From contig NZ_LT594324.1 of the NCBI RefSeq assembly GCF_900089605.1, positions 2,232,001 through 2,296,000 of the forward strand: a stretch of 64,000 bases of DNA. Reading direction: 5' to 3'. Made by a program: the position numbers and the translations under genes. This document shows positions 1 to 64,000 of this stretch, piece after piece (the first letter of the stretch is position 1; each line of letters starts with the position of its first letter). The stretch comes from Micromonospora narathiwatensis. Its GTDB lineage: Bacteria; Actinomycetota; Actinomycetes; Mycobacteriales; Micromonosporaceae. The notes beneath the pieces were generated by a model. It was not told the origin of the DNA, ran no database searches, and was given only the letters and a program-made list of their open reading frames with translations.

Positions 1-226
1 CCCGGCAGTCCAGCACGTACCGCTGCGGCGCCTGCCGCTCGACCACCGTCGCCTCGACGTCCGCGTCGAACCCGGGCAGCCCCGCCGTACGCAGCAGCAG
101 CCGTTCCGGCTGCTCCGGCGGGGTGCTCTCGGCGAACCACTTGGCCAGCAGGGCGGGCTCCGTCAACGCCCGCCACACCGTCTCGGACGGGTGGAACAGG
201 TCGACTTCGATGCCGATCTCGATCAC
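1..226 (-). CDS. SRPBCC (AHSA1-like) domain protein, 3' end outside window
   Basis: The reverse strand opens with GTG and reads MIEIGIEVDLFHPSETVWRA, followed by ALTEPALLAKWF. That is the first strand and helix pattern of the START/AHSA1 (SRPBCC) fold, with the usual alternation of a short beta strand, a P-S-E-T-V-W helix and a W-F-A-E motif. About 75 codons are visible and the rest lies beyond the left edge. These proteins bind hydrophobic ligands or act as co-chaperones; no ligand can be deduced here. It follows the LtrA-type gene on the same strand after a gap of about 57 nt and could share its transcript. Confidence 0.75.
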   Translation of the reverse strand, partial: MIEIGIEVDLFHPSETVWRALTEPALLAKWFAESTPPEQPERLLLRTAGLPGFDADVEATVVERQAPQRYVLDCR

Positions 227-283
227 GCGCAGACTCTACGGGTCGGGGTGCGTCGCCGTTCCGGACGGGATCCCACCGTCGCG

Positions 284-1687
284 CTACCCTGCCGGCCGCT
301 CCGGATCGCCGTCGTGCCACCGGGCGCGCCAGGCGGCCTCGCTCGACTCGTGCCTGGTCCTCTCCTCGTACACCGCCCGGCGCAGGGCGTCGCGGGAGTC
401 CGCGAACAGCACCACCTCGACCACGGCGAGTGCGACGCAGATGGCGGTCAGCAGGCTGAGCGCCGCGAGCGCCGGCAGTTGCCGACCGCCGAGAAGCCCG
501 GCCGCGAGTACGAGGAGCACGCCCACCCGGGTCCACGTCACGGTCCGTAACGTGCGCAGTTGGAACGCCAGGTCGGCGGCCAGGTAGGTCATCACCCCGC
601 CGAACAGCAGCGGTACTCCGGCCTCGCCGGCCGGCTCAGCCACCCCGCCCTCGGGCTCGGTGATCTCCCGCACCAGTTCCTCCGCGCCGATCGCGAACAG
701 GATCACGCCGGCGATCATCGGCAGGTAGAGGTAGGCGTACGCGTCGCGGGCCATCGCCAGCCGTGGCACGCCCTGGGTGGCGTGCAGCGCGATCCGGGCG
801 GCCGGGCCGATCATGTCGAAGTGTGCCCACCACAGCGCCGCCGTGAAGAGGATGCCCAGCATCGCCGCCACGATGGCCGGCCACGTCACCGGCTTGCCGA
901 GCAGGTTGCCGCCGACGCCGATGGAGATGACCGACTCGCCCAGCGCGATGATGAGGATCAGGTCGTAGCGTTCGGTCCAGTGCTCGGCGGAGGTGACCTC
1001 CCAGCCCCGGGTGCCGGCCAGGAACCCGCTGGCGTACTGGACGACGACGACGGCGATCCAGAGCCCGTCCCGGAGCCACATCGCGTGCTCCGGAGCGGCG
1101 ATCCGCGTCGGCAGCACCTCCGCGATCAGCAGCAGGAGGGCCGTGATGACCACCTCGGGAAGCAGATGGAACAGCTGGCGGCGGGCGTGTGGCCGGTTCC
1201 GGGTGGCGTGCGAGTAGAGCACCAGATGGACGGCGCGGAACACCACGTAACTGGCCGTGACCAGGATCGGCAGGCCGGTGCCCCGCTGGCCGTCGCCGAA
1301 GGTCTGCGGCAGGGCCAGCGCGAAGGTGAACAGCGCGATCATGCCGATCACCATCAGCACCGGGACGAAGCCCTCGCCGAGCCGGAGCCGGGAGGCGACC
1401 ATGCTGTGCACCACCCAGCACCACCAGAGCACGGCGAGCACCAGCAGGGCGTGCAGCAGTTGCCGACCGCCCACGTTGGCGGCGGTGGCCCGGGTGATGA
1501 TGAAGAACGACACGACGAAGACGAGGTCGAAGAAGACCTCGAACTTGTCCACCCGGGCGGCCGGCGCGATCGGGATGGCCGGCCCCAGCCCCCCGCGTAT
1601 CCGGTCGCCGCCCACCGGACGAGTCTCCCAGCGCCGGGGCGGTCGCGGGCCGGAATCGGCGCACGCCCACCGGGGGCCGGACCTCAC
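284..1687 (-). CDS. Low temperature requirement protein A (LtrA) family membrane protein
   Basis: A 467-residue protein with roughly ten hydrophobic segments. The family signature KFEVFFDLVFVVSFF begins near residue 48, and EHWTERYDLILIIALGESV lies mid-protein; both are typical of LtrA proteins. LtrA was named for cold growth in Listeria, but its biochemical role is unknown. The GTG start overlaps the stop of the upstream acetyltransferase gene in a GTGA, so the two are translationally coupled. A second in-frame GTG about 25 codons later would remove an Arg/Pro-rich leader and may be the true start. Confidence 0.88.
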   Translation of the reverse strand: MRSGPRWACADSGPRPPRRWETRPVGGDRIRGGLGPAIPIAPAARVDKFEVFFDLVFVVSFFIITRATAANVGGRQLLHALLVLAVLWWCWVVHSMVASRLRLGEGFVPVLMVIGMIALFTFALALPQTFGDGQRGTGLPILVTASYVVFRAVHLVLYSHATRNRPHARRQLFHLLPEVVITALLLLIAEVLPTRIAAPEHAMWLRDGLWIAVVVVQYASGFLAGTRGWEVTSAEHWTERYDLILIIALGESVISIGVGGNLLGKPVTWPAIVAAMLGILFTAALWWAHFDMIGPAARIALHATQGVPRLAMARDAYAYLYLPMIAGVILFAIGAEELVREITEPEGGVAEPAGEAGVPLLFGGVMTYLAADLAFQLRTLRTVTWTRVGVLLVLAAGLLGGRQLPALAALSLLTAICVALAVVEVVLFADSRDALRRAVYEERTRHESSEAAWRARWHDGDPERPAG

Positions 1688-2331
1688 CCCTCCCGGTGGT
1701 CGGTCGGCCGGCCCAGGTAGGTGACGGGGCCCGGGTCGGGCACCGGGATCATCTGGAAGCCGAGCCGGTCGTAGAAGCCGCGCGCCCGCACGTTGGCGGT
1801 GACCATGCCGACGTGCAGGGCGGGCGCGCCGGCCGCGTGGGCCGCGGTCAGGAACGTCTCCAACAGCCGCCGGCCGTGGCCTTGGCCCTGGTGGCTGGGC
1901 AGCAGGTCGATGTGCAGGTGGGCGGGGTACGCCGCCAGCTCCGGCAGGAGCATCCGCTCCGGGTGGTGGTGCAGCGCGATCATCTCGTCGTCCGGGGTCC
2001 GCGGCGGGCCGGACGGAGCCGGGTAGCGGTCAGCCAGCAGGGGGATCCACTCGCGACGGTAGGCGCGGACGAAGGCGAGCGTGTCCGCCGTTCCGAGCAC
2101 GTATCCGACCACCCGGCCGGCGTCCGCCAACACGAACGCCAGCTCCGGCTCGAGGTGCAGGTAGGGGCCGGCGAACAGGTCGGGCATCAGGTCGTCGCCG
2201 GCGTACTTCCCGCGGGCGTCGCCGCCCGCGTCGGCGGTACGGACGCAGATGTCGTAGACCGCGTCGTGATCGGCCGGCCGGTAGCGTCGCACGACCGCCG
2301 TGGGCGGGCGCGGGTTCGTCGTGCTGGTCAT
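1684..2331 (-). CDS. GNAT family N-acetyltransferase
   Basis: The 215-residue protein (MTSTTNPRPPTAVVRRYRPA) has an N-terminal strand/helix of GNAT type and a clear acetyl-CoA loop, LLPSHQGQGHGRRLLE, late in the protein. It ends with the canonical ARGFYDRLGF strand-turn motif. The long middle insertion and HIDLLPSHQG resemble the group of actinomycete GNATs related to O-GlcNAcase acetyltransferase-like domains. The ATG was preferred over an upstream in-frame start because conserved sequence begins only here. Its stop overlaps the LtrA start. The substrate cannot be predicted. Confidence 0.88.
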   Translation of the reverse strand: MTSTTNPRPPTAVVRRYRPADHDAVYDICVRTADAGGDARGKYAGDDLMPDLFAGPYLHLEPELAFVLADAGRVVGYVLGTADTLAFVRAYRREWIPLLADRYPAPSGPPRTPDDEMIALHHHPERMLLPELAAYPAHLHIDLLPSHQGQGHGRRLLETFLTAAHAAGAPALHVGMVTANVRARGFYDRLGFQMIPVPDPGPVTYLGRPTDHREG

Positions 2332-2384
2332 TCCCGGACCGTACGGTGTGGAATCGTTCTCACCACAGCCCCGGCCACCGGGGA

Positions 2385-2726
2385 TTACCCGCCCAGTCGC
2401 TGGCGGGCGAGGAACTTGGGCACGACCATCCGCCACGACTCGGACACCAGCTCGGTCATCCGGTCGTGGTCGAGCCGGTGCAGGTGGCAGCACACCCAGT
2501 TGAACCGCAGGTCGGACGGGCGGGGGAGGAAGAACAGGTCCGGCTCGGCGGCGATCAGCGCGTCCCGTTCCTCCTTCGGGTAGCCGAAGCCCATCGTCCG
2601 CTCGTCCTGGCTGAACGCGACGTAGACGATGGCGCCCACCCGGAACTTGACCCGGTCGCGGATCAGGTGCTCGCTGGTGCGGGGGAGGGTCCGGGCCAGG
2701 GCCCGGACGTCGTCGACGGTGACCAC
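2385..2726 (-). CDS. MmcQ/YjbR family DNA-binding-like protein
   Basis: A 113-residue protein from a GTG start (MVTVDDVRALARTLPRTSEH). It has the family layout: an N-terminal helix, the strand KFRVGAIVYVAF, FGYPKEERDAL, and a C-terminal WVCCHLHRLDHDRMTELV region. YjbR/MmcQ proteins adopt a CyaY-like fold; their function is poorly known despite the DNA-binding label. The gene ends 53 nt upstream of the GNAT start and begins 34 nt after the TetR stop, so the minus-strand genes from TetR leftward may form one transcript. Confidence 0.82.
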   Translation of the reverse strand: MVTVDDVRALARTLPRTSEHLIRDRVKFRVGAIVYVAFSQDERTMGFGYPKEERDALIAAEPDLFFLPRPSDLRFNWVCCHLHRLDHDRMTELVSESWRMVVPKFLARQRLGG

Positions 2727-2760
2727 GGCCCGACCGTAGCGCCGCCGGGTGACATTCGGG

Positions 2761-3378
2761 TCACCGGGCCGCGCCGCCACCGCGCTCCGTGGCCGGCGTC
2801 GCGTGGGCGAGCGCGGTCCGGAGCGTGTCGACCATCGAGGCGTCGGGGTGCTCGATCCCGTGCTGGGTGGCGACCCGCAGGGTGGCCAGGAAGGTCGCCG
2901 CCATGATCCGGGCGCGCAGCGCCTGGTCGGGGCCGGTGAGCCGGTGGGCGAGTTCGCCGGCCAGTTCACGTTCGCTCGCGGCGTATGCGGCGGCCTGGTG
3001 CGCGAGCAGACCCGGGTGCCCGTGCAGCCGGCGGCGGCGGTTCAGCCAGGACATGCCGGTGCCGTCGTCGCTGTAGACCTCGGCAGCCAGGCGCACGGAC
3101 GCCCGGCTCAGCGCGGCCCACGGCGGCTCGCCGGCGGGTTGCGCGCGCAGCAGGTCCAGCAGCCGGCGTAGCCACCTGGTGTCGCCGTGGAAGAGGGCCT
3201 CCTCCTTGCTGGAGAAGTAGTTGGAGAACGTCCGGCGGGAGACGTTGGCCGCGTCGGCGATCGCCTCGACGGTGACCCGGTCCGGCCCGTGTTCGGCGGC
3301 GAGGCGCAGTGCCGCCTCGTGCAGGGCCAGGCGGGTCGCCGCCTTCTTGCGTTCCCGCAGCCCAGCCGCCTCATCCAT
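2761..3378 (-). CDS. TetR family transcriptional regulator
   Basis: The 205-residue protein has an N-terminal TetR helix-turn-helix at about residues 10-55 (LHEAALRLAAEHG, then TVEAIADAANVSRRTFSNYF and SSKEEAL). The C-terminal helical ligand domain has no recognisable specificity. The chosen ATG gives MDEAAGLRERKKAATR, the normal distance to the HTH. It is divergent from the MarR-MFS operon across a 110-nt region rich in inverted repeats, so the efflux pump and itself are plausible targets. That control is inferred from position. Confidence 0.9.
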   Translation of the reverse strand: MDEAAGLRERKKAATRLALHEAALRLAAEHGPDRVTVEAIADAANVSRRTFSNYFSSKEEALFHGDTRWLRRLLDLLRAQPAGEPPWAALSRASVRLAAEVYSDDGTGMSWLNRRRRLHGHPGLLAHQAAAYAASERELAGELAHRLTGPDQALRARIMAATFLATLRVATQHGIEHPDASMVDTLRTALAHATPATERGGGAAR

Positions 3379-3419
3379 GGGCCCAGAGTACGCGAGAAGT
3401 GATCCATTTCTCAACGCGC

Positions 3420-3442
3420 AAACTTGCCTGATGTGCAAGTTT
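3420..3442. promoter_or_regulatory. Inverted repeat in the TetR/MarR intergenic region
   Basis: The arms AAACTTGC (3420-3427) and GCAAGTTT (3435-3442) are perfect complements separated by CTGATGT. The site lies 42 nt upstream of the TetR ATG and 46 nt upstream of the MarR GTG, in a patch that is AT-rich for this genome. Length and position fit an operator for one of the two divergent regulators. Which one binds cannot be decided from sequence. Confidence 0.6.
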
Positions 3443-3451
3443 CCCTGATGC

Positions 3452-3475
3452 TTGCTTGAGGCAACCAACGTTGGT
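3452..3475. promoter_or_regulatory. Second pair of dyads before the MarR start
   Basis: TTGC and GCAA (3452-3455 and 3461-3464) flank five bases and repeat the inner half-site of the upstream dyad. They are followed directly by ACCAACGTTGGT (3464-3475), a perfect 12-base palindrome. The cluster ends three bases before the GGAGG ribosome-binding site of the MarR gene, so a bound protein would block transcription or initiation. It is probably a MarR or TetR operator. Confidence 0.5.
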
Positions 3476-3488
3476 CCGGAGGACAAGA

Positions 3489-3956
3489 GTGGATACCGCC
3501 GCCCGTGAACTCGGTACGCGGCTGCACGACCTGTTGACCGGCGTGCGGCTGCTCAAGCAGCGTCGCGTCGACGAGCGGTCGGCGGTGCCGCCCGGGCTGC
3601 TGGGCCCGCTCATGCTCATCGAACGCAGCGCCGGCGGCTGCCACGCCCGGGAACTGGCCGAGCGCGGCCGACTCGACCCGTCGACCGTCAGCCGCGCCGT
3701 CGCGGCCCTCGTCGCGCACGGGCTGGTCGAACGACGGACCGATCCGACCGATCGACGGGCCAGCCAACTGACCATCACCCCGGCCGGCCGGGCCGCCCTG
3801 GCCGAGACGAGGAACTGGTACGGGCAGGTGCTCGCCCAGGCGCTCGCCGGCTGGACACCCGACGAGGTGGCGGCGCTGTCCACCGCGCTCGGCCGTTTCA
3901 CCCGCGACCTCGGGGTCGCCTTCGCACACCACGACAACCAGGAGGACGCGCGATGA
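3489..3956 (+). CDS. MarR family transcriptional regulator
   Basis: A 155-residue winged-helix protein. The recognition region HARELAERGRLDPSTVSRAV and the wing VERRTDPTDRRASQLTITPA are textbook MarR. The GTG start was chosen because GGAGG sits at 3478-3482, six bases upstream. An earlier TTG would run through the palindromes. Its stop overlaps the start of the MFS pump in ATGA, so it is the first gene of a MarR-efflux operon and most likely a ligand-responsive repressor of it. Confidence 0.92.
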   Translation: MDTAARELGTRLHDLLTGVRLLKQRRVDERSAVPPGLLGPLMLIERSAGGCHARELAERGRLDPSTVSRAVAALVAHGLVERRTDPTDRRASQLTITPAGRAALAETRNWYGQVLAQALAGWTPDEVAALSTALGRFTRDLGVAFAHHDNQEDAR

Positions 3957-5593
3957 GCGCACCCACCGCAACGGCCGAAGCCGCACCGATGAGCAGACGA
4001 CAGACGCTCGAAGCACTCAGCGGCCTGCTGCTGGTGCTCTTCGTCGCGATGCTCAGCAGCACGGTCGTCTCGATCGCGCTGCCGAAGATCATCGGCGCGT
4101 TGAACGGCTCCCAGACGCAGTACACCTGGGTCGTCACCGCGACCCTGCTCACCGCCACCGCAAGCACCCCGATCTGGGGCAAACTGGCCGATCTGTTCAA
4201 CAAGAAGCTGCTGATCCAGATCGCCATCGTCGTGTTCCTGCTCGGCTCGGTCGTCGCCGGCTTCGCGCAGACCGCCGGCCAGCTCATCGCCGCCCGCGCC
4301 TTCCAGGGCATCGGCGTCGGCGGACTCCAGGCCCTGGTCCAGGTCGCCATCGCGGCGATGATCCCGCCCCGCGAGCGGGGCCGCTACAACGGCTACCTGG
4401 GCGGCGTGATGGCCCTCGCGACGGTGGGTGGCCCGCTGCTCGGCGGTCTCATCGTCGACACGTCCTGGCTCGGCTGGCGCTGGTGCTTCTTCGTGGGCGT
4501 GCCGGTCGCCGTCATCGCGCTGATGCTGCTCCAGGCCACCCTGCACCTGCCCACCACGCGCCGGGAGAACGTCAAGATCGACTACCTCGGCGCGAGCCTG
4601 ATCGCCGCCGGCGTCAGCCTGCTGCTGATCTGGATCTCGTTCGTCGACGGCTCCTTCGCCTGGCTCTCCTGGCAGACCGCCGCGATGGTCGGTGGCGCGC
4701 TGCTCCTGCTCGCCCTGGCGACCTGGGTCGAGTCGCGGGCCGCCGAGCCGGTCGTCCCCCTGAAGATCGTCCGCGAACGCACCACCGCGCTGGCCATCCT
4801 CGGCAGTCTCGCGGTCGGCATGGCCATGTTCGGCGGCTCCGTCTTCCTCGGCCAGTACTTCCAGATCGGCCGCGGCTACAGCCCCACGGAGGCCGGCCTG
4901 CTCACCATCCCGATGATGGCCGGCGTGCTGCTGTCGTCGATCGTCGCCGGGCGGCTGATCACCGCCAGCGGGCGGGTCAAGCCCTACATCGTCGCCGGCT
5001 CGATCGTCCTCGTCGCCGGGTTCGCCCTGCTCGGCACCATCGACCACGAGACCCCGCTCCTCCTGCTCGGCGCCGCCATGTTCATCGTCGGCGTCGGCGT
5101 CGGCATGACCATGCAGAACCTCGTGCTCGCCGTGCAGAACACCGTCCCGCTCAAGGACATCGGCGCGGCCAGTTCCAGCGTCGCGTTCTTCCGCTCCCTC
5201 GGCGGCACCATCGGCGTCTCGGTGCTCGGCGCCATCCTCGCCCGCCGGGTCACCGAGCGGATCACCCACGACCTCGCCGCCGCCGGCATCCCGACCTCCG
5301 GCGGCGGCGGTGGCAGCACGCTCAACCTCGGGGCGCTGCCGGCCCCGGTGCAGCACATCGTCCGCGCCGCGTACGGCGACGCCACCGGGCACATCTTCTT
5401 CATCTCGGCGGCCATCGCCGTCGTCGGTATCATCGCCGCGCTGCTGCTCAGGCCGGTCACCCTGCGGTCCAGCCTCGACCTGCCCGACGCCGCGCGGTCG
5501 GCCGCCGTCGCGGCGGACGCGGTCGACGGCGCGCCCGCCTTCGACCAGGTGACCGTCGACGCGCCGGGCCGGGAGGAACGCTCCCGCCGCTGA
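3953..5593 (+). CDS. MFS drug efflux transporter, DHA2 (14-TM, EmrB/QacA type)
   Basis: A 546-residue membrane protein with about 14 hydrophobic segments, as expected for DHA2 drug:H+ antiporters. Family features include the motif A-like GKLADLFNKK loop after TM2, ARAFQGIGVGG, and the motif C-like GPLLGGLIVDTSWLGWRW. It likely exports hydrophobic or cationic compounds across the cytoplasmic membrane. Translation is coupled to the MarR gene by a 4-nt overlap, and a strong hairpin follows the stop. The substrate is unknown. Confidence 0.92.
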   Translation: MSAPTATAEAAPMSRRQTLEALSGLLLVLFVAMLSSTVVSIALPKIIGALNGSQTQYTWVVTATLLTATASTPIWGKLADLFNKKLLIQIAIVVFLLGSVVAGFAQTAGQLIAARAFQGIGVGGLQALVQVAIAAMIPPRERGRYNGYLGGVMALATVGGPLLGGLIVDTSWLGWRWCFFVGVPVAVIALMLLQATLHLPTTRRENVKIDYLGASLIAAGVSLLLIWISFVDGSFAWLSWQTAAMVGGALLLLALATWVESRAAEPVVPLKIVRERTTALAILGSLAVGMAMFGGSVFLGQYFQIGRGYSPTEAGLLTIPMMAGVLLSSIVAGRLITASGRVKPYIVAGSIVLVAGFALLGTIDHETPLLLLGAAMFIVGVGVGMTMQNLVLAVQNTVPLKDIGAASSSVAFFRSLGGTIGVSVLGAILARRVTERITHDLAAAGIPTSGGGGGSTLNLGALPAPVQHIVRAAYGDATGHIFFISAAIAVVGIIAALLLRPVTLRSSLDLPDAARSAAVAADAVDGAPAFDQVTVDAPGREERSRR

Positions 5594-5608
5594 CGCCCGT
5601 ACCCCTGG

Positions 5609-5646
5609 ACGCGGGGCCGTCGCCGTCACCGGCGGCGGCCCCGCGT
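5609..5646. terminator. Bidirectional terminator hairpin
   Basis: A 17-bp stem (5609-5625 with 5630-5646, one mismatch) closes a four-base TCAC loop. It sits between the convergent MFS and alcohol dehydrogenase genes, so it can serve both. There is no U-tract, as is common in high-GC actinomycetes. Confidence 0.85.
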
Positions 5647-5672
5647 CGCGTCCACCGGGCAACGCCGCCCGG

Positions 5673-6848
5673 TCACGGCCTGAGCATCACCTTGACGCAT
5701 TCGTCCTGCTTGTGCTTGAAGACGTCGTAGCCCTGGGGCGTGTCCTCGAGCCGCATCGTGTGTGTGATGACGAAGCTCGGGTCGATCTCGCCCTTGCGGA
5801 TCCGCTCCAGCAGTGGCCGCATGTAGCGCTGCACGTGCGCCTGCCCCGAGCGCATGGTCAACGAGCGGTTCATGAACGAGCCCATCGGGAACTTGTCGAT
5901 GAACCCGCCGTACGCCCCGATCGCCGAGATGGTGCCGCCGTTGCGACAACTGAGGATCGCCTCGCGCAGCGCGTGCGGCCGGTCCGTCTCCGCCTTGACC
6001 GCCTGCTTCGCCCGGTCGTACGCGTGCAGCGCCGCCGACGCGTGGTGGCCCTCCATGCCGACCGCGTCGATGCACGCGTCCGGACCCCGCCCGGCGGTCA
6101 TCTCGCGCAGCGTGTCCAGGACGTCGGTTTCCTCGTAGTTGATCGTCTCCGCGCCGACCTTGTCCCGGGCCATCCGGAGCCGGTACGGGAACCGGTCGAT
6201 GACGATCACGCTGCCGGCGCCGAGCAGGTACGCGCTGGCGGCCGCGAACTGCCCCACCGGCCCGGCGCCCCACACCGCGACGGTGTCGCCGGGCTTGATG
6301 TCGCACAGCTCCGCGGCCATGTAGCCGGTGGGCAGCACGTCGGAGAGGAACAGCACCTTCTCGTCGGGCAGATCGTCCTCGATCTTGAGGGCCCCGACGT
6401 CGGCGTACGGCACCCGCACGTACTCGGCCTGGCCACCGGCGTACCCGCCCATCATGTGCGAGTAGCCGAAGATGCCGGCGGGGGCGTGGCCCATGGCCAG
6501 CTCGGCCATCGCCGCGTTGGGGTTGGAGTTCTCGCAGACGGAGTAGAGGCCACGCTGGCAGGAGGCGCAGTCGCCGCACGCGATGGGGAAACCGACCACG
6601 ACCCGGTCACCGACCCGCAGCCCGTCCCGCACGCCCTCGCCGAGCTCCACGATCTCGCCCATGAACTCGTGCCCGAGGACGTCACCCCGCTTCATCGTCG
6701 GAACGAAGCCGTCCAGCAGGTGCAGGTCGGATCCGCAGATCGCCGACGAGGTCACCCGGACGACGGCGTCGCGGGGGTTGAGGATCCGCGGATCCGGGAC
6801 GTCCTCGACCGCGACCCGGTTCGGGGCGATCCAGCAGTTTGCCTTCAT
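5673..6848 (-). CDS. Zinc-dependent alcohol dehydrogenase (formaldehyde dehydrogenase-like)
   Basis: A 391-residue medium-chain dehydrogenase. Catalytic zinc ligands are Cys38 (ICGSD) and His60-Glu61 (GHEFMGEI). The structural zinc cluster is Cys91, Cys94, Cys97 and Cys105. The Rossmann motif is [10 protein letters not shown]. The long insert and [19 protein letters not shown] resemble the glutathione-independent formaldehyde dehydrogenase subgroup. The ATG overlaps the stop of the upstream SRPBCC gene (ATGA), so they form an operon. It oxidises an alcohol or hydrated aldehyde with NAD(P); the actual substrate is not evident. Confidence 0.9.
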
Positions 6849-7843
6849 GGTGCCTCTCCCTCACGCGCCGCGCTCGTCGCCAGCGGCCGGGCCGGACGTT
6901 GCTTCATCTGGCTGTGGATGCTCGTGCCGTCGGGCGTGCCGTCCGAGCGAGCGATCTCGCCGGTCTCGATGACCTGCTTGAACCGCCGCAGGTCGTCGGC
7001 GATCTGTTGCCGCGGGTGCTCCCCGAACGCTCTGGCCACCAGCGCGCCCAGCACGCGCCCCGGCGGGGCGTACTCCAGCTCCACCCGTACCTCGGTGCCC
7101 GTGCCGCCGGCGATCGGCGCGAAGCGTACGGCCCCGGAGTTCGGCACCCGTGTGCCGTCGACGGAACGCCACCGGATCAACTGGTTCGGCCGCTCCTCGA
7201 CGATCTCGGCCTCCCACCGCACGCTCCGGCCGGCGGGGGCCTTTGCGATCCACTGAGACCGGCGGCCGTCCGTCGTCCGCACCGACTGCACGTGGTACAT
7301 GAACCGCGGCAGGTTCTCGAAGTCGCGCCAGAAGCGGTACGCCTCCTGCGGGGTGCGGTTGACCGTCACCGAGCCGTACGCCCGGCCGGAGCCCGTCATG
7401 CCCCGGCGCCCCCGCGTCGCGCGCGCCGAGACGTACAGGTCGACCGCGGTGATCCCGGCGAGGGCGGCCATGAGGTACGTCAGGCGGCGGCGGCGCGCGC
7501 CGTGACGGTGACGCAACGCCTGGCCGGTGGCGGCGAGGTCCATCACGTCGCCGGCCACTCGGGTCCACGCGCCGAGGCCGGGCCGGCGGGGAACCAGCAG
7601 CGTCGCGGCGTGGCCCAACTCGCGGGCGCCGGCGGCACGCAGCACCGCCCGGGCGGCGGGCGAGTCGTCGATGCCGGCCAGCCGGCCGATCTGGGCCCCG
7701 GCGGCGAGGGCGGTCACGCCCAGGCCGAGGCTGAACCAGCCGAGCAGGCGGGACAGCCCCTCCGAGACGCGGTCCTCGGTCGCCCGCTCGATCCCCAGGG
7801 CGTCGGTTGCCGAGCGGACCCCCATGGTCGTCCTTGCAGTCAT
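6845..7843 (-). CDS. SRPBCC (cyclase/dehydrase-type) protein with N-terminal membrane segments
   Basis: A 332-residue protein. The N-terminal half (about 30-145) carries hydrophobic stretches such as [14 protein letters not shown] and [18 protein letters not shown], resembling the DUF4267-like helices found in such fusions. The C-terminal half (about 155-300) is an SRPBCC domain starting [20 protein letters not shown] with [11 protein letters not shown]. Proteins of this architecture are common next to zinc alcohol dehydrogenases. It is coupled to the dehydrogenase by a 4-nt overlap. Function is unknown; a membrane-associated hydrophobic ligand-binding role is plausible. Confidence 0.85.
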
Positions 7844-8155
7844 GCCATCTCACCCCGTGTTCGAGTCGTTCCCGGCCGCGGCCCAGCGCGGCGCCGCGTC
7901 CCCACCGGTCGAGCGGCCGGCTTGCCCTTCCCGCTGATCGCCACTTCACACCTGGTGGTCGCACCGGAATCGGAGGCCGCCGCCGACCGCGGCCCGTGCC
8001 GGCCGCTACGCGGCGGGCCGGGGGCACCCACCCGGGCCGGCCGGATTGTCCCCTCGGCGGGGCCTCCCGGGGCCGGTTTGCCCGCGCCGGCCCCGGGAAC
8101 GTGAAGGGGGACGAGTGCGCCGCCGACGGGTGGCGCCGCGAAGGGAGTCTGCGTC
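7844..8155. other. 312-nt divergent intergenic region with a long dyad
   Basis: No gene fits in this stretch between two divergent starts. It must hold both promoters, but I could not place convincing -35/-10 boxes. The most obvious structure is a perfect 11-bp inverted repeat, CCCGGGGCCGG (8066-8076) and CCGGCCCCGGG (8087-8097), 58 nt before the PfpI start. No annotated gene ends here, so it is not a simple terminator. An operator or leader hairpin is more likely. Confidence 0.5.
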
Positions 8156-8737
8156 ATGGCCAACGCCCAGCAGCCAATGCGCGGCCAGCGGGTCGCCTTC
8201 CTCGCCACGGACGGGGTGGAGGACATCGAGTACGCGCGGTCCCGGGCCGCCGCGGAGCAGGCGGGTGCCGAGGCACAGTTGATCTCCATCAGGTCCGGCG
8301 AGATCCAGTCGATGGACCACGACATCACCCCGGCCAACCGCTATCCGGTGGACCGTACGGTGGACCAGGCGAATCCCGCCGACTATGACGCCCTGGTGCT
8401 GCCCGGCGGGACGGTCAACCCCGACCGGCTCCGGATGAACCCGGCGGCGATGGACTTCGTCCGGGCGTTCTTTCGGCAGGCCAAGCCGGTGGCGGCGATC
8501 TGCCACGGCCCGTGGTCGCTGGTCGAGACCGGCCTCGTCGAGGGGCGGACGGTCACCTCGTACCCGAGCCTGCGCACCGACATCGTCAATGCCGGCGGGA
8601 ACTGGGTGGACCAGCAGGTCCAGGTCGACAACGGACTGGTCACCAGCCGCAGACCCGGCGACCTGCCGGCCTTCTGCGAGCGGATGGTCGAGGAGTTCGC
8701 CGAGCGTGGGCGCGCGCGCCAGAAGGTAACCGCCTGA
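8156..8737 (+). CDS. DJ-1/PfpI family protein (type 1 glutamine amidotransferase-like)
   Basis: A 193-residue DJ-1/PfpI protein with the nucleophile elbow AAICHGPWSL (Cys116-His117). The acidic partner region DGVEDIEY lies in the N-terminal strand-helix, and the conserved ALVLPGGTVNPDRLR precedes the elbow. Members act as proteases, glyoxalases or deglycases in stress tolerance; which applies here is not shown. The start is supported by GAAGGGAG upstream. A perfect hairpin follows the stop, so it is probably transcribed alone. Confidence 0.9.
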   Translation: MANAQQPMRGQRVAFLATDGVEDIEYARSRAAAEQAGAEAQLISIRSGEIQSMDHDITPANRYPVDRTVDQANPADYDALVLPGGTVNPDRLRMNPAAMDFVRAFFRQAKPVAAICHGPWSLVETGLVEGRTVTSYPSLRTDIVNAGGNWVDQQVQVDNGLVTSRRPGDLPAFCERMVEEFAERGRARQKVTA

Positions 8738-8746
8738 TCCGGCGGC

Positions 8747-8781
8747 GACGCCGGACCGGGACCCGAGCCCGGTCCGGCGTC
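8747..8781 (+). terminator. Terminator hairpin after the PfpI gene
   Basis: The arms at 8747-8760 and 8768-8781 pair perfectly over 14 bases around the loop ACCCGAG, starting ten bases after the stop codon. No U-tract follows. Confidence 0.8.
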
Positions 8782-8867
8782 CGCCTCGCGCGTGGCCGGT
8801 GTGGGATCGGCGCCAGCGGGAACCCGGCCTTACCGCACCGCTCGCGCGCCACGACGTCGGGAGAGGC

Positions 8868-9563
8868 ATGGGCGCGAGAACTTTCATGGTGGTCGGCGGG
8901 ACCAGCGGCCTCGGCCTGGCGGTCGCCCGCCTGCTCGTCGAGGAGCACCGGGTGGCCGTGCTCGGCGACGTGCCCGACGAGGTCGCCGCGGTGAGCGACG
9001 ACCTGGAATGCGCCGGGATCGTCTGCGACGTCGCCTCCTACGACCAGGTGCGGGCGGCGTTCGCCGAGGTGGTCGACCGGTACGGCACCGTCGACGGCGT
9101 CGCCGCGTGCGCGTCGATGTGGGCGGGCGGTGACCTGGCGGACCTTTCCCCGCAACACATCCGCCGAGCCGTCGAGATCAACGCGCTCGGCACCACCTAC
9201 GTGTTCAAGGAGGCGTTGCACCACCTGCGCCGGCAGGGCTTCGGCAACGTGGTGTACGTCGGCGCGATGGCGGTGACGAAGGCCCGCCCGGGCATCCCGG
9301 TCTACCGGGCCACCAAGAGCTATGGCACCAGCCTGGTGGAGTCGCTGGCGGAGGCGCAGCACAGCAACCGGATCAAGGTCATGCAGTTGCACCCGGGACC
9401 GATGCCCACCCGCCTGCAGGAGCGGGTGGGCGACGAGTTCCTTGACGAGATATCCGCCGGGCCCGAGCAGGTCGCCGTCGAGGTCGTACGGCTGCTCCAG
9501 CTTGCCCCCGACGACCTGTACGTCTCCGGGGAACGGGTGTTGCGGGCGGACGGGCGGTGGTGA
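8868..9563 (+). CDS. Short-chain dehydrogenase/reductase family protein, atypical catalytic site
   Basis: A 231-residue SDR with the NAD(P) loop GGTSGLGLAVA and the Tyr146-x3-Lys150 pair in VYRATKSYG. Asn105 (EINALG) is also present. The position that normally holds the catalytic serine, 13 residues before Tyr146, is alanine (YVGAMAVTKA). It may therefore be a weak enzyme or a binding protein. The ATG has GGGAGAG just upstream. It is separated from the PfpI gene by a strong hairpin and is followed by a short one. Confidence 0.85.
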   Translation: MGARTFMVVGGTSGLGLAVARLLVEEHRVAVLGDVPDEVAAVSDDLECAGIVCDVASYDQVRAAFAEVVDRYGTVDGVAACASMWAGGDLADLSPQHIRRAVEINALGTTYVFKEALHHLRRQGFGNVVYVGAMAVTKARPGIPVYRATKSYGTSLVESLAEAQHSNRIKVMQLHPGPMPTRLQERVGDEFLDEISAGPEQVAVEVVRLLQLAPDDLYVSGERVLRADGRW

Positions 9564-9567
9564 CGGA

Positions 9568-9583
9568 GGCGGGCGTTCCCGCC
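9568..9583 (+). terminator. Short hairpin after the SDR gene
   Basis: GGCGGG (9568-9573) and CCCGCC (9578-9583) pair around CGTT just after the stop. It is small but well placed for termination. Confidence 0.5.
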
Positions 9584-9624
9584 CTCGCGGCCCGGTCGGA
9601 CCAGGATTTATAGACAGGAGTCTT

Positions 9625-9642
9625 TACTGTTAACAAGGTTTA
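9625..9642 (+). promoter_or_regulatory. Chitin-gene upstream motif, copy 1
   Basis: The 18-mer TACTGTTAACAAGGTTTA lies 48 nt before the AA10 start in an unusually AT-rich patch. It matches 16 of 18 bases of a site ahead of the GH18 chitinase gene near 39.2 kb. The sharing by two chitin-active genes 29.5 kb apart argues for a common regulator site or promoter element. Confidence 0.6.
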
Positions 9643-9690
9643 ATTTATGTTCATGGCAGCTCCACGCGTCGTCCCAAGGGAGTTGCCGTC

Positions 9691-10431
9691 ATGCGTCGAA
9701 GAATCATCACCGTCCCGCTCCTCACCACCGGCGTCGTCGCCGCCACCCTGGCCGTCGCCACGCCGGCCCAGGCCCACGGTTACGTCTCCTCGCCCCCCAG
9801 CCGTCAGGCGCTCTGCGCGCAGAACAAGGTCCCGGACTGCGGGCAGATCAAGTACGAGCCACAGAGCGTCGAGGGCCCGAAGGGCCTGCGCAGCTGCCAC
9901 GCCGGGCTCGCCCAGTTCGCCGTCCTGAACGACGACGGTCGCAACTGGCCCGCCACCTCGGTCGGCAGCACGGTCACCTTCACCTGGATCAACACCGCCC
10001 GCCACGCCACCAGCAACTGGGAGTACTGGATCGGGAACACCCGGGTAGCCGTGGTCGACGGCGGTGGCCGCCAGCCCGACGCCACCGTGTCGCACACCGT
10101 CAACCTCGGCGGCTTCTCCGGCCGGCAGAAGCTGCTCGCGGTGTGGAACATCGCCGACACCGCGAACGCCTTCTACTCCTGTGTCGACCTGCAGATCGGC
10201 GGGGGCGGAGGCAACCCGACGCCCAGCCCGACCCCGACCACCCCGGCACCGAGCCCGACCGTGAGCCCGACCAGCTCACCCGCACCGGGCGGCACCTGGA
10301 CCGCCGGGCGGGCCTACCAGGTCGGGGACCAGGTCACGTACAACGGCCTGACCTACCGCTGCCGCCAGGCGCACACCGCGCTCCCCGGTTGGGAACCGCC
10401 GAACGTGCCGGCGCTGTGGCTGCAGATCTGA
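9691..10431 (+). CDS. Secreted AA10 lytic polysaccharide monooxygenase with C-terminal CBM5/12
   Basis: The 246-residue precursor has a signal peptide ending ATPAQA. The mature N-terminus is His29 (HGYVSSP), and with His105 (NTARHATSNW) it forms the copper histidine brace of AA10 enzymes. The catalytic domain ends near residue 170, followed by a Pro/Thr/Ser linker. A C-terminal chitin-binding CBM5/12 module (TAGRAYQVGDQVTYNGLTYR ... W) covers about 200-246. It oxidatively cleaves chitin outside the cell. Regulation is probably shared with the GH18 chitinase through the upstream motif. Confidence 0.93.
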   Translation: MRRRIITVPLLTTGVVAATLAVATPAQAHGYVSSPPSRQALCAQNKVPDCGQIKYEPQSVEGPKGLRSCHAGLAQFAVLNDDGRNWPATSVGSTVTFTWINTARHATSNWEYWIGNTRVAVVDGGGRQPDATVSHTVNLGGFSGRQKLLAVWNIADTANAFYSCVDLQIGGGGGNPTPSPTPTTPAPSPTVSPTSSPAPGGTWTAGRAYQVGDQVTYNGLTYRCRQAHTALPGWEPPNVPALWLQI

Positions 10432-10439
10432 CCGTACGG

Positions 10440-11084
10440 GTGCGGCCACGCCCCGCGTGCGCCGCACCCGTCCCCACGCCCGGCGGCCGGGGTGGCCGTA
10501 CCGGTCACCGGCTGGCCGCCGCCCTGCTGGTGGTCCTGCTGACCGCCACCGGTTGCGCGGGCCCGCCGGAGTCCCCCACAGCCCCGACGCCCCCGTCCGG
10601 GGCGGCCGCCGAGACCTCGGCCAGCGGGATCGACGTGCTGTTCCTCTCGATGATGGTGGCGCACACCGAGCAGACCCTGCAGATCGTCCGGCTCGGGCTC
10701 GACCGCACCGCCGACCCGGAGATCCGGACGCTGATCGCGGCCATCGAGGTCACCGAGGCCGACGAACTGTCCACCATGCGTGGCTGGTTGCGCGACGCCG
10801 GACCCTCGGCCATGGCCGCCGCCGCCCGGCACGACCACTCCGGGCACAGCGACGCCCTCGCCGGGCTGGCCCGGCTGCGCGCGGCCCCGGCCGGCGAGGT
10901 GAACCGGGTGCTGCTCGACGTGCTCAGCGCACACCAGCGGACGGCGGCGAAACTCGCCGACGCGCAGCTGAGCGCCGGCACCAGCGCCCGGGTACGGGAA
11001 CTGGCCCGGCGCGTCGAACAGTCGCGGACCGCGGAGGTCGCGCTGATGGCGAAGCTCGCCACCGCGCCGCCGTCCGGGCCGTGA
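10440..11084 (+). CDS. DUF305-type exported protein
   Basis: The 214-residue protein begins with a short Arg/Pro-rich leader, a hydrophobic stretch and a lipobox-like TATGC, so it may be a lipoprotein. The body matches DUF305 (FLSMMVAHTEQTLQIVRLGL, then ADELSTMRGWL and HDHSGH). DUF305 proteins are ferritin-like helical bundles of unknown role; many have two adjacent His here, but this one has His-Thr. It starts eight bases after the AA10 stop and may be co-transcribed. The GTG start is uncertain because no strong ribosome-binding site is visible. Confidence 0.75.
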   Translation: MRPRPACAAPVPTPGGRGGRTGHRLAAALLVVLLTATGCAGPPESPTAPTPPSGAAAETSASGIDVLFLSMMVAHTEQTLQIVRLGLDRTADPEIRTLIAAIEVTEADELSTMRGWLRDAGPSAMAAAARHDHSGHSDALAGLARLRAAPAGEVNRVLLDVLSAHQRTAAKLADAQLSAGTSARVRELARRVEQSRTAEVALMAKLATAPPSGP

Positions 11085-11231
11085 CCGCACCGCCCACGGT
11101 GGGCGCCCCGCCGCAGGTCGAGGCTTCCCGGCCCTGCGGGGATCGGTACGTGCCCCCTTTCCGCGTGTCCCGTCCGGGGCGTCGGCGGTTGGTCCCGAAA
11201 AGGGAGACACCGCGAAACCGCAGGGGGCAGC

Positions 11232-12560
11232 ATGGTCGTGACCACACCAGCCACAGCGACCGGCAAGCCGCCGTCATATCCGCCGGCCCATCGGGTGTGG
11301 GCGTGGCGGGGCAGGCCACGGACGGTCGCCTTGGTCTACCTGGCCGGCACGTTCGTGGCGTTCCTGCTCATCGGCAGGGTCAGCGAGGTGCCGAACCCGC
11401 CTCTGCTCGTGGGGTTCGTCGTCGCCACCCTGGTCGCGTTCGCGGCCGGCTACACACTGCGACTCCGGGCGGCACAGCCGCCGCTGGTGCCGTTGGACCG
11501 CGTCCGGCCGCCGACGTTCCTGATCGTGGCAAGCGCCCTGTATCTCCTCGCCCTCGGCGTCGCCTACATGCGCAACGCCGGGGTCACGGGGCCGGGTGAC
11601 GTCCTCAACGCGGCCACGAACCCGGGCGCCGCGTACTTCAACCGCCTCCACAGCGAGTCGACGGCGGTGTCCGTGACGGTGCAGGTGCTCACCCTCACCG
11701 CCGCGCTGTACCCGCTGCTGATCCCGCTGGCCGTGTTCCACTGGCGGCGGCTCGGCACCGCCGCCCGTGTCCTGACCATCGCCGGGGTTGTCGCCTACGT
11801 CGCTCACTACGTGGCGATCGGCACCATGAAGGGCATCGGCGACATGGTGATCTTCTTCGCGGTGAGCCTGGCGGCGAAACGCGCCATTGACCGGCTCGAA
11901 CACGGACAGCGCCCGGCCACGCGGCCACGGCGGCTGCGGATGGTCGCGGTCGCCGTGATCGGGATGTTCCTCGGCTACATGACCGTGGCGCAGAGCGACC
12001 GGCTGGCCGTCGCCGACTCGGAGCTGTTCCCACCCAACCCGGCCGTCGCCGCTGTGGTCGGTGAGGACGCGGCGCGCGGCCTGGCCGCCACCGTCACCTA
12101 TCCCGTCCACGGCTACCTCGGGCTGGCGTACAACCTGGAGACCCCGTTCGTGTGGACACACGGCCTCGGCGGCTCACCGGCGGCCGGCAGCTATTGGGCT
12201 CAGTACACCGGCAGGGACAGCCGGGTGTCGGACCGGTACACGGCCCGCACCGAAGCGCGGACCGGCTGGCCGGACGGCATGTACTGGTCGACGATCTATC
12301 CCTGGCTGGCGTCAGATCTGACCTACCCGGGGGCGTTGCTGTTCATGGCCGTGGTCGGCTGGTTCCTCGCCAAGTTCTGGCAGGAGGCCGTCCGGCAGAA
12401 ACGGCTGCTGTCACTGTCGCTGCTGTGCCAGCTCGCCGTGCTCATCGCGTACGTGCCGGCGAACAACCAGATCGGGCAGATGCGGCCGTCGTTGATCGCG
12501 TTCGTGACGACCGCCGTCCTGTCCGTGCTGGATCGGCTCCGCCGCTCGCGGCCGACCTGA
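11232..12560 (+). CDS. Polytopic membrane protein, Wzy/oligosaccharide polymerase-like
   Basis: A 442-residue protein with about ten hydrophobic segments and a large extracytoplasmic loop before the last ones (GLGGSPAAGSYWAQYTGRD to WPDGMYWSTIYPWLASDL). That architecture resembles O-antigen or oligosaccharide repeat-unit polymerases. No glycosyltransferase genes lie next to it, so the assignment is tentative. The start is supported by AGGGGGC upstream. It may polymerise or ligate a surface glycan. Confidence 0.6.
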   Translation: MVVTTPATATGKPPSYPPAHRVWAWRGRPRTVALVYLAGTFVAFLLIGRVSEVPNPPLLVGFVVATLVAFAAGYTLRLRAAQPPLVPLDRVRPPTFLIVASALYLLALGVAYMRNAGVTGPGDVLNAATNPGAAYFNRLHSESTAVSVTVQVLTLTAALYPLLIPLAVFHWRRLGTAARVLTIAGVVAYVAHYVAIGTMKGIGDMVIFFAVSLAAKRAIDRLEHGQRPATRPRRLRMVAVAVIGMFLGYMTVAQSDRLAVADSELFPPNPAVAAVVGEDAARGLAATVTYPVHGYLGLAYNLETPFVWTHGLGGSPAAGSYWAQYTGRDSRVSDRYTARTEARTGWPDGMYWSTIYPWLASDLTYPGALLFMAVVGWFLAKFWQEAVRQKRLLSLSLLCQLAVLIAYVPANNQIGQMRPSLIAFVTTAVLSVLDRLRRSRPT

Positions 12561-12871
12561 CCCGCGGCACCGAGCTGACCGTCACAACCGCGGCCCGTCG
12601 GGTCGGCTGCGGCAGTCCGTTCGCGTTCGGCGCGGCGTCCAAGCGGGTCCACGGGGTCGGCCCGCGCGCGCGTCGCCACCGGGGCCGGGGCGCCGGCCGC
12701 GACGGAGATCACACCGACCGGTGCGGCTGGTCGGCGGTAATCCGGGGGCAGGGTGTCGGCGGCGGTCGGTAGGCTGCCCTGCGGAGTCGCCCCCTGCCGC
12801 ACGCGACATCCCACGCGGACCCGCGTGGTGCCCCCGCCGCCCCGCAGCCAACCGGATTCAGGAGACTTTTT
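12561..12871. other. 311-nt intergenic region with an operator-like dyad
   Basis: I see no gene here. CCACGCGG (12811-12818) and CCGCGTGG (12821-12828) form a perfect dyad separated by two bases, 43 nt upstream of the MFS start. Its size fits a TetR-type operator. A possible -10, TAGGCT, occurs near 12766. Confidence 0.5.
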
Positions 12872-14449
12872 GTGACCCAGCAACCTGTCGCGACTTCGAA
12901 CAAACTCGACGCCGCGGTGCTCAAGGTGGCGGGAGTCGTGGTGCTCGGCGCGATCATGTCGATCCTCGACGTGACGGTCGTCAGCGTCGCGATACCGACG
13001 TTCATGCGGGAGTTCGACGCGTCCTACGCCCGCGTCGCATGGACCATGACCGCATACACGCTGGCGCTGGCCACGGTGATCCCGCTCAGCGGGTGGGCCG
13101 CGGACCGGTTCGGCACCAAGCGCCTCTACATGACCGCCCTGGCGCTGTTCACCATCGGCTCCGGGCTGTGCGCCACCGCCGACACGATCGGCGAGCTGAT
13201 CGCCTACCGCGTCCTGCAGGGGCTCGGCGGCGGCATGCTCATGCCGCTGGGCATGACGATCATGACCCGGGCGGCCGGCCCGCACCGGATCGGCCGGCTG
13301 ATGGCCGTCCTCGGCATCCCGATGCTGCTCGGACCGATCGGCGGCCCGATCCTCGGCGGCTGGCTGATCGACGCCGCGAGCTGGCACTGGATCTTCCTGA
13401 TCAACCTGCCGATCGGCGCCGTCGCGCTCGTCTACGCGCAGCTGGCGCTGCCGAAGGACAACCCCGAGCCGTCGGAGTCGTTCGACTTCCTCGGCATGCT
13501 GATGCTCTCGCCCGGGCTGGCCCTGTTCCTCTACGGCGTCTCGTCGCTGCCCGAGGCCGGCACGATCTCCGAGACCAAGGTGTGGCTGCCGATGCTGGTC
13601 GGCGCCGTGCTCGTGGTGAGCTTCGTCCTCTACTCGTTCCGGCCCCGGCACCCGCTGGTCGACCTGCGGCTGTTCGCCAACCGCAACCTGACCATCGCGA
13701 CGGTCACCCTGGTCGTGTTCATCATCGCCTTCATGGGCGCCGGCCTGCTGTTCCCGAGCTACTTCCTGCAGATCCGAGGCGAGTCGACGCTGACCGCGGG
13801 CCTGCTGATGGCCCCGCAGGGCATCGGCGCGATGCTCACCATGCCGATCGCCGGGATGCTCGCCGACCGGGTCCCGGTCGGCCGCACGGTGCCGTTCGCG
13901 CTGCTGCTCATCGCCGCCGGCTTCTTCACCTTCACCCAGCTCGACGCGGACACCTCGTACTGGCTGCTCTGCGGCTCGCTGTTCGTGATGGGCCTGGGCA
14001 TGGGCGCGACGATGATGCCGATCATGACCTCGGCGCTGAAGACCCTGCACGCCCAGGAGGTGGCCCGCGGCTCCACGCTGGTCAACATCCTCCAGCAGAT
14101 CGGCGGTTCGGTCGGCGCCGCGGTGATGTCGGTGCTCCTGACCAGCGAGCTGAACGGCTCCCGGCCGATCCCCGGCATGACGGACCCGAGCGGCAAGCCG
14201 GTCACCGAGGCGGGGCTGGCCATCGCCGCGCAGCAGCAACCGGAGCTCCTCCAGCAGTTCCCGGTGCCGCCGGGGCTCATCGAGCGTGGCCTCGACTTCG
14301 CGGCCAGCTCCTTCTCCTCGGTGTTCTGGGTGGCGTTCCTGCTCGTACTGCTCACCTTCATCCCGGCCGCGTTCCTGCCCCGCCGGCGCCGGCCGGTGCT
14401 CGACGGCCAGCAGCCGGAGCAGCCGCCGACCCCCGTCGGCATCCACTGA
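12872..14449 (+). CDS. MFS drug efflux transporter, DHA2 (14-TM, EmrB type)
   Basis: A 525-residue protein with about 14 hydrophobic segments. It has GWAADRFGTKRLYMTALALF (motif A loop), YRVLQGLGGGMLMPLGMTI, and the DHA2 motif GPILGGWLIDAASWHWIF. It is similar in plan to the MarR-controlled pump at 4-5.6 kb but clearly a different subgroup. The GTG start has AGGAG eight bases upstream. It stands alone, with a dyad upstream and a terminator behind it. The substrate is unknown. Confidence 0.92.
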   Translation: MTQQPVATSNKLDAAVLKVAGVVVLGAIMSILDVTVVSVAIPTFMREFDASYARVAWTMTAYTLALATVIPLSGWAADRFGTKRLYMTALALFTIGSGLCATADTIGELIAYRVLQGLGGGMLMPLGMTIMTRAAGPHRIGRLMAVLGIPMLLGPIGGPILGGWLIDAASWHWIFLINLPIGAVALVYAQLALPKDNPEPSESFDFLGMLMLSPGLALFLYGVSSLPEAGTISETKVWLPMLVGAVLVVSFVLYSFRPRHPLVDLRLFANRNLTIATVTLVVFIIAFMGAGLLFPSYFLQIRGESTLTAGLLMAPQGIGAMLTMPIAGMLADRVPVGRTVPFALLLIAAGFFTFTQLDADTSYWLLCGSLFVMGLGMGATMMPIMTSALKTLHAQEVARGSTLVNILQQIGGSVGAAVMSVLLTSELNGSRPIPGMTDPSGKPVTEAGLAIAAQQQPELLQQFPVPPGLIERGLDFAASSFSSVFWVAFLLVLLTFIPAAFLPRRRRPVLDGQQPEQPPTPVGIH

Positions 14450-14455
14450 GTCACC

Positions 14456-14491
14456 GGCCGGGCCGTCGGGCATTGCCCCGGCGGCCCGGCC
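14456..14491. terminator. Bidirectional terminator hairpin
   Basis: GGCCGGGCCGTCGGGC (14456-14471) pairs with 14475-14491 apart from one bulge or mismatch, around the loop ATT. It lies between the convergent MFS and erythromycin-esterase-like genes. Confidence 0.75.
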
Positions 14492-14558
14492 CGGGCATCG
14501 TCGACGAGCAGCCGACGGTGCCCGGTCGCCATCCAAATCGTTGATGGTCTGTCGATGA

Positions 14559-15782
14559 TCACGCCACCGGCCACCACGCTTGCCCCGCCGGGGCGTCCTT
14601 GACGAACACGATCGCGTCATTGCTCGCCAGGTGGGCCGGGTCCAGCGGGGAGTAGCCGAACCAGGGGGACACGCGGGGAACGGGCGTCACGTCGCCGACG
14701 ATGGCGGCCAGCCGGCGGGCGTCGACGACGTATCGGTCCTCCGGGAGCGCGTACAGGAGCCCCTCGACGGTGTCCGGGGGCGGGGTCCGCACACCGTGGT
14801 GGCGGATCGTGCCGAGGGCTGTGGCCATGACGGCGTACCCCTCGCCGAGTTGGGCGCTGACGATCGCCCCCGCGCTCCACCATTCCACCGGCCGGCCGCC
14901 CATCCGCATCGTGCTCTTGTCCCGCTGGAGATGCCCGTTGTGGGCGTGCACCAGCGCCGGGCCCCGCTCGGCGATGGCGAGCAGGTTGGCGGCCATCATC
15001 GAATCCCGCAACGCGCACAGCCGTGTGATGCGGCTCGGTGACGTGTCGGCCATCCAGAAGTGGTATCGCAGCAGCCCGGTGGCGGTACGGCCGTACATGC
15101 GTGCCCGGTCCCAAGCGTCCGGCGAGGACGCCGCGATCAGGTGTGGCGTCTGCGTGTCAAGCAGGGCCACCAGGTCGTCGGCGAGCAGCCGCAGTTGTTT
15201 GGCCTGGGGCGTCTGCCCCACGGACTGGGACGGGTCCATCATCGCGGCGGAGTTGGTCCAGCGGTCGCCGACGCCGAGCAGGCGGTCGAGCGTTTCCGTC
15301 GTGCAGGGAAGCAGGTCGGCGTCGACCCAGGCGGTGAGGTAGGCGTGTAGTGCGGTGAGGGCCTGCCGGGGACTCGCGGCGCCGGTGATCTCCAGCGGGC
15401 CGTCGAAACCGGCGAAGCGCAGCCGCTCCGACACGGGCCGGCCGTCGTTGTACGCGCGCATCCAGCGCACGAGTTCGCGGTTGGCCGCGGACGCGCCGAA
15501 CCCGTGGCTGAGGCCGCGCTCCATGACCTCGTCGAGGGTGCCCGCGCCCGAGGTGACGTAGTCGTCCACGAGCAGGCCCATCAGGCAGTCGCTCTCGAGC
15601 GCGATCGTCCGGTAGCCCTCCCGCTCGACGAGTTGCCGGAAGAGATCGTTGCGTACGTCGAGCAGAACGTCCTCGCCGTGGGTGGGCTCACCCAGGGCGA
15701 GCAGCCGCGGCCGGGTCGGGAGCAACCCCATGACGCTAGCAGCGTCGACGACATGGGCGGCGTCTGTGATAGCAGCAGTCAT
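14559..15782 (-). CDS. Erythromycin esterase family protein
   Basis: The 407-residue protein has the EreA/B-type N-terminal active-site block: LALGEPTHGEDVLLDVRNDL with His35 and Glu37, then ALESD with Glu63. A later HAHNGHLQRD block completes the family pattern. Ere enzymes open macrolide lactones by hydrolysis, but many chromosomal homologues have other or unknown substrates, so macrolide resistance is not shown. It is divergent from a broken MerR gene whose product may once have controlled it. A 5-1-5 dyad at 15803-15813 lies just upstream of the start. Confidence 0.88.
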   Translation of the reverse strand: MTAAITDAAHVVDAASVMGLLPTRPRLLALGEPTHGEDVLLDVRNDLFRQLVEREGYRTIALESDCLMGLLVDDYVTSGAGTLDEVMERGLSHGFGASAANRELVRWMRAYNDGRPVSERLRFAGFDGPLEITGAASPRQALTALHAYLTAWVDADLLPCTTETLDRLLGVGDRWTNSAAMMDPSQSVGQTPQAKQLRLLADDLVALLDTQTPHLIAASSPDAWDRARMYGRTATGLLRYHFWMADTSPSRITRLCALRDSMMAANLLAIAERGPALVHAHNGHLQRDKSTMRMGGRPVEWWSAGAIVSAQLGEGYAVMATALGTIRHHGVRTPPPDTVEGLLYALPEDRYVVDARRLAAIVGDVTPVPRVSPWFGYSPLDPAHLASNDAIVFVKDAPAGQAWWPVA

Positions 15783-15802
15783 ACCCCTGAACGCTATCGT
15801 TG

Positions 15803-15813
15803 AACCGCCGGTT
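15803..15813. promoter_or_regulatory. Short dyad in the ere/MerR divergent promoter region
   Basis: AACCG and CGGTT flank a single C. It sits 20 nt upstream of the esterase ATG and 28 nt before the MerR pseudogene start, where a MerR operator would be expected. It is short, so confidence is low. Confidence 0.35.
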
Positions 15814-15841
15814 GAAACCTCTCCGCGATTTTGGCAGGAGA

Positions 15842-16015
15842 GTGAGGGAAAACCCTAAAAGCGGTGGACAGCTCAGGTCGGTTGACCTGGCGCGAGCGCA
15901 GGGCCTGCCTTCGTAGACGATCAGGAACTACGAGGCGGCCGGCATCCTTCCGGGCGCCGAACGCACTGCGCATGGCTCCCGCGCCTACACGCCGCTGCGT
16001 GCGTTCCTCGCCCTT
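15842..16015 (+). pseudogene. MerR family (TioE-like) regulator remnant with an internal amber stop
   Basis: A GTG preceded by GGCAGGAGA opens a frame reading VRENPKSGGQLRSVDLARAQ, then GLPS, an in-frame TAG at 15914-15916, and TIRNYEAAGILPGAERTAHG followed by SRAYTPLRAFLAL. That is the N-terminal HTH of a TioE-like MerR regulator, with the stop in the middle of the HTH and about four residues lost before RAFLAL. Homology ends at 16015 and the effector domain is absent. It is divergent from the esterase gene and marks the left edge of the low-GC patch. Confidence 0.75.
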
Positions 16016-16098
16016 CGGTCTTGTCGATGGTTGGTACCCTCGGGAGTCACGTTTACGATTCATGACGCATTTCGCCCTTCTGTAATGGAGGTATTACT

Positions 16099-17139
16099 GT
16101 GGCAGGGATGCTGTATTATCCGTTCTCCAACGCGCCATTGCCTGTTCTCTATCAAGCGGTCCTGTATTGGGACGACCTCGCTACGGTCGTTGCGTCTGGC
16201 TGGCAGAACCGGGTCAACGATCGGATGCGTGAGGTCCACGATGCCGGGCTATATCGGCCGATCGAGCCATACGAAGATTTCGAGCCTATCGAAATCGGGG
16301 CAATCGAGGCTGAGCTAAACCATGCACTGGACAGCATGCCACTCGATGATCTTATGCCGCCGAGTAGCAACATTGACGAGCGCACGAACATCCTTCATTT
16401 AGAGAAGATTCATGGATCGGTCGCGGATGAGTTGCGGCGACACCGGTTGGTCCGTGAGGTCCCTGGTGCGCCGTGGCGCCTCATCGGTTCGCCTGCATTG
16501 GTCCACGTTGTCGTTAGTGTCGTCGCGGAGCAGATCGCCAGGCAGGCAAATGAACGGGTCGGGTTCACCTCGGAGATCGGTCTACGTCCGCACACGGATA
16601 TGAGCATCGCGCACCGGCTCGGCCTAGAGCCGATATCCGGCCAGATGGCAACTCCAGGTTGGCGCGTTGATATTGGCCAGCTGTTGCCGGTACCAGCAGG
16701 CGATGTCATGCTGAGCGACCTCTTGCGCTTCCGCAAGGACTACGACCACGAGCGACGGCGGATGATGCGAGCCATCGACGACCTGCTGATGCAGCTATCC
16801 CATGGGCAACATCCCGCGGATGTTTTTCGGTCCGTCAAGCAGGAGCTTGCTGAGGCAACAGAGGAGCTGCATGCCGCAGCCGGGGCAAGATGGAAAGTTT
16901 GGAGTAGGCGCGCGATCGGGGTAACGGTGGCGACGGGAGGCGCGTATGTGGGAGGTGCGGCGTCAGGTACTAGCGGTGCGATTACGGCCGGCTTGGCTGT
17001 CCTTAGTGGAGTGATGATCAACGTCGCAACGGACACTATTCGTGGCACCCAGGCTGGCGACAGTGGGTGGCAGCGGTACCGGTACCTGCACCGCGTACAG
17101 CGAAAATTGGGGGCAATCGCAGGCGGCAGGTTACGGTGA
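16099..17139 (+). CDS. DUF6236-like hypothetical protein of foreign composition
   Basis: A 346-residue protein starting at GTG with GGAGG seven bases upstream. The N-terminal LYYPFSNAPLPVLYQAVLYW matches my memory of DUF6236 proteins, whose function is unknown. The middle is helical and charged, and a Gly/Ala-rich hydrophobic stretch (GVTVATGGAYVGGAASGTSG) near the C-terminus could insert in a membrane. Base composition is markedly lower in GC than the surroundings: the row 16261-16320 is 50% G+C, with AAT, ATA and AAA codons that neighbours avoid. It was probably acquired by transfer together with the convergent amidoligase gene. Confidence 0.7.
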   Translation: MAGMLYYPFSNAPLPVLYQAVLYWDDLATVVASGWQNRVNDRMREVHDAGLYRPIEPYEDFEPIEIGAIEAELNHALDSMPLDDLMPPSSNIDERTNILHLEKIHGSVADELRRHRLVREVPGAPWRLIGSPALVHVVVSVVAEQIARQANERVGFTSEIGLRPHTDMSIAHRLGLEPISGQMATPGWRVDIGQLLPVPAGDVMLSDLLRFRKDYDHERRRMMRAIDDLLMQLSHGQHPADVFRSVKQELAEATEELHAAAGARWKVWSRRAIGVTVATGGAYVGGAASGTSGAITAGLAVLSGVMINVATDTIRGTQAGDSGWQRYRYLHRVQRKLGAIAGGRLR

Positions 17140-17201
17140 GCCGACCACTCGTTGCGGCAAGCTGCGTTGGCGGCCCCTGTGTGCGGGTCTGGTGCCGCTT
17201 G

Positions 17202-18302
17202 CTATGCGCCTCGCGTTGTTAGAAGGCCCAAGCCTTCACGTTCCATCATCGACAAGATGGCGCGCGCGTACCCATCATGATCAGAAACCGTCAGTACCTC
17301 ATGTGCGAGCCACGGCTTCAGCAAAAGTGACTTGCTCCGTTTGCGAAGCTTGGTCAGGAACGCCTGCACGTTAGGGTCGTCGAGAAACCTCCCATCAACC
17401 ACCTGATCCAACAGTTCGCGGTGTGAGTCGCCTTCGAAAAACATTCCCTGTCCCTCGAAGCAGTAAACGACGCTCGAGCCATCATCCTTAGGCCTGTAAT
17501 GCTTCTCTATGCCAGCCAAAAGGTGGTCGCGAACTCGCCGGAACTCGGGCCCGCCGATCGAGAGCAGGCTAAAGAGCGCTACAGCTCGTTCAGCCGCCGT
17601 CGACTTGTCGGCGATCGGTTCGATATGCAGCGGATATACGCCGTCATATCTCCTAGCAAAAGATGTCAGCGCTAGCACCAACACCAGTATCGTTCGAAGC
17701 TTGCCGGCATGGTTCGTCGAGTTGAAGGCCCGAAACTCGATTGTCTGCCGGTAAAACAGGCTGTTCAGGTTGATCTCGGTATACCGGGACGAGTTGTAGC
17801 GATCCGGATGTTCGTCCGAGGCCTCGGCTACGACATACCAGAGTGAGCGCAACTCCTCCCATGTGGCGGGGGAATTCAATGCATTTAATCGGCGAGCGAA
17901 CGGCTCTACGGGCTGTGCATACAGCAACCTGCGGCCCGAGTCAACATTCAGCATCTGCAGAATGAGGTCAACGTTGCCGGAATACACGTTCACCAGTGAC
18001 TGGACTTGACGCGGCAATAAATTGCGAGCCTCGACATGTATGTGGATCCCGGCGAGTGGTGAGCGCCTTGCGCCAGCAGTGCGTAGCCGACGGAACAGAT
18101 CCTGGAGGATGGGAATGTCATCATAGTGTATGGGTGGCGTGACAAGCTCGAAGCCGCTTGGAACGGAACTGTCCCGCACGATTAGCCACTTACGTCCAAG
18201 ATGATCGTAGTCGCTATTGAATCGTGCACGTACAACTTCCTCTGCACGTCGTACCGAGATGCCATCCATCTCCACCTCGACGCCAAACCGTTCGGTCAGC
18301 AT
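17202..18302 (-). CDS. Putative amidoligase family enzyme
   Basis: A 366-residue protein beginning MLTERFGVEVEMDGI, the typical first strand of the amidoligase (PF12224-like) branch of the COOH-NH2 ligase fold. It has GFELVTPPIHYDDIPILQDL and LAGIHIHVEARNL, with the His-x-His that belongs to this family. Such enzymes are predicted to form amide bonds on peptides or proteins. Conserved sequence begins at the chosen ATG; a GTG 26 codons upstream is possible, and neither has a clear ribosome-binding site. Composition is low in GC (row 17641-17700 is 50%). It is tail to tail with the DUF6236-like gene, 62 nt apart. Confidence 0.72.
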   Translation of the reverse strand: MLTERFGVEVEMDGISVRRAEEVVRARFNSDYDHLGRKWLIVRDSSVPSGFELVTPPIHYDDIPILQDLFRRLRTAGARRSPLAGIHIHVEARNLLPRQVQSLVNVYSGNVDLILQMLNVDSGRRLLYAQPVEPFARRLNALNSPATWEELRSLWYVVAEASDEHPDRYNSSRYTEINLNSLFYRQTIEFRAFNSTNHAGKLRTILVLVLALTSFARRYDGVYPLHIEPIADKSTAAERAVALFSLLSIGGPEFRRVRDHLLAGIEKHYRPKDDGSSVVYCFEGQGMFFEGDSHRELLDQVVDGRFLDDPNVQAFLTKLRKRSKSLLLKPWLAHEVLTVSDHDGYARAILSMMEREGLGLLTTRGA

Positions 18303-18488
18303 GACGCAATGGTAGGCCCCGACGGCCCTCTCCGTCGCGGCAGGGCTGTGCGTTGCCGCCGGTGTCGCCGGGGAGCCCACCTAGGACAACTCGTGTGAGG
18401 GTTATGGGGCGGCGGGCTGGTCGGTAGCGTTGGGCGTGGCGGCGGCCGACGGGTCGGTGGTGCATCCCGCGTTATGAGGAGGTTCGGG

Positions 18489-19700
18489 GTGGATTCCTTG
18501 CCGGAGTTGACGTTCGGGCAACGGTTGAAGGTTCACCGGGAGCGGGCCGGGAAGACCCGTGCGGTGCTCGGTGGGTTGGTGGGTCGCAGCGCCGAGTGGG
18601 TCAAGGCGGTGGAGACCGATCGGATTCTGCCGCCGCGTGTGCACATGTTGGATCGGATCGCCCGTGCGCTGAAGGTTGACGTGTCCGCCCTGGTCGGGGA
18701 GTTGAGTGGTCGGTCTGCCGTGGTTAACGGGCCGGAGCATCCGGCGTTGGCCTCGGTCCGGGACGCGGTGAACCGCTTCACGCTTTCCGGCGACGTCCCC
18801 GCTGAGTCGTTGCGCAGTCTCAGGGAGCGGCTTGCGGCGGCGTGGCGGGCGCGGCATCAGGCGTCGGATCACCGTACGGTGCTGGGCGGGCTGTTGCCGG
18901 AGCTGCTGCGGGACGTGCAGCGTGCCGCGTTGGGGTACGAGGGTGAGGAGCGCCGGCAGGCGCAGTCCCTGTTGGCGGAGACCCTTGGGCTGGCGCAGAT
19001 GTTTCTTGCCTATCAGCCCGCGGCCGAGTTGTTGTGGCGGGTCGCGGACCGGGCCATGGTGGCGGCGCAGGAGTCCGGTGATCCGGAGGCGTTGGCGTGT
19101 GCGGGGTGGTTCCTGTGCCAGGTGCATCGGGACGCCGGGGACTGGGATACCGCGATGGCGGTGACGCTGGATGTGCTGTCGGCGCTGGAGCCGCGGACGG
19201 CGGACGGGGGCACGAATTTGTTGGCGCTGTGGGGGGCGCTGAACTTCGAGGCCGCCTACACCGCCGCTCGTGCTGGAGAGGAGGGCCGGGCTTGGCGGTA
19301 CTGGGATCGAGCGGATCAGGTGGCGCAGCGCCTTCCGCAGGGCTTTTATCAGCCGCAGACGTCATTCTCCCGGGTCATCATGGGCGCTCATGCGGTGACG
19401 GTGGCAGTGGAGTTGCAGAAGTCCGGTGAGGCGGAGCGGCAGGCGCGTCGCCATGACGTGGCGGCGATCCCGTCGAGGCCGCGCCGGGCACGGCATCTCA
19501 TCGAGGTCGCGCGGGCGCACGATGGCAAAAACGACAAGGAGGCGACCGTGGCGACCCTTCGGCGGGCGTACGAGTCGGCTCCGGAAACGATCCGCTTCAA
19601 CGGGTACGCCCGACAGATCACCTTGGACCTGCTCGACGGCCCACGTCCAATCCGCGATGACGCCCGTGACCTCGCGGTGAAGGTTGGCCTCGTGGCGTGA
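18489..19700 (+). CDS. XRE-family helix-turn-helix regulator with TPR-like domain
   Basis: A 403-residue protein with an N-terminal HTH at about residues 5-60 (TFGQRLKVHRERAGKTRAVL, then LVGRSAEWVKAVETD). A long helical C-terminal half resembles the TPR-like domains of actinomycete XRE regulators. The GTG start was chosen because GAGGAGG lies six bases upstream; the earlier ATG is itself part of that Shine-Dalgarno. It precedes three tiny overlapping genes, with a 17-bp dyad between. Such regulators often accompany mobile or accessory loci. Confidence 0.85.
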   Translation: MDSLPELTFGQRLKVHRERAGKTRAVLGGLVGRSAEWVKAVETDRILPPRVHMLDRIARALKVDVSALVGELSGRSAVVNGPEHPALASVRDAVNRFTLSGDVPAESLRSLRERLAAAWRARHQASDHRTVLGGLLPELLRDVQRAALGYEGEERRQAQSLLAETLGLAQMFLAYQPAAELLWRVADRAMVAAQESGDPEALACAGWFLCQVHRDAGDWDTAMAVTLDVLSALEPRTADGGTNLLALWGALNFEAAYTAARAGEEGRAWRYWDRADQVAQRLPQGFYQPQTSFSRVIMGAHAVTVAVELQKSGEAERQARRHDVAAIPSRPRRARHLIEVARAHDGKNDKEATVATLRRAYESAPETIRFNGYARQITLDLLDGPRPIRDDARDLAVKVGLVA

Positions 19701-19706
19701 TCTAGG

Positions 19707-19723
19707 GGTAGGAACCCTACCCA
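19707..19723. promoter_or_regulatory. 17-bp dyad after the XRE gene
   Basis: GGGTAGG and CCTACCC flank AAC, seven bases after the XRE stop and about 130 nt upstream of the first small gene. The three-base loop makes a weak terminator, so an operator for the XRE protein controlling the small genes is the better guess. Confidence 0.45.
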
Positions 19724-19854
19724 TTCCACCCGGCGACCGTACGTAGCTTCTCCCTCACGGGATGCGGCGGGCGGCGCGGGTAGCGCCTGGTCGCCGCGTC
19801 CCTCTCAGCTTCCGGGGGCGAAGAGCCGCCCTCGCGATCGACGAGGGAGGGCAT

Positions 19855-20040
19855 GTGCGGCGCGTTTCATACGACGAATATCTCTCGGCTACCGCGCTGA
19901 CCCTCGCGCGGCGACACCGTCCGGTCTGGTCTTGGCGGAAGTGGCGGCGTGTGTGCCGCTGTGGTGCGGATCTGCCATGTCGTGCCCGGCATCGGGTGCC
20001 GATCGGTCGTGGTCACTGGCCGCAGGAGGGTCATCGGTGA
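19855..20040 (+). CDS. Small Cys-containing hypothetical protein (61 aa)
   Basis: The GTG start follows GAGGGAGG. The product is basic and Trp/Arg-rich (RRHRPVWSWRKWRRVCRCGA) with a Cys-x-Cys-x4-Cys cluster followed by Ala-Arg-His, suggesting a small zinc-binding fold. I do not recognise a named family. The last four bases overlap the next start (GTGA), so the three small genes after the XRE regulator are translated as one set. Confidence 0.65.
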   Translation: MRRVSYDEYLSATALTLARRHRPVWSWRKWRRVCRCGADLPCRARHRVPIGRGHWPQEGHR

Positions 20041-20216
20041 ACGGCGAGCAGGAACAGGCCATTCTCGCGGTGCACGTCCGAGGACTTGACGGCATGTGCG
20101 TCGGCTGCCATGCCTGGTGGTCGCGGCTGACTCCGTACCCGTGCTGGCAGGTGGATTGGGCGACCAGCCGGAAGGCCCGGACGATCACCGCCCGGTTCTT
20201 GGGCGGTGTCCGGTGA
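20037..20216 (+). CDS. Small hypothetical protein (59 aa) with Cys-x2-Cys
   Basis: The GTG start overlaps the previous stop and has AGGAGGG six bases upstream. The sequence contains GMCVGCHAWWSRLTPYPCWQ, a Cys-x2-Cys plus a third Cys that could bind zinc, and ends ARTITARFLGG. No function is known. The strong ribosome-binding site and tight coupling support it as a real gene despite its length. Confidence 0.65.
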   Translation: MNGEQEQAILAVHVRGLDGMCVGCHAWWSRLTPYPCWQVDWATSRKARTITARFLGGVR

Positions 20217-20434
20217 CCACCCACGGCCCGGTCATGCCGATCTGGAGCTGCGGAGGCTGCGGCCTGCCCTGGCCCTGCACGACCCGGAAGCGAGAGCTGC
20301 GGGCCGAGTACGCGGACGCTCCGGTGTCGCTGGCCCTCTACCTCGGCGGCTATCTCGTCCAGGCCACCGAGGACATGCCCTGGACGCCGGCCGGCGTGCT
20401 GCACCGCCGCTTCCTCGGATGGGCCCGGCGTTGA
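20213..20434 (+). CDS. Small hypothetical protein (73 aa) with W-x-C-x2-C motif
   Basis: The GTG overlaps the stop of the previous small gene. The product contains MPIWSCGGCGLPWPCTTRKR, again a Cys-x2-Cys with a third Cys, then a helical segment ending HRRFLGWARR. I recognise the general W-C-x2-C-G-x3-P-C plan from small actinomycete proteins next to HTH regulators but cannot name a role. A 16-bp terminator stem starts three bases after its stop. Confidence 0.65.
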   Translation: MTTHGPVMPIWSCGGCGLPWPCTTRKRELRAEYADAPVSLALYLGGYLVQATEDMPWTPAGVLHRRFLGWARR

Positions 20435-20437
20435 CGG

Positions 20438-20484
20438 CCGGGTGCCGGGTACGGGGACGTGAGCCCGTCGTACCCGGCACCCGG
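20438..20484. terminator. Bidirectional terminator, perfect 16-bp stem
   Basis: The arms 20438-20453 and 20469-20484 are perfectly complementary with a 15-base loop. It lies between the small-gene operon and the convergent carboxypeptidase gene. Confidence 0.88.
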
Positions 20485-20496
20485 GTTTGGTATCCG

Positions 20497-22923
20497 TCAG
20501 CTGGTGGGCAGCGTGGCGGTGCCCTTCAGGTAGTTCTTGCCGGTGCCGTCAGCGCGGTAGTTGTTCTCCACGTTGCCGGCCGCGTCCACCGAGAACCAGT
20601 GGATCTTCGTCCCGGCGGGCAGGGTCAGCGTCTCGCCGCCCTCCCGGATGCCGGCCGAGGCGTACATCGTCGACGAGTACGTCGGTGCGCCGCCGTCGAG
20701 GGTGTAGAACACCGCCGCCGGCTCGCTCACCGTGAAGGTGACGTCCACCATGCCGGGCGTGCTGCTGGCGGTCACCGACAGACCGCTCTTCGGCCGCTGG
20801 TGGTCCTTGTCGAAGTCCTTGGCCACCCGCATCAGCTCGACCAGGCCGTTGGCGAACTCCATCGTCTCCTGGTGCGCCTCGGCCCACGCCGGCTGGAACG
20901 AGGTGCCGACCTCGAAGTTCCAGGCGTAGATGCCGTACTTGTACCAGAGCATGTCGCCGGAGTTGCCGGCCGCCGAGTACAGCACGTCGGAGATCGGGCC
21001 GGTCCGGGCCGGCGTGACCGCCATGTTGCGGTGCCGCTTGATCGCGGTGAGGATCCGCGACGAGGCACCCCAGAAGAACGACTCCTCGGCCAGGGTCGGC
21101 CGCGGCGCCGAGATCCGGCCCGGGGTGGCGTACGCACCCGGCGACCACATGAAGTAGTTGCCGGAGGAGTGCAGGTTCATCGAGAACTTGATGTTCTTGT
21201 GCTGGGCCAGCCAGTCGAGGTTCTTGTTCTCCGGCTCGGACAGCTCGCTGGGCCCGGCGTAGGTGTCGCTGGTGCAGCTGCTGGACGCGCCCGAGTAGCC
21301 GTCGAACAGGCTGTACTCGGTGTAGTTGCGGTTGTTGTCGACACCCCAGGAGTTACGGCCGAGGGCGTCCGCCGCACCGGTCAGCGGGCAGTGGTTGGTC
21401 ATGTTCCGGCGCTGCGAGGCGTAGTCGTAGAACGAGTAGTGGCCGCCGTCCGGGTTGATCGACGGGGCGATCCAGATGTCCAGGTTGTTGAGCAGCTGCT
21501 TGGTGTGGCCGTCCTGGCCGTAGTTGCGCAGCAGCCGCTCGGCGGTCTCGATGGCGACCAGCGGCGGAACCCACTCGCGAGCGTGCTCCTGGGCGTACGC
21601 GAGGACGCCCATCTTGGACCCGTCGCGGTGCTTGCCGATCCGGATGGCGTACATCGGGTGGGGGTCGCGGGAGACGCTGGCCGGCGCCTTCAGGCCGTCG
21701 GTGAGCAGCGTCCGGGCGGCGGTCGCGACCACGCCGGCGCCGGCGTCACCGCGATAGGTGTACGCCCGCACGAGCGACCCGGCGTTGGCGTTCAACGCCG
21801 CGACGACCTGGGCGGCGGTGCTGGTCAGCGCGCCGCTGGCGTTGGTCGCGAGGCTGACCCGGATGTCCTTGCCGGTCACGGTCACCGACAGGGGCCGGCT
21901 GGCGGCGCCCGGGTTGACCAGCTCGACGGAGATGCCGTTGCCGCCCTCGTGCCCCCAGGCCAGCGAGTCGACCGCCACCCGGTTGGCGTTCGCGCTGCCG
22001 AGCACCGCCTGCGCCTTGCGACGGTAGCCGTTCGTCTTGTTCGGCAGCTCGACGATCTCGGCCAGGTCGGGGAACTCGGCGGCGAGCTGGTGGATCCGCG
22101 CGTACAGCTCGGTCGGCGTGAGGTAGCTGGTGATGAAGTCCTTCTGGTAGCCGGGACCCTCCGGGTCGTCGGCCGGGATCGGCAGCCACTCCTTCACCTG
22201 CACGACGGCCACTCCGCCGGTCGGGCTGGTGATCTGGATCCGGTCCGGGCGGGTCGTCACCGTCGAGGCGCCCCGGTGGTACAGGTAGACGCCGGCGTCC
22301 ACGAAGCGCGAGATGGTCTGGGTGCCGCCCGAGCCGAGCGCCGTGCCGGGGCCGCTGTCCCGGACCACCGTGAGCGTGTTCGTCGCGGTCTGGCCCTGGG
22401 CCCACTTCGCCTCGACCGACAGGATCTGGTTGGTGCCGGAGGTGTAGTAGTCGGCACGGATGATCTTGACGTCGGAGGTGTCCGAGGCCGCCAGGGTCGC
22501 GGTGAATGCCTGGTTCTCCGCCTTGTGCTCGGCGATGGTCGCCTCGCGCTCGGCGACGCGGTCCTCCGAGTCCGTGGGCTGGAAGAGGACGTCGCCGAGC
22601 TGGTAGCCCTGGGCGCGCAGGGCCGCCACCTCGCTCGGGGTGACCACCGCGTGGACGACGATGCCGTCCTCGATACGCGACACGTGGTGGTCGAGGTCGA
22701 CGCCGGTGGCGACGAGTTCGTCCAGCTCGTTGCTGTCGGCGAGCAGGACCTCCACCACGCTCGCCTCCTCGTCGGGAAGCCGGTTCAGCTCGACGCTCTG
22801 GCCGGCCCCGTCGGCGGGTGGGGTGACGGCGGAGGCCGGACTGACCAGGAGCACGGCCGAGAAGGCCGCGACCGCGACGACGGGCGCCCGCCAACGGCGG
22901 TCCCCGTAGTTCGGCATTCGCAT
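20497..22923 (-). CDS. Secreted M14 zinc carboxypeptidase
   Basis: An 808-residue precursor with a signal peptide ending near LLVSPASA. A long N-terminal region (about 40-300) precedes the M14 catalytic domain. Zinc ligands are His447 and Glu450 (AQEHAREW) and His585 (NLHSSGNY); the general base is Glu671 (NFEVGTSF). The C-terminal 100 residues (VDVTFTVSEPAAVFYTLDGG) look like a chitobiase-C/Ig-like module. It removes C-terminal residues from peptides outside the cell. The start has AAAGGGA upstream. It is divergent from the S15 peptidase gene, in keeping with a shared role in peptide use. Confidence 0.92.
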   Translation of the reverse strand: MRMPNYGDRRWRAPVVAVAAFSAVLLVSPASAVTPPADGAGQSVELNRLPDEEASVVEVLLADSNELDELVATGVDLDHHVSRIEDGIVVHAVVTPSEVAALRAQGYQLGDVLFQPTDSEDRVAEREATIAEHKAENQAFTATLAASDTSDVKIIRADYYTSGTNQILSVEAKWAQGQTATNTLTVVRDSGPGTALGSGGTQTISRFVDAGVYLYHRGASTVTTRPDRIQITSPTGGVAVVQVKEWLPIPADDPEGPGYQKDFITSYLTPTELYARIHQLAAEFPDLAEIVELPNKTNGYRRKAQAVLGSANANRVAVDSLAWGHEGGNGISVELVNPGAASRPLSVTVTGKDIRVSLATNASGALTSTAAQVVAALNANAGSLVRAYTYRGDAGAGVVATAARTLLTDGLKAPASVSRDPHPMYAIRIGKHRDGSKMGVLAYAQEHAREWVPPLVAIETAERLLRNYGQDGHTKQLLNNLDIWIAPSINPDGGHYSFYDYASQRRNMTNHCPLTGAADALGRNSWGVDNNRNYTEYSLFDGYSGASSSCTSDTYAGPSELSEPENKNLDWLAQHKNIKFSMNLHSSGNYFMWSPGAYATPGRISAPRPTLAEESFFWGASSRILTAIKRHRNMAVTPARTGPISDVLYSAAGNSGDMLWYKYGIYAWNFEVGTSFQPAWAEAHQETMEFANGLVELMRVAKDFDKDHQRPKSGLSVTASSTPGMVDVTFTVSEPAAVFYTLDGGAPTYSSTMYASAGIREGGETLTLPAGTKIHWFSVDAAGNVENNYRADGTGKNYLKGTATLPTS

Positions 22924-23399
22924 GTTATCCCTTTCTGGTGGATGGATGCGGAATTACGATCCGCGACGATCGGCGGAATCGAGACCCGCGTGGCGCGATC
23001 CCCGGTGCGACCAACGGACGAGGGCTGACGGAATCGGTTACCGCCACCGGTGCGGCGAACGACGGACCGCAGGCGTGAATTCACATCGGTGAGCGTCCGG
23101 TGGGGCGGTCGGAGTGGCGTTGGCCAATCCTGAACGCATCTTCAGGCGGCTGTCAATGATAGATCCGTCCAGAATCGACGATCGGGTGGTCGAGCCGCGC
23201 GGGCATCGACCCGGTGGTGCCGGCGACCGTGCGACAGGCGTAGGAGCCAGCGGCGGCCATCTTCCACAGGTGTCCGATGACCTGCCCGCGCGTCGGTCCG
23301 TAGGTTCGGTGCGACCGTCACGGTGGTGGCTTAGGTCTATGCCGGGCGGGACAGCAGACCTGCAGGTCGACGGGCGCTGCGGGGAAAAGGAGCACGCGG
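22924..23399. other. 476-nt divergent intergenic region between two secreted peptidase genes
   Basis: I find no gene. It must carry the promoters of the M14 and S15 genes. Visible structures are the dyad CCTGAA-N6-TTCAGG (23129-23146), a possible -10 TAGGTC near 23333, and the perfect palindrome GACCTGCAGGTC at 23357-23368, 31 nt before the S15 start and so well placed as an operator. Confidence 0.5.
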
Positions 23400-25316
23400 A
23401 TGCGAAAAGGAAGACTTGCCTGGCGCGCCTCGGTGGTGGCCCTGGCGGTGGTGGCCGCCGGCCTGCCGGCCGGCGGCGCGCTGGCCCAGCCGGGCGCCGA
23501 CGAACGCCCCGGACTGGTGATCGATAATGGCGTCACCCAGCCGGTGTTCGGGTATGCCGACGCCGTTCGGGAACGGATTTTCGTCACCTCCGACGTCGAC
23601 ACGGACGGCGACGGTGCGCGCGACGTGGTGGCTATGGACATCATCCGACCGAAAGCCAGCGAGAACGGGCTCAAGGTTCCCGTGGTGATGGACGCCAGCC
23701 CGTACTACTCGACGGTTTGTCGGGGTAATGAGAGCGAATGCAAGGGCGATGTCGACGGGGACGGGCTGAATGACAAATGGCCCCTCTTCTATGACAACTA
23801 CTTTGTGCCGCGTGGCTACGCGGTGATTTTGCTCGACATGATCGGCACCAACAACTCGACCGGCTGCCCGGTCACCGGCGGCCAGGCCGACAACATCAGC
23901 GCGCCGACGGCGATCGACTGGCTCAACGGACGTCGGCGCGGGTACGACAAGGCCGGCCACGAGGTCGTCGCCGACTGGCACAACGGCCGGACCGGCATGA
24001 TCGGCAAGTCGTACGACGGCACCCTGGCCAACGCCGCGGCGGCCAACGGGGTGGACGGGCTCAGCACGATCGTGCCGATCTCGGCCATCTCGAGCTGGTA
24101 CGACTACTCCCGCAGCAACGGCCTGGTCACCCGGGCGAACAACTACTCGGGCAGCCTGGCCAACACGGTCACCGACCCCGGCCGCCGGGCGTACTGCGCG
24201 CCGGTGCGGACGGCCCTCGGGCAGGGGGGCGACGACGTCACCGGCGACTACAACGACTTCTGGGCGGAGCGCGACTACGTGCCGCACGCCAACCGGGTCA
24301 AGGCCAGCGTCTTCGTGGTGCACGGCATCAACGACGACAACGTCCGCCCGGACCACTTCAGCAAGTGGTGGGAGGCGCTGGGCGAGCAGGGCGTGCCGCG
24401 CAAGCTCTGGATGACCGGTACCGGCCACGTCGACCCGTTCGACTTCCGCCGGGCCAAGTGGGTCGACACCCTGCACCGCTGGTTCGACTTCTGGCTGCAG
24501 GGCATCGACAACGGCATCATGCGGGAGCCGGCCGTGGACATCGAGCGCGCGCCGGACGTCTGGGAGACGGCTCGCACCTGGCCGCTGCCGAACACCCAGC
24601 CGACCCAGCTGTTCCTCACGGCGCCGGCCACCGGGAACGCGGGTGGCCTGTCCCTGAAGTCCGGTCCCGGCAACGCCAAGGCCAGCTTCCAGGACACGCC
24701 CACGATGACCCAGGCCAACGCCATCCGGCACCCCTCGGACCCGGCGGCGAACAAGGACAACCGGCTGGTGTTCCTGTCCGGGCCGCTGAAGGCGCCCCTG
24801 CACATCTCGGGCACCCCGATCGTCCGGATCAACGCCACCGTCGACGGCGAGGACACCAGCTTTGCCGGGCTGCTCGTCGACTACAGCACCCGTGAGCGTT
24901 TCAGCACCGCCGGTGACGGCGTCCGTACGCTGACGGACGAGGACTGCTGGGGGGAGACGGCCAACTGGGGTGGCTTCGCCGAGGACGCCTGCTACAAGAA
25001 GGTGGCGAAGAACGTCGCCACCAACCCGCAGGAGCTGGTGACCAAGGGCATCATCGACGGCCTCAACCTCGACTCGCTGTCCGTGCAGACGCCGCTGGTG
25101 CCCGGGCAGAAGACCGAGGTCGACCTGAACCTGCTGCCCGAGGACTACGTCTTCGAGACCGGCGCCCAGATCGGCGTGGTCCTGCTCGGCTCGTACTCCG
25201 GCTACAGCAGCCGGGCCAAGCAGAACCGGGCCCACATCACCGTCCACTTCGACCGTAGCCGGATCACCCTGCCGGTGGTCGGCGGCCGGCAGGCGGCCGC
25301 GGCGGCCGGCCTGTAG
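23400..25316 (+). CDS. Secreted S15/CocE-type X-prolyl dipeptidyl peptidase family hydrolase
   Basis: A 638-residue precursor with a signal peptide (VVALAVVAAGLPAGGALA). The alpha/beta hydrolase domain has the nucleophile elbow GKSYDG (Ser204), the acid in HGINDDNV (Asp312 or Asp313) and the base in GTGHVDP (His343). A C-terminal jelly-roll domain (from about 440) is typical of the PepX/CocE family. It likely cleaves Xaa-Pro dipeptides or ester substrates outside the cell. The ATG follows AAAAGGAG. A hairpin ends the unit. Confidence 0.9.
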   Translation: MRKGRLAWRASVVALAVVAAGLPAGGALAQPGADERPGLVIDNGVTQPVFGYADAVRERIFVTSDVDTDGDGARDVVAMDIIRPKASENGLKVPVVMDASPYYSTVCRGNESECKGDVDGDGLNDKWPLFYDNYFVPRGYAVILLDMIGTNNSTGCPVTGGQADNISAPTAIDWLNGRRRGYDKAGHEVVADWHNGRTGMIGKSYDGTLANAAAANGVDGLSTIVPISAISSWYDYSRSNGLVTRANNYSGSLANTVTDPGRRAYCAPVRTALGQGGDDVTGDYNDFWAERDYVPHANRVKASVFVVHGINDDNVRPDHFSKWWEALGEQGVPRKLWMTGTGHVDPFDFRRAKWVDTLHRWFDFWLQGIDNGIMREPAVDIERAPDVWETARTWPLPNTQPTQLFLTAPATGNAGGLSLKSGPGNAKASFQDTPTMTQANAIRHPSDPAANKDNRLVFLSGPLKAPLHISGTPIVRINATVDGEDTSFAGLLVDYSTRERFSTAGDGVRTLTDEDCWGETANWGGFAEDACYKKVAKNVATNPQELVTKGIIDGLNLDSLSVQTPLVPGQKTEVDLNLLPEDYVFETGAQIGVVLLGSYSGYSSRAKQNRAHITVHFDRSRITLPVVGGRQAAAAAGL

Positions 25317-25322
25317 GGCGTA

Positions 25323-25361
25323 CGGGGGTGGGGCATCGGAGCATCCGGCGTCCCACCCCCG
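25323..25361. terminator. Terminator hairpin between S15 peptidase and PucR genes
   Basis: CGGGGGTGGG (25323-25332) pairs with CCCACCCCCG (25352-25361) around a 19-base loop. It serves the convergent pair. Confidence 0.75.
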
Positions 25362-25378
25362 GTTCGTCCGCCTTGGCT

Positions 25379-26611
25379 CTACTGGCTCGGCTGGTACTGG
25401 CCGGTCAGGCGGCCGAGCTTCAGCGCCAGGTGCAGGCAGAGCCGTTCGTTGCCGTCCTTCAGGTCGGTGTCGGCGAGCAACTCCACCCGCTGCAACCGGT
25501 AGTACAACGTCGTCCGGTGCAGCCGCAGCCGTTCCGCGGTGGCATGGGCGTTGCCGGCCAGGTCGAGGTAGGTCTCCAGGGTTTCGAGCAGCACCTGCTG
25601 GGTCTCGTCGCCGAGCAGACGGCCCAGCCCCGGATGCACCCGCGCGACGTCCAGGTGCCGGGCGTCGACCCCGGAGAGCAGCCGGTAGATGCCCAGCTCG
25701 GACCAGGGCACGATCGGCCCCAGCGCGGGCAGTTGGACGCCCACCCGGGCCGCCTGGAACGCCTCCTGGTACGACAGCACGCTGTCGTACAGGCGAGGGC
25801 GGGTGTCGCCGACGCCGAGGACGATGCGGGCCACCGACGTCAGTCCCCGAGTCGCCCCGCGCAGGGCCTGGTCGAGCTGCGTGGCGGCGTCCACCGCGGC
25901 GACCCGGCCGGCGCCACGACCCCCGCAGAGCAGCAGGACCCCGTGGTCGTGCCGGACCAGGTGCAGCGTCTCGCGCGACCCGATCCACTGCCGGGTCGCG
26001 ACGAGGCCGTGCTCCAGGGCGAGCCGGGCCGCGTCGTCGAGCACGTCTTCCGGGGCCACGACGAGCTGGGCGACCAGGGCGGTGACCTGACCCTCGCTGC
26101 CGACCAGGCCGTCGGTCAGCAGCGACCGGACGGCCTCGCGTCGGGCCTCCGGGGAGTCGACGAGGAGCGTACGGGTCGCCTCCGCCTCCCGCTGGGAGGT
26201 CAGCTCGCCGAGCAGGTTCTCCCGGTAGAGGGCGAGCGACAGGTCCGACATCGCCTCGGTGACCACCGAGATGTCGTCGTCGGTCATCCCCTCGGCCTCG
26301 TCGATGAACCACACGAAGCCCAGCAGCAGGTCCTGGTGCCGGATCGGCACGCACACCCGAGGGAGGAGGTCCAGCTCGGGGGAGGCCGGGGTGCGTACGG
26401 GCTGCCGGGCCTCCATGATTCCGATCTCCCGCGCCCAGGCGATCACCTCCGGGGTGGTGTGCCGGCGCAGGATCGAGCTGCGGCGTACCCCGTCGATCAC
26501 CCCGCTGTGCTCGCTGTAGACGACGACCCGCTGGCGCCGGTCCTCGATCAGGGCCGGCCGTTTGACCCGTGCCGCGACCCGGTCGACGATGCGTTGCAGC
26601 TCCATGCGCAT
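25379..26611 (-). CDS. PucR/CdaR family transcriptional regulator
   Basis: A 410-residue regulator. The N-terminal two thirds resemble the GAF-like and GGDEF-like regions of PucR/CdaR proteins. The C-terminal HTH is clear (LETYLDLAGNAHATAERLRL, then HRTTLYYRLQRVE). The ATG (MRMELQRI) was chosen for the GGGAG just upstream. Family members respond to purines, amino acids or sugar acids. It is divergent from a DapA-family gene, the usual place for a PucR target, with a 20-bp dyad between them. Confidence 0.9.
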   Translation of the reverse strand: MRMELQRIVDRVAARVKRPALIEDRRQRVVVYSEHSGVIDGVRRSSILRRHTTPEVIAWAREIGIMEARQPVRTPASPELDLLPRVCVPIRHQDLLLGFVWFIDEAEGMTDDDISVVTEAMSDLSLALYRENLLGELTSQREAEATRTLLVDSPEARREAVRSLLTDGLVGSEGQVTALVAQLVVAPEDVLDDAARLALEHGLVATRQWIGSRETLHLVRHDHGVLLLCGGRGAGRVAAVDAATQLDQALRGATRGLTSVARIVLGVGDTRPRLYDSVLSYQEAFQAARVGVQLPALGPIVPWSELGIYRLLSGVDARHLDVARVHPGLGRLLGDETQQVLLETLETYLDLAGNAHATAERLRLHRTTLYYRLQRVELLADTDLKDGNERLCLHLALKLGRLTGQYQPSQ

Positions 26612-26676
26612 GCGATTCTCCCGGACGCCAACCCGCTCCGGCGATGTCGCCGCTCGGCTCGGACTGGATATGTGCT

Positions 26677-26696
26677 GGTAGGACGGTTGGCCTACC
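26677..26696. promoter_or_regulatory. 20-bp dyad between PucR and DapA-like genes
   Basis: GGTAGG and CCTACC are separated by eight bases. The site is 65 nt upstream of the PucR start and 204 nt from the other gene, so autoregulation by PucR is the simplest reading. The 289-nt interval holds no gene. Confidence 0.45.
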
Positions 26697-26900
26697 TTCG
26701 ATGATGTTGGCCCGGTGGCGCAATCCCCGTAACCGCACCGCAACATCCGTACCCGGTTTAGCCTCGGCGGTTTCGGCATCTGTCGGAAGACCACGAAGGG
26801 TCACCCCCCTAACGTGTGCGGTTGCCGGCCCAACGGGCCAGGGTGGGTCGTCCTGTCGCTGGGTACGCCCACACGAATGGAGAATCCGGGGAGGGACGTC

Positions 26901-27788
26901 GTGGCCGCATCCAGGCCCTGGCAGGGTGTCATCGCCGCCATCCCCACGCCGTTCCGGGCGGATCTCTCGGTCGACTACGACCAGCTCCAGGAGCATGTGC
27001 GGTGGCTCGCCGACGAGGGCTGCCAGGGGGTGGCGCCGTGCGGCTCGCTGGGGGAGTACCGGTCCCTGTCCGACGGCGAGCGCGCCGACGTGGTCCGCGC
27101 CGCCGTCGAGGCCGTGCCGCGCGGTTGCGCGGTGGTGCCGGGCGTCGGCGGGTACGGCAGCCGGCAGGCCCGGCGCTGGACCGAGCAGGCCCAGGCCGCG
27201 GGGGCCCAGGCGGTGCTCGCGCCGCCGCCGGTCGGGTACCCGGGCGGCGCCACCGAGGTCGTCGCCCACTACCGCGAGGTGGCCGCGGTCGGGCTGCCGG
27301 TGGTGGTCTACGCCGACCCGGCCGAGACCACGGTGGACCTGACACCGGAGCTGCTCGCTCGGGTCGCCGAGACCGACGGCGTCGTGGCGGTGCGGGAGCG
27401 CGACGTACGCCGGCTGCACCACGTCCGTGACCTGTGTCCCCACCTCGACGTGCTGGTCGGGGCCGACGACGTGCTGCTGGAGTTGACCGCCTGCGGCGCG
27501 ACCGGGTGGATCGGCAGCTGCCCCAACGCCCTGCCCCGGCTCTGCCGCCGCCTGTACCGGCTGTGTGCCGCCCGTGACCTGGCCGCGGCGCTGCCGTTGT
27601 ACGCGCAACTGCACCCCCTGCTCCGCTGGGACTCGGAGCCCGAGGTGGTCCAGGCCGTCAAGCTGGCGATGGGGCTCGTCGGCCGGTACGGCGGGCCGTG
27701 CCGGCCGCCGCGCGGCCCGCTGTCGACGGAGACCGAGGCGCGGCTGGACCGGGACCTGCGGCGGGCGTTGCGGGCCGCCCACGCCTAG
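26901..27788 (+). CDS. DapA/dihydrodipicolinate synthase family protein lacking the Schiff-base lysine
   Basis: A 295-residue TIM-barrel protein of the DapA/N-acetylneuraminate lyase superfamily. It starts WQGVIAAIPTPFRADLSVDY, has CGSLGEYRSLSDGER in place of GTTGE, and Tyr137 in VVVYADPAE. The strand that should carry the catalytic Lys (usually VVAIKEAS) reads VVAVRERD, so Arg165 replaces it. A class I aldolase mechanism therefore seems impossible; it may be a dehydratase variant, a binding protein or inactive. GTG was chosen because GGGGAGGG lies upstream; an ATG eight codons earlier is possible. Confidence 0.82.
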   Translation: MAASRPWQGVIAAIPTPFRADLSVDYDQLQEHVRWLADEGCQGVAPCGSLGEYRSLSDGERADVVRAAVEAVPRGCAVVPGVGGYGSRQARRWTEQAQAAGAQAVLAPPPVGYPGGATEVVAHYREVAAVGLPVVVYADPAETTVDLTPELLARVAETDGVVAVRERDVRRLHHVRDLCPHLDVLVGADDVLLELTACGATGWIGSCPNALPRLCRRLYRLCAARDLAAALPLYAQLHPLLRWDSEPEVVQAVKLAMGLVGRYGGPCRPPRGPLSTETEARLDRDLRRALRAAHA

Positions 27789-27825
27789 CCGCGACGGTCC
27801 GTGCCGGCGGCGGACGTCCTGCACG

Positions 27826-27855
27826 TGTCGGAAGTGGCCGGTCCACCTGCCGACA
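27826..27855. promoter_or_regulatory. Nested dyad between DapA-like and M6 protease genes
   Basis: TGTCGG (27826-27831) and CCGACA (27850-27855) enclose GTGG and CCAC. It could be a terminator for the upstream gene or an operator for the protease. A possible -10, TAGATT, follows near 27889. Confidence 0.4.
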
Positions 27856-27983
27856 TCTGCACGGTGACCACCGCGCCGGCCGGCTCCTAGATTCGGTTCG
27901 GGGTGTGATCATGTCGGTCGGCGAGTCCGCCCGGCACCCGATCGTTCCCGCCCTCCCGAGCCCTCGACCTGAAAGGTGACTCG

Positions 27984-30038
27984 ATGCACCTTCTGCCCCC
28001 CAGGCGTGCGGTGTGGCGTTCGGTGCTGGCTGCCGCGGTCGCGACTGTTGTGGTCGCGTCCGGCTCCGCCGGCCCGGCATCCGCCGCACCGGGTGTTCCA
28101 TCGGACGGGGTCGCCCCGTTCCAGGCGATCGACCCGCAGAACTGGCAGAACCCCGACACGATGACCTGGGACGACTTCGTCCCGGTGCCCAACAAGAACT
28201 GGGCCGACCCCGCCGTGCGTGGGTCGGTCCGCAACTTCAAGATCGCGCTGGTCACGCTCGACTACGCGGACCAGCCGTTCGTCATCACCCAGGCCCCGCA
28301 GTCGTCGGTCTTCGGCAACCCGCAGTCGAACGCGGCGAACGTGGCGCGGGACCAGGTCCCGCAGTTCTACGCCGACTTCCTGAACAAGCCCAACGAGCTG
28401 AACCGGGGACACACCCTGCATGAGTACTGGATGCAGGACTCCAACGGCCGCTACGGCGTGGACCTCACCGGCTTTGGCCCCTACAAGATGCCGTCGAAGT
28501 CGTACCAGTACGGCATCGACAACAGCTTCAACCCCGGCGCCTGCCCGTCGGGGGAGACGTGCAACCGGAACATCCGTACCGACGGGCTGGGCGCCTGGCG
28601 CGCGGCGGTCGGCGACGCGGTGGCCAACAGCTTCGAGCTGATCTTCATCCTCTCCGCCGGTCAGGACGAGTCCTCGACCTGGCAGGAGTTCGGCCAGATG
28701 ATGTTCCAGAACAAGGAGGACGTGCCGGACGCGTGGGGCCCGCCGGACCCCAACCTGCCCAACTACGCGAAGACCCGGTACGTCGACTGGACGTCCTGGA
28801 AGGCGGCGGCCACCATCTGGCCGAACGCCAGCGGCAACTCCTCGACCCAGGCGGAGAGCTCCGGCATGGGCGTCTACGCCCACGAGCTGACCCACCTGCT
28901 GAACATCGGCGACAACTACAACAACCCCTACGGGGTTCCGTTGCGCCGCGCGTACACCGGCATCTGGAGCATGATGTCGCGCGGCTCGTTCAACGGTCCG
29001 GGCGGCCCGCACACCCGTTGGCAGATCCCACCGGTCAACGGCGGCTCCATGGGCTCGCTGCACATGCTGCGGGACAAGCTGAAGATCAAGCTGCTCGGTG
29101 AGGAGCACGTGCTGCGGCTGTCCCGGGAGGGGCTCGCCACCTCCGGCCTGGTGGTCGCCGACATCACCGCCCGCGCGGTGGACGCCGGGGACGGCCTGAC
29201 CGGCATCAACATCGCCATGAACCGGGACCTCTCGCCGGCGTGCAGCGTCAACACCAACCCGCTGTGCGACGGCGGCAACTACAACAACTACACCATCGAG
29301 GTCGTCGACCGGATGGGCGCCGACTCGTTCACCCCGGACAGCGGCGTGCTGCTCAGCAAGACCAAGAACGCTGACAGCGCGCCGTTCGTGTGGGTGGTCG
29401 ACGCGAACCCGCAGGACATCGACATGGTGGACTTCTACAAGCCGGACGGCACCCCCCAGAAGATCACCATGGGTGACTACCGGCAGCTGTCCGACGCGCT
29501 GTTCCACGCCGGCGCCAACTCCGGCAGCGAGTACGAGTACGTGGACGAGGCCAACCGGCTGCACTTCTACGTGCTCAACCTCCGCCGGGACGCCGACGGG
29601 GTGCTGTCGTACACGGTGGCGGTGCGGTCGCTGGACGGCGCCGGCCCGAGCCAGCACGGCGTGGCCCTGTCCAAGGGCTCCCTGGTCACCCGGGGCAAGC
29701 CGACCAACACGGGCGCGTTCTGCACGTTCGACCTGACCAACACCGGCACGTACGTGGCCGGCGAGCAGCAGCACCCGGAGGACGCCAGCGAGTTCCTGAC
29801 GTCCGACGTGTACAAGCTCTCGGCGACCGTGCCCGGCAAGGGCTGGAAGGTGGAACTGCCGAACGAACTGGCCGTGGCCAAGTTCGGTGCCACCACCGGG
29901 GTCAACGTCGCCGTCGGCGCCACCGCCGACGCGGTCGCGACCACCCTGGTCGAGCTCACCGCCACCTCGGTGAGCGACCCGAGCAAGACCGTGACCAGCC
30001 AGTGCCGGGTCGAGCGGCCCCGCGCGCTGATCAGCTGA
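27984..30038 (+). CDS. Secreted M6 family metalloprotease (immune inhibitor A-like)
   Basis: A 684-residue precursor with a signal peptide ending GPASA. The zinc site is His300-Glu301-Leu-Thr-His304 (YAHELTHLLNIGD), with Asp310 in the position that InhA-type M6 enzymes use. The usual glycine in HExxHxxG is Asn307. The downstream MMSRGSFNGPGG corresponds to the M6 Met-turn region. The C-terminal 200 residues are beta-rich. It should digest proteins outside the cell. The start has AAAGGTGA upstream and a perfect terminator follows. Confidence 0.88.
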   Translation: MHLLPPRRAVWRSVLAAAVATVVVASGSAGPASAAPGVPSDGVAPFQAIDPQNWQNPDTMTWDDFVPVPNKNWADPAVRGSVRNFKIALVTLDYADQPFVITQAPQSSVFGNPQSNAANVARDQVPQFYADFLNKPNELNRGHTLHEYWMQDSNGRYGVDLTGFGPYKMPSKSYQYGIDNSFNPGACPSGETCNRNIRTDGLGAWRAAVGDAVANSFELIFILSAGQDESSTWQEFGQMMFQNKEDVPDAWGPPDPNLPNYAKTRYVDWTSWKAAATIWPNASGNSSTQAESSGMGVYAHELTHLLNIGDNYNNPYGVPLRRAYTGIWSMMSRGSFNGPGGPHTRWQIPPVNGGSMGSLHMLRDKLKIKLLGEEHVLRLSREGLATSGLVVADITARAVDAGDGLTGINIAMNRDLSPACSVNTNPLCDGGNYNNYTIEVVDRMGADSFTPDSGVLLSKTKNADSAPFVWVVDANPQDIDMVDFYKPDGTPQKITMGDYRQLSDALFHAGANSGSEYEYVDEANRLHFYVLNLRRDADGVLSYTVAVRSLDGAGPSQHGVALSKGSLVTRGKPTNTGAFCTFDLTNTGTYVAGEQQHPEDASEFLTSDVYKLSATVPGKGWKVELPNELAVAKFGATTGVNVAVGATADAVATTLVELTATSVSDPSKTVTSQCRVERPRALIS

Positions 30039-30050
30039 TCCACGAGATGG

Positions 30051-30088
30051 CCCGGGGCGGTGCGGACCGTTCGCCGCACCGCCCCGGG
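30051..30088 (+). terminator. Terminator, perfect 15-bp stem
   Basis: The arms 30051-30065 and 30074-30088 pair completely around ACCGTTCG, thirteen bases after the M6 protease stop. Confidence 0.88.
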
Positions 30089-30117
30089 CTCCGCCCCGCG
30101 ACGATCTGGGAGGACAG

Positions 30118-30549
30118 ATGCGCCGCCTGCTGGCAGTGCTGTGGCTGCCGTTGTTGCTCGCTGGCGCGCTGACCGCCTGCGGCGGCGCCGAGGAGACCCG
30201 GTCGGCGATGACCGTGCGGGTGCTCGTCCGCGACATCAACATCCGGTCGGAGGGCGTGCCGTGCGCCGGCACCGGCCCCTACACCCACTTCCACAACCGC
30301 GCGCCGTTCCAGGTGATCGACGCCGCCGGCCGCACGCTCGCCGAGGGCTCGCTGTCGTCGGGTACGTCGGTGGCGACCTTCGCGGAGGACCTGGAGGTGG
30401 CGCGCGTCCCGACGTACTGCGAGTTCGCCGTGCCGGTCGACCTGGCCGCCCGGGACGCCTACCGGCTGGTCGTCGACGGCCACCCGCCGATCGACCTCAC
30501 CCCGAACACCAGTGAGGGCCCCGCGCTGGTCGCGGTGGTGCCGTCATGA
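30118..30549 (+). CDS. Hypothetical lipoprotein
   Basis: A 143-residue protein with a clear lipoprotein signal (LLLAGALTACGG, Cys21). The mature part looks like a small beta-sandwich (TVRVLVRDINIRSEGVPCAG) with two further cysteines, which could form a disulfide. I do not recognise a family. Its stop overlaps the start of a TlpA-type thioredoxin lipoprotein (ATGA), suggesting joint function at the outer face of the membrane. A GGGAGGA ribosome-binding site precedes the ATG. Confidence 0.8.
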   Translation: MRRLLAVLWLPLLLAGALTACGGAEETRSAMTVRVLVRDINIRSEGVPCAGTGPYTHFHNRAPFQVIDAAGRTLAEGSLSSGTSVATFAEDLEVARVPTYCEFAVPVDLAARDAYRLVVDGHPPIDLTPNTSEGPALVAVVPS

Positions 30550-31139
30550 GCCGCGGGTACGCCGCCCGCCTGGCCGCCGCCGCGCTGGCCCTGGTCGCGG
30601 CGCTGTCCGTGGCGGCCTGTTCCGACGGCGCCCCGGCGCGGCCGGAGCCGGTACCGGGTGGCGCCAAGGCACTGCCCGGTCCGGTGCCGCAGGGTCTCGC
30701 CCTGCGACCGACCCCGTCCGGCGTGCCGGGCGCGCCGGCCGTGACCGGCCCGCTGACCGACGGCAGCCGGGTCGCCTTCGCCGACCTGTGGGCCGATCGA
30801 CCGGTCGTGCTCGTCTTCTTCACTTCCTGGTGCGACCAGTGCGCGCAGCGGCAGGACGCCCTGAGCGAGTTGGCCCGCACCTACCGGGACAAGGTCGTCT
30901 TCGTCGGGGTGGCCGGCGAGGACAAGGCGGACGACCTGCACCGGTACCTGCGCGAGCATCGGGTGGAGTACCCGGTCGTGGTCGACGACGACGGCGCCAT
31001 CTGGCGGTCGTACGCGGTCCGCGAACCCCCGGCCGTGGTGATGGTCGCCAAGGGCGGCGCGCTGCTGCGGGGCTGGCCGGGCGGGGTCGACGCGCCGACC
31101 CTCGACGGCAAGCTGCGGGAGCTGGTGCTGGCCTCCTGA
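30546..31139 (+). CDS. TlpA-like thioredoxin-fold lipoprotein
   Basis: A 197-residue lipoprotein (VAAC lipobox, Cys25) followed by a Pro-rich linker and a thioredoxin fold. The redox site is Cys96-Asp-Gln-Cys99 in TSWCDQCAQRQ, and the cis-Pro loop is in REPPAVVMV. It probably transfers electrons to or from exported proteins. It is coupled to the upstream lipoprotein gene, which has cysteines and could be its partner or substrate. Confidence 0.9.
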   Translation: MSRGYAARLAAAALALVAALSVAACSDGAPARPEPVPGGAKALPGPVPQGLALRPTPSGVPGAPAVTGPLTDGSRVAFADLWADRPVVLVFFTSWCDQCAQRQDALSELARTYRDKVVFVGVAGEDKADDLHRYLREHRVEYPVVVDDDGAIWRSYAVREPPAVVMVAKGGALLRGWPGGVDAPTLDGKLRELVLAS

Positions 31140-31140
31140 C

Positions 31141-31160
31141 CCGGCGGGCCGCGCCGCCGG
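31141..31160. terminator. Short bidirectional hairpin
   Basis: CCGGCGG and CCGCCGG flank GCCGCG exactly in the 21-nt gap between the convergent TlpA and HAD genes. Confidence 0.6.
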
Positions 31161-31826
31161 TCAGGGGCGCTGTTCCAGCCGCGCCACGGCGCTCACCACT
31201 TCGGGGAACGCGTCGACGAAGAGGTCGACGTGGCGCGCCTCGAAATCCTCGCGCCGTCGTACGCCGCTCTGGAGGCAGGCGACGAAGCGCAGCCCGGCCT
31301 CCCCGGCGGCCACCGCGTCACCGGGCGAGTCGCCCACGTACACGCACTGGTGCGGGGCGAGCCCGGTGGCGGCGAGCAGTTCGTCGAACGCGCGGGGGTC
31401 GGGTTTGCGGTGCCGGGTGTTGCCGGCGTGGAAGACGGCGCTGACCCGCTCGGCCAGGACGTGATCCGGCGCGAGCAGGTGGGCCATCTCCGACTCGGTG
31501 CGCGACGTCAGCAGCATCACGGTCCGCCCCGCCGCCACCAGCCGGTCCAGCGCGCGCAGGTTCTCTGGCGGGATCACGTCGAGCCGGCCCGCCGCGACGT
31601 AGCGGCCCAGGACAACCCGGTACGCCGCCGCGAACCGCGCCAGGTCTACCCCGGGCGAACGGCGCGGCATCGCGTCGAGCAGCGGTTGGCCCCAGGTGGC
31701 CAGGTGCACGGTACGCGGCATCGGTGGCCGGCCGATCCGTCGCAGCACCTCGTTCTCAAGGTCGAAGCACGCCGACTCAGTGAGGCACAGCGTGTCATCG
31801 ACGTCGACCACGACCGCCCGGATCAT
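31161..31826 (-). CDS. HAD family hydrolase (phosphatase-like)
   Basis: A 221-residue HAD protein with all motifs: DVDDTL (motif I, Asp8 and Asp10), LLTSRTE (II), KPDPRAF (III lysine) and VGDSPGD (IV). The helical cap between motifs I and II fits the phosphoglycolate phosphatase/beta-phosphoglucomutase-like class. The substrate is unknown. It lies 27 nt downstream of the YdeI gene on the same strand. Confidence 0.9.
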   Translation of the reverse strand: MIRAVVVDVDDTLCLTESACFDLENEVLRRIGRPPMPRTVHLATWGQPLLDAMPRRSPGVDLARFAAAYRVVLGRYVAAGRLDVIPPENLRALDRLVAAGRTVMLLTSRTESEMAHLLAPDHVLAERVSAVFHAGNTRHRKPDPRAFDELLAATGLAPHQCVYVGDSPGDAVAAGEAGLRFVACLQSGVRRREDFEARHVDLFVDAFPEVVSAVARLEQRP

Positions 31827-31853
31827 GCGACCAGGGTCGCACAGCGGGCGCGG

Positions 31854-32483
31854 TCAGCCGGGGTCGCCGAGCCTCCGGCGTTGTGGGTGGACGGTCTCGC
31901 CGCGGGCCAGCATGGCGACGAACTCCGCGAGCCGGCGCCGGCGGGTGTCGGCGCGCTTGGCGGCGGCGAGCCGGTACAGGACGGCGTACCGGTTCTGGGC
32001 GGTGAGGATGTCGAACATCGCCCGGGCCCGGGGCTCGGCCGCCAGTGCGGCGGCGAGGTCCGCCGGGACCTCCGCCGTGGCCTGCCCGGCGTACGCGGCG
32101 TCCCAGCGGCCGTCGCGCCTGGCGCGTTCCACCTCGGCGATGCCGGCCGGATGCATCCGACCCTCGGCGAGCAGCCTCTCGACGATCCCGACGTTTCGCG
32201 CCGACCAGAGGCTGCGCGCCCGGCGCGGGGTGAACCGCTGGCGGTAGGTGCCCTCGTCGCGGCCGCGCACCTGGCCGTCGATCCAGCCGTGGCAGAGGGC
32301 CTCGTCGAGCGCCTGGTCGTAGCTGACGGTGGTGGGGCCGGTGCTGCCGCGCTTCGCCAGCACCAGCCACACGCCGTCCGGGTCGGCGTGGTGTTCGTCG
32401 AGCCACCGCCCCCAGGCGGCGGCGTTTGGAACAATCAGCTCCGGCAGCTCGGCGGCCACCGTGTGGCGCCTCCCGGTCGTCAC
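31854..32483 (-). CDS. YdeI/OmpD-associated family protein
   Basis: A 209-residue protein with the family's N-terminal block (LIVPNAAAWGRWLDEHHADP, then GVWLVLAKRG) and YDQALDEALCHGWIDGQ. The C-terminal half holds MFDILTAQNRYAVLYRL and the Arg-rich end. YdeI-like proteins are linked to resistance against antimicrobial peptides in enterobacteria, but actinomycete members are uncharacterised. The GTG overlaps the stop of the penicillin-binding protein gene (GTGA), so it is translationally coupled to a cell-wall enzyme. Confidence 0.85.
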   Translation of the reverse strand: MTTGRRHTVAAELPELIVPNAAAWGRWLDEHHADPDGVWLVLAKRGSTGPTTVSYDQALDEALCHGWIDGQVRGRDEGTYRQRFTPRRARSLWSARNVGIVERLLAEGRMHPAGIAEVERARRDGRWDAAYAGQATAEVPADLAAALAAEPRARAMFDILTAQNRYAVLYRLAAAKRADTRRRRLAEFVAMLARGETVHPQRRRLGDPG

Positions 32484-34816
32484 CTCGGCCCCCTGGTCCG
32501 CGACGGCGAGGCGCTCGGCGGCGGGCTCAGCGAGGGCGACCGGGTCGGCGTCGGGGTCGGCGGGTCGCTGGGACTGGGACTGGGGCTGGCGCTGGAGTCC
32601 GACGGCGTCGCGCTCGGCGTCGGCCGGGGGGAGGGTGTCGGGGACGTGGTGGTCGGTGCCGGCCGGTTCGTGACCGGCGGCGGGGTGTCGGCCGGGAACG
32701 CCGGGTTGCCGAACCGGTACTTGTCCGGGTCGAGTTTCAGGGCCGCGGTCGCCTGCTCCATGAACTGTCGCCAGATCGGTCCGGGGGCGTTGGACCCGTA
32801 CACCTCGTAGCTGCCGTTCTTCGTCTTCAGCGGCTTGCCGTCGGTGGTGCCGAGCCAGACCGCCGCCGCGAGGGCACCGGTCCAGCCGACCATCCAGGTG
32901 TGCACGTTCTGCGTGGTGCTCTGCCCCGCCTGCCAGGTGCCGGTCTTGCCGGCGGAGTCCCAGCCGTTGTCCAGCTTGGCGGCCTTCACCCGGCGCAGCG
33001 TCCAGTCGAGTTGGTTGATCGCCTCCTCGTCCAGCCCGACGTCGGTCTGCACCAGGTGCTCGGCGTACACCTCGTCGCCGTCCTTGGTCACCGAGCGGAC
33101 GAAGTGCGCCTCGGCGCGCTTGCCACCGGCCGCGAAGGTCGCCATCCCGTTCGCGTGGTCCTGGACGGTGATGCCGTACTGGCCGATGCCGACCTCGGTG
33201 GAGAACCGCTTGGCCGACTCGGCCGCCGGCTTGTCGCGCAGGTCCACCCGCTGCGGCTGCGGGTTGCCCTGCACCGTCTCCCACATCGAGTCGACGCCGG
33301 CCCGCTTGGCCATGTCGATGACCTTCGCGACGCCCAGCTTCTCGGTCAGCTCGAAGTAGGTGACGTTCAGCGAGGCGACCGTCGCCTCCCAGAGCGCGCA
33401 GTCCGGCTGGCAGGAGGCGTGCTCGGCGTTGCGGATCGGGCCGGCCGGGCTGTCCTTGGTCCGCCCCGACTCGGGGAACTCCTTGGTCTCCGGCGAGTCG
33501 AAGTGCCGCTTCACGGAGATGTCGTTCTGGACCGCGGCGGCCAGGTCGTACACCTTGAACGACGAGCCCGGTGGGTGCTGGCCGAACCCGCGCGCCTGCC
33601 CCTTCTCGTCGTAGTACCAGCCGGCGTAGTCGGCGCCGGTGCCGCTGCCGCCGCCGTAGTAGCCGAGCACCCGGCCGGTGCCCGGTTCGACCGCCACCAG
33701 TGCGGCCTGCCAGTTCTGCGGCTGACCCCGGACCGCCTCCGGGGCGGTGTCGCGGCGGATGTCGGCGGCGGCCTCGGCAGCGTCCTGGACCCGCTTGTCG
33801 ACGGTGGTGACGATCTTGTAGCCGCCGTCGCGGATGGCCTCGTCCGTCTTGCCCTGAAACCCTTCGGTCCGGCGCAGCTCGGCGAGCACGTGGTTGACCA
33901 CCAGGCCGGTGGGCCGGTCCAACCCGGTCTGGCCGGCGTTCGGGTCGATCGGCTTGGCCGTGTCCGGGTACGCCAGGTCCGCCGCCTGCTCGGGGGTCAG
34001 GTAGCCCAGCTTCACCATGCCGTCCCGGATGTAGTTCCAGCGGTCGATCGAGTTCTGTCTGGCCTTGGCGTTGCGCCGCGGGTCGTAGCCGGGCGAGCCC
34101 TCCGGGTCGGCCGGGTCGGCCTCGGGCTGCTTCACCATCGCGCAGAGCACCATCGCCTCCGCCGGGGTGAGCTGCTTCGCCGGCGGCGCGTCCCGGCGCA
34201 CCGTCTTACCGAAGTACGTCTGCGCCGCCGCCTCGATCCCGTACGCGCCCCGCCCGAACGGCACGGTGTTCAGATAGAAGCCGAGGATCTCCTCCTTGCT
34301 GTACTTGTCGCCCAGCTTCCAGGCGATGACCGCCTCGCGCAGCTTGCGCGAGTAGGTGACCCCGCGCAGGTCGGCGGCGACCCGCGCGTACTGCTGGGTG
34401 ATGGTGGAGGCGCCCTGCCGTTGCCCGCCCGTGACGTTGGACCAGGCGGCGCGGAGCACGCCGCTGAAGTCGATGCCCTTGTTGGTCCAGAACGTGCGGT
34501 CCTCGGCCGCCACGATGGCCTGCTTGGCGGAGTCGTTCATCTGGTCGTACGGGACGATCGTGCGGTTCTCCTCGCCCAGCGTCGCCATCGGGGTGCGGCC
34601 GTCGGCGTAGTAGACGGTCGTCGACTCGGGAAGTTCGAGATCGGAGGGCGTGGGCACGCTGTCGAAGTAGTAACCGCCGGCGAGCAGGCCGGAGCCGGCC
34701 AGCAGCGCGAAGACCGCCAGGAAGATCAGGATGCGGTGGCGTCGACGCTTCCGGCCCCTGGTCGGGGCGGTGGAACCGCCGGCATGGTCGTTGTGATCGG
34801 TAGGAAACACCCGCAC
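32480..34816 (-). CDS. Class A penicillin-binding protein (transglycosylase/transpeptidase)
   Basis: A 778-residue bifunctional enzyme. A cytoplasmic basic tail and one TM segment (28-50) anchor it. The GT51 domain has the catalytic Glu105 in AAEDRTFW and GASTITQQY. The transpeptidase has Ser418-x-x-Lys421 (SSFK), Ser482-Leu-Asn and KTGT at 624-627. A C-terminal Pro/Ser/Thr-rich tail of about 80 residues probably crosses the wall. It polymerises and cross-links peptidoglycan outside the membrane. The GTG start has GGAGG upstream. Confidence 0.95.
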   Translation of the reverse strand: MRVFPTDHNDHAGGSTAPTRGRKRRRHRILIFLAVFALLAGSGLLAGGYYFDSVPTPSDLELPESTTVYYADGRTPMATLGEENRTIVPYDQMNDSAKQAIVAAEDRTFWTNKGIDFSGVLRAAWSNVTGGQRQGASTITQQYARVAADLRGVTYSRKLREAVIAWKLGDKYSKEEILGFYLNTVPFGRGAYGIEAAAQTYFGKTVRRDAPPAKQLTPAEAMVLCAMVKQPEADPADPEGSPGYDPRRNAKARQNSIDRWNYIRDGMVKLGYLTPEQAADLAYPDTAKPIDPNAGQTGLDRPTGLVVNHVLAELRRTEGFQGKTDEAIRDGGYKIVTTVDKRVQDAAEAAADIRRDTAPEAVRGQPQNWQAALVAVEPGTGRVLGYYGGGSGTGADYAGWYYDEKGQARGFGQHPPGSSFKVYDLAAAVQNDISVKRHFDSPETKEFPESGRTKDSPAGPIRNAEHASCQPDCALWEATVASLNVTYFELTEKLGVAKVIDMAKRAGVDSMWETVQGNPQPQRVDLRDKPAAESAKRFSTEVGIGQYGITVQDHANGMATFAAGGKRAEAHFVRSVTKDGDEVYAEHLVQTDVGLDEEAINQLDWTLRRVKAAKLDNGWDSAGKTGTWQAGQSTTQNVHTWMVGWTGALAAAVWLGTTDGKPLKTKNGSYEVYGSNAPGPIWRQFMEQATAALKLDPDKYRFGNPAFPADTPPPVTNRPAPTTTSPTPSPRPTPSATPSDSSASPSPSPSDPPTPTPTRSPSLSPPPSASPSRTRGPR

Positions 34817-35051
34817 CCGATACCCTCCGACTGCTCGGCCGAATCGTGTCCCTGCTCGACCTGCACGCTAGCGGAGCTGCGGGTATGCCGTCTGCCGCCG
34901 CCGTCGGCGGATGTGTTCTTCGTCGCGGTCGAGACACCGGCAGCCGTTTCGGACGGGCCTCGCCGCGCCAGCCAGGGGGAGGGATCCCTGTCGATCATTT
35001 TTCTTTCTGACCAGGGGCGATGGCGATGGCATCACCTCAGTGACGAGCCGT

Positions 35052-35088
35052 GACCGGGGCGGCCCCACCGTGCGGGGCCGCCCCGGTC
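35052..35088 (-). terminator. Terminator, perfect 15-bp stem
   Basis: GACCGGGGCGGCCCC (35052-35066) pairs fully with 35074-35088 around ACCGTGC, six bases beyond the stop of the GNAT gene. The rest of 34817-35051 shows no gene and should hold the penicillin-binding protein promoter. Confidence 0.85.
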
Positions 35089-35094
35089 GTCTTC

Positions 35095-35775
35095 TCAGCG
35101 CAGGGCCCAGCCGTTCACCCGGCCGTTGCGGGTCAGGGTGGATGGCCGGCACGCCGGCCAGCGGGTGTTGCCGCCGGAGCGGCCGGTCCAGAACGGCGAC
35201 AGCCGCCACATCGGGTGGGTGGTCGTGCCGTCCGGCACCGGGAAGGCGTCCCGGTCGGCGTAGCCGTGCCGGCGGAACAGGTCCCGGTCGGCCTCGGTGA
35301 AGGCCTCCGCGTACGTCGGCAGGCCCAGCGTGTCCATCCAGCGCTGCGCCCCGGCGAGGAGGGCGGCGGCCCGCCGCGCCGAGGCCCGCCCAGGCACGGC
35401 CAGCAGCGCGAGATGGTTGTGCGCCTCGGCGGGACGCCGCGCCGCGAGGGCCCGGTCGAGGAGGTTGAACCGGTTCTGGTGCTCGCCGGTGGCCTCGGCG
35501 AGCCGGTCGGCGTACCGGGCGGGCGGCGGGATCGGACGGTAGCGGTGGTACCAGACGGTCGCGGCCGAGCCGTCCTGGAGCAGGAACGCGTCGCCGAAGA
35601 GCAGCGCGTGTTCGGTCCAGATCCGGGCCACGGCGGCGAGCACGGATGGTCGGCGCCGCTCGTCGGGGACGAGCCAGGCGGCGAGGGCGGTGGGGTGGAG
35701 GGCGTCGGTGACGAGATCGGCGATCCAGCCGATGTCGCGCCACCGGGCCCGGACGACGGGCATGCTCACGCTCAT
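35095..35775 (-). CDS. GNAT family N-acetyltransferase
   Basis: A 226-residue protein of the actinomycete GNAT type, with PVVRARWRDIGWIADLVTDA at the start. The acetyl-CoA loop appears as LLAVPGRASARRAAALL, with Ala/Arg in place of the usual Gln/Arg-Gly-x-Gly, and a C-terminal YAEAFTEADRDLFRRHGY strand. The substrate is unknown. The ATG has AGGAG six bases upstream. Confidence 0.8.
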   Translation of the reverse strand: MSVSMPVVRARWRDIGWIADLVTDALHPTALAAWLVPDERRRPSVLAAVARIWTEHALLFGDAFLLQDGSAATVWYHRYRPIPPPARYADRLAEATGEHQNRFNLLDRALAARRPAEAHNHLALLAVPGRASARRAAALLAGAQRWMDTLGLPTYAEAFTEADRDLFRRHGYADRDAFPVPDGTTTHPMWRLSPFWTGRSGGNTRWPACRPSTLTRNGRVNGWALR

Positions 35776-35925
35776 GGGTAACTCCTGGTCACCATCGTGA
35801 TCGGTTAAGTCGGGAAGATCGCCGACGCGGATCGCGCGGCGGCGCGGGCCACAGGGGCCGCCAGGTCGGAAGAAGGTACGTGGGCCGCGGGTGCCGCCCC
35901 GGGGACGGCATGAGCGGCGCGCCGG

Positions 35926-37248
35926 TCAGGCGGGCCGGGTGCCCGGGCGGGGCGAGCGGGACCGGAGCGCGTCGCCGTCGGGCGGGCGGCACCGGTGCCC
36001 GGAGAGGAGGGGTGACGTCCAGGCGTCGGCGGAGGCGTCGGCGGGGTCGCCGTGCCCGCCGGCTGAGTGGCCGAGTTTGCCGCTGCCGGGGATATGCCTG
36101 GCCGGCGCGGAGTCGGCATCCGACCGGAGCGGGCGCGGCCCCTCCGGCGCGGCGAGGTTCGACGCGGACCAGCCCGACGTGGCGTGCCGGGCGATGACCG
36201 GCGTGCCCGTGGCGAACTCGTCGCCTCCCCGGGCGCCCGTGACCGGGCCGATGGTGGTCGGCGGGACGACGGTGGTGGCCGACGGGGTGGTGATGACGGC
36301 CGGCGGGGCGGTGCCGGGGGCCGGCGCGCCGGGCGGCGGCGGTGGGGTCTGGTCGGTCGGGTCGGTCGGGCCGGCCTCCGGACCGGTTGCCGGACCGGTT
36401 GCCGGAGGTGGTGGCGCGGCCGGTGGGTCGGTGGCCGGGTCCAGCAGGTCGGTCACCGGGTCGAGCGGCTTCAGCACCGGGTCGAGCGGCTCGAGCACCG
36501 GCGTCAGCCCTCGCGACACCGGCGACAGGACCGGAGCGAGCGGCTCGGTGACCGGGCGGAGAATGTCGGCGACCGGGGTGAGTATCCCGGTGCGGACCGG
36601 CTCGGTGACGGGGCTCAGGGTGTCGGCGACCGGGGTGAGTACTCCGGTGCGGACCGGTTCGGTGACGGGCTTCAGGGTGTCGGCGACCGGGGTGAGTATC
36701 CCGGTGCGGACCGGCTCGGTGACCGGGCTCAGCAGACCGGCCGCCGGGGTGGGTGACCCGGCGGACGCCGCCCGGAACTCGCCACCGGGCCGGCTGCCCC
36801 GTGGCGGCGCGGTGACCGGGTCGGCCGCTCTGGTCTCCCGGCCCCGGGTGGGCTCGATTCCGGCCTTGGTCGGCGGCGGTCGGAGCCGCCGGTGGGTGGG
36901 TTCGGCGGGGCAGGCGGCCTGCCGGAGCCCCGCCCGCTCCGGCGGTGCGACGGTCCCGGTCGGCGGTGGCGTGCTTGGGGCGCGCTCGGCGGTCTCGTCG
37001 GTGGCCGGGTCGGGCGCGGCGGCGGGCGGGGCCGGGTCGGGCGCGGCGGCAGGCAGGGTCGGGCCGAGGATCGGGCGGAGAACGCCGGTGACCACGTCGA
37101 GGGTGGCCCCGATGGCGGGTGGCCGGTCGGCGGCGTACGCGGCGTCGGTGTCGGTGACCTCATGGCCGGCCCACGCCGCGAGCACCCCGCCGAGCAGGAG
37201 GCCGAGGCGCAGCAAGCCCCGCGTCAGCCGCCCGCCCCGTCGAGTCAT
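35926..37248 (-). CDS. Exported proline-rich protein with tandem repeats
   Basis: A 440-residue protein with a signal peptide or anchor (LLRLGLLLGGVLAAWAGH). The rest is low-complexity Pro/Thr/Ala with no recognisable domain. Three exact-length 19-residue repeats (PVTEPVRTGILTPVADTLK) lie mid-protein, then degenerate forms (SPVSRGLTPVLEPLDPVLKP). It resembles cell-wall-spanning or secreted structural proteins; no sortase motif is seen. ATG was chosen over one nine codons upstream because AGGGA sits properly before it. Function is unknown. Confidence 0.7.
   Translation of the reverse strand: MTRRGGRLTRGLLRLGLLLGGVLAAWAGHEVTDTDAAYAADRPPAIGATLDVVTGVLRPILGPTLPAAAPDPAPPAAAPDPATDETAERAPSTPPPTGTVAPPERAGLRQAACPAEPTHRRLRPPPTKAGIEPTRGRETRAADPVTAPPRGSRPGGEFRAASAGSPTPAAGLLSPVTEPVRTGILTPVADTLKPVTEPVRTGVLTPVADTLSPVTEPVRTGILTPVADILRPVTEPLAPVLSPVSRGLTPVLEPLDPVLKPLDPVTDLLDPATDPPAAPPPPATGPATGPEAGPTDPTDQTPPPPPGAPAPGTAPPAVITTPSATTVVPPTTIGPVTGARGGDEFATGTPVIARHATSGWSASNLAAPEGPRPLRSDADSAPARHIPGSGKLGHSAGGHGDPADASADAWTSPLLSGHRCRPPDGDALRSRSPRPGTRPA
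36556..36726 (-). repeat. Three 57-bp tandem repeats
   Basis: Units 36670-36726, 36613-36669 and 36556-36612 are nearly identical and encode the 19-residue repeat of the proline-rich protein. The period is a multiple of three, so unit gain or loss would keep the frame. Confidence 0.88.
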
Positions 37249-37401
37249 CCCGATATCCCTCCGACCGGCGGCCAATGCCGTCGGTCAACGCCCGCACTCT
37301 ACCCAAAGCAGTCGCTCGATCACAGCCTGCGGCTGATCGAAATCGGGCGCGTCGCGTCCGGCCAGGCGTGGCCGCGATGCCCGGTGGGTACCACCGCGGC
37401 C

Positions 37402-38340
37402 ATGAGCATGAGCACGATCGACCATTCCGCCGCCACCGCGAGACCCGCCCCGCCGGTCGGCACCGTGGCGGTCGTCGCCCACCGGCGGAAGACCCTCGGC
37501 GGCGGCCTCGACGAACTGCGGACCAACCTGCTCGCCGCCGGGGTCGAACGGCTCCTCTGGTACGAGGTGCGGAAGAGCCGAAAGGCGCCGGCGAAGGTCC
37601 GCAGGGCGCTCGACGCGGGCGCCGGCCTGATCCTGGTCTGGGGCGGTGACGGCACGGTGCAGCGCTGCGCGGACACCCTGGCCGGATCGGACGTGCCGAT
37701 GGGCGTCCTGCCCGCCGGCACCGCCAACCTCTTCGCCACCAACCTCGGCATCCCGGCCGAGCTGCCCGAGGCGCTGCGGATCGCCCTGCACGGCCGGCGG
37801 CGCCGCCTGGACCTGGGCCGGCTGAACGGGGAGCACTTCGCCGTGATGGCCGGCGCCGGATTCGACGGGGACCTGATCCGGGAGGCCGACCGCAGGCTCA
37901 AGGGCCGGCTGGGCCGGGTCGCGTACGTCTGGACCGGGCTGCGCCACGTCCGCGGCGAACTGGTCCGCACCCGGATCAGGGTGGACGGCGCCGACTGGTT
38001 CGACGGCGAGGCGAGCTGCGTGCTGTTCGGCAATGTCGGCACGATCACGGGTGGCATTCCCGCGTTCGACGACGCCCGCCCCGACGACGGGGCCCTGGAG
38101 ATCGGCGTCTCCACCGCCAGCGGCGCCCTGGACTGGGCGCGCACGCTGGGCCGGATGGCCGCCGGGCGGTCGGCGGACTCACCGTTCGTACGCGTCACCC
38201 GTGGGCGCAAGGTCACGGTGCGGTTCGCCGCGCCGAAGACGTACGAGCTGGACGGCGGGGCACGGTCGACGACGAGGCGGCTGAAGGTGCGGGCGGTCCC
38301 CGGCGCGCTGACCGTCTGCTGTCCCGACCCGCCGGAGTGA
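37402..38340 (+). CDS. Diacylglycerol/lipid kinase family protein
   Basis: A 312-residue protein with the catalytic-domain motifs of the DAGK family: LVWGGDGTVQRCADTL (GGDGT at 81-85), GVLPAGTANLFATNLGI (104-117) and AGAGFDGDLI. It phosphorylates a lipid such as diacylglycerol or a related alcohol at the membrane. The first ATG of a close pair was taken; an in-frame GTG six codons upstream is also possible. It is divergent from the proline-rich gene. Confidence 0.9.
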   Translation: MSMSTIDHSAATARPAPPVGTVAVVAHRRKTLGGGLDELRTNLLAAGVERLLWYEVRKSRKAPAKVRRALDAGAGLILVWGGDGTVQRCADTLAGSDVPMGVLPAGTANLFATNLGIPAELPEALRIALHGRRRRLDLGRLNGEHFAVMAGAGFDGDLIREADRRLKGRLGRVAYVWTGLRHVRGELVRTRIRVDGADWFDGEASCVLFGNVGTITGGIPAFDDARPDDGALEIGVSTASGALDWARTLGRMAAGRSADSPFVRVTRGRKVTVRFAAPKTYELDGGARSTTRRLKVRAVPGALTVCCPDPPE

Positions 38341-38379
38341 CCCGGGCCGGCGGGGGCGCCGTCGGCGGGACCGGGCAGG

Positions 38380-39162
38380 ATGCCGGACATGGACCACGAC
38401 GTACGCGGGTATCTGGCCGAGCTGGTCGACCGGGCCCGGGCGATCCTCGGCGAGGACCTGGTCGGGGCGTACGCGGCCGGGTCGGTCGGGCTCGGCGCGT
38501 ACCAGCCGGGACGCAGCGACGTGGACGTGGCGCTGGTGGCGGCCCGGCCGTTGGGCGGGGCGGCGAAGCGGGCGCTGGTGGACCGGCTGCGGCACGAGGC
38601 GCTGCCCTGCCCGGCACGTGGCCTGGAACTGGTCGTCTACCGGCGGGACGTGGCCGCCTCCGGCACCCCGGAGCCGGGCTTCGAGGTGGAACTCAACACC
38701 GGCGCGACCATGCCGTTCCGCGCCACGTACGACCCGGCCGATCGGCCGGAGGCCGACGGCCGGTTCTGGTACGCCCTCGACCGCAGCATCCTGCGCCAGT
38801 CCGGGCTGGCCCTGCTCGGCCCGCCCGCCGCCGAGGTCTTCGCCGACCCGGCCCCGGACGACCTGCTCCGGCTGCTGGTCGCGGCACTGTCCTGGTGGCT
38901 GGCGCTGCCGACGCCCGACGGCGACGGCCCGGCGCCCGGCGCCGAGGACGCCGTGCTCGGCGCGTGCCGTTCCCTGGTCCGCTTCCGGGACGGGGTGTGG
39001 CTGGCCAAGGTGGATGCCGGACGCCGAATCGCCGCGTGCGGCGAGGGGGCCGAGCTGATCGGGCGGGCGATCGCGGCCCGCCGGGGTGGCCCGCCCCTGG
39101 GCGGCGTCGAGGCGCGGGACTTCCAGCGCCGGGTGCTCGACGAGATCGCCGGAGTGCATTGA
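38380..39162 (+). CDS. Aminoglycoside adenylyltransferase-like nucleotidyltransferase
   Basis: A 260-residue protein. The N-terminal nucleotidyltransferase domain has Gly34-Ser35 (AAGSVGLGAYQPGRSDVDV) with Asp47 and Asp49 as metal ligands. The C-terminal helical domain resembles the DUF4111 part of ANT(3'')/(9) enzymes. It could adenylylate an aminoglycoside or another small molecule, but chromosomal homologues in antibiotic-producing genera often have unknown substrates. It stands 39 nt after the lipid kinase gene. Confidence 0.85.
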   Translation: MPDMDHDVRGYLAELVDRARAILGEDLVGAYAAGSVGLGAYQPGRSDVDVALVAARPLGGAAKRALVDRLRHEALPCPARGLELVVYRRDVAASGTPEPGFEVELNTGATMPFRATYDPADRPEADGRFWYALDRSILRQSGLALLGPPAAEVFADPAPDDLLRLLVAALSWWLALPTPDGDGPAPGAEDAVLGACRSLVRFRDGVWLAKVDAGRRIAACGEGAELIGRAIAARRGGPPLGGVEARDFQRRVLDEIAGVH

Positions 39163-39177
39163 CGAGGCTCGACACTC

Positions 39178-39195
39178 TACTGTAAACAAGGTGTA
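39178..39195 (+). promoter_or_regulatory. Chitin-gene upstream motif, copy 2
   Basis: TACTGTAAACAAGGTGTA lies 22 nt before the GH18 start and matches 16 of 18 bases of the site before the AA10 gene. The two differ only at positions 7 and 16. Confidence 0.6.
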
Positions 39196-39217
39196 CTGAT
39201 GAGTCGGGGAGGTCCCC

Positions 39218-40321
39218 ATGCGACGCTCGGTACTCCTGGCCGCGCTCCTGCTCACCCTTGCCACCGCCACCCCGGCGGCTGCCGCGCCACCGCCCCGGCC
39301 GGCCCCTGCGCCCCTCGCGGCCACCCCGATCCAGGTCTACGGCGCATGGCACTGCGGCAACGACTACTGCACCTGGGGCACGGCCCGCGCGGTGGCCGAC
39401 TTCGACAGCCAGAACCACTGGCTGATCGACCGGGGAGACGGCCGCCCCGCCGTCAACCTCGTGGTGCTCAGCTTCGTCAACCCGCTCGACCTGCTGCGCC
39501 AGACCACCAACACCACCACCCTCGACGGCGTGCCTCGCGGCATGACCCCCGAGATCGTCGGCTGGTTCACCTCCCGCGGCGTTCGGGTCATGCTCTCCAT
39601 CGGCGGCATCACCTACACCGGCGCCTGGGACACCGCCCTCACCGAGAACCCCACCCTGCTCGGCCAGCGGGCCGCCGCGGTCGCCACCCGGCTCGGCGTC
39701 GGCATCGAGATCGACTACGAGCAGAACACCAACCCGAACCTCGCCGGCCTGCAGTCCTTCATCGACGCCTACCGGGCCGTCCACCCGTACGACGTTACCG
39801 GCGCCCGGCCCCAGGCCCGGCTGACCATCGACGTCGCCGCCGGCGACCGCTATCTGATCGCCCTCAACCGCAAGGCCACCGCCGACTGGCTGCGTACCGA
39901 CACCCCGGTCCTCGACTACGCCAACGCGATGGTGCCCGCCCGGCCCGCCTCCGCCAGCACCTCCCAGGCGAGCTGGCAGGAACACGTCGACGGCAAGCCG
40001 CAGTACGGCCCGCCGGTGCCGCCACTCGCCCCGGCCAAGTTCACCGGCGGCGTCTACCTCGCCTACGGCGGCAAGCCGCTGCCGGAGTGCGTCGACTACG
40101 CCACCTCGGTGCAGAAAGCCGCCGCCCCGTACGCGCAGAGCGTCGCCCCCAACGGCGCGGGCACCACCGCCGGCATGCTCGGTTTCATGTTCTGGGCGGC
40201 CGAGCGCCCCGCCACCAAGGGCGTCGGCACCGTGCCGCCGAACACCTGCGAGCGCGGAGCCGGCGCCGGGGCGACCGCGCTGGCCGTCCCGGTGCCGATG
40301 CCGGCCCTGCGGCAGAGCTGA
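39218..40321 (+). CDS. Secreted GH18 chitinase-like protein
   Basis: A 367-residue precursor with a signal peptide ending ATPAAAA. The GH18 barrel shows the strand-3 motif RVMLSIGG and the strand-4 motif GVGIEIDYEQN, where Glu168 is the proton donor and Asp166 its partner. The first two acids of the consensus DGxDxDxE are changed (Val161 and Glu164). Later, MLGFMFWAAERP gives the strand-8 Trp. No binding module is attached. It should hydrolyse chitin or a related glycan outside the cell. The start has GGGGAGG upstream. Confidence 0.88.
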   Translation: MRRSVLLAALLLTLATATPAAAAPPPRPAPAPLAATPIQVYGAWHCGNDYCTWGTARAVADFDSQNHWLIDRGDGRPAVNLVVLSFVNPLDLLRQTTNTTTLDGVPRGMTPEIVGWFTSRGVRVMLSIGGITYTGAWDTALTENPTLLGQRAAAVATRLGVGIEIDYEQNTNPNLAGLQSFIDAYRAVHPYDVTGARPQARLTIDVAAGDRYLIALNRKATADWLRTDTPVLDYANAMVPARPASASTSQASWQEHVDGKPQYGPPVPPLAPAKFTGGVYLAYGGKPLPECVDYATSVQKAAAPYAQSVAPNGAGTTAGMLGFMFWAAERPATKGVGTVPPNTCERGAGAGATALAVPVPMPALRQS

Positions 40322-40339
40322 CCGTCCCGAACGGGACGG
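40322..40339. terminator. Small hairpin between the chitinase and endolysin genes
   Basis: CCGTCC(CG) and (CG)GGACGG form a 6-8 bp stem immediately after the chitinase stop; the endolysin gene ends at 40371 on the other strand. It is weaker than other terminators in the window. Confidence 0.5.
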
Positions 40340-40370
40340 GAGGACACCCGCATGAGCACTCCCGGGCTGT

Positions 40371-41228
40371 TCAGTAGGTGACCCGGACGCCCATCTGCGC
40401 CCAGGTGAGCCGGCCGACGACGCCGTCGGCGATGAGGCCACGCATCCCCTGGTACCAACGGACCCCCGCCACGGTGAGTTCGTCGAAGTCGGTGCCAGGC
40501 GGGCCACACCGGCGGGTGCCGATGAAACGCTTGACGAAAGCGACGTCGTCGCCGGTGCTGCCGCGCCGGACGGTGCGGGACCCGGGCGCGCGCCCGGGCT
40601 GCGGCGGAGGCGGCGCGGTGGCCTTCCGTAGGGCGGCGAGGGTGGCCGAGCCGACGAGGCCGTCCACGGTCAGCTTCTGGGCCTTCTGGAACACACGCAC
40701 CCAGGCGGTGGTCCGTGGGCCGAACGCGCCGTCGACCGCCAGCCCGGCGCCGAGCCGGTTGGCCAGGGTCTGCAGTTCTCGTACGTCGCTGCCCCGGCAT
40801 CCGTTGCGCAGTACCCGGTCGCCAAGTCGGTTCTCCCGCGCGGTGGTGATGCCCCAGGACCGCTGGCTGTCCTCCAGCGTCCGCTGGTGGCTGACACTGA
40901 CGTGCAGGTGCTTGTCATGCGGGTTGGCGCCGGTGTAGCGGGCGGCGGAGAAACCGCGGGTGCGGCTCCAGATCACCCGGTTGTAGATCACGTACTGGCA
41001 GGACGGGTGGGCAATGCACTGGCGGACCACGAGCAGCGGGTCGATGCCGTCGACGTCCACGTCGATGGCGTTGACCGAGCCGTCGTCGCCGTCCGGGTTG
41101 TGGTCCGAGCGGCGGGTCTGGTGGGCGGCGTCGCCGATCCAGCCGTCCGAGGTGTGGTCCCGGTGCGGCCACCGGGTGTTGATCTCTTTCCGAAGCACTT
41201 GCAGCGTGGGTGCCAGGTGCACGCTCAC
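40371..41228 (-). CDS. M15-type endolysin-like peptidase with two peptidoglycan-binding domains
   Basis: A 285-residue protein without a signal peptide. The N-terminal domain (1-120) is the phage lysin type of D-Ala-D-Ala peptidase: SDHNPDGDDGSVNAIDVDVD gives His43 and Asp56, and ANPHDKHLHVSV supplies the last His. Two peptidoglycan-binding domains follow (about 135-195, ending DGLVGSATLAALRK, and 220-283, ending ADGVVGRLTWAQMG). It should cut stem peptides. It is the last gene of the giant-protein cluster, starting one base after the 39-aa gene. Confidence 0.88.
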   Translation of the reverse strand: MSVHLAPTLQVLRKEINTRWPHRDHTSDGWIGDAAHQTRRSDHNPDGDDGSVNAIDVDVDGIDPLLVVRQCIAHPSCQYVIYNRVIWSRTRGFSAARYTGANPHDKHLHVSVSHQRTLEDSQRSWGITTARENRLGDRVLRNGCRGSDVRELQTLANRLGAGLAVDGAFGPRTTAWVRVFQKAQKLTVDGLVGSATLAALRKATAPPPPQPGRAPGSRTVRRGSTGDDVAFVKRFIGTRRCGPPGTDFDELTVAGVRWYQGMRGLIADGVVGRLTWAQMGVRVTY

Positions 41229-41229
41229 G

Positions 41230-41349
41230 TCACTGTTCCTCTCCCGTGGGCAGGTGGTAGTCGATCTCGTCCCCGATGAGGGATTCCGGGTCGTCGTCCT
41301 CCTCGAAGCCGGCGACCTGGTAGTCGGGGTCGACGGTGGCGGCGTCCAT
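41230..41349 (-). CDS. Small acidic protein (39 aa) in the giant-gene cluster
   Basis: ATG preceded by GGAGG at eight bases opens MDAATVDPDYQVAGFEEDDD, ending DEIDYHLPTGEEQ. The product is strongly acidic with no membrane segment, so it is not a normal holin. It ends one base before the endolysin start, which implies coupled translation. A regulatory, chaperone or inhibitor role for the lysin is conceivable. I do not recognise a family. A longer in-frame version starting at 41454 is possible but has an unnatural Pro/Arg-rich leader. Confidence 0.65.
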   Translation of the reverse strand: MDAATVDPDYQVAGFEEDDDPESLIGDEIDYHLPTGEEQ

Positions 41350-41708
41350 CAGCGGTGCCTCCGCTCTCTGCTCGGGCCGGCGCGACGCGGTAGCGACCAC
41401 GCCGGCGGGCCACCCGCACCGCGTCGGCGGTCCGGGCGGCGGGCCTGCGTTCACTGTCGAAATACCTGGTCACGGCGGCAAGGGATGAGTCGGCTATCGG
41501 CGGCGCGGAGACCCGAGCGGTGGTCGCATCCCGCCGATCGAGAAGCCGTGCCGCCGTCCGCCGGGACCCGCCGGCCGGACGGGTGGCGGGCGGTCGCCCG
41601 CGGGGCGGTGCCAGGTCGGCACGTTCGGTGGAGCGGACCGCCGGACGCTTCTGGCACGAGACCGGGCGCCGCCCAGGTGTCGCCGGTGGTCCGGTCGTTC
41701 TCGGGAGG
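41350..41708. other. 359-nt gap in the giant-gene cluster
   Basis: No convincing gene lies here. It is the only long gap in the minus-strand run, so it could hold a promoter for the small protein and endolysin. A GTG frame reading VTRYFDSERRPAARTADAVR begins at 41473 but lacks a ribosome-binding site and collides with the better supported 39-aa gene. Confidence 0.5.
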
Positions 41709-42890
41709 TCAGCGGGCCAGGTCCGCCAGCGCGGCGCGCAGAGCGGTGGCCAGGTCCGCTCTGGACAGGCCGGCGGCGTCGGCGGGCAGCGCGGCGAGCA
41801 CCCGCGCGGCCAGCGCGTCGGCGAGCACCTCGACGTCGCCCGGCACGGCGGGCGCCGGAGAGCTGTCGGCCGGCGTACCGGATCCCGGGTCGCCGTCGGT
41901 GCGCGGTTCGGGCAGCCGGGCCAGCGCCGCCCGTACCGGTGTCGGGTCCGCGGCCTGCCGGGCGACGGCCTCGCCGATGACGCGGACCGTCTGCAGGATC
42001 TCGTCGAGCACCGCGAGGGTGGACCTGCCCTTCGGGATGCCCCCGCCGACGTACTGCCACGGCAGGGCGCGCAGTTGGGTGGCCACCGTCGGGTCCTTCA
42101 GCAGGGCGAGGAGCCGTGCCGCGTCGGTAGCGCCCGCGTTGTCGACCAGGCCCCAGGCGCGCTGGTCCCGTTCGGCTGCGTCCGTGGCCCGGATGCCCAG
42201 GTGCAGCCGGCCCGATCCGGGATCGGTGCCGGCGTACGGCCGGCGGGTCCAGCCGTCGTCGGCCCGGGCCGTGGTGCCGGCGGGTGACCCTGGCCAGCCC
42301 GACCATGATCGCGAGGGCCGTCGCGGGGTCCTCGTAGCCGGCCGGGCGGAACGGGTTGCGGGCCTTCGGGTCGTACGGGTACCAGTCGGCGAGGACCAGG
42401 TCGACCGCGTCGGCCTCGTGTTCGGGCCACCAGGTGCGCCAGTCGTTGGCCCGGCGTCCGCCGGCGTCGACCCGGCGTACCCATTGCAGGGTCCAGCAGA
42501 CCGCGAGCCGCAACCGGCCGTCGTGCCGGGCCGGGTGGTCGCCCACCTGGGCGCGGGTGCGGTCCACGATCGGCGGAACGCCTCCGGTGTCGGGTCGCCG
42601 CCGGTCTGCTGTTCCGGTTCGTGGTGCGGCACCAGGATCAGCCGGCCGGTCCGGCCGGTGGCCTGCCAGGCGGCGACGAACGCGGCGGCGTCCACGTCCG
42701 GGTCCTTGTGCGAGACGATCACGTCGGCGGCGGCGGGCGCCTGAGCCAGCCGTTGCCGCTGGTCGGTCCAGGCGGACGCGGGCAGCCCGTCGCCGGGCCC
42801 GAAGAAGATCCGTACGCAGCTCGTGCCCGGGTAGGTGGCGAGCATGCCGGTCACCGTGCGGGTACCCGGGCACCAGCCGGTCGGCATCAT
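41709..42890 (-). pseudogene. GH26-like glycoside hydrolase-type protein, split by two compensating frameshifts
   Basis: The ATG overlaps the stop of the tail-fibre-like gene. The frame starts MMPTGWCPGTRTVTGMLATY and includes DVIVSHKDPDVDAAAF and LILVPHHEPEQQ (His90-Glu91), reminiscent of GH26-like barrels. Near 42571-42578 sensible sequence moves to another frame (DRTRAQVGDHPARHDGRLRL to LADWYPYDPKARNPFRPAGY). Near 42279-42290 it returns to the first frame (ADDGWTRRPYAGTDPGSG) and runs to the stop. One base appears lost at the first site and gained at the second, about 290 nt apart. The intact product would be about 393 aa. It could be a true lesion or sequencing error. Confidence 0.75.
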
Positions 42891-44686
42891 GCGGGCACCT
42901 CGACGGCCAGCGGTTCCAGGTCGGCGCGGACGGCCTTGACCTCCCAGTTGAAGGCGTGCGAGGCGGGGGAGCCGTCGACCGTGCGGACCCGGAAGACGCC
43001 GTCGCGGACCCGGCCGGCGGCCAGCGGGGAGACCGGCTCGTCGTCCTCGAAGACCGGGGTGAGCTGGACGGTGCGGCCCTCCGGGCGGGTCAGCGCCTCG
43101 AAGTACGCGGGCAGTTCCACCGTGGCGACGCCGCCTTCGAGTCGACCCTCGCCCCGGTAGTAGACGCCGTTCTCCGGTCCCTCCAGCGCGGCGTGGATCA
43201 GTTGCCGGCGTTCGGTGGCGTCGGGCCCGTCCAGCGGGTGGTCGATGGCGAACTGCTTGGACTTGCCCTTGATGACGCCGCTGCCGGCGTTGAGGCTGAT
43301 GGTGTAGCCGCTGCCCTCGTTGAGGCCGAGGTAGATGGCGCCGGAGGAGAACAGGTCGAAGGTGCTGATGCCGCCGCCGCTCCACGAGGCCAGCGGCGGC
43401 GTGTCCGGGCCGACCTTGAGCTTGCCCTTGATGGTCACGTCGCCGCCGAACTCGCCGCGTTTCTCCACCCAGAGGCAGCCCGCGTCGGGTGCGCCGTCTC
43501 CCGAGTAGCCGACCCAGACCCCGCTGCGGTTGAGCAGGTGCAGCCGCTCGGGGCCCTTGGTGTGCATGCGGCCGGCGCCGATGATGAAGTTGTCCGCCGG
43601 CACGTTTATGTTGCCGCCCAGGTTGAGGGCGCCCTGGACGCTCAGGTCGCCGGTGCCGTTGGCGTCCTTGACGACGGTGACCCCGCCGGTGGCCCGGATG
43701 CCGAGGTTGCCCTCGGCGGTCACCGACAGCCCGCCGCGCCCGCGCAGGGTCGCCGCGCGCAGCTCCCGTACCCCCAGGTCGGCGTAGGGCTTGCTGCCCT
43801 CGGTGTACGCCAGGTTGGGGCCGTCGGCGCTGCGGTCGACCAGCTCGAAGCCCTTGCCGGCGCGGAACGACAGTTGGGCGTGCTGCACCCCCGGTCCCCA
43901 GAAGCCGAGCGCGGAGACCACCTGCCCGGTGCTGACCGTCGCGCCCTCCAGGCTGCCCAGGTGCAGCATGCCGCCGCCGATGCGCAGCCGGTCCGCGCCG
44001 TACTGGTGGAACGCGATGAGGTCGTCGGGGTCGTTGTTGTTGGCGATCCGCAGGATCGTGTTCTCCCCGCCGTACGGCCAGTAGCGGATGTACGCCTCGT
44101 CGCCGGAGCCGCCGCCCGGGTCCGGGGGGAAGGTGATGCCGGCCTGCGACCCGGCGCCGACGGCGGGGACGATCGCGCCGACGGGCACCCGCAGCCCGGC
44201 GACCTGCCGGCCGGTGCTCTGCACGGTCACCGTGCCACCGGCCCGGGTCACCTTGCCCAGCAGCACCGCGTGCGCCGGGTCGGTGGGGGCGGTGGCGCTG
44301 ACCTTGACCAGCCCCTCCTCGGTCCACCGGGTTTCCGCCGCGACCCCGCCCTCGTCCCGCCGGTCGGTCAGGAACTCGCGGTACTCCACCCAGACGAAGA
44401 AGGTGCCGTCGCCGGGCAGCGTCGTGCGCCGGTTCTCCGGCACCACGATGACGATGCCGTCACCGTCGACCGCGACGCCCTGGCCGACGGTCACGTCGCT
44501 GCCGGTGGCGGTGAGTTCCAGGCCGCTGACCACGCCCATCGGCCGCAGCAGCCGGGCGGCCAGGTTCTGCCGGGCCAGCAGGTAGTCCAACGCCTGGGTG
44601 AGGTCGTCGGCGCGCAGGTACTCGTAGTCGTAGTACCGGGGCCGTGCCATCGGCAGCGGCAGGTCCTTCTTCCAGATGATCGTCAT
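42887..44686 (-). CDS. Tail-fibre-like structural protein
   Basis: A 599-residue protein. The N-terminus PRYYDYEYLRADDLTQALDY with MGVVSGLEL (50-58) resembles an attachment module I associate with large phage-tail-like loci. The middle (about 230-450) is repetitive beta sequence of fibre type (GGNINVPADNFIIGAGRMHT). The C-terminal block KQFAIDHPLDGPD and LIHAALEGPENGVYYRGEG (about 474-515) is shared with many phage and bacterial fibre proteins. No signal peptide is present. GGAG lies before the ATG, and its stop overlaps the GH26-like gene. It likely binds a surface. Confidence 0.72.
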   Translation of the reverse strand: MTIIWKKDLPLPMARPRYYDYEYLRADDLTQALDYLLARQNLAARLLRPMGVVSGLELTATGSDVTVGQGVAVDGDGIVIVVPENRRTTLPGDGTFFVWVEYREFLTDRRDEGGVAAETRWTEEGLVKVSATAPTDPAHAVLLGKVTRAGGTVTVQSTGRQVAGLRVPVGAIVPAVGAGSQAGITFPPDPGGGSGDEAYIRYWPYGGENTILRIANNNDPDDLIAFHQYGADRLRIGGGMLHLGSLEGATVSTGQVVSALGFWGPGVQHAQLSFRAGKGFELVDRSADGPNLAYTEGSKPYADLGVRELRAATLRGRGGLSVTAEGNLGIRATGGVTVVKDANGTGDLSVQGALNLGGNINVPADNFIIGAGRMHTKGPERLHLLNRSGVWVGYSGDGAPDAGCLWVEKRGEFGGDVTIKGKLKVGPDTPPLASWSGGGISTFDLFSSGAIYLGLNEGSGYTISLNAGSGVIKGKSKQFAIDHPLDGPDATERRQLIHAALEGPENGVYYRGEGRLEGGVATVELPAYFEALTRPEGRTVQLTPVFEDDEPVSPLAAGRVRDGVFRVRTVDGSPASHAFNWEVKAVRADLEPLAVEVPA

Positions 44687-44724
44687 GCGTTTCTCCGCTG
44701 TCTGTGTCGGTCGCGGGCGGGTGG

Positions 44725-46560
44725 TCAGCGCGGTTGGACGGTGTCGTAGCGCAGGCCGCTGGAGATTTCGCCCGCCCCGGCGTGCCGGGCGCGGCCGAGC
44801 CAGAGATGCACCGAGCCGTCGGTCCACCGGGCCAGCTGCCACTGCCGCAGCATCCGGCTTCCGGCGCGCGGCACCTCCTCCTCCGGGAAGGCCAGCTCCA
44901 CCAGCCGCCCGTCCCGTTCGCGCCAGTCGAGCAGCCGGCTGTAGCCGGTCACCGCGACCGGGTCCCCGTCCCGGGCGGGCTGTTGCAGCGGAACCCGGCG
45001 CAGCCGGACCACGTCCGGGCGGTCCTGCGTGGGGCCGGGCAGCAGCGGCACCCAGTTCTCCGGCACGGTGGTGGCGAAGGCGTACGACAGCGCCGGCACG
45101 TCCGCGTCGGCCGGCGGGCGGGGCGGCACGGCCGCCCGGGCGACCTGGGCGGTGCGGTCGATCGGTCGGCCGGTGGCACCGGTGACGATCCGTTCGATCG
45201 CCCAGGCGAGGTTGGCGGTCTCGTCGCGCCCGAGGCGGACCTCCTCCACCGGGGCGGAGTCGAGGGTGGCGGCGGCGGTGGCCGGCAGCACCAGCACGTC
45301 GGCCGTTCCGCCGCCGGCGGTGCTGGCGGGCCGGAACAGCGCGGTGGACTCCGGGGCGGCCGGCACCAGCGTCTGCCCGCCGAAGGTGTCGGTCACCAGC
45401 AGCGAGCGGATCCGGGTGGCCGAGCCGACCGGCAGCTCCAGCGGCAGCAGGAAGTGGTCGTTGGCGTAGACCAGGCCGTACTCGACCACGAACATCCGGG
45501 CCAGGTCGCCCGCGCCGGCGCCGACACCGGCCAGGTTGATCCGGGCGTCCTCCAGCTCCCAGAACCGGGTCGACGGCATGCCGGCGTACGCCACCGGGGT
45601 GGGCAGCAACACCTTCACCACGTCGTCGACGTCCGCCCGGGCCTCCAGCGTGGTGCCCGGCTGGCGGTCGAAGTGGTACCAGTCGAGCCGGTTCCCGACG
45701 TACTCGCGCGCGGTGAGCACCAGTTCGGCCCGGCCGTCGTGCGCGGCGACGGCGGCCTCGTACTCCATCCGCTCGCGCCGCCACGCCGACCCCTCCGGGC
45801 CGGGGGTGCTGAACAGCGGGGTGAAGTCGGCCGGCGGCCACGGCGGCGCGGCCGGCCGGGAGCCGCCGGGAGACAGTACGCCCGGCAGTTGCAGCAGGTA
45901 ACCGGGGGGCGGTCCGGCCGGTCGGGGCGGTACGCCCAGCCAGCTCAGCCAGTCGGCGACCGCCTGTCGGGCGGCGGCGAGCAGCGCGGCGGGCACCCCC
46001 ACCTCGCGGATGAACCGGTCGTCGGCGCAGGCGCGCAGCGCCAGCTCCCCGTGCGGCACCCGCCCGGCGGCGACGCGCAGGTAGCCGACGGTCTCCGGGT
46101 CGGCCGCCGAGGCACCGTCGGGTGGGCTGGCCGGCACCGGGTAGGTGGCGCACACCGCCGGCGCCAGTTCGCCGGCGCCGGCGGCGGCGAGCAGCCGCAG
46201 TAACTGCTGGCCGCTCTCCACGGCGAAGCGCAGGTCCCCGGCGGTCGCGGCGGCCTCCCGTTCCACCAGCGTCTCCCAGGGCACCCCGGCGGGCAGCCCC
46301 ACCGCCCCGGCGTACGGGCCGGGCCGGTAGCGGGTGAAGCGGGCCACCTCGGCGTGCACCCGGGCGGCGACCGGCGAGCCGCCGTCCTCGCCGGTGAACT
46401 CGCCGAGCTGCCACTGTCGGGCGAGCAGCCACAGCGGGTCGGCGATCCGGGCGTCCACGGCCGGCGCGAGGTCGGCCCGTCGGGTACGCGGCTCCAACCG
46501 GGTCCAGGTGGTGACCGACGGTGGATCGGTGCCGGCCAGCGGCTGTTCGGCGGTGGTCAC
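44725..46560 (-). CDS. Large conserved protein of unknown function (611 aa)
   Basis: The N-terminus VTTWTRLEPRTRRADLAPAV then ADPLWLLARQWQLGEFTGED (40-59) is a block I recall from uncharacterised proteins that travel with other giant proteins in actinobacteria and myxobacteria. YAFATTVPENWVPLLPG lies near 445, and the end is WTDGSVHLWLGRARHAG. There is no signal peptide or TM segment. GGAGG lies before the GTG. A repeat separates it from the 1503-aa gene upstream. No function can be given; a structural role in the cluster's product is inferred. Confidence 0.7.
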   Translation of the reverse strand: MTTAEQPLAGTDPPSVTTWTRLEPRTRRADLAPAVDARIADPLWLLARQWQLGEFTGEDGGSPVAARVHAEVARFTRYRPGPYAGAVGLPAGVPWETLVEREAAATAGDLRFAVESGQQLLRLLAAAGAGELAPAVCATYPVPASPPDGASAADPETVGYLRVAAGRVPHGELALRACADDRFIREVGVPAALLAAARQAVADWLSWLGVPPRPAGPPPGYLLQLPGVLSPGGSRPAAPPWPPADFTPLFSTPGPEGSAWRRERMEYEAAVAAHDGRAELVLTAREYVGNRLDWYHFDRQPGTTLEARADVDDVVKVLLPTPVAYAGMPSTRFWELEDARINLAGVGAGAGDLARMFVVEYGLVYANDHFLLPLELPVGSATRIRSLLVTDTFGGQTLVPAAPESTALFRPASTAGGGTADVLVLPATAAATLDSAPVEEVRLGRDETANLAWAIERIVTGATGRPIDRTAQVARAAVPPRPPADADVPALSYAFATTVPENWVPLLPGPTQDRPDVVRLRRVPLQQPARDGDPVAVTGYSRLLDWRERDGRLVELAFPEEEVPRAGSRMLRQWQLARWTDGSVHLWLGRARHAGAGEISSGLRYDTVQPR

Positions 46561-46571
46561 TGAGCCCTCCT

Positions 46572-46620
46572 CTGTTTGCGACCGCGGGGCTCGCAAATCC
46601 GGCTCGCTCCTCGCGCTCAC
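46572..46620. repeat. Micromonosporaceae-type intergenic repeat
   Basis: On the minus strand the gap begins GTGAGCGCGAGGAGCGAGCC and continues GGATTTGCGAGCCCCGCGGT, a sequence I recognise as a frequent intergenic or gene-end repeat in Micromonospora and Salinispora. It contains a perfect dyad, TTTGCGA (46575-46581) and TCGCAAA (46591-46597). The first bases of the element supply the TGA stop of the 1503-aa gene. Confidence 0.65.
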
Positions 46621-49600
46621 GGGGTCTCCGTTCCGCCCTGCGGGGTCAGCGTCGCGTCCGGCACGAAGTCGGTGGTGGTCGTGGTCTCGGCCACGTTGGT
46701 CGGGAAGTAGAGGGCGGGCAGGAACTGCCCGGCCGCGCCGAGGGAGTCCACGTCCACGGCCCGGGCCAGGGCCAGGTCCAACGCCTCCTCCAGCACCTGG
46801 GCGAGGTTGCCCGGCTGCCAGCTCGTCGCACCCCGCGGCGCCAGGCCCAGCAGCACCGCCTGCGGGGCGGCGGCGCCGGGCGCGTCGTACTCGAAGGTGA
46901 GCCCGGTCTGCACCCGCCCGGCCGGCACCACCTCGGTCCACTCGTCGACCACCAGGCCGTGCACCGGGCGGGTCGGGTCGATCCCGCCGGGGGCGACCAC
47001 CACCAGGGACAGTGGTTCGGTGCCGGCCCTCGGCGGCGCCTCGCCGACCCAGCGGTCGCCCGGGGCGTACGGCAGTTGCGCCACCCGGACGGTGGCGGGT
47101 AGTCGTACCACGCCCCCGGCCCCGAGGGCGTCGACCGTGGTGAGCACCTCCTGAAGCCGGCCGACCGCCGGGCGGACCCGGCCGTAGCGGGACAGCCAGC
47201 GGCGTACCGGATGGGGTGAGCCGCCCTGGAGCGCGTCGCTGGCCGCCAGGGCGGTGGCGAGCTGCGCCGGCTGTGGCGCGCTGGCCCGCGGGAACACCGG
47301 CAGGTCCGGGCCGAGTAGGGCCCGCAGGCGGGCGATCTGCGCCTCCCGGCGGCGGGCCGGCGGCGCGTCCGGCCGGTCGAAGTCGGTGGCGGGGACGCAT
47401 CGGCACGCTCCGGGCGGGCACGGGGTGCGGTCGTGCAGCTCGGCGATCACCCGGCAGTGCGCGGCGAGCCGGCGGTCCAGCTCGAACCGGGCGGTGGCCG
47501 CGGTGTCGGCGACCGCCCCGGCGCTGTCCGGGCGCGGGGGCGGCGGCACCGCGCCGAGCACGCCGAGGCCGGCGGCGACGGTGAGCAGGCCCCGCGCGGT
47601 CGCCTCGGGCCAGCCCGGCTCCGGCGCTGCGGGCAGCGCGGCCAGCCCGGCCGCGGTCTTCCGGACCGCCTGCCAGGTCTCGTCGGCCTGGGCCCTGGTG
47701 TTCTCGTCGACCTGCGGCGGGACCGACGGGTCGGCGCCGAGGTCGGCGGCGACCACCGGGCGGGACCGGCCGTACAGGTCGCGCAGCACGTTGACCGCGT
47801 GCAGGAACTCGGCGAGGCTGACCCGGTCCAGCGGCCAGCCGGGATCCCGGCCGTAGTCCAGCTCCAGTGTCCAGTCGTCGCCGACCTCGGCCGGCCGCAG
47901 CGGCCCCCAGGCGTCCAGCGCGATCCGCCGGTCCAGCTCGGCGTCGTCCTGGTGGCCGGGGTGCGGCGGTGCGGCGAGCAGGTCCACCGCCGGCGTCTGG
48001 ATCCGGTCCAGGCTCGCCGGCCGCCAGACGGTGGCGGTGACGCCGTCCGGGGCGTGCCAGCGGTAGCGCCAGAACACCCGGAACGAGGGCGGCAGCAGCA
48101 CGGAGGTGAGGGCGTCCACGGCGGGGCCGGCGATGCGCGGGTGGTCGCCGCGCCCGGCCGGCCAGTCCTGCCGGAGCCGGGTGAAGCGGTCGTCGACGTT
48201 GACCAGCAGCAGCACCCGGTGGGTGAGCGCCGTCCCGGTGACCGGGGTACGGGTGACGTGCAGCTCCGGCGGGTTGGTGGCCGCCCCGGAGGCGGCGTCG
48301 ACCGCCGCCGCGGCCCGGTTCAGGTCGCCCAGCGCGAGCTGGTGCACGCTCTCGGCGAGCAGCGTGTCGGCCACCGCGTCGACCGCGTCGGCCAGGTCGG
48401 CGAGGACCGTGGTGACGGCGGCGCGTTCGACCGCCGGCCGGTTGCGCAGCCACTGGTCGAGCTGGCCGGCCTGGTGCAGCCGGTGCAGCTCCAGGCCGTC
48501 CACGGTGGCCGTCGACTCGACGGTGACGGCGATCGTGGCGCCGCCGTCGTCGGTCGGGTCGACGCGGTGCGCGCGTACCGGGGCGAGGGCGCGGAACGTC
48601 GGCAGGAGCTGGTCCCACGGGCCGGCCGGGTGGTCGTGCAGGCCGCGTTCGAAGCGGTAGCCGAGCAGCGCGCCGAGGCTCTGGCCGGCGCGTACCCCGT
48701 CGAGGAGCTGCTCGGCGAGGCGGACCCGGCGGGAGGAGAGCTCCACCGCGAGCGCCGGGTCGCCGCCGTGGCTGCGGGACGCGCTGCGCAGCACCGCCGC
48801 GGTGACCGCCTGGGCCGGAGAGGGGGCGTGCACGTGCCCGGCGCCGGCCGCGGCCAGCGGCAGCTTCGCCGGGGCCACCGATTCCGGGATGTCCGTCGGG
48901 CGGTCCACCATGGTGGGTTTCGGCGCCGGTGCGAGGTCGACCACCCAGCCGTAGCCGCCGACGTGCACGCCGGGCGTGGGGCCGGCGGTGAGCTGGGCCA
49001 GCCGCCGGGTGGCCAGCGAGGTGATCCAGGCGTCCAGCCGGTGGCTGGCCAGCCCGAGCGTCCCGGCCACGTGCCGTTCCAGGTCGGCGGTGGGCAGCCC
49101 GGCGTCGAGGGCGTCGCGCAGCCCGGTCAGCGCGGTACGGAAGGCCCGCAGGTCGGCGGTGGCGCGGACCTGCCGGGGATCGCTCTGGACGCCGGCCAGG
49201 TACCTGCCGACGGGCTCGGAGGTGTCCGGCACCGGCGTGTCCAGCCGCCTCCGCAGCACGCGGGTACGGTCGTGCGGGCGGATGTCCACCAGCTCCGGCT
49301 CCGGGATCTCCGCCGCCGCGGGCAGTCCCGCCTCGGTGGCGAAGGCGTGCGCGGCGGCCGAGTGCTCGGCGATCAGGGCGGCCCGCAGCAGCCGGTGGAA
49401 CAGCGGCACCGGGCCGTCGCCGGGGCTGACCGGGATCTCGTCGCCGCGCAGCCCGACGGCGGACAGCGCCGCCAGGTACGCCTGGACCCGGTCGGCGCGG
49501 GGTCGCCCGGGTCCGTCGAGCAGCGGGGTGCCCAGCGCGTACGCCTGCCTGGCGAAGACGGCCAGGGAGAGCCGGGGATCGGTGGGGCCGCCCAGCCCGA

Positions 49601-51128
49601 CCGCGGCCAGCAGGTCCCGGGCCGGTTCCACCACCTGCTCGCGCCAGTCCGGCCCGAGGTCGAGCCGGGCGAAGCGCCACAGCCAGCTCACGTACTCGTT
49701 GCCGAGCATGCTGCGGGCCCGGACCTCCAGCACCCGGGCGTCGGTGGCGAGAATCTCCAGCAGGGTGCCCTCCGGGTCGGCGAGCCCGGGCACGATCCGT
49801 GGCACGGGGGAGGGCAGCCAGACCCGCCGCCACAGGTTGTTCAGCAGCGCCACCGCTCTCGCCTCGCCCGGTCCGGTCGGCTGCCAGTCGCGCAGGCTGG
49901 CCACCGGCAGCAGCCCGTACGGCTGCCGGCCCACCCGCAGCGTGGGCAGTGGACCCTCGGCGTGCACGTGGTCGACGAAGTGTTCGCGTACCGCGGCCTG
50001 TTCGGCCGGGGTGGCCACCGGCAGCAGGTGTCGTAGCAGGCCGCCGAGGCTGGCCGGCCAGAGCAGCCGGCGGACCAGCCGCCCGGCCGGCCGGTCGACG
50101 GCGGTGGCGCCGGTGGCCCGGGCCAGCGGGGTCGGCGCGCCGGTGCGGGCCGGCTGCCGGCGGGCGGCGGTGAGCGCGTCGCCCGGGGTCGCGGTCAGCC
50201 TGACGCCGAGCGCGCCGGCGACCAGGGCGGCGGCGGACTCCGGCGCGGCGGCCCCGGCCGCGCTGTCTCCGGTGGTCACCGGCGTGGCGGTCGGGGTGGC
50301 CGCCGGGGTGTCGGTGTCGGTGTTGTTGGTGGGGGTGTCGGGGGCGAGAAAGGCCAGCCCGTCGGTGGCGGCGTGCGCCTCGAGCAGCCGGGCCAGCGCC
50401 TCGGCGGACCCGGTCGGGCCGGTGGTGCTGTCCAGCCCGAAGACCAGCAGCCGTTCCACCGGCTCCGGCTGGCCCTTGGCGTCGACGGGGACGGTGACGG
50501 TGAACGCCATGCCGGCGGCGACGGCGGTGGGGAAGTCGACCGTCCACCGCATCCCGTCGTCGACGGGCGGTGCCTCGTCGGCGAGCCGGTCGATGCTGCC
50601 GTCGCCGGTGAGCACCGGGCTCGGGCCGACCGGCAGGTCCCGGGTGACCGGGCCGGACGTGCCGGTGAAGAGTTTGCCGCCGGCGGTGCGGCCGACCGCG
50701 TACCACTGGGTGGGCAGCAGCCGGGCCCGGGCCGGCTCGCACCACGGGCCTGGGCGGGGCAGCGGGTCGGGAAAGGCCCCGCCGACCGGTTCCAGCACCC
50801 GGGCGATCCAGGCGGCGCGGGGTGTGCCGAAGCGGCGGACCAGGTCGTTCCAGGCCGCCTCGTCGGGGGCGTCGGTCGGCCCGCCCGGCTGCCCGTCCCC
50901 CCAGTACGCCCGCCCGGCGGCGACCTCCTCGGCGGTCAGTCCGGGCTCGTGGTCGTCGACGTGGATCTGGTCGGGGTAGACGCGGATCTTCAGGGTGGCG
51001 CCGGCGAACCGGGTCTCCAGGCGTACCGGCAGCATGACGGCCGGGGCGGTGGCGGCCAGCGTCCACGGGGTCCCGGTGAGCGCCCCGGACAGCGGCGGCC
51101 GGTCGGCGGCGTACGAGGTGGTGCTCAT
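46617..51128 (-). CDS. Giant conserved protein of unknown function (1503 aa)
   Basis: A 1503-residue protein with no signal peptide. Recognisable blocks are MLPVRLETRFAGATLKIRVY with PDQIHVDDHEP (32-62) and LPTLRVGRQPYGLLPVAS (394-411). Two Pro/Thr-rich stretches (about 262-300) look like linkers. I recall the first block from uncharacterised proteins found beside the 611-aa family, but no fold is assigned. Its ATG overlaps the stop of the 1602-aa gene. The stop codon lies inside a genomic repeat, so the last residues could differ from relatives. Confidence 0.7.
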   Translation of the reverse strand: MSTTSYAADRPPLSGALTGTPWTLAATAPAVMLPVRLETRFAGATLKIRVYPDQIHVDDHEPGLTAEEVAAGRAYWGDGQPGGPTDAPDEAAWNDLVRRFGTPRAAWIARVLEPVGGAFPDPLPRPGPWCEPARARLLPTQWYAVGRTAGGKLFTGTSGPVTRDLPVGPSPVLTGDGSIDRLADEAPPVDDGMRWTVDFPTAVAAGMAFTVTVPVDAKGQPEPVERLLVFGLDSTTGPTGSAEALARLLEAHAATDGLAFLAPDTPTNNTDTDTPAATPTATPVTTGDSAAGAAAPESAAALVAGALGVRLTATPGDALTAARRQPARTGAPTPLARATGATAVDRPAGRLVRRLLWPASLGGLLRHLLPVATPAEQAAVREHFVDHVHAEGPLPTLRVGRQPYGLLPVASLRDWQPTGPGEARAVALLNNLWRRVWLPSPVPRIVPGLADPEGTLLEILATDARVLEVRARSMLGNEYVSWLWRFARLDLGPDWREQVVEPARDLLAAVGLGGPTDPRLSLAVFARQAYALGTPLLDGPGRPRADRVQAYLAALSAVGLRGDEIPVSPGDGPVPLFHRLLRAALIAEHSAAAHAFATEAGLPAAAEIPEPELVDIRPHDRTRVLRRRLDTPVPDTSEPVGRYLAGVQSDPRQVRATADLRAFRTALTGLRDALDAGLPTADLERHVAGTLGLASHRLDAWITSLATRRLAQLTAGPTPGVHVGGYGWVVDLAPAPKPTMVDRPTDIPESVAPAKLPLAAAGAGHVHAPSPAQAVTAAVLRSASRSHGGDPALAVELSSRRVRLAEQLLDGVRAGQSLGALLGYRFERGLHDHPAGPWDQLLPTFRALAPVRAHRVDPTDDGGATIAVTVESTATVDGLELHRLHQAGQLDQWLRNRPAVERAAVTTVLADLADAVDAVADTLLAESVHQLALGDLNRAAAAVDAASGAATNPPELHVTRTPVTGTALTHRVLLLVNVDDRFTRLRQDWPAGRGDHPRIAGPAVDALTSVLLPPSFRVFWRYRWHAPDGVTATVWRPASLDRIQTPAVDLLAAPPHPGHQDDAELDRRIALDAWGPLRPAEVGDDWTLELDYGRDPGWPLDRVSLAEFLHAVNVLRDLYGRSRPVVAADLGADPSVPPQVDENTRAQADETWQAVRKTAAGLAALPAAPEPGWPEATARGLLTVAAGLGVLGAVPPPPRPDSAGAVADTAATARFELDRRLAAHCRVIAELHDRTPCPPGACRCVPATDFDRPDAPPARRREAQIARLRALLGPDLPVFPRASAPQPAQLATALAASDALQGGSPHPVRRWLSRYGRVRPAVGRLQEVLTTVDALGAGGVVRLPATVRVAQLPYAPGDRWVGEAPPRAGTEPLSLVVVAPGGIDPTRPVHGLVVDEWTEVVPAGRVQTGLTFEYDAPGAAAPQAVLLGLAPRGATSWQPGNLAQVLEEALDLALARAVDVDSLGAAGQFLPALYFPTNVAETTTTTDFVPDATLTPQGGTETP

Positions 51129-54100
51129 GGCTGGCTCTCCGGCGTCGGTAGCAGGTCGCTGGCGTGGCGGGCCAGGAGGACGGGGCGTTGCAGCAGCGCG
51201 AGCGCGGCGTCGGCGGCGTTGCGGCCGGGCCGGGCGGCGAAGACCACCGCGTCCGGCGGCGGCGGGTCGCCGGTGCGGTCCACCCCGAAGCGGGGTGCGG
51301 CCGGCTGCTCGCGGAGCACGAAGAAGTGCCCGGCCGGCCCGTCGGCCTGACGGCCGGCGCCGCGTGCCACCTCGGCGGTGTACGGGAAGCCGAACAGCAG
51401 CAGGTCGGGGGAGAGCCAGGCGTTGAAGATGGGCAGCACGTCCGGCCCGGTCGGGGTGCGCTCCTGCGGGCCGGTCCAGGTCGCGGCCCGCATGGTGACG
51501 ACGGTGGACGGATAGCGGCGCAGCAGCTCGCCGCGGATGACCAGCACCAGCGACTGTTCCCCGGGCGCGCCGACGGCGGTGAGGTGCCCGCCCAGCGGCC
51601 CGTTGCGCCAGGCCGGGTCGGTCAGCGGCGGGATGTCGGTCAGTGGCGCGCCCGCCGACATGGCGCCGCGTACCTCCCAGAACTGCCGGAACCAGGTCTG
51701 CTTCGGGTCGGCGGGGAACTCCCGCCACAGCATCTCCCGGCTCATCTCGTGGTTGAGGCCGACGAGGAACGCCTCGATGAACCGGGGGTTGGCGGCCAGC
51801 GCGGTCATCGTCTCCGGGGCCACCGCCGGCAGGTTGGGCACCACGTGTTCCTGGGAGAGCCCGCGCAGCAGCTCGTACGCGGGCACGTCGAAGGTGACCC
51901 CGGCGAGCAGCCGGCGCAGCGGGTCGCCGCTGTCGGGCAGGGCGTCGACCAGATCGCCGTCGCCGAGGGCGAGCCCGGCCAGCACCTCGCCGGCCACCGC
52001 GGTCTCCGGGCGTACCGTCTCGCGGACCGCGGCGGCGGCGGTGGCCACGTCGACCGGGGCGGGGCGGTGGTCGCGGGCCAGCGCCTGGGCGGGGGCGAGC
52101 CGGCCCTGGTGGCGGGCGGCGGCGGCCATGAAGTCGTCACCCATCTTCGCCCGGTCGGCGACCAGGTCGGCGCGCAGGTCGGCCACGGCGACGGTGCAGC
52201 CCCGGGCGCCGGGGTCGGCGGCCCCGGTGACCGTGACCGGCGGGCTCCAGTCCACCGGTACGCCGTCCGGGTCGAGGTCGAAGGCGACCCGGTAGCCGAC
52301 GGTGGCGCCGGTGCGTCGGGCGACCACGAGGTCCGGGCGGCGGGTGCCGCTGATGTCGGCCACCGCGATCCCGGCGCCGTCCGCGCGGGCGGTCGCCGTC
52401 TCGTCGGGCACCGCCCGGGGTGCGGTCCACCCGCCGACCACCCGGCCACGTCGGTTCACGCCGCGCCCGGTGAGGTAGCGGGCCACCGGCGTGGCGCCGA
52501 CCGTGCCGGTGGCGAAGACCAGCAGGTCGGGCACATGGTCACCGGTCATGTCGACGACGTCGATGCCGACCCCGGTGAACCGGTCGAGCTGCATCGGGGT
52601 GGGCAGCGAGTCCGTCCAGCCGTTGGTGGCCCGGCCGTCGTCGTCGAGTCGCCAGCCGATCCGGTAGAACACCCGGTTGTCAGCGCGGCCGGGGCGGTCC
52701 GCCGCGTACGCGACGATCAGCTCGGGTCGGCCGTCGCCGTCCAGGTCGGCGAGGGCCACGTCGATCCCGGCGACGTCCGCGCCGACCGGGTCCGGCAGCT
52801 CGTACGGGCCGGTCCAGCCGCCGGTCGCGGTCCCGTTCGCGTCGGCGTTGCGGCCGAGCCAGTACGCGATCCGGCAGGTGCCGGCCGCCGTGCCGGGCAG
52901 CAGCGCGGCGGTGACCAGGGTCGGACGCCCGGCCGGCGCGACGGTGCCCAGGGTGGTGGCGGTGGCCCGGGCGATCGCCGGGATCGGCGGTCCGTCCACC
53001 GCGGATGTCAGTGCCGGCTCCTGCACCACGCCGTCGTCGCCGATGTTGTGGGCGATCTGGGTGCGGGGCCGGCTGCCGGCGCCCTGCACGACGGTGTGGG
53101 TGAACAGCAGCGAGGCGAGCAGCCCCACCTTCGGCGTGAACCGCACGTCGGCGGGGGCGGGCGCGTCGACCGGTCCCGCGCCGCGCGTGTCGGCCGGCGT
53201 GCCATGGTCGACCCAGCTCGTCCCGAACGGGTAGCCCCAGCGGTACGAGGTGAGCCGGCCGTCGGCGGTGACCGCGAAGAGTTCCCCCTCGCGCGAGTCG
53301 CCGGCGAACGGCCCGGGCCGGTGCGTACCGAGCCCGCCGGCGGGGGTCGCCGTGGTGACCGCGTCCCAGCCCCAGTAGTAGCGCTCGTGCAGGTCGTGGT
53401 ACCAGACGAAGCGGCGCATCAGGCGTACGTCGGCGGGGTTGGCGGTGCTCGCGGCGAGGACGACGATGGCCGGCCCCTCCTCGTGGCCCAACGGTGGCGC
53501 GTCCTGGGCCAGCGAGATCACCCGGCGGCCCTCCGGCACCGGGTCGTGCTGCTGCGTGCTGCCGTCCCCGTACAGCGACACCAGCTGCCCGTTCGGCGTG
53601 ACGTACGAGATGCCGAGCCGGGGCGATGATCCCGGATACGAGTGCTCGGCGGCCGGGGAACCCCAGACGGCCGGCCCGTTGAACTGCCGCCACTGCTGTC
53701 CGTTGTGGGCGAAGAGGCGGTTCGCGCTGGTGGCGACGAGGACGCCGACGAAGGACGGACGCGGCGAGCCCCACAGCCGCTCGCTGCCGCCGACCGGGGT
53801 GCCGAGGGACGTCCAGGAACGGTTCGCCGGGTCGAAGCGCCACAGGGCGGCGTCGCCGCCGAGGACGTACAGCACCGAGCCGCCGACCACGGGCCGGCTG
53901 TGCACCCCGGTCGGCGGGGCTCCGCAGTCCGTCCACACCCAGCGGTCGCCGTCCCAGCTCCGCTCGAACAGCCGGCTGTCGCGGGTCCGCACGTACACCC
54001 GGCCGGGGGGTGCGACGGCGCCGGAGGTCGCCACGGTGGTGCCCGGCGGGGTGCCGTGGTCGTGCCACACCCAGAGGTCGGGGCCGAACCGGCGGCGCTC

Positions 54101-55933
54101 GAACAACCGGCCGTCGGCCGTCCCGACGAAGAACCGGTCGCCGGTGAGCAGGTCGCCGCCGTTGGTGACGACCCGGGTCACCGGGTCGTCGGCGGCCAGG
54201 GCGGCGCGGGCGCTGCGCAGTCCGCTGGTCCCGGTGTGCCACCAGCCGTTCTTCGCGGCCTGCTCGATCACCGCGCGGGTCAGGTCGCCGACGCCCCGGC
54301 CGTCGCTGAGCAGGGTGTCCAGGACCGTGCCGCCGGCCGGGACCCGGGCCGGCGGCACCGCGCTCCCGCCGCCGGCCAGCCGGGTCAGCGCCGTCGTCGC
54401 GGCGTCGTCGTCCACGCGGCGGGCCAGCGGCCCCCGGGGGCGCAGCAGCCGGCGGACCGGGGCCGACGTCGCCGCCTTCGCGCCCGGATTGGCGTCCAGT
54501 CGCCGGTCCAGCGGGCCGGCGGAGCCGGCGGCGAGTCCGCGGGCCGGCACGTCGACCAGATCGTGCACCGGTTGGGTCAGGGCGACGAGCCGGTCGTCGT
54601 CGACGGCCGCGCCGGGGGCGTCGGGGTCGACCCGGCGGGCGTAGAGCGCGGTGGCGGTGTCCCGGGCCGCCTGGCCCCGGCGCAACTGCTCGTTGGCGGC
54701 GCGGATCTCGGCGGCCCGCTGCCAGGCCGCCGCCGCCAGGTCCTCCTGGTGCCGCTGCACCACCTGGGTGCCGAGCGCGGCCGCGGCCCGGTAGCGGGGG
54801 TCCAGGTTCAGCCCGGCCAGCCAGCGTGGTTCGACGCCGGGGGCGGGCAGCCCGTCCTCCTGGCTGTGGATGTCGCCGTACAGCGGCGGGGTGAGCCGGT
54901 CCGCGCTGTGCCGCAGCAGCCCGGTCAGGGTGCTCTGCCAGGCGGCGCGGACGTCCTCGGCCCAGCCGGTCGGGGTCATCCCGGGCGCGGCGAGCGCGCC
55001 CTCGAAGCCCAGCACCGAGCGGCCCTCGACGCCCTCGTCGGGCTGCTGCGGCAGGCCGCCGCCGGGCGCGGCGATGTCCACCGGCTGCCGGCCGACGTCG
55101 GCCGGCAGCGGCCGGGCCCGCAGCCGGCGGGCCAGCGACTCGAAGTCGCCGTCCGGCCCGGTCCGGAACGTCCAGTGGTGGTAGACGGGCAGCAGCACCG
55201 GGCCGTCCGGCCCGGGGTGCGCCGATCCGGGTCCCCAGGCCGGTGCGAGCGGCCCGGTGTCGTCGACCGGTTCGCCGAGACCCGCGCGGACGCCGGCCGC
55301 GAAGGCGGGGACCACGGCGGCCAGGTAGTCGGTGCCGGCGGCGAGCCGTCGCGGGCAGAGCAGCCGGGACAGGGTACGTTCCGGGGCGGTTGCGATCACC
55401 GCGGCGACGTCCTCGTCCTCGACGGTGACCAGCACCTGGGCGTGCGCCCAGGCCCACGAGTCGGCCAGCGTGGGCAGTTGCCGCACGGTGGTGGCGAGCC
55501 GGGGCAGCGGCTGGCCCGCCTCGGTCCGCAGTTCCCCGCCGCCGTCGACAGGTACGACGACCAGGACCAGCCAGGGGCGCAGGGCGCCCCGAGCGTCGGG
55601 CCGGGCCGGTGTGTAGAGCCAGGGCAGGTCGGGGCGGTCGAACTCGACGGCCGCGAACAGCGACACCTCGACGTTCTCCGCGCCCGGGGCGGGAAAGCTG
55701 CGGATGATCTCCTGCGGGTCGATGCCGACGACGTCGCCGGGGCCGTGCAGCACGGCGGTGGAGGTGCCGGTGATCTCGCGGGTCTCGCCGGTGGCGGTCT
55801 CGGTGCCCAGTGCGGTGACGCTGAGCTCGACCGTGGCCCGGGCGTGCGGCAGCGCTCCGGTCAGCGGGTCGACGTCGGGGACCACGCGGGCGACGCCGTC
55901 GCGTACCCAGGGCAGGAAACGCAGGCCACCCAT
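51125..55933 (-). CDS. Giant beta-propeller/FG-GAP repeat protein (1602 aa)
   Basis: A 1602-residue protein. Residues 1-450 are unrecognised. About 590-915 hold repeats of the type GRLFERRRFGPDLWVWHDHG and RDSRLFERSWDGDRWVW, suggesting a beta-propeller. About 1055-1210 contain three FG-GAP/VCBS units (VALADLDGDGRPELIVAY, VDMTGDHVPDLLVF, VADISGTRRPDLVV) that could bind calcium. The C-terminal part (from 1391, NHEMSREMLWREFPADPKQ) is conserved-looking but unassigned. There is no signal peptide. GGAGG precedes the ATG, one base after the DUF6603 stop. A recognition or scaffold role is likely. Confidence 0.75.
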   Translation of the reverse strand: MGGLRFLPWVRDGVARVVPDVDPLTGALPHARATVELSVTALGTETATGETREITGTSTAVLHGPGDVVGIDPQEIIRSFPAPGAENVEVSLFAAVEFDRPDLPWLYTPARPDARGALRPWLVLVVVPVDGGGELRTEAGQPLPRLATTVRQLPTLADSWAWAHAQVLVTVEDEDVAAVIATAPERTLSRLLCPRRLAAGTDYLAAVVPAFAAGVRAGLGEPVDDTGPLAPAWGPGSAHPGPDGPVLLPVYHHWTFRTGPDGDFESLARRLRARPLPADVGRQPVDIAAPGGGLPQQPDEGVEGRSVLGFEGALAAPGMTPTGWAEDVRAAWQSTLTGLLRHSADRLTPPLYGDIHSQEDGLPAPGVEPRWLAGLNLDPRYRAAAALGTQVVQRHQEDLAAAAWQRAAEIRAANEQLRRGQAARDTATALYARRVDPDAPGAAVDDDRLVALTQPVHDLVDVPARGLAAGSAGPLDRRLDANPGAKAATSAPVRRLLRPRGPLARRVDDDAATTALTRLAGGGSAVPPARVPAGGTVLDTLLSDGRGVGDLTRAVIEQAAKNGWWHTGTSGLRSARAALAADDPVTRVVTNGGDLLTGDRFFVGTADGRLFERRRFGPDLWVWHDHGTPPGTTVATSGAVAPPGRVYVRTRDSRLFERSWDGDRWVWTDCGAPPTGVHSRPVVGGSVLYVLGGDAALWRFDPANRSWTSLGTPVGGSERLWGSPRPSFVGVLVATSANRLFAHNGQQWRQFNGPAVWGSPAAEHSYPGSSPRLGISYVTPNGQLVSLYGDGSTQQHDPVPEGRRVISLAQDAPPLGHEEGPAIVVLAASTANPADVRLMRRFVWYHDLHERYYWGWDAVTTATPAGGLGTHRPGPFAGDSREGELFAVTADGRLTSYRWGYPFGTSWVDHGTPADTRGAGPVDAPAPADVRFTPKVGLLASLLFTHTVVQGAGSRPRTQIAHNIGDDGVVQEPALTSAVDGPPIPAIARATATTLGTVAPAGRPTLVTAALLPGTAAGTCRIAYWLGRNADANGTATGGWTGPYELPDPVGADVAGIDVALADLDGDGRPELIVAYAADRPGRADNRVFYRIGWRLDDDGRATNGWTDSLPTPMQLDRFTGVGIDVVDMTGDHVPDLLVFATGTVGATPVARYLTGRGVNRRGRVVGGWTAPRAVPDETATARADGAGIAVADISGTRRPDLVVARRTGATVGYRVAFDLDPDGVPVDWSPPVTVTGAADPGARGCTVAVADLRADLVADRAKMGDDFMAAAARHQGRLAPAQALARDHRPAPVDVATAAAAVRETVRPETAVAGEVLAGLALGDGDLVDALPDSGDPLRRLLAGVTFDVPAYELLRGLSQEHVVPNLPAVAPETMTALAANPRFIEAFLVGLNHEMSREMLWREFPADPKQTWFRQFWEVRGAMSAGAPLTDIPPLTDPAWRNGPLGGHLTAVGAPGEQSLVLVIRGELLRRYPSTVVTMRAATWTGPQERTPTGPDVLPIFNAWLSPDLLLFGFPYTAEVARGAGRQADGPAGHFFVLREQPAAPRFGVDRTGDPPPPDAVVFAARPGRNAADAALALLQRPVLLARHASDLLPTPESQP

Positions 55934-55934
55934 G

Positions 55935-58900
55935 TCAGCGGACCTCCAGTTCGGCGGGGACGATCCGGGGCTGCGGCACCCGCACCCGGGGTCGGCGCAG
56001 GGCCCCGGCACGGCGGGACGGGGACCGTTCGGTGGTGTCGACGTCGTGGCGCGGGACGGGGACGGTGGCCCCGGCCGGCCGGGGCCCCGGGGCGGTGCCG
56101 GCCGCACGGTGCGGCGCGCGGTCGGCGATCGGGTCGCCGTCGCCGGGGCGGTGCGGCGGGTCGGCGGCGAACCCGCCGTCGCCGGGGCCGCCGTCGGTCA
56201 CGGCTAGCGCCGGGCCGGCGAAGCGGGCCGGGCCGGAGCGGCGGGTGCCGGCGAACGCGGCCGGTGCGGTGGCCGCGAACCGCGCGAGCAGGTCGCCGCC
56301 GCGGGCCGCCGTCAGGCCGCGGGCCGCCGGCAGCGGTCGTCCGGCGGCGTCCGGGTCGTCGATGATGATCCGGTCGTACGCCGAGTCGTCGCCGAGCGCG
56401 GCGAACGCGGTCAGCGTGGTCTCCGGCAGCGCCGTGCCGTCGGGCAGCGCCACCGTGCGGCCCGCCGCGAGGCGGACGAAGCCGGGGGTGGTGAGCTGCT
56501 CCTGCGGTGACAGGTCGCGGAACTGGCCGGGGGCGAAGTCGTCCTCGACCACGTCGCCGAGCCGGCCGGCGATCCGGTCGTCGCCGGCGCCGACGCTGAC
56601 TCCGGTCAGGGTGAACCGGTTCGGGCCCGTGATCCTGGAGGTGCCCATCCTGGACAGGTCGGTGTCCAGCGGCAGGACGTTCTCTCGTACCGACAGCAGG
56701 GCGCCGGGTTGCAGCAGCATCGGCCCGGCCCAGCCGGCCAGGTCGCGCAGGGTGACCGGCTCGCCGGCGGTGAGCGCGGGCCGGGCCGCCCAGGCGTCCG
56801 GGGCGGACAGCGCGTCGCGCAGCGCCTCTGCCGCGGAGACGTACGTGGGCTCGTCGTCGGCGGCGATGTCCCCGTCGGTCCAGGAGAACTTCGCCGACAC
56901 CTCCCAGAACAGGAACTTGATCCGGGCCTCGCCCCAGGCCCGCCACGGGCCGGGTCCGCTGACCCCGACCAGCAGGTTGACCGCCAGCAGCTCCTTGTCC
57001 TTGAACTTCAGCGACACCGTCGCGCCGATCTCGGCGGTGAACCAGAACGGCTTGAACTGGAACATCACGTCCAGCCAGGCCCGGCCGTCGATGACGAACC
57101 CGCCGCCCTCGAAGTGCAGCTTCAACTCGGCGCCGAACTGCGCGGTGTTGCTGGTGACGGCGAGATACGCCGACAGGTTCAGGCCCTTGCCCGACTTCTG
57201 CAGGGCGATGGTGAACCGCTTGACCGGCGGGAAGCCGGGCGGGGCGGTGTAGCGCGGGTGGAAACCGCCGATGGAGACGGCGAACGCGCTGCCCTCGCCC
57301 CACCTGGCGCGCAGCGCCATCTCCCCGGAGACCGGGCGGCCGAACAGCTTGGAGTCGATGAGCGCGGCGTCGACGCTGATCTCCCGGCGGGCGAAGTCCA
57401 CGATGCCCGCCGAGTCGAGCCGGAACTTGCCGGCCTCCTTGAAGTCGATGACCAGCTTGCCCAGCAGCAGGATGCGGACCGGGTCGGGGAACTCCACCAG
57501 CACGGCCAGGTCGGCGACGACCTGCCCGGCGAGGAAGTTCAGCCGTACCATCGCGCCGAGCACGGTGCCGGTGGTGTCGACCGGGAAGATCCGGCTGAGG
57601 GTGGCGATGACGGCGGGCGCGTTGCCGACCGGGTCCGTGGGGAAGAGCAGCGCGTCCAGGGTGCCGGCGCGGGCGGCGTTGCGCACCTCCTCCGGGTTGG
57701 ACCGCCGGTTCCAGCCGACCACCAGGCCGAGCCCGGTGATGGAGATGCCCCAGAACAGCATCAGCCCGGGGAACCACTCGTACGTTCCGGCGAGCAGCAG
57801 CGAGAACGTGTGGCCGCCGTCGGCCTCGGTGAGGCGGCTGCCGTCCGGGTTGCGGGTGTTGAGGATGGCGGTGGCCTGGAGCCGGAACCCCTTCATCGGC
57901 GACATGGCGGAGGTCATGCCGAGTTGCAGGGCCCCGGCGTACATGCCGCGTGCCTCGTCGACGAAGAGGTAGCCGCCGCCGGAGACGATGCCGTTGTCCA
58001 TCCGCAGCCCGACCCCGTCCGGGCCCTTGAAACGGGGGCGCAGGTCGGCCGCGCCGAGGTTGCCGGCGGTGGCCGGGCCACCGCCGCCGGTCGGCAGCGC
58101 CGGCGGGAAGGTCAGGTCGGCGCGGATGCCGATGTTCTCCACCACGACGTGCAGCGGGCCCAGGGCGGCCCGGACCGTGGTGGTCAGGGTCAGGCTCAGC
58201 GACCGGGTGGCGGTGGACGCCTCCAGCGCGATCCGCAGCCCCTCGACGCCGAGGCCGTGCCAGGACAGGTGCACCGGGTACTCGGCGGCGAGCGCGGCGG
58301 CCCCGGACAGGTGCAGCCCGCCCCGCAGCGACCAGGCCAGCCCGAGGTCGAGACCGACCCGCAGCCCGTCGGCGGGGAACAGTTTGGCCAGCAGCCCGTC
58401 GCCGTCGCCGGGGCGGATCACCAGTTCCGCCTGGCCGGCCCGGATGCTCAGCTCGACGTCGTCGCGGCCGGCGCCGAGGCTGGCCTGCCCGCCGATCACG
58501 AGCTGCCCGACGGCGAGGTGGGTGCCGCCGGGGGCGCCGAGGATCCAGCCGGGCTGCCCGGCCGGGGCGATCCGGGCGATCTCGGCCGCCCACTTCACCA
58601 CCGCGCTGTCGCCGCTGAACGTCACCCCCGCGCTGTTGACGGCCAGCGCCGGGCCGGCGCCGCTGAGGTCGGTGGCGACGTTCCACGCCCCGATCGCGCC
58701 CGCCAGGTGCGCCTCGCCGGTCGGCGCGAGGATCACCGTGAACCGGCCGTCCCAACTGGCCAGGCCGACGGTGACCCCGACGCCGAAGGTGGGGTTCCAC
58801 GGCGCCAGCCCGGCGCCGGGCGGCGGCGTGCCGTCGGGCGTACGCAGGCCGCTGAAGCGCAGCCGCAGCAGGCTGTCGGCGAGCCGCCGGCCCACCTCGC

Positions 58901-59618
58901 CCTGGTCCGGACCGAGGCCGGGGCGTACGCCCTGGTCGGCGTCGAGGCCGAACGCCCGCAACGCCCGGGCCAGCCGAGGCAGCAGCCGGGCGGACAGTTC
59001 GGCGACCCCTTCCGGGGTGCTCCAGCCGTCCGGGGCGTACAGCGCGCGGAAGTAGGCCTCGGGGTCGCGGACCAGGTCGACCACCCGGTCCAGGCGCAAC
59101 TCGTCGCGGCGCTTGGGCAGCCGGATCGGCGCGTCACCGGGCGGCATCGGCGGGCTGGGCGGGTTGGCGGTGGCCGGGTCGAGCAGGCCGAGCAGGTCGA
59201 GCACCGGCAGCGACCAGGGTGCCCGGCGCGTCAGGTAGGTCAGCACCAGCAGGTCGACCAGGTCGTCGGCGAGCTCGGCGGGCAGCCCCGGCACGTCGGG
59301 CAGGCCGTTCTTCACGCTCGGCAGCTCATTGATCTTCCCGAACACCTTCCCGACCGCCTCGGCGAGCTTGCCGAGCCCGTCGAGGGTGTCGAGTTTCGCG
59401 TCGTTGCGGACCACCGACACCGCGGCGAGGGCCGCCTCGACCGTGGCCGCCCACTCCTCGAAGCGGGCGGCGTCGAAGCCGCTGACCGCCTCCAGGTCCC
59501 AGCCGAGCGCGCGCATCAGCCGGGCCCGCCGCCACGGGTCGTACGCGGACAGCACCGGCTCGGCGAGCAGCCGGACCTCGTCCCAGAGCAGGGCGAGGGC
59601 GTTCTTCGGCTCGGTCAT
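55935..59618 (-). CDS. DUF6603 domain protein (1227 aa)
   Basis: A 1227-residue protein. The N-terminal 220 residues are helical. From about 290 to 880 it is a long run of amphipathic beta strands with the blocks I associate with DUF6603 (GLRMDNGIVSGGGYLFVD near 533, LFWGISITGLGLVVGWNRR near 640). The rest is Pro/Arg-rich. DUF6603 has no known function; its repeated strands suggest an elongated barrel or groove. There is no signal peptide. It lies 28 nt after the phosphatase gene and one base before the propeller gene. Confidence 0.75.
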   Translation of the reverse strand: MTEPKNALALLWDEVRLLAEPVLSAYDPWRRARLMRALGWDLEAVSGFDAARFEEWAATVEAALAAVSVVRNDAKLDTLDGLGKLAEAVGKVFGKINELPSVKNGLPDVPGLPAELADDLVDLLVLTYLTRRAPWSLPVLDLLGLLDPATANPPSPPMPPGDAPIRLPKRRDELRLDRVVDLVRDPEAYFRALYAPDGWSTPEGVAELSARLLPRLARALRAFGLDADQGVRPGLGPDQGEVGRRLADSLLRLRFSGLRTPDGTPPPGAGLAPWNPTFGVGVTVGLASWDGRFTVILAPTGEAHLAGAIGAWNVATDLSGAGPALAVNSAGVTFSGDSAVVKWAAEIARIAPAGQPGWILGAPGGTHLAVGQLVIGGQASLGAGRDDVELSIRAGQAELVIRPGDGDGLLAKLFPADGLRVGLDLGLAWSLRGGLHLSGAAALAAEYPVHLSWHGLGVEGLRIALEASTATRSLSLTLTTTVRAALGPLHVVVENIGIRADLTFPPALPTGGGGPATAGNLGAADLRPRFKGPDGVGLRMDNGIVSGGGYLFVDEARGMYAGALQLGMTSAMSPMKGFRLQATAILNTRNPDGSRLTEADGGHTFSLLLAGTYEWFPGLMLFWGISITGLGLVVGWNRRSNPEEVRNAARAGTLDALLFPTDPVGNAPAVIATLSRIFPVDTTGTVLGAMVRLNFLAGQVVADLAVLVEFPDPVRILLLGKLVIDFKEAGKFRLDSAGIVDFARREISVDAALIDSKLFGRPVSGEMALRARWGEGSAFAVSIGGFHPRYTAPPGFPPVKRFTIALQKSGKGLNLSAYLAVTSNTAQFGAELKLHFEGGGFVIDGRAWLDVMFQFKPFWFTAEIGATVSLKFKDKELLAVNLLVGVSGPGPWRAWGEARIKFLFWEVSAKFSWTDGDIAADDEPTYVSAAEALRDALSAPDAWAARPALTAGEPVTLRDLAGWAGPMLLQPGALLSVRENVLPLDTDLSRMGTSRITGPNRFTLTGVSVGAGDDRIAGRLGDVVEDDFAPGQFRDLSPQEQLTTPGFVRLAAGRTVALPDGTALPETTLTAFAALGDDSAYDRIIIDDPDAAGRPLPAARGLTAARGGDLLARFAATAPAAFAGTRRSGPARFAGPALAVTDGGPGDGGFAADPPHRPGDGDPIADRAPHRAAGTAPGPRPAGATVPVPRHDVDTTERSPSRRAGALRRPRVRVPQPRIVPAELEVR

Positions 59619-59646
59619 CGCAGCTGTGGTCCTTTCGTGCCGCCGG

Positions 59647-62600
59647 TCATGCCGTCACCCTCGGCAGGTCGCTCAGGTCCAGCCGCAGCGAGTTGCGGGC
59701 GGCCGAGAGGGTCTGCTCGGCCACGGGCAGCGCCGCGACGGGCAGCGTGTAGCGGTGCCCGGTCGGCCAGGCCGGCCACCGGTCGAGCGCGGTCAGCGCG
59801 GTGGCCACCGGCGCGTCGGTGGCGACGACCTGCCCGACGGCGGTGATCAGCGCGAGCTCGTGCGCGTCGGCCCAGCTGGTGGGCGGTCCGCTGAAGTCCT
59901 GGCCGAGCGCCTTCGCCCGGGTCAGCACCGTGTGCAGCTCGCTGGCGGCCCGGGGACGGGTCCGGAACTCGGGCTTCTCCGCGCCGGTTGCCGGCGGCCC
60001 CACCGCGACGAGCTGGTGCGCCCGGTACTGCTGCCAGCAGGCCAGCGCCGCCACGGACCGCTCGGAGGTGAACAGGTCGCCGACGCGGACCCGGCGGGGC
60101 TTGCCGTCGGCGCCGGGCACGTTCGGCACGGTCGGGGTGACCGCCGGGTCCGGCGTGTCCCAGTCGGTGGCGAGCAGGTCGTGCAGCCGCTGCCGGGCGA
60201 GGGTCCACAGGCCGCGACGGACGCCGTCGTGGGTGCGCAGGGCCAGCGCGTACCGGTGCATCCAGTGCCAGGAGCGCAGGCCGAGCAGCTCCAGCGTGGT
60301 GCCCACGGCCTCGCGGGCCGCGCCGGTCGAGTCGGTCTCGGCCGGCCGGGCCCGCGGTACCCGCAGCTCGGGGTGGAGCAGACCGCCGCCGTCCTTGCCC
60401 CAGCCGGGTACGGCGTTGATGCCGCCCTGCCCGCCGAGGACGTCGTACGCGTCCCGATCGGTGGCCCGCAGGAGGGCCAGGTACGCCCACATCTCGCCGG
60501 GCTCGGCGTTGATGTCCAGCGCGGGCGGCAGCGTGGTGGGGGCGGCCTGCGGCCCGTGCGCCCGCCAGCCGAACGGTCCGAACCGGAGCACCGCCGGGTC
60601 GTCCGCGGCGACCCGGTCCAGCCAGCCGCCGGCCGCGTCGGGCACCTGGTTCTCGGCGACGGCGCGCAGCACCTTGAAGGTGGAGAGCTGGCGGGCGGCG
60701 CGCGTACCGGCGTCGCCGCCGCCGGCGCTCGTGGCCGCCAGCTCGGTCAGGGTGGGGCCGGTGGCGTGTCCCTGCGGCCGGGGCAGGACCGCCTCCGGCA
60801 GCAGCTCCGACTCGCCGTCGAGCACCGGTCCGCTCCACTGCGCGTCGGTGGCGTGCGCGTGGTACGCGCCGAGCCGGATCAGCTCCGGGTGCCCGGGCGG
60901 CGCGGCGCCGGCGTCCGCCGGCCGGCCGGTGACCACCCGGGAGTAGAGCCGCCGGTCGGTGGCGGTGACGTCGTCGAAGAGCCAGACGTTCGGCTGGTCG
61001 AGCCGTTGCGGGGTGTCCCCGGAGACCTGCCAGGACTCGACCACGACCGGGCAGCGCCACCGCTTGTCCAGCCAGTGCTGGATCGCTTCCTGGGTGGCCA
61101 GGTCCGCCACGCCGCTGATCGGCCCGAGGTAGCGTTCGGCCTCCGGCACGTCGACCGGTTGCAGCCGGTCCGACCAGCGGGGCGCGGTCGCCCCGGCCGG
61201 CTCGACCGCGGTCCGCTCCCGCCGGGCGTACGCCTGGAACTCGCGCACCGCCCAGTAGGTGATGATCCCGTACGTCCCGTCGGGCTCGCCCGGGGTGCGG
61301 AAGCCGAGCGTGGCCAGGTCGTGCTGGAGGCGGCTGACCCAGCGCTCGGTGACCAGGTTCGCCGGCCGGTCCACCTCGTCGTAGCGGGCCTTGGCGGTGG
61401 CCGTGGCGTCGTGGTCGCCGGAGCGCAGCACGAATCCGCCGTACGGCGGCGGCTTGGTCAGCGAGCAGCCGAACGAGAGGTCCACGGTGTACGTGCTCAG
61501 CGCGGCGGCGCGGCTCTCCCCGGGCAGGTGCCACCAGAGCCGCTGGGTGGCGGACTTGCACTCCCCGGCCGGCCAGGTGAAGGTGATCTCGCCGAGGTTG
61601 TTGCGCCCGACGATCTCCTTGCCGTTGCCCCAGGACCCCTTGTAGTGGTCGAGGTTGCGGGCGGCGGTCAGGTACTGGGCGAGGGCCTGGTCGCGGGGCA
61701 GGCCGGCCGGGTCCACCACCGCCTCCGGTACGCCGTCGCGGCGTACCGTCGGGTCGGCCTCGTCGTGCCGGAGGAACTGCACGTACACGTTCCAGTCGGG
61801 TTGCCGGCCGAGCAGCTTGCGCGCGTCGATGTCGCTGACCGCAGGCCGGCCGGACACCCACCAGCCGGTGGTGTCGTCCGCGCCGACGGTCACCTGGACG
61901 CCGGCCCGCATCCGCTGCCCCTCCTTGCCGGGCAGCTCGTTGGCCCAGCCGACCAGGTCGATCCGGCCGGTCACGTCGAGCAGCGGCACGTACCCGACGT
62001 CGTGCAGGAGCCGGGTCATCTTGTCCTCGTTGCGGAACGCGCTGGACACGAAGCCGGCGAGCACCCCCTCGGTGCGGTTGACCCCCTCGTACGGTTTGGC
62101 CGGGTCGGGTCCGCAGGCGTAGGGGAGGGTCGCCGAGTAGCGGATCCGTTCGGCGGAACCGAAGTGGATGTCCCCGCCGAGCAGCACCAGCCGGCGCCGG
62201 CGTACCCCCTTCTCGTCCGGAGGCGCGGCGGCGAAGAGCCGGGCCAGGATCTTGTGCACGGCGGCGTCGCTGGCCACCCAGGCGTCCTCCGCGTCGGCGG
62301 TCCACCGGCCCGCGGTGGCCTTGGCCAGTGGCTGGGCGAGCTGTTCCAGGATGGGTACGCCGAACAGCGCGACCGGCTGGGCGACCACGGTCACCGCGTC
62401 GTCGCCGAGGACTCCGCCGCCGGTGAGCATGTCGTCGAGCGGGTGGTCGTCCAGCAGCAGGCCGCCCGGGTTGCCGCTGCCGCCCGGATACTGCCGCCAG
62501 GTGCGGGTGTCCAGCGCGACGAGCTGGTAGCGGGGCCAGGTGACGGTGTAGTGGTAGGTCAGCGCGCCGGCCGGCCGGACCAGGCGGCCCTCCTTGGTGA

Positions 62601-64000
62601 CCCCGGTCGGCAGCCCGAGCCGGGTACGCAGGGCGAGGTCGTCGGCGTCGTTGGGCGTGGCCGACCAGCCGGCCAGCGCGGTCAGCGCCGTGCGGCCCGG
62701 TTCCCCGGCGTCGCCGGCGGGAGCGAACCGGTCCGGGGTGTTGCCCCACGCCTGGAAGACCACGAACGCGGCCATCGCGTTGCGGACGATCCGCCGGCCC
62801 AGCGCCGAGTTGACCACCGCGTCGGTCACCCAGGACCGGGTCATGTTCCAGTCGTCGGTGACCTCGTGGTCGTCGGCGACCATGTACGTCGACACGTTGG
62901 CGAGCTGTCGGCGTACCGCCGCCAGGCCGGTCCGGAATGTGGCCACCGCCAGCCCCTGCCGCTGCCAGCGCTCGTACCGCTCGATGATCTCCTTCTGCTG
63001 GGCACTCGGCGAGTACGCCCGGCCGGCGCGCATCAGGTCGTAGACCGTCTCGCCGGGCCGGCGGCCCTGCGGGTCCTTCAGGATCCGGGTGTCGGCGGGC
63101 AGCACGTGCTCGAACCTCGGCCAGCTCGCCGGCCACAGCACGTCCGACCAGGCCAGCAGGTACATGCACAGGTATTCGCGCAGCGACATCAGGTGGCTGT
63201 CGGCGGCGCCGGAGGTGAACTTCGCGTCCCGCTCCATGGTGGTGGCCCGCTTGCCCGGCAGGTACGTCACGTCGGCCGGCGGCGAACTGGTGCCGACCGG
63301 CATCGTCTCCGGCGCCAGCCCCAGCCGGGCGGCCACCCCCTCGTGCGCGGGCACCGCCGGGTCGCTGCCGACAGGTGGCAGGGCGCCGTGGCCGTGGATG
63401 ATCGCCAGCAGCGGGTCGGCCACGTCGTCGGCGTAGATCTGGTCGCCGCCGAGGACGAGCTGGTGCGGGCGCAGCGTCGGATCGCCGCCGGCCGCGGCGA
63501 TGATCGGGTCGAGGACGGGGAAGGCGTCCTGGCCCTCGCCGTGCGGCTTGCGGCACGAGCCGTGGAAGATGCGCAGCTGGTTCGGGTCGGTCGGCGGGGT
63601 GACGAAGGTGGGCACGGCGGGCGTCGCGGCCGGCGCCTGCGGGTGGCCCTGGTACGTCAGCGCGGCGCGGGCGGTGGCCGGGTCGGCGGCCACCACGTCG
63701 GCGTCGAAGAGGCTGCCCGCGCCGGATCCGCCGGAGAACGACAGGTCGTAGCCGTAGAGGGTGCCCGGTTGCAGGGTCACCCCGGTGACGGTCACCGCGA
63801 CGACGTGCAGCCGGTCGGCGAGCCGTACGGTGGCCCGGGTCCCGGTGCCGACGGTGGCGCCCCGGGCGTAGCCGGGCGCGGGCCCGAGCGCGAAGACGCT
63901 CAACGTCACCGTGCAACCGGCGCGCAGGGCGACGAAGACGGTGACGCTCGTCGGGTCGACCCGGCGCACGATCGGGCCGCAGAGCACGAGGGGCAGGCCG
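59647..64000 (-). CDS. Giant PhoD-like metallophosphatase with peptidoglycan-binding-like domain, 5' end outside window
   Basis: At least 1450 residues; the sequence is still open at the edge (GLPLVLCGPIVRRVDP), and the real start is probably only a few codons further. The PhoD-like core shows HGSCRKPHGE, LVLGGDQIYADD, YMVADDHEVTDDWN and LLGGDIHFGS, the metal-binding motifs of alkaline phosphatase D-type phosphoesterases. A peptidoglycan-binding-like repeat (RLQHDLATLGFRTPGEPDGT) follows, and then about 500 residues without a known domain. Usual PhoD proteins have about 500 residues and a Tat signal, so this is greatly enlarged. It is the first visible gene of the cluster. Confidence 0.82.
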   Translation of the reverse strand, partial: GLPLVLCGPIVRRVDPTSVTVFVALRAGCTVTLSVFALGPAPGYARGATVGTGTRATVRLADRLHVVAVTVTGVTLQPGTLYGYDLSFSGGSGAGSLFDADVVAADPATARAALTYQGHPQAPAATPAVPTFVTPPTDPNQLRIFHGSCRKPHGEGQDAFPVLDPIIAAAGGDPTLRPHQLVLGGDQIYADDVADPLLAIIHGHGALPPVGSDPAVPAHEGVAARLGLAPETMPVGTSSPPADVTYLPGKRATTMERDAKFTSGAADSHLMSLREYLCMYLLAWSDVLWPASWPRFEHVLPADTRILKDPQGRRPGETVYDLMRAGRAYSPSAQQKEIIERYERWQRQGLAVATFRTGLAAVRRQLANVSTYMVADDHEVTDDWNMTRSWVTDAVVNSALGRRIVRNAMAAFVVFQAWGNTPDRFAPAGDAGEPGRTALTALAGWSATPNDADDLALRTRLGLPTGVTKEGRLVRPAGALTYHYTVTWPRYQLVALDTRTWRQYPGGSGNPGGLLLDDHPLDDMLTGGGVLGDDAVTVVAQPVALFGVPILEQLAQPLAKATAGRWTADAEDAWVASDAAVHKILARLFAAAPPDEKGVRRRRLVLLGGDIHFGSAERIRYSATLPYACGPDPAKPYEGVNRTEGVLAGFVSSAFRNEDKMTRLLHDVGYVPLLDVTGRIDLVGWANELPGKEGQRMRAGVQVTVGADDTTGWWVSGRPAVSDIDARKLLGRQPDWNVYVQFLRHDEADPTVRRDGVPEAVVDPAGLPRDQALAQYLTAARNLDHYKGSWGNGKEIVGRNNLGEITFTWPAGECKSATQRLWWHLPGESRAAALSTYTVDLSFGCSLTKPPPYGGFVLRSGDHDATATAKARYDEVDRPANLVTERWVSRLQHDLATLGFRTPGEPDGTYGIITYWAVREFQAYARRERTAVEPAGATAPRWSDRLQPVDVPEAERYLGPISGVADLATQEAIQHWLDKRWRCPVVVESWQVSGDTPQRLDQPNVWLFDDVTATDRRLYSRVVTGRPADAGAAPPGHPELIRLGAYHAHATDAQWSGPVLDGESELLPEAVLPRPQGHATGPTLTELAATSAGGGDAGTRAARQLSTFKVLRAVAENQVPDAAGGWLDRVAADDPAVLRFGPFGWRAHGPQAAPTTLPPALDINAEPGEMWAYLALLRATDRDAYDVLGGQGGINAVPGWGKDGGGLLHPELRVPRARPAETDSTGAAREAVGTTLELLGLRSWHWMHRYALALRTHDGVRRGLWTLARQRLHDLLATDWDTPDPAVTPTVPNVPGADGKPRRVRVGDLFTSERSVAALACWQQYRAHQLVAVGPPATGAEKPEFRTRPRAASELHTVLTRAKALGQDFSGPPTSWADAHELALITAVGQVVATDAPVATALTALDRWPAWPTGHRYTLPVAALPVAEQTLSAARNSLRLDLSDLPRVTA

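Follow-up and report, generated by a model that had tools for sequence, protein, structure and literature searches.

Contractile injection systems (eCIS and Streptomyces-type), phage tail fibre and endolysin modules, PhoD-like phosphatases and DUF6603 (PF20248) proteins are the described systems closest to the locus analysed here. With contractile injection systems it shares the absence of export signals, a fibre N-terminus resembling the CIS13 family and, near a related locus (L033), an eCIS_core gene; it differs in that no sheath, tube, baseplate, spike or AAA ATPase was recognised in the cassette, and in showing no sheath association within the genus. The fibre C-terminal domain and the lysin match PHROG families, as in phage tail modules, but none of the scanned operon proteins matched a head, tail-tube, tape-measure or holin family. 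The likeness to PhoD-like phosphatases lies in relatives in the same gene slot that match PF09423, whereas the protein studied here is 1455 aa long, has a large C-terminal extension and gave no Pfam match. What the locus shares with DUF6603 proteins is the PF20248 domain, for which no function has been described.

The locus is an operon of nine closely spaced minus-strand genes (40371–64014) in the 64,000-nucleotide stretch of Micromonospora narathiwatensis DNA that was analysed (the window; Table 1), and its coordinates and gene sizes match those of a previous sequence-only reading. Gene calls in the flanking DNA, read to 59 kb right of the window, placed the operon start 14 bases beyond the window edge. 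The gene beyond this start has the opposite orientation and appeared ABC transporter-like by eye. The spacings are 28 nt (PhoD-like/DUF6603), 1 nt (DUF6603/B, with the ATG at 55933 taken as the start of B, the FG-GAP protein), −4 nt (B/p1503), 56 nt (p1503/p611), 38 nt (p611/fibre), −4 nt (fibre/GH26-like gene), about 360 nt (GH26-like gene/39-aa gene) and 1 nt (39-aa gene/lysin). As judged by hydropathy, no signal peptide or membrane segment was evident in the operon proteins (the top 19-residue Kyte-Doolittle mean was 1.82), in agreement with the earlier description of very large proteins lacking signal peptides.

Table 1. Genes of the operon, from first to last, with positions in the window numbering.
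Feature	Position	Strand	Description
PhoD-like metallophosphatase	59647–64014	-	1455 aa; peptidoglycan-binding-like region; operon's first gene
DUF6603 protein	55935–59618	-	1227 aa; PF20248; core gene 1
B	51125–55933	-	1602 aa; FG-GAP_3, E=9.8e-7; core gene 2
p1503	46617–51128	-	1503 aa; no known family; core gene 3
p611	44725–46560	-	611 aa; no known family; core gene 4
Fibre-like protein	42887–44686	-	599 aa; CIS13-like N-terminal block and phage-shared C-terminal domain
Hydrolase-like gene remnant ('GH26-like')	41709–42890	-	broken here, intact in relatives
Acidic small ORF	41230–41349	-	39 aa; conserved in relatives
Endolysin-like protein	40371–41228	-	285 aa; peptidoglycan-binding domains

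Comparison across genomes revealed a conserved unit with the fixed order DUF6603, B, p1503, p611. Among 44 other p611 loci examined, p1503 lay directly upstream in 42, B was also present in 39 and DUF6603 in 31; a locus with p611 alone (L039) and one at a contig edge (L063) were kept in this count as misses, and most loci without the full unit stop at a contig or stretch edge. The loci come from Actinomycetota, proteobacteria, Myxococcota, Gemmatimonadota and haloarchaea. In one genome (G182), p1503 and p611 are fused into a single frame of 2071 aa. Within a sample of 296 genomes of the phylum, p611 was found in 9, DUF6603 in 10 and both in 7 (p=1.2e-10). This sample includes two short edge-of-contig p611 matches that lie outside the 44 loci (G184 and G238), and a match of E=8e-4 over 60 residues (G382) was not counted as a carrier. 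The co-occurrence of the 1503, 611 and DUF6603 families, whose tabulation the sequence-only reading had suggested, extends, in fixed order, to bacteria and archaea. The peripheral genes (fibre, lysin and PhoD) do differ between lineages, as would be expected of chance neighbours with unrelated roles; however, both order and strand of the four core genes are maintained all the way from haloarchaea to Micromonospora, at identities as low as about 30%. Because this order is conserved, a chance grouping is refuted for the core, and we give that explanation practically no weight. The four genes almost certainly form a conserved functional unit.

The distribution of this unit is patchy (9/296 carriers in the phylum sample), and copies also occur on plasmids and megaplasmids; 12 of the 14 plasmid records were examined, and the remaining two (H3 and H4) are, like H2, records of S. 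longwoodensis. The run from PhoD to lysin was found in four other genomes (G322, G381, G461 and G424), and its flanks in G322, G461 and G424 differ from those in the window. The nine genes make up a single cassette, discrete and transferable.

For the four core families no function has been described. B has conserved ends (residues ~1–520 and ~1270–1600) and a variable middle, which in the window copy contains FG-GAP/Kelch repeats; a PDB sequence search gave no relative. For p1503, no Pfam or PHROGs family was found at E<=0.1, the one NCBIfam match (E=0.087) was far below cut-off, and the PDB contained no convincing relative. Single members of its alignment (A4, 15 sequences) matched DUF745 (E=2.1e-4), CATASP (0.003) and Peptidase_M75 (0.04) in Pfam. 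The p611 alignment (A1, 17 sequences) has 46 invariant columns, including an invariant N-terminal motif, DPxWxLxRQxQxGE. Family databases gave nothing over cut-off for p611 (best Pfam E=0.093), a PDB sequence search gave no match, and its predicted model was of low confidence (pLDDT 64; best Foldseek E 0.19).

The DUF6603 protein matched PF20248 over almost the entire domain model (E=1.4e-110; 370.7 bits, cut-off 27). The predicted model of residues 280–1110 is strand-rich. Over the 32 strands at least seven residues long that were used for the measurement, strand alternation was 3.13 versus 1.5 (sd 0.2) for shuffled sequence. A Foldseek search with this model returned outer-membrane proteins (E 2e-5 to 8e-4). 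Since the model has a mean pLDDT of 66, which is low, and the matches have TM-scores of 0.10–0.24 and rmsd values of 9.6–14.6 Å (VIA), we read these barrel-like matches as likeness of shape, not homology. On the model, the DUF6603 protein is predicted to be a large amphipathic beta meander. DUF6603 also occurs at a second type of locus (G192 and G222; G234 is similar), paired with a distant relative of B (hhalign probability 97%, E=9e-11, with a three-sequence profile; hmmsearch E=2e-11 in G234 alone). These loci differ from the window cassette in that no relatives of p1503 or p611 were shown there.

At the head of the operon, the PhoD assignment comes from relatives in the same slot. PF09423 matched above its cut-off of 27 bits in L037 (E=2.3e-10, 40.5 bits) and in Kofleriaceae K5 (E=6.7e-8, 32.5 bits), and below it in G050 (E=3.5e-5, 23.6 bits) and G322 (E=8.4e-5, 22.3 bits); the catalytic motifs were seen by eye only. 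Including the window, 16 loci are headed by a PhoD-like gene, assigned by profile in L036, L037, G050, G322, G381, G461, G424 and, across a gap of 3.3 kb, K5, and by fitting coordinates in L018, L020, L021, L022, L024, L026 and L030. At many other loci the PhoD profile gave no match (e.g. L031, L038, L040, L064–L070, G105, G182 and G249). An apparatus of the cell surface or for nutrient acquisition, with the phosphatase and modules binding peptidoglycan or glycans at its centre, would account for this head gene, for the PG_binding_1 region in two of its relatives (L036 and G322) and for the lamin-tail and BGTF surface domains annotated in the haloarchaeal versions. However, the PhoD-like and core proteins have no evident signal peptide, many loci lack the profile match, and a nutrient role leaves the fibre plus lysin unexplained; we consider such an apparatus decidedly unlikely.

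Downstream of the core, fibre residues 15–108 matched the CIS13 fibre family (NF053767 CIS13_fam, E=1.2e-10), at 41 bits far under the cut-off of 370 bits. The window copy and 4 of 7 scanned fibre-like proteins show this N-terminal match of ~94 residues, which is in keeping with the fibre-like block noted earlier. Residues 468–597 matched phrog_28536 (E=3.6e-12), a family of phage proteins of unknown function. The next gene, read earlier as GH26-like, proved to be broken: it has a frame change near 42.56 kb, lacks ~150 codons near 42.28 kb relative to its relatives, and gave no GH26 match in Pfam. Intact frames in L017–L020 encode 526–558 aa, and tblastn with these four relatives aligned pieces of the remnant at ~90%, 85–92% and 68–81% identity in two frames. 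The 39-aa ORF is 76%, 69%, 69% and 72% identical to its relatives in L017, L018, L019 and L020, respectively. The last gene product is a probable endolysin by family match (phrog_1493, E=3.3e-23; phrog_2649, E=5.7e-22) and by its wall-binding domain (PG_binding_1, E=2.8e-23). Its N-terminal part, which we take to be M15-like, had no M15 match in Pfam.

These phage-like parts raised the possibility of a phage remnant. It was rejected because virion genes are absent: the PHROG scan of the operon proteins found no head, tail-tube, tape-measure, terminase or holin family. One PHROG family, phrog_1224, belongs to the head and packaging category but carries the description endolysin. No relatives of p611 or p1503 were confirmed in IMG/VR contigs; the sole 'phage' match of p611 is to an unverified scaffold of faecal origin, on which the neighbouring genes looked chromosomal by eye.

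Fibre and core are linked in Micromonospora. All 12 full-length fibre carriers among 151 genomes have p611 (p=7e-12), and 12 of the 23 p611 carriers have a full-length fibre; partial matches in G370 and G459, the latter without a p611 match, were left out. The fibre was not recognised at the four haloarchaeal loci, and neither fibre nor lysin was recognised at most loci outside Micromonospora. Both are accessories of a subset of loci. Wall hydrolases accompany the core in more than one lineage: besides the endolysin here, SLT and PG_binding genes lie upstream of it in G249 and an Amidase_2 gene follows p611 in L032. Other enzymes adjoining the core are an M64 peptidase in G105 and G261 and, by annotation, an S8 peptidase in Nocardia L070. 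WD40 proteins adjoin it in G182 and L064, and a TIR-like gene lies ~4 kb past p611 in L028.

The CIS13-like N-terminus could mean that the locus supplies a fibre or cargo to a contractile injection system encoded elsewhere. The genome does encode a contractile locus with sheath, tube, baseplate and VgrG-like genes at ~1.54–1.55 Mb, with no fibre among its ten proteins scanned; it holds the genome's only Phage_sheath_1 (PF04984) match (1,550,802–1,551,059), which exceeds the cut-off and lies ~0.72 Mb from the operon. The eCIS_core gene near L033 fits the same explanation, as does a sheath over cut-off in 14 of 19 genome-contig carriers, including 10/10 with a fibre-like gene at the locus. The latter figure is misleading, because 117 of 151 Micromonospora genomes have a sheath anyway: within the genus, a sheath was found in 18/23 core carriers (p=1) and in 10/12 carriers of a full-length fibre. 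In the phylum sample, a sheath was present in 3 of 9 carriers and absent by match from the other 6, compared with 29 of 287 other genomes (p=0.06). Two genomes of one contig each (G322 and G381) carry the PhoD-to-lysin run with no detectable sheath. In the operon itself, a scan of the seven intact large proteins and of the broken gene in two frames gave no tube, baseplate, spike or AAA ATPase family; the earlier reading had likewise seen no sheath, tube, baseplate or AAA ATPase in the window. Service to a contractile system was dropped as the main explanation after the within-genus sheath test, and we now regard it as very improbable; the tail-appended role proposed earlier was not supported, as no sheath match lay nearby and the unit showed no dependence on one in the genus.

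The explanation we favour, tentatively and as a possibility short of probable, is that the cassette encodes a sheathless, lysis-released particle whose enzymes are exchangeable and which in this genome also has a fibre and a lysin. B, p1503 and p611 would assemble a sheathless protein scaffold, and DUF6603 may be its membrane- or lipid-contacting part. The lineage-specific enzymes (PhoD, peptidases and wall hydrolases) would be a payload that can be exchanged. A fibre with an adaptor of the injection-system type would have been added in Micromonospora and one Actinomadura for recognition of a putative target and, in Micromonospora, a lysin for wall passage. Because signal peptides are absent, we infer that the particle would leave the cell by lysis; neither a holin nor a secretion gene was identified. 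Haloarchaea have no murein, and with fibre and lysin unrecognised at most outside loci, wall passage is not the core function everywhere. A bolder form of the proposal, which we think rather unlikely, is a new class of sheathless machine in bacteria and archaea: the four giant soluble proteins would form the particle, DUF6603 would refold or rest, in membranes or on them, as a giant amphipathic beta sheet, the enzymes would be exchangeable, and in actinomycetes an injection-system-type fibre would provide the aim and a lysin the way through the wall.

The serious rival to the particle is an intracellular scaffold that gathers enzymes for stress or biological conflict, the fibre and lysin being an addition of one lineage. 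The peptidases, the WD40 proteins and the TIR-like gene would suit a conflict system inside the cell as well; the variability of the enzymes next to the core, proteins free of signal peptides and membrane segments by hydropathy, and the patchy, partly plasmid-borne distribution all accord with it. However, none of seven window proteins matched a PADLOC family at E<=0.01, the core contained no recognisable NTPase, nuclease or sensor, and the full-length fibre occurs only together with the core (12/12). We judge this scaffold conceivable, if somewhat unlikely.

In the literature searched, which did not extend to subscription journals and preprints, we found no mention of DUF6603 or PF20248 and no paper combining PhoD, FG-GAP and tail fiber features in a conserved gene cluster. 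That four large genes hold a fixed order both in several bacterial phyla and in haloarchaea points to a shared, apparently undescribed machine. The fibre found without a detectable sheath in two single-contig genomes raises the question of which partner it may dock to without a contractile tail.

The window covers 2,232,001–2,296,000 of a genome assembled as a single contig of 6.61 Mb, whose closest named relatives belong to Micromonospora, and it holds the run of nine minus-strand genes. Its gene sizes agreed with those of the sequence-only reading. The overlaps and short gaps described there held from the operon start down to the GH26-like gene (28, 1, −4, 56, 38 and −4 nt), and a longer gap precedes the 39-aa ORF and the lysin gene. 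Hydropathy showed neither a signal peptide nor a clear membrane segment in any operon protein; the lack of signal peptides had been stated for the large proteins. The GH26-like gene was present at the reported place but is broken: proteins of four relatives aligned to it in two frames. Intact frames of 526–558 aa were found in locus stretches L017–L020, and the gene is present in only some cassette copies.

Coordinates of features in the window and in related genomes
Feature	Location	Strand and position	Remarks
Nine-gene operon	window coordinates 64014 down to 40371	minus	
GH26-like/hydrolase-like gene	window 41709–42890	minus, between fibre and lysin	broken; frame change, about 150 codons lost
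Low-G+C stretch	window 16001–18000		G+C 0.58 versus about 0.73, markedly lower
Stretch with no confident gene called	window 15.7–20.5 kb		
Tandem repeats	window 36277–37063		clustered, short, units 12 to 57 bp; stretch without confident gene
Contractile locus L014, window's genome (about 1.54–1.55 Mb)	G000:C1:1540000–1559999		compact; sheath, tube, VgrG-like, TssE-like, baseplate genes
Fibre-profile match L101	G410:C10:24999–25238		profile positions 12–91; weak, E=3.3e-4
eCIS_core and DUF2589 proteins, Kofleriaceae assembly	L033 10775–14916	a few genes off the core	

The first core gene certainly encodes a DUF6603 protein. The PhoD label comes from motifs recognised by eye and from relatives that occupy the same slot. 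Protein B is conserved at its ends (about 1–520 and 1270–1600) and has a variable middle with FG-GAP and Kelch-like repeats; when 13 B proteins were scanned singly, up to five showed propeller repeats, and single members gave stray matches, e.g. to DUF3892. The window's p1503 and p611 matched nothing above cut-off in Pfam or NCBIfam and nothing in PHROGs or PADLOC, and a convincing PDB relative was not found; among 15 p1503 proteins, single members weakly matched DUF745, CATASP and Peptidase_M75. The fibre N-terminus resembles the CIS13 type (94 residues, E=1.2e-10, well below the family cut-off), and its C-terminal domain is also present in phage proteins. Judged by its PHROG endolysin and peptidoglycan-binding matches, the last gene is a predicted endolysin.

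Querying genome_contigs with p611 returned 19 loci, which belong to Micromonospora, Actinomadura, Microbacterium, Virgisporangium, Phycicoccus, Solirubrobacter and Acrocarpospora, the rest being from Kofleriaceae and from gamma- and deltaproteobacterial assemblies. The plasmid collection added 14 records (six Streptomyces, Nocardia, Rhizobium, Paraburkholderia, Gemmatirosa and four haloarchaea), 12 of which were opened. We used profiles to label 44 non-window loci. They came from genome_contigs, plasmids and the searches by phylum, by genus and by PhoD; one more was in a record filed under phage. These loci, some closely related to one another, were found via p611, the fibre or the PhoD-like gene, so that the counts describe what accompanies p611: p1503 lay upstream on the same strand, or was fused to p611 (G182), in 42 of the 44. 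The exceptions were L039, with p611 alone, and L063, at a contig edge. B stood ahead of p1503 in 39 loci, the other three being contig ends; DUF6603 stood ahead of B in 31, the DNA stopped there in seven, and in L031 DUF6603 was instead found about 5 kb downstream. A co-occurrence check free of this selection came from the phylum sample of 296 genomes. Of the families that the sequence-only reading had proposed to tabulate, p611 and DUF6603 were associated there: p611 occurred in 9 genomes, DUF6603 in 10 and both in 7 (p=1.2e-10). The two p611-only genomes are fragmented assemblies, and the three DUF6603-only genomes (G192, G222 and G234) have a different locus type. B and p1503 are each divided into consecutive genes in Rhizobium and Halobellus, and p1503 and p611 share one 2071-aa frame in G182 (L056/L057); such in-place splitting and fusion is what would be expected if the core proteins were parts of one complex. 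That the core is a real and widespread unit, found at different sites, is settled. The literature searched did not name DUF6603 (PF20248) and yielded nothing on the combination of cassette components; the abstract of a paper on effectors of actinobacterial contractile injection systems (PMC13277306) does not mention the DUF6603-B-p1503-p611 unit.

One Kofleriaceae genome (G312) carries three core copies with differing neighbours (L033, L081/L082 and L083/L084), one adjoining a gene that by eye resembles a gyrase subunit. Record MT835531.1 (L041), filed as 'Bacteriophage sp.', has the complete core beside chromosomal-looking genes and is probably bacterial DNA. In G192 and G222 a second locus type (L071/L072 and L073/L074) comprises DUF6603, a distant B relative and a further large protein that starts 'LVPI/LVPLR', which is 1226 aa long in G192 and split in G222. 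In G192 the locus is preceded by an MBL-fold-like gene (below cut-off for Lactamase_B, E=0.005). In G234 (L075), DUF6603 is part of a protein of 3233 aa, and two T6SS_HCP-family genes (E=1.6e-14 and 2.2e-35) lie upstream. The B relatives of all three genomes together gave an hhalign probability of 97% (E=9e-11).

The neighbours of the core vary. A PhoD-like gene heads the operon in 16 loci, the window included (eight others by profile, seven by fitting contig coordinates), with a 3.3-kb gap in the Kofleriaceae locus K5. The head slot holds an M64 peptidase in G105 and G261, a WD40 protein in G182 and, in Gemmatirosa, a gene whose Nal1-like match is below threshold (E=0.003); in G249, genes of wall hydrolase type lie one gene further upstream. 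Downstream of p611 we found the fibre in Micromonospora and Actinomadura fibrosa, different fibre-like genes (by eye) in L029, L033 and L034, Amidase_2 in L032 and, by annotation, an S8 peptidase in Nocardia and a WD40 protein in L064. These patterns may be read as a fixed scaffold accompanied by interchangeable enzymes.

The run PhoD, DUF6603, B, p1503, p611, fibre and lysin recurs in G322, G381, G461 and G424, with flanks unlike the window's in G322, G461 and G424, as judged from gene starts. Across 151 Micromonospora genomes, p611 occurred in 23 (a marginal 24th match was left out). The full-length fibre was confined to 12 of these 23 (p=7e-12). Fibre matches that were only partial occurred in two genomes, of which G459 has no p611.

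The sequence-only reading had proposed inspecting the DNA on the right for sheath, tube, spike or ATPase genes. By eye, the gene calls showed an ABC transporter-looking gene on the opposite strand, heading away, and no tail-type locus out to 59 kb to the right of the window. The genome does have a contractile locus elsewhere (L014), and the ten proteins scanned there included no fibre and no AAA ATPase. A link to the sheath was suggested by genome_contigs, where a sheath above cut-off was present in 14 of 19 p611 carriers, among them every one of the 10 that have a fibre-like gene; the within-genus test removed it, since 117 of 151 Micromonospora genomes have a sheath anyway (113 above cut-off), as do 18 of the 23 p611 carriers (p=1) and 10 of the 12 fibre carriers (p=1). 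Two genomes assembled as single contigs, G322 and G381, have the run from PhoD to lysin and gave no sheath match. A diverged sheath that PF04984 misses is possible. In the phylum sample, a sheath was found in 3/9 carriers versus 29/287 others (p=0.06). Within this genus, the absence of a tie between the unit and a contractile tail is settled. In the Micromonospora genome G410, the L101 match is to the N-terminal part of the fibre profile and falls in a frame of 1159 aa. A sheath match lies about 20 kb away, and the frame may encode that genome's own contractile-system fibre.

The strongest rival explanation is a scaffold inside the cell, serving stress or conflict, and the data separate it poorly from a multiprotein particle without a sheath, which is the most economical reading of the whole. 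In such a particle, B, p1503 and p611 would form the scaffold, DUF6603 would be the membrane- or lipid-facing part and the enzymes would be carried as payload. In this lineage, the fibre would serve for targeting and the lysin for the wall, and the particle would be set free on lysis.
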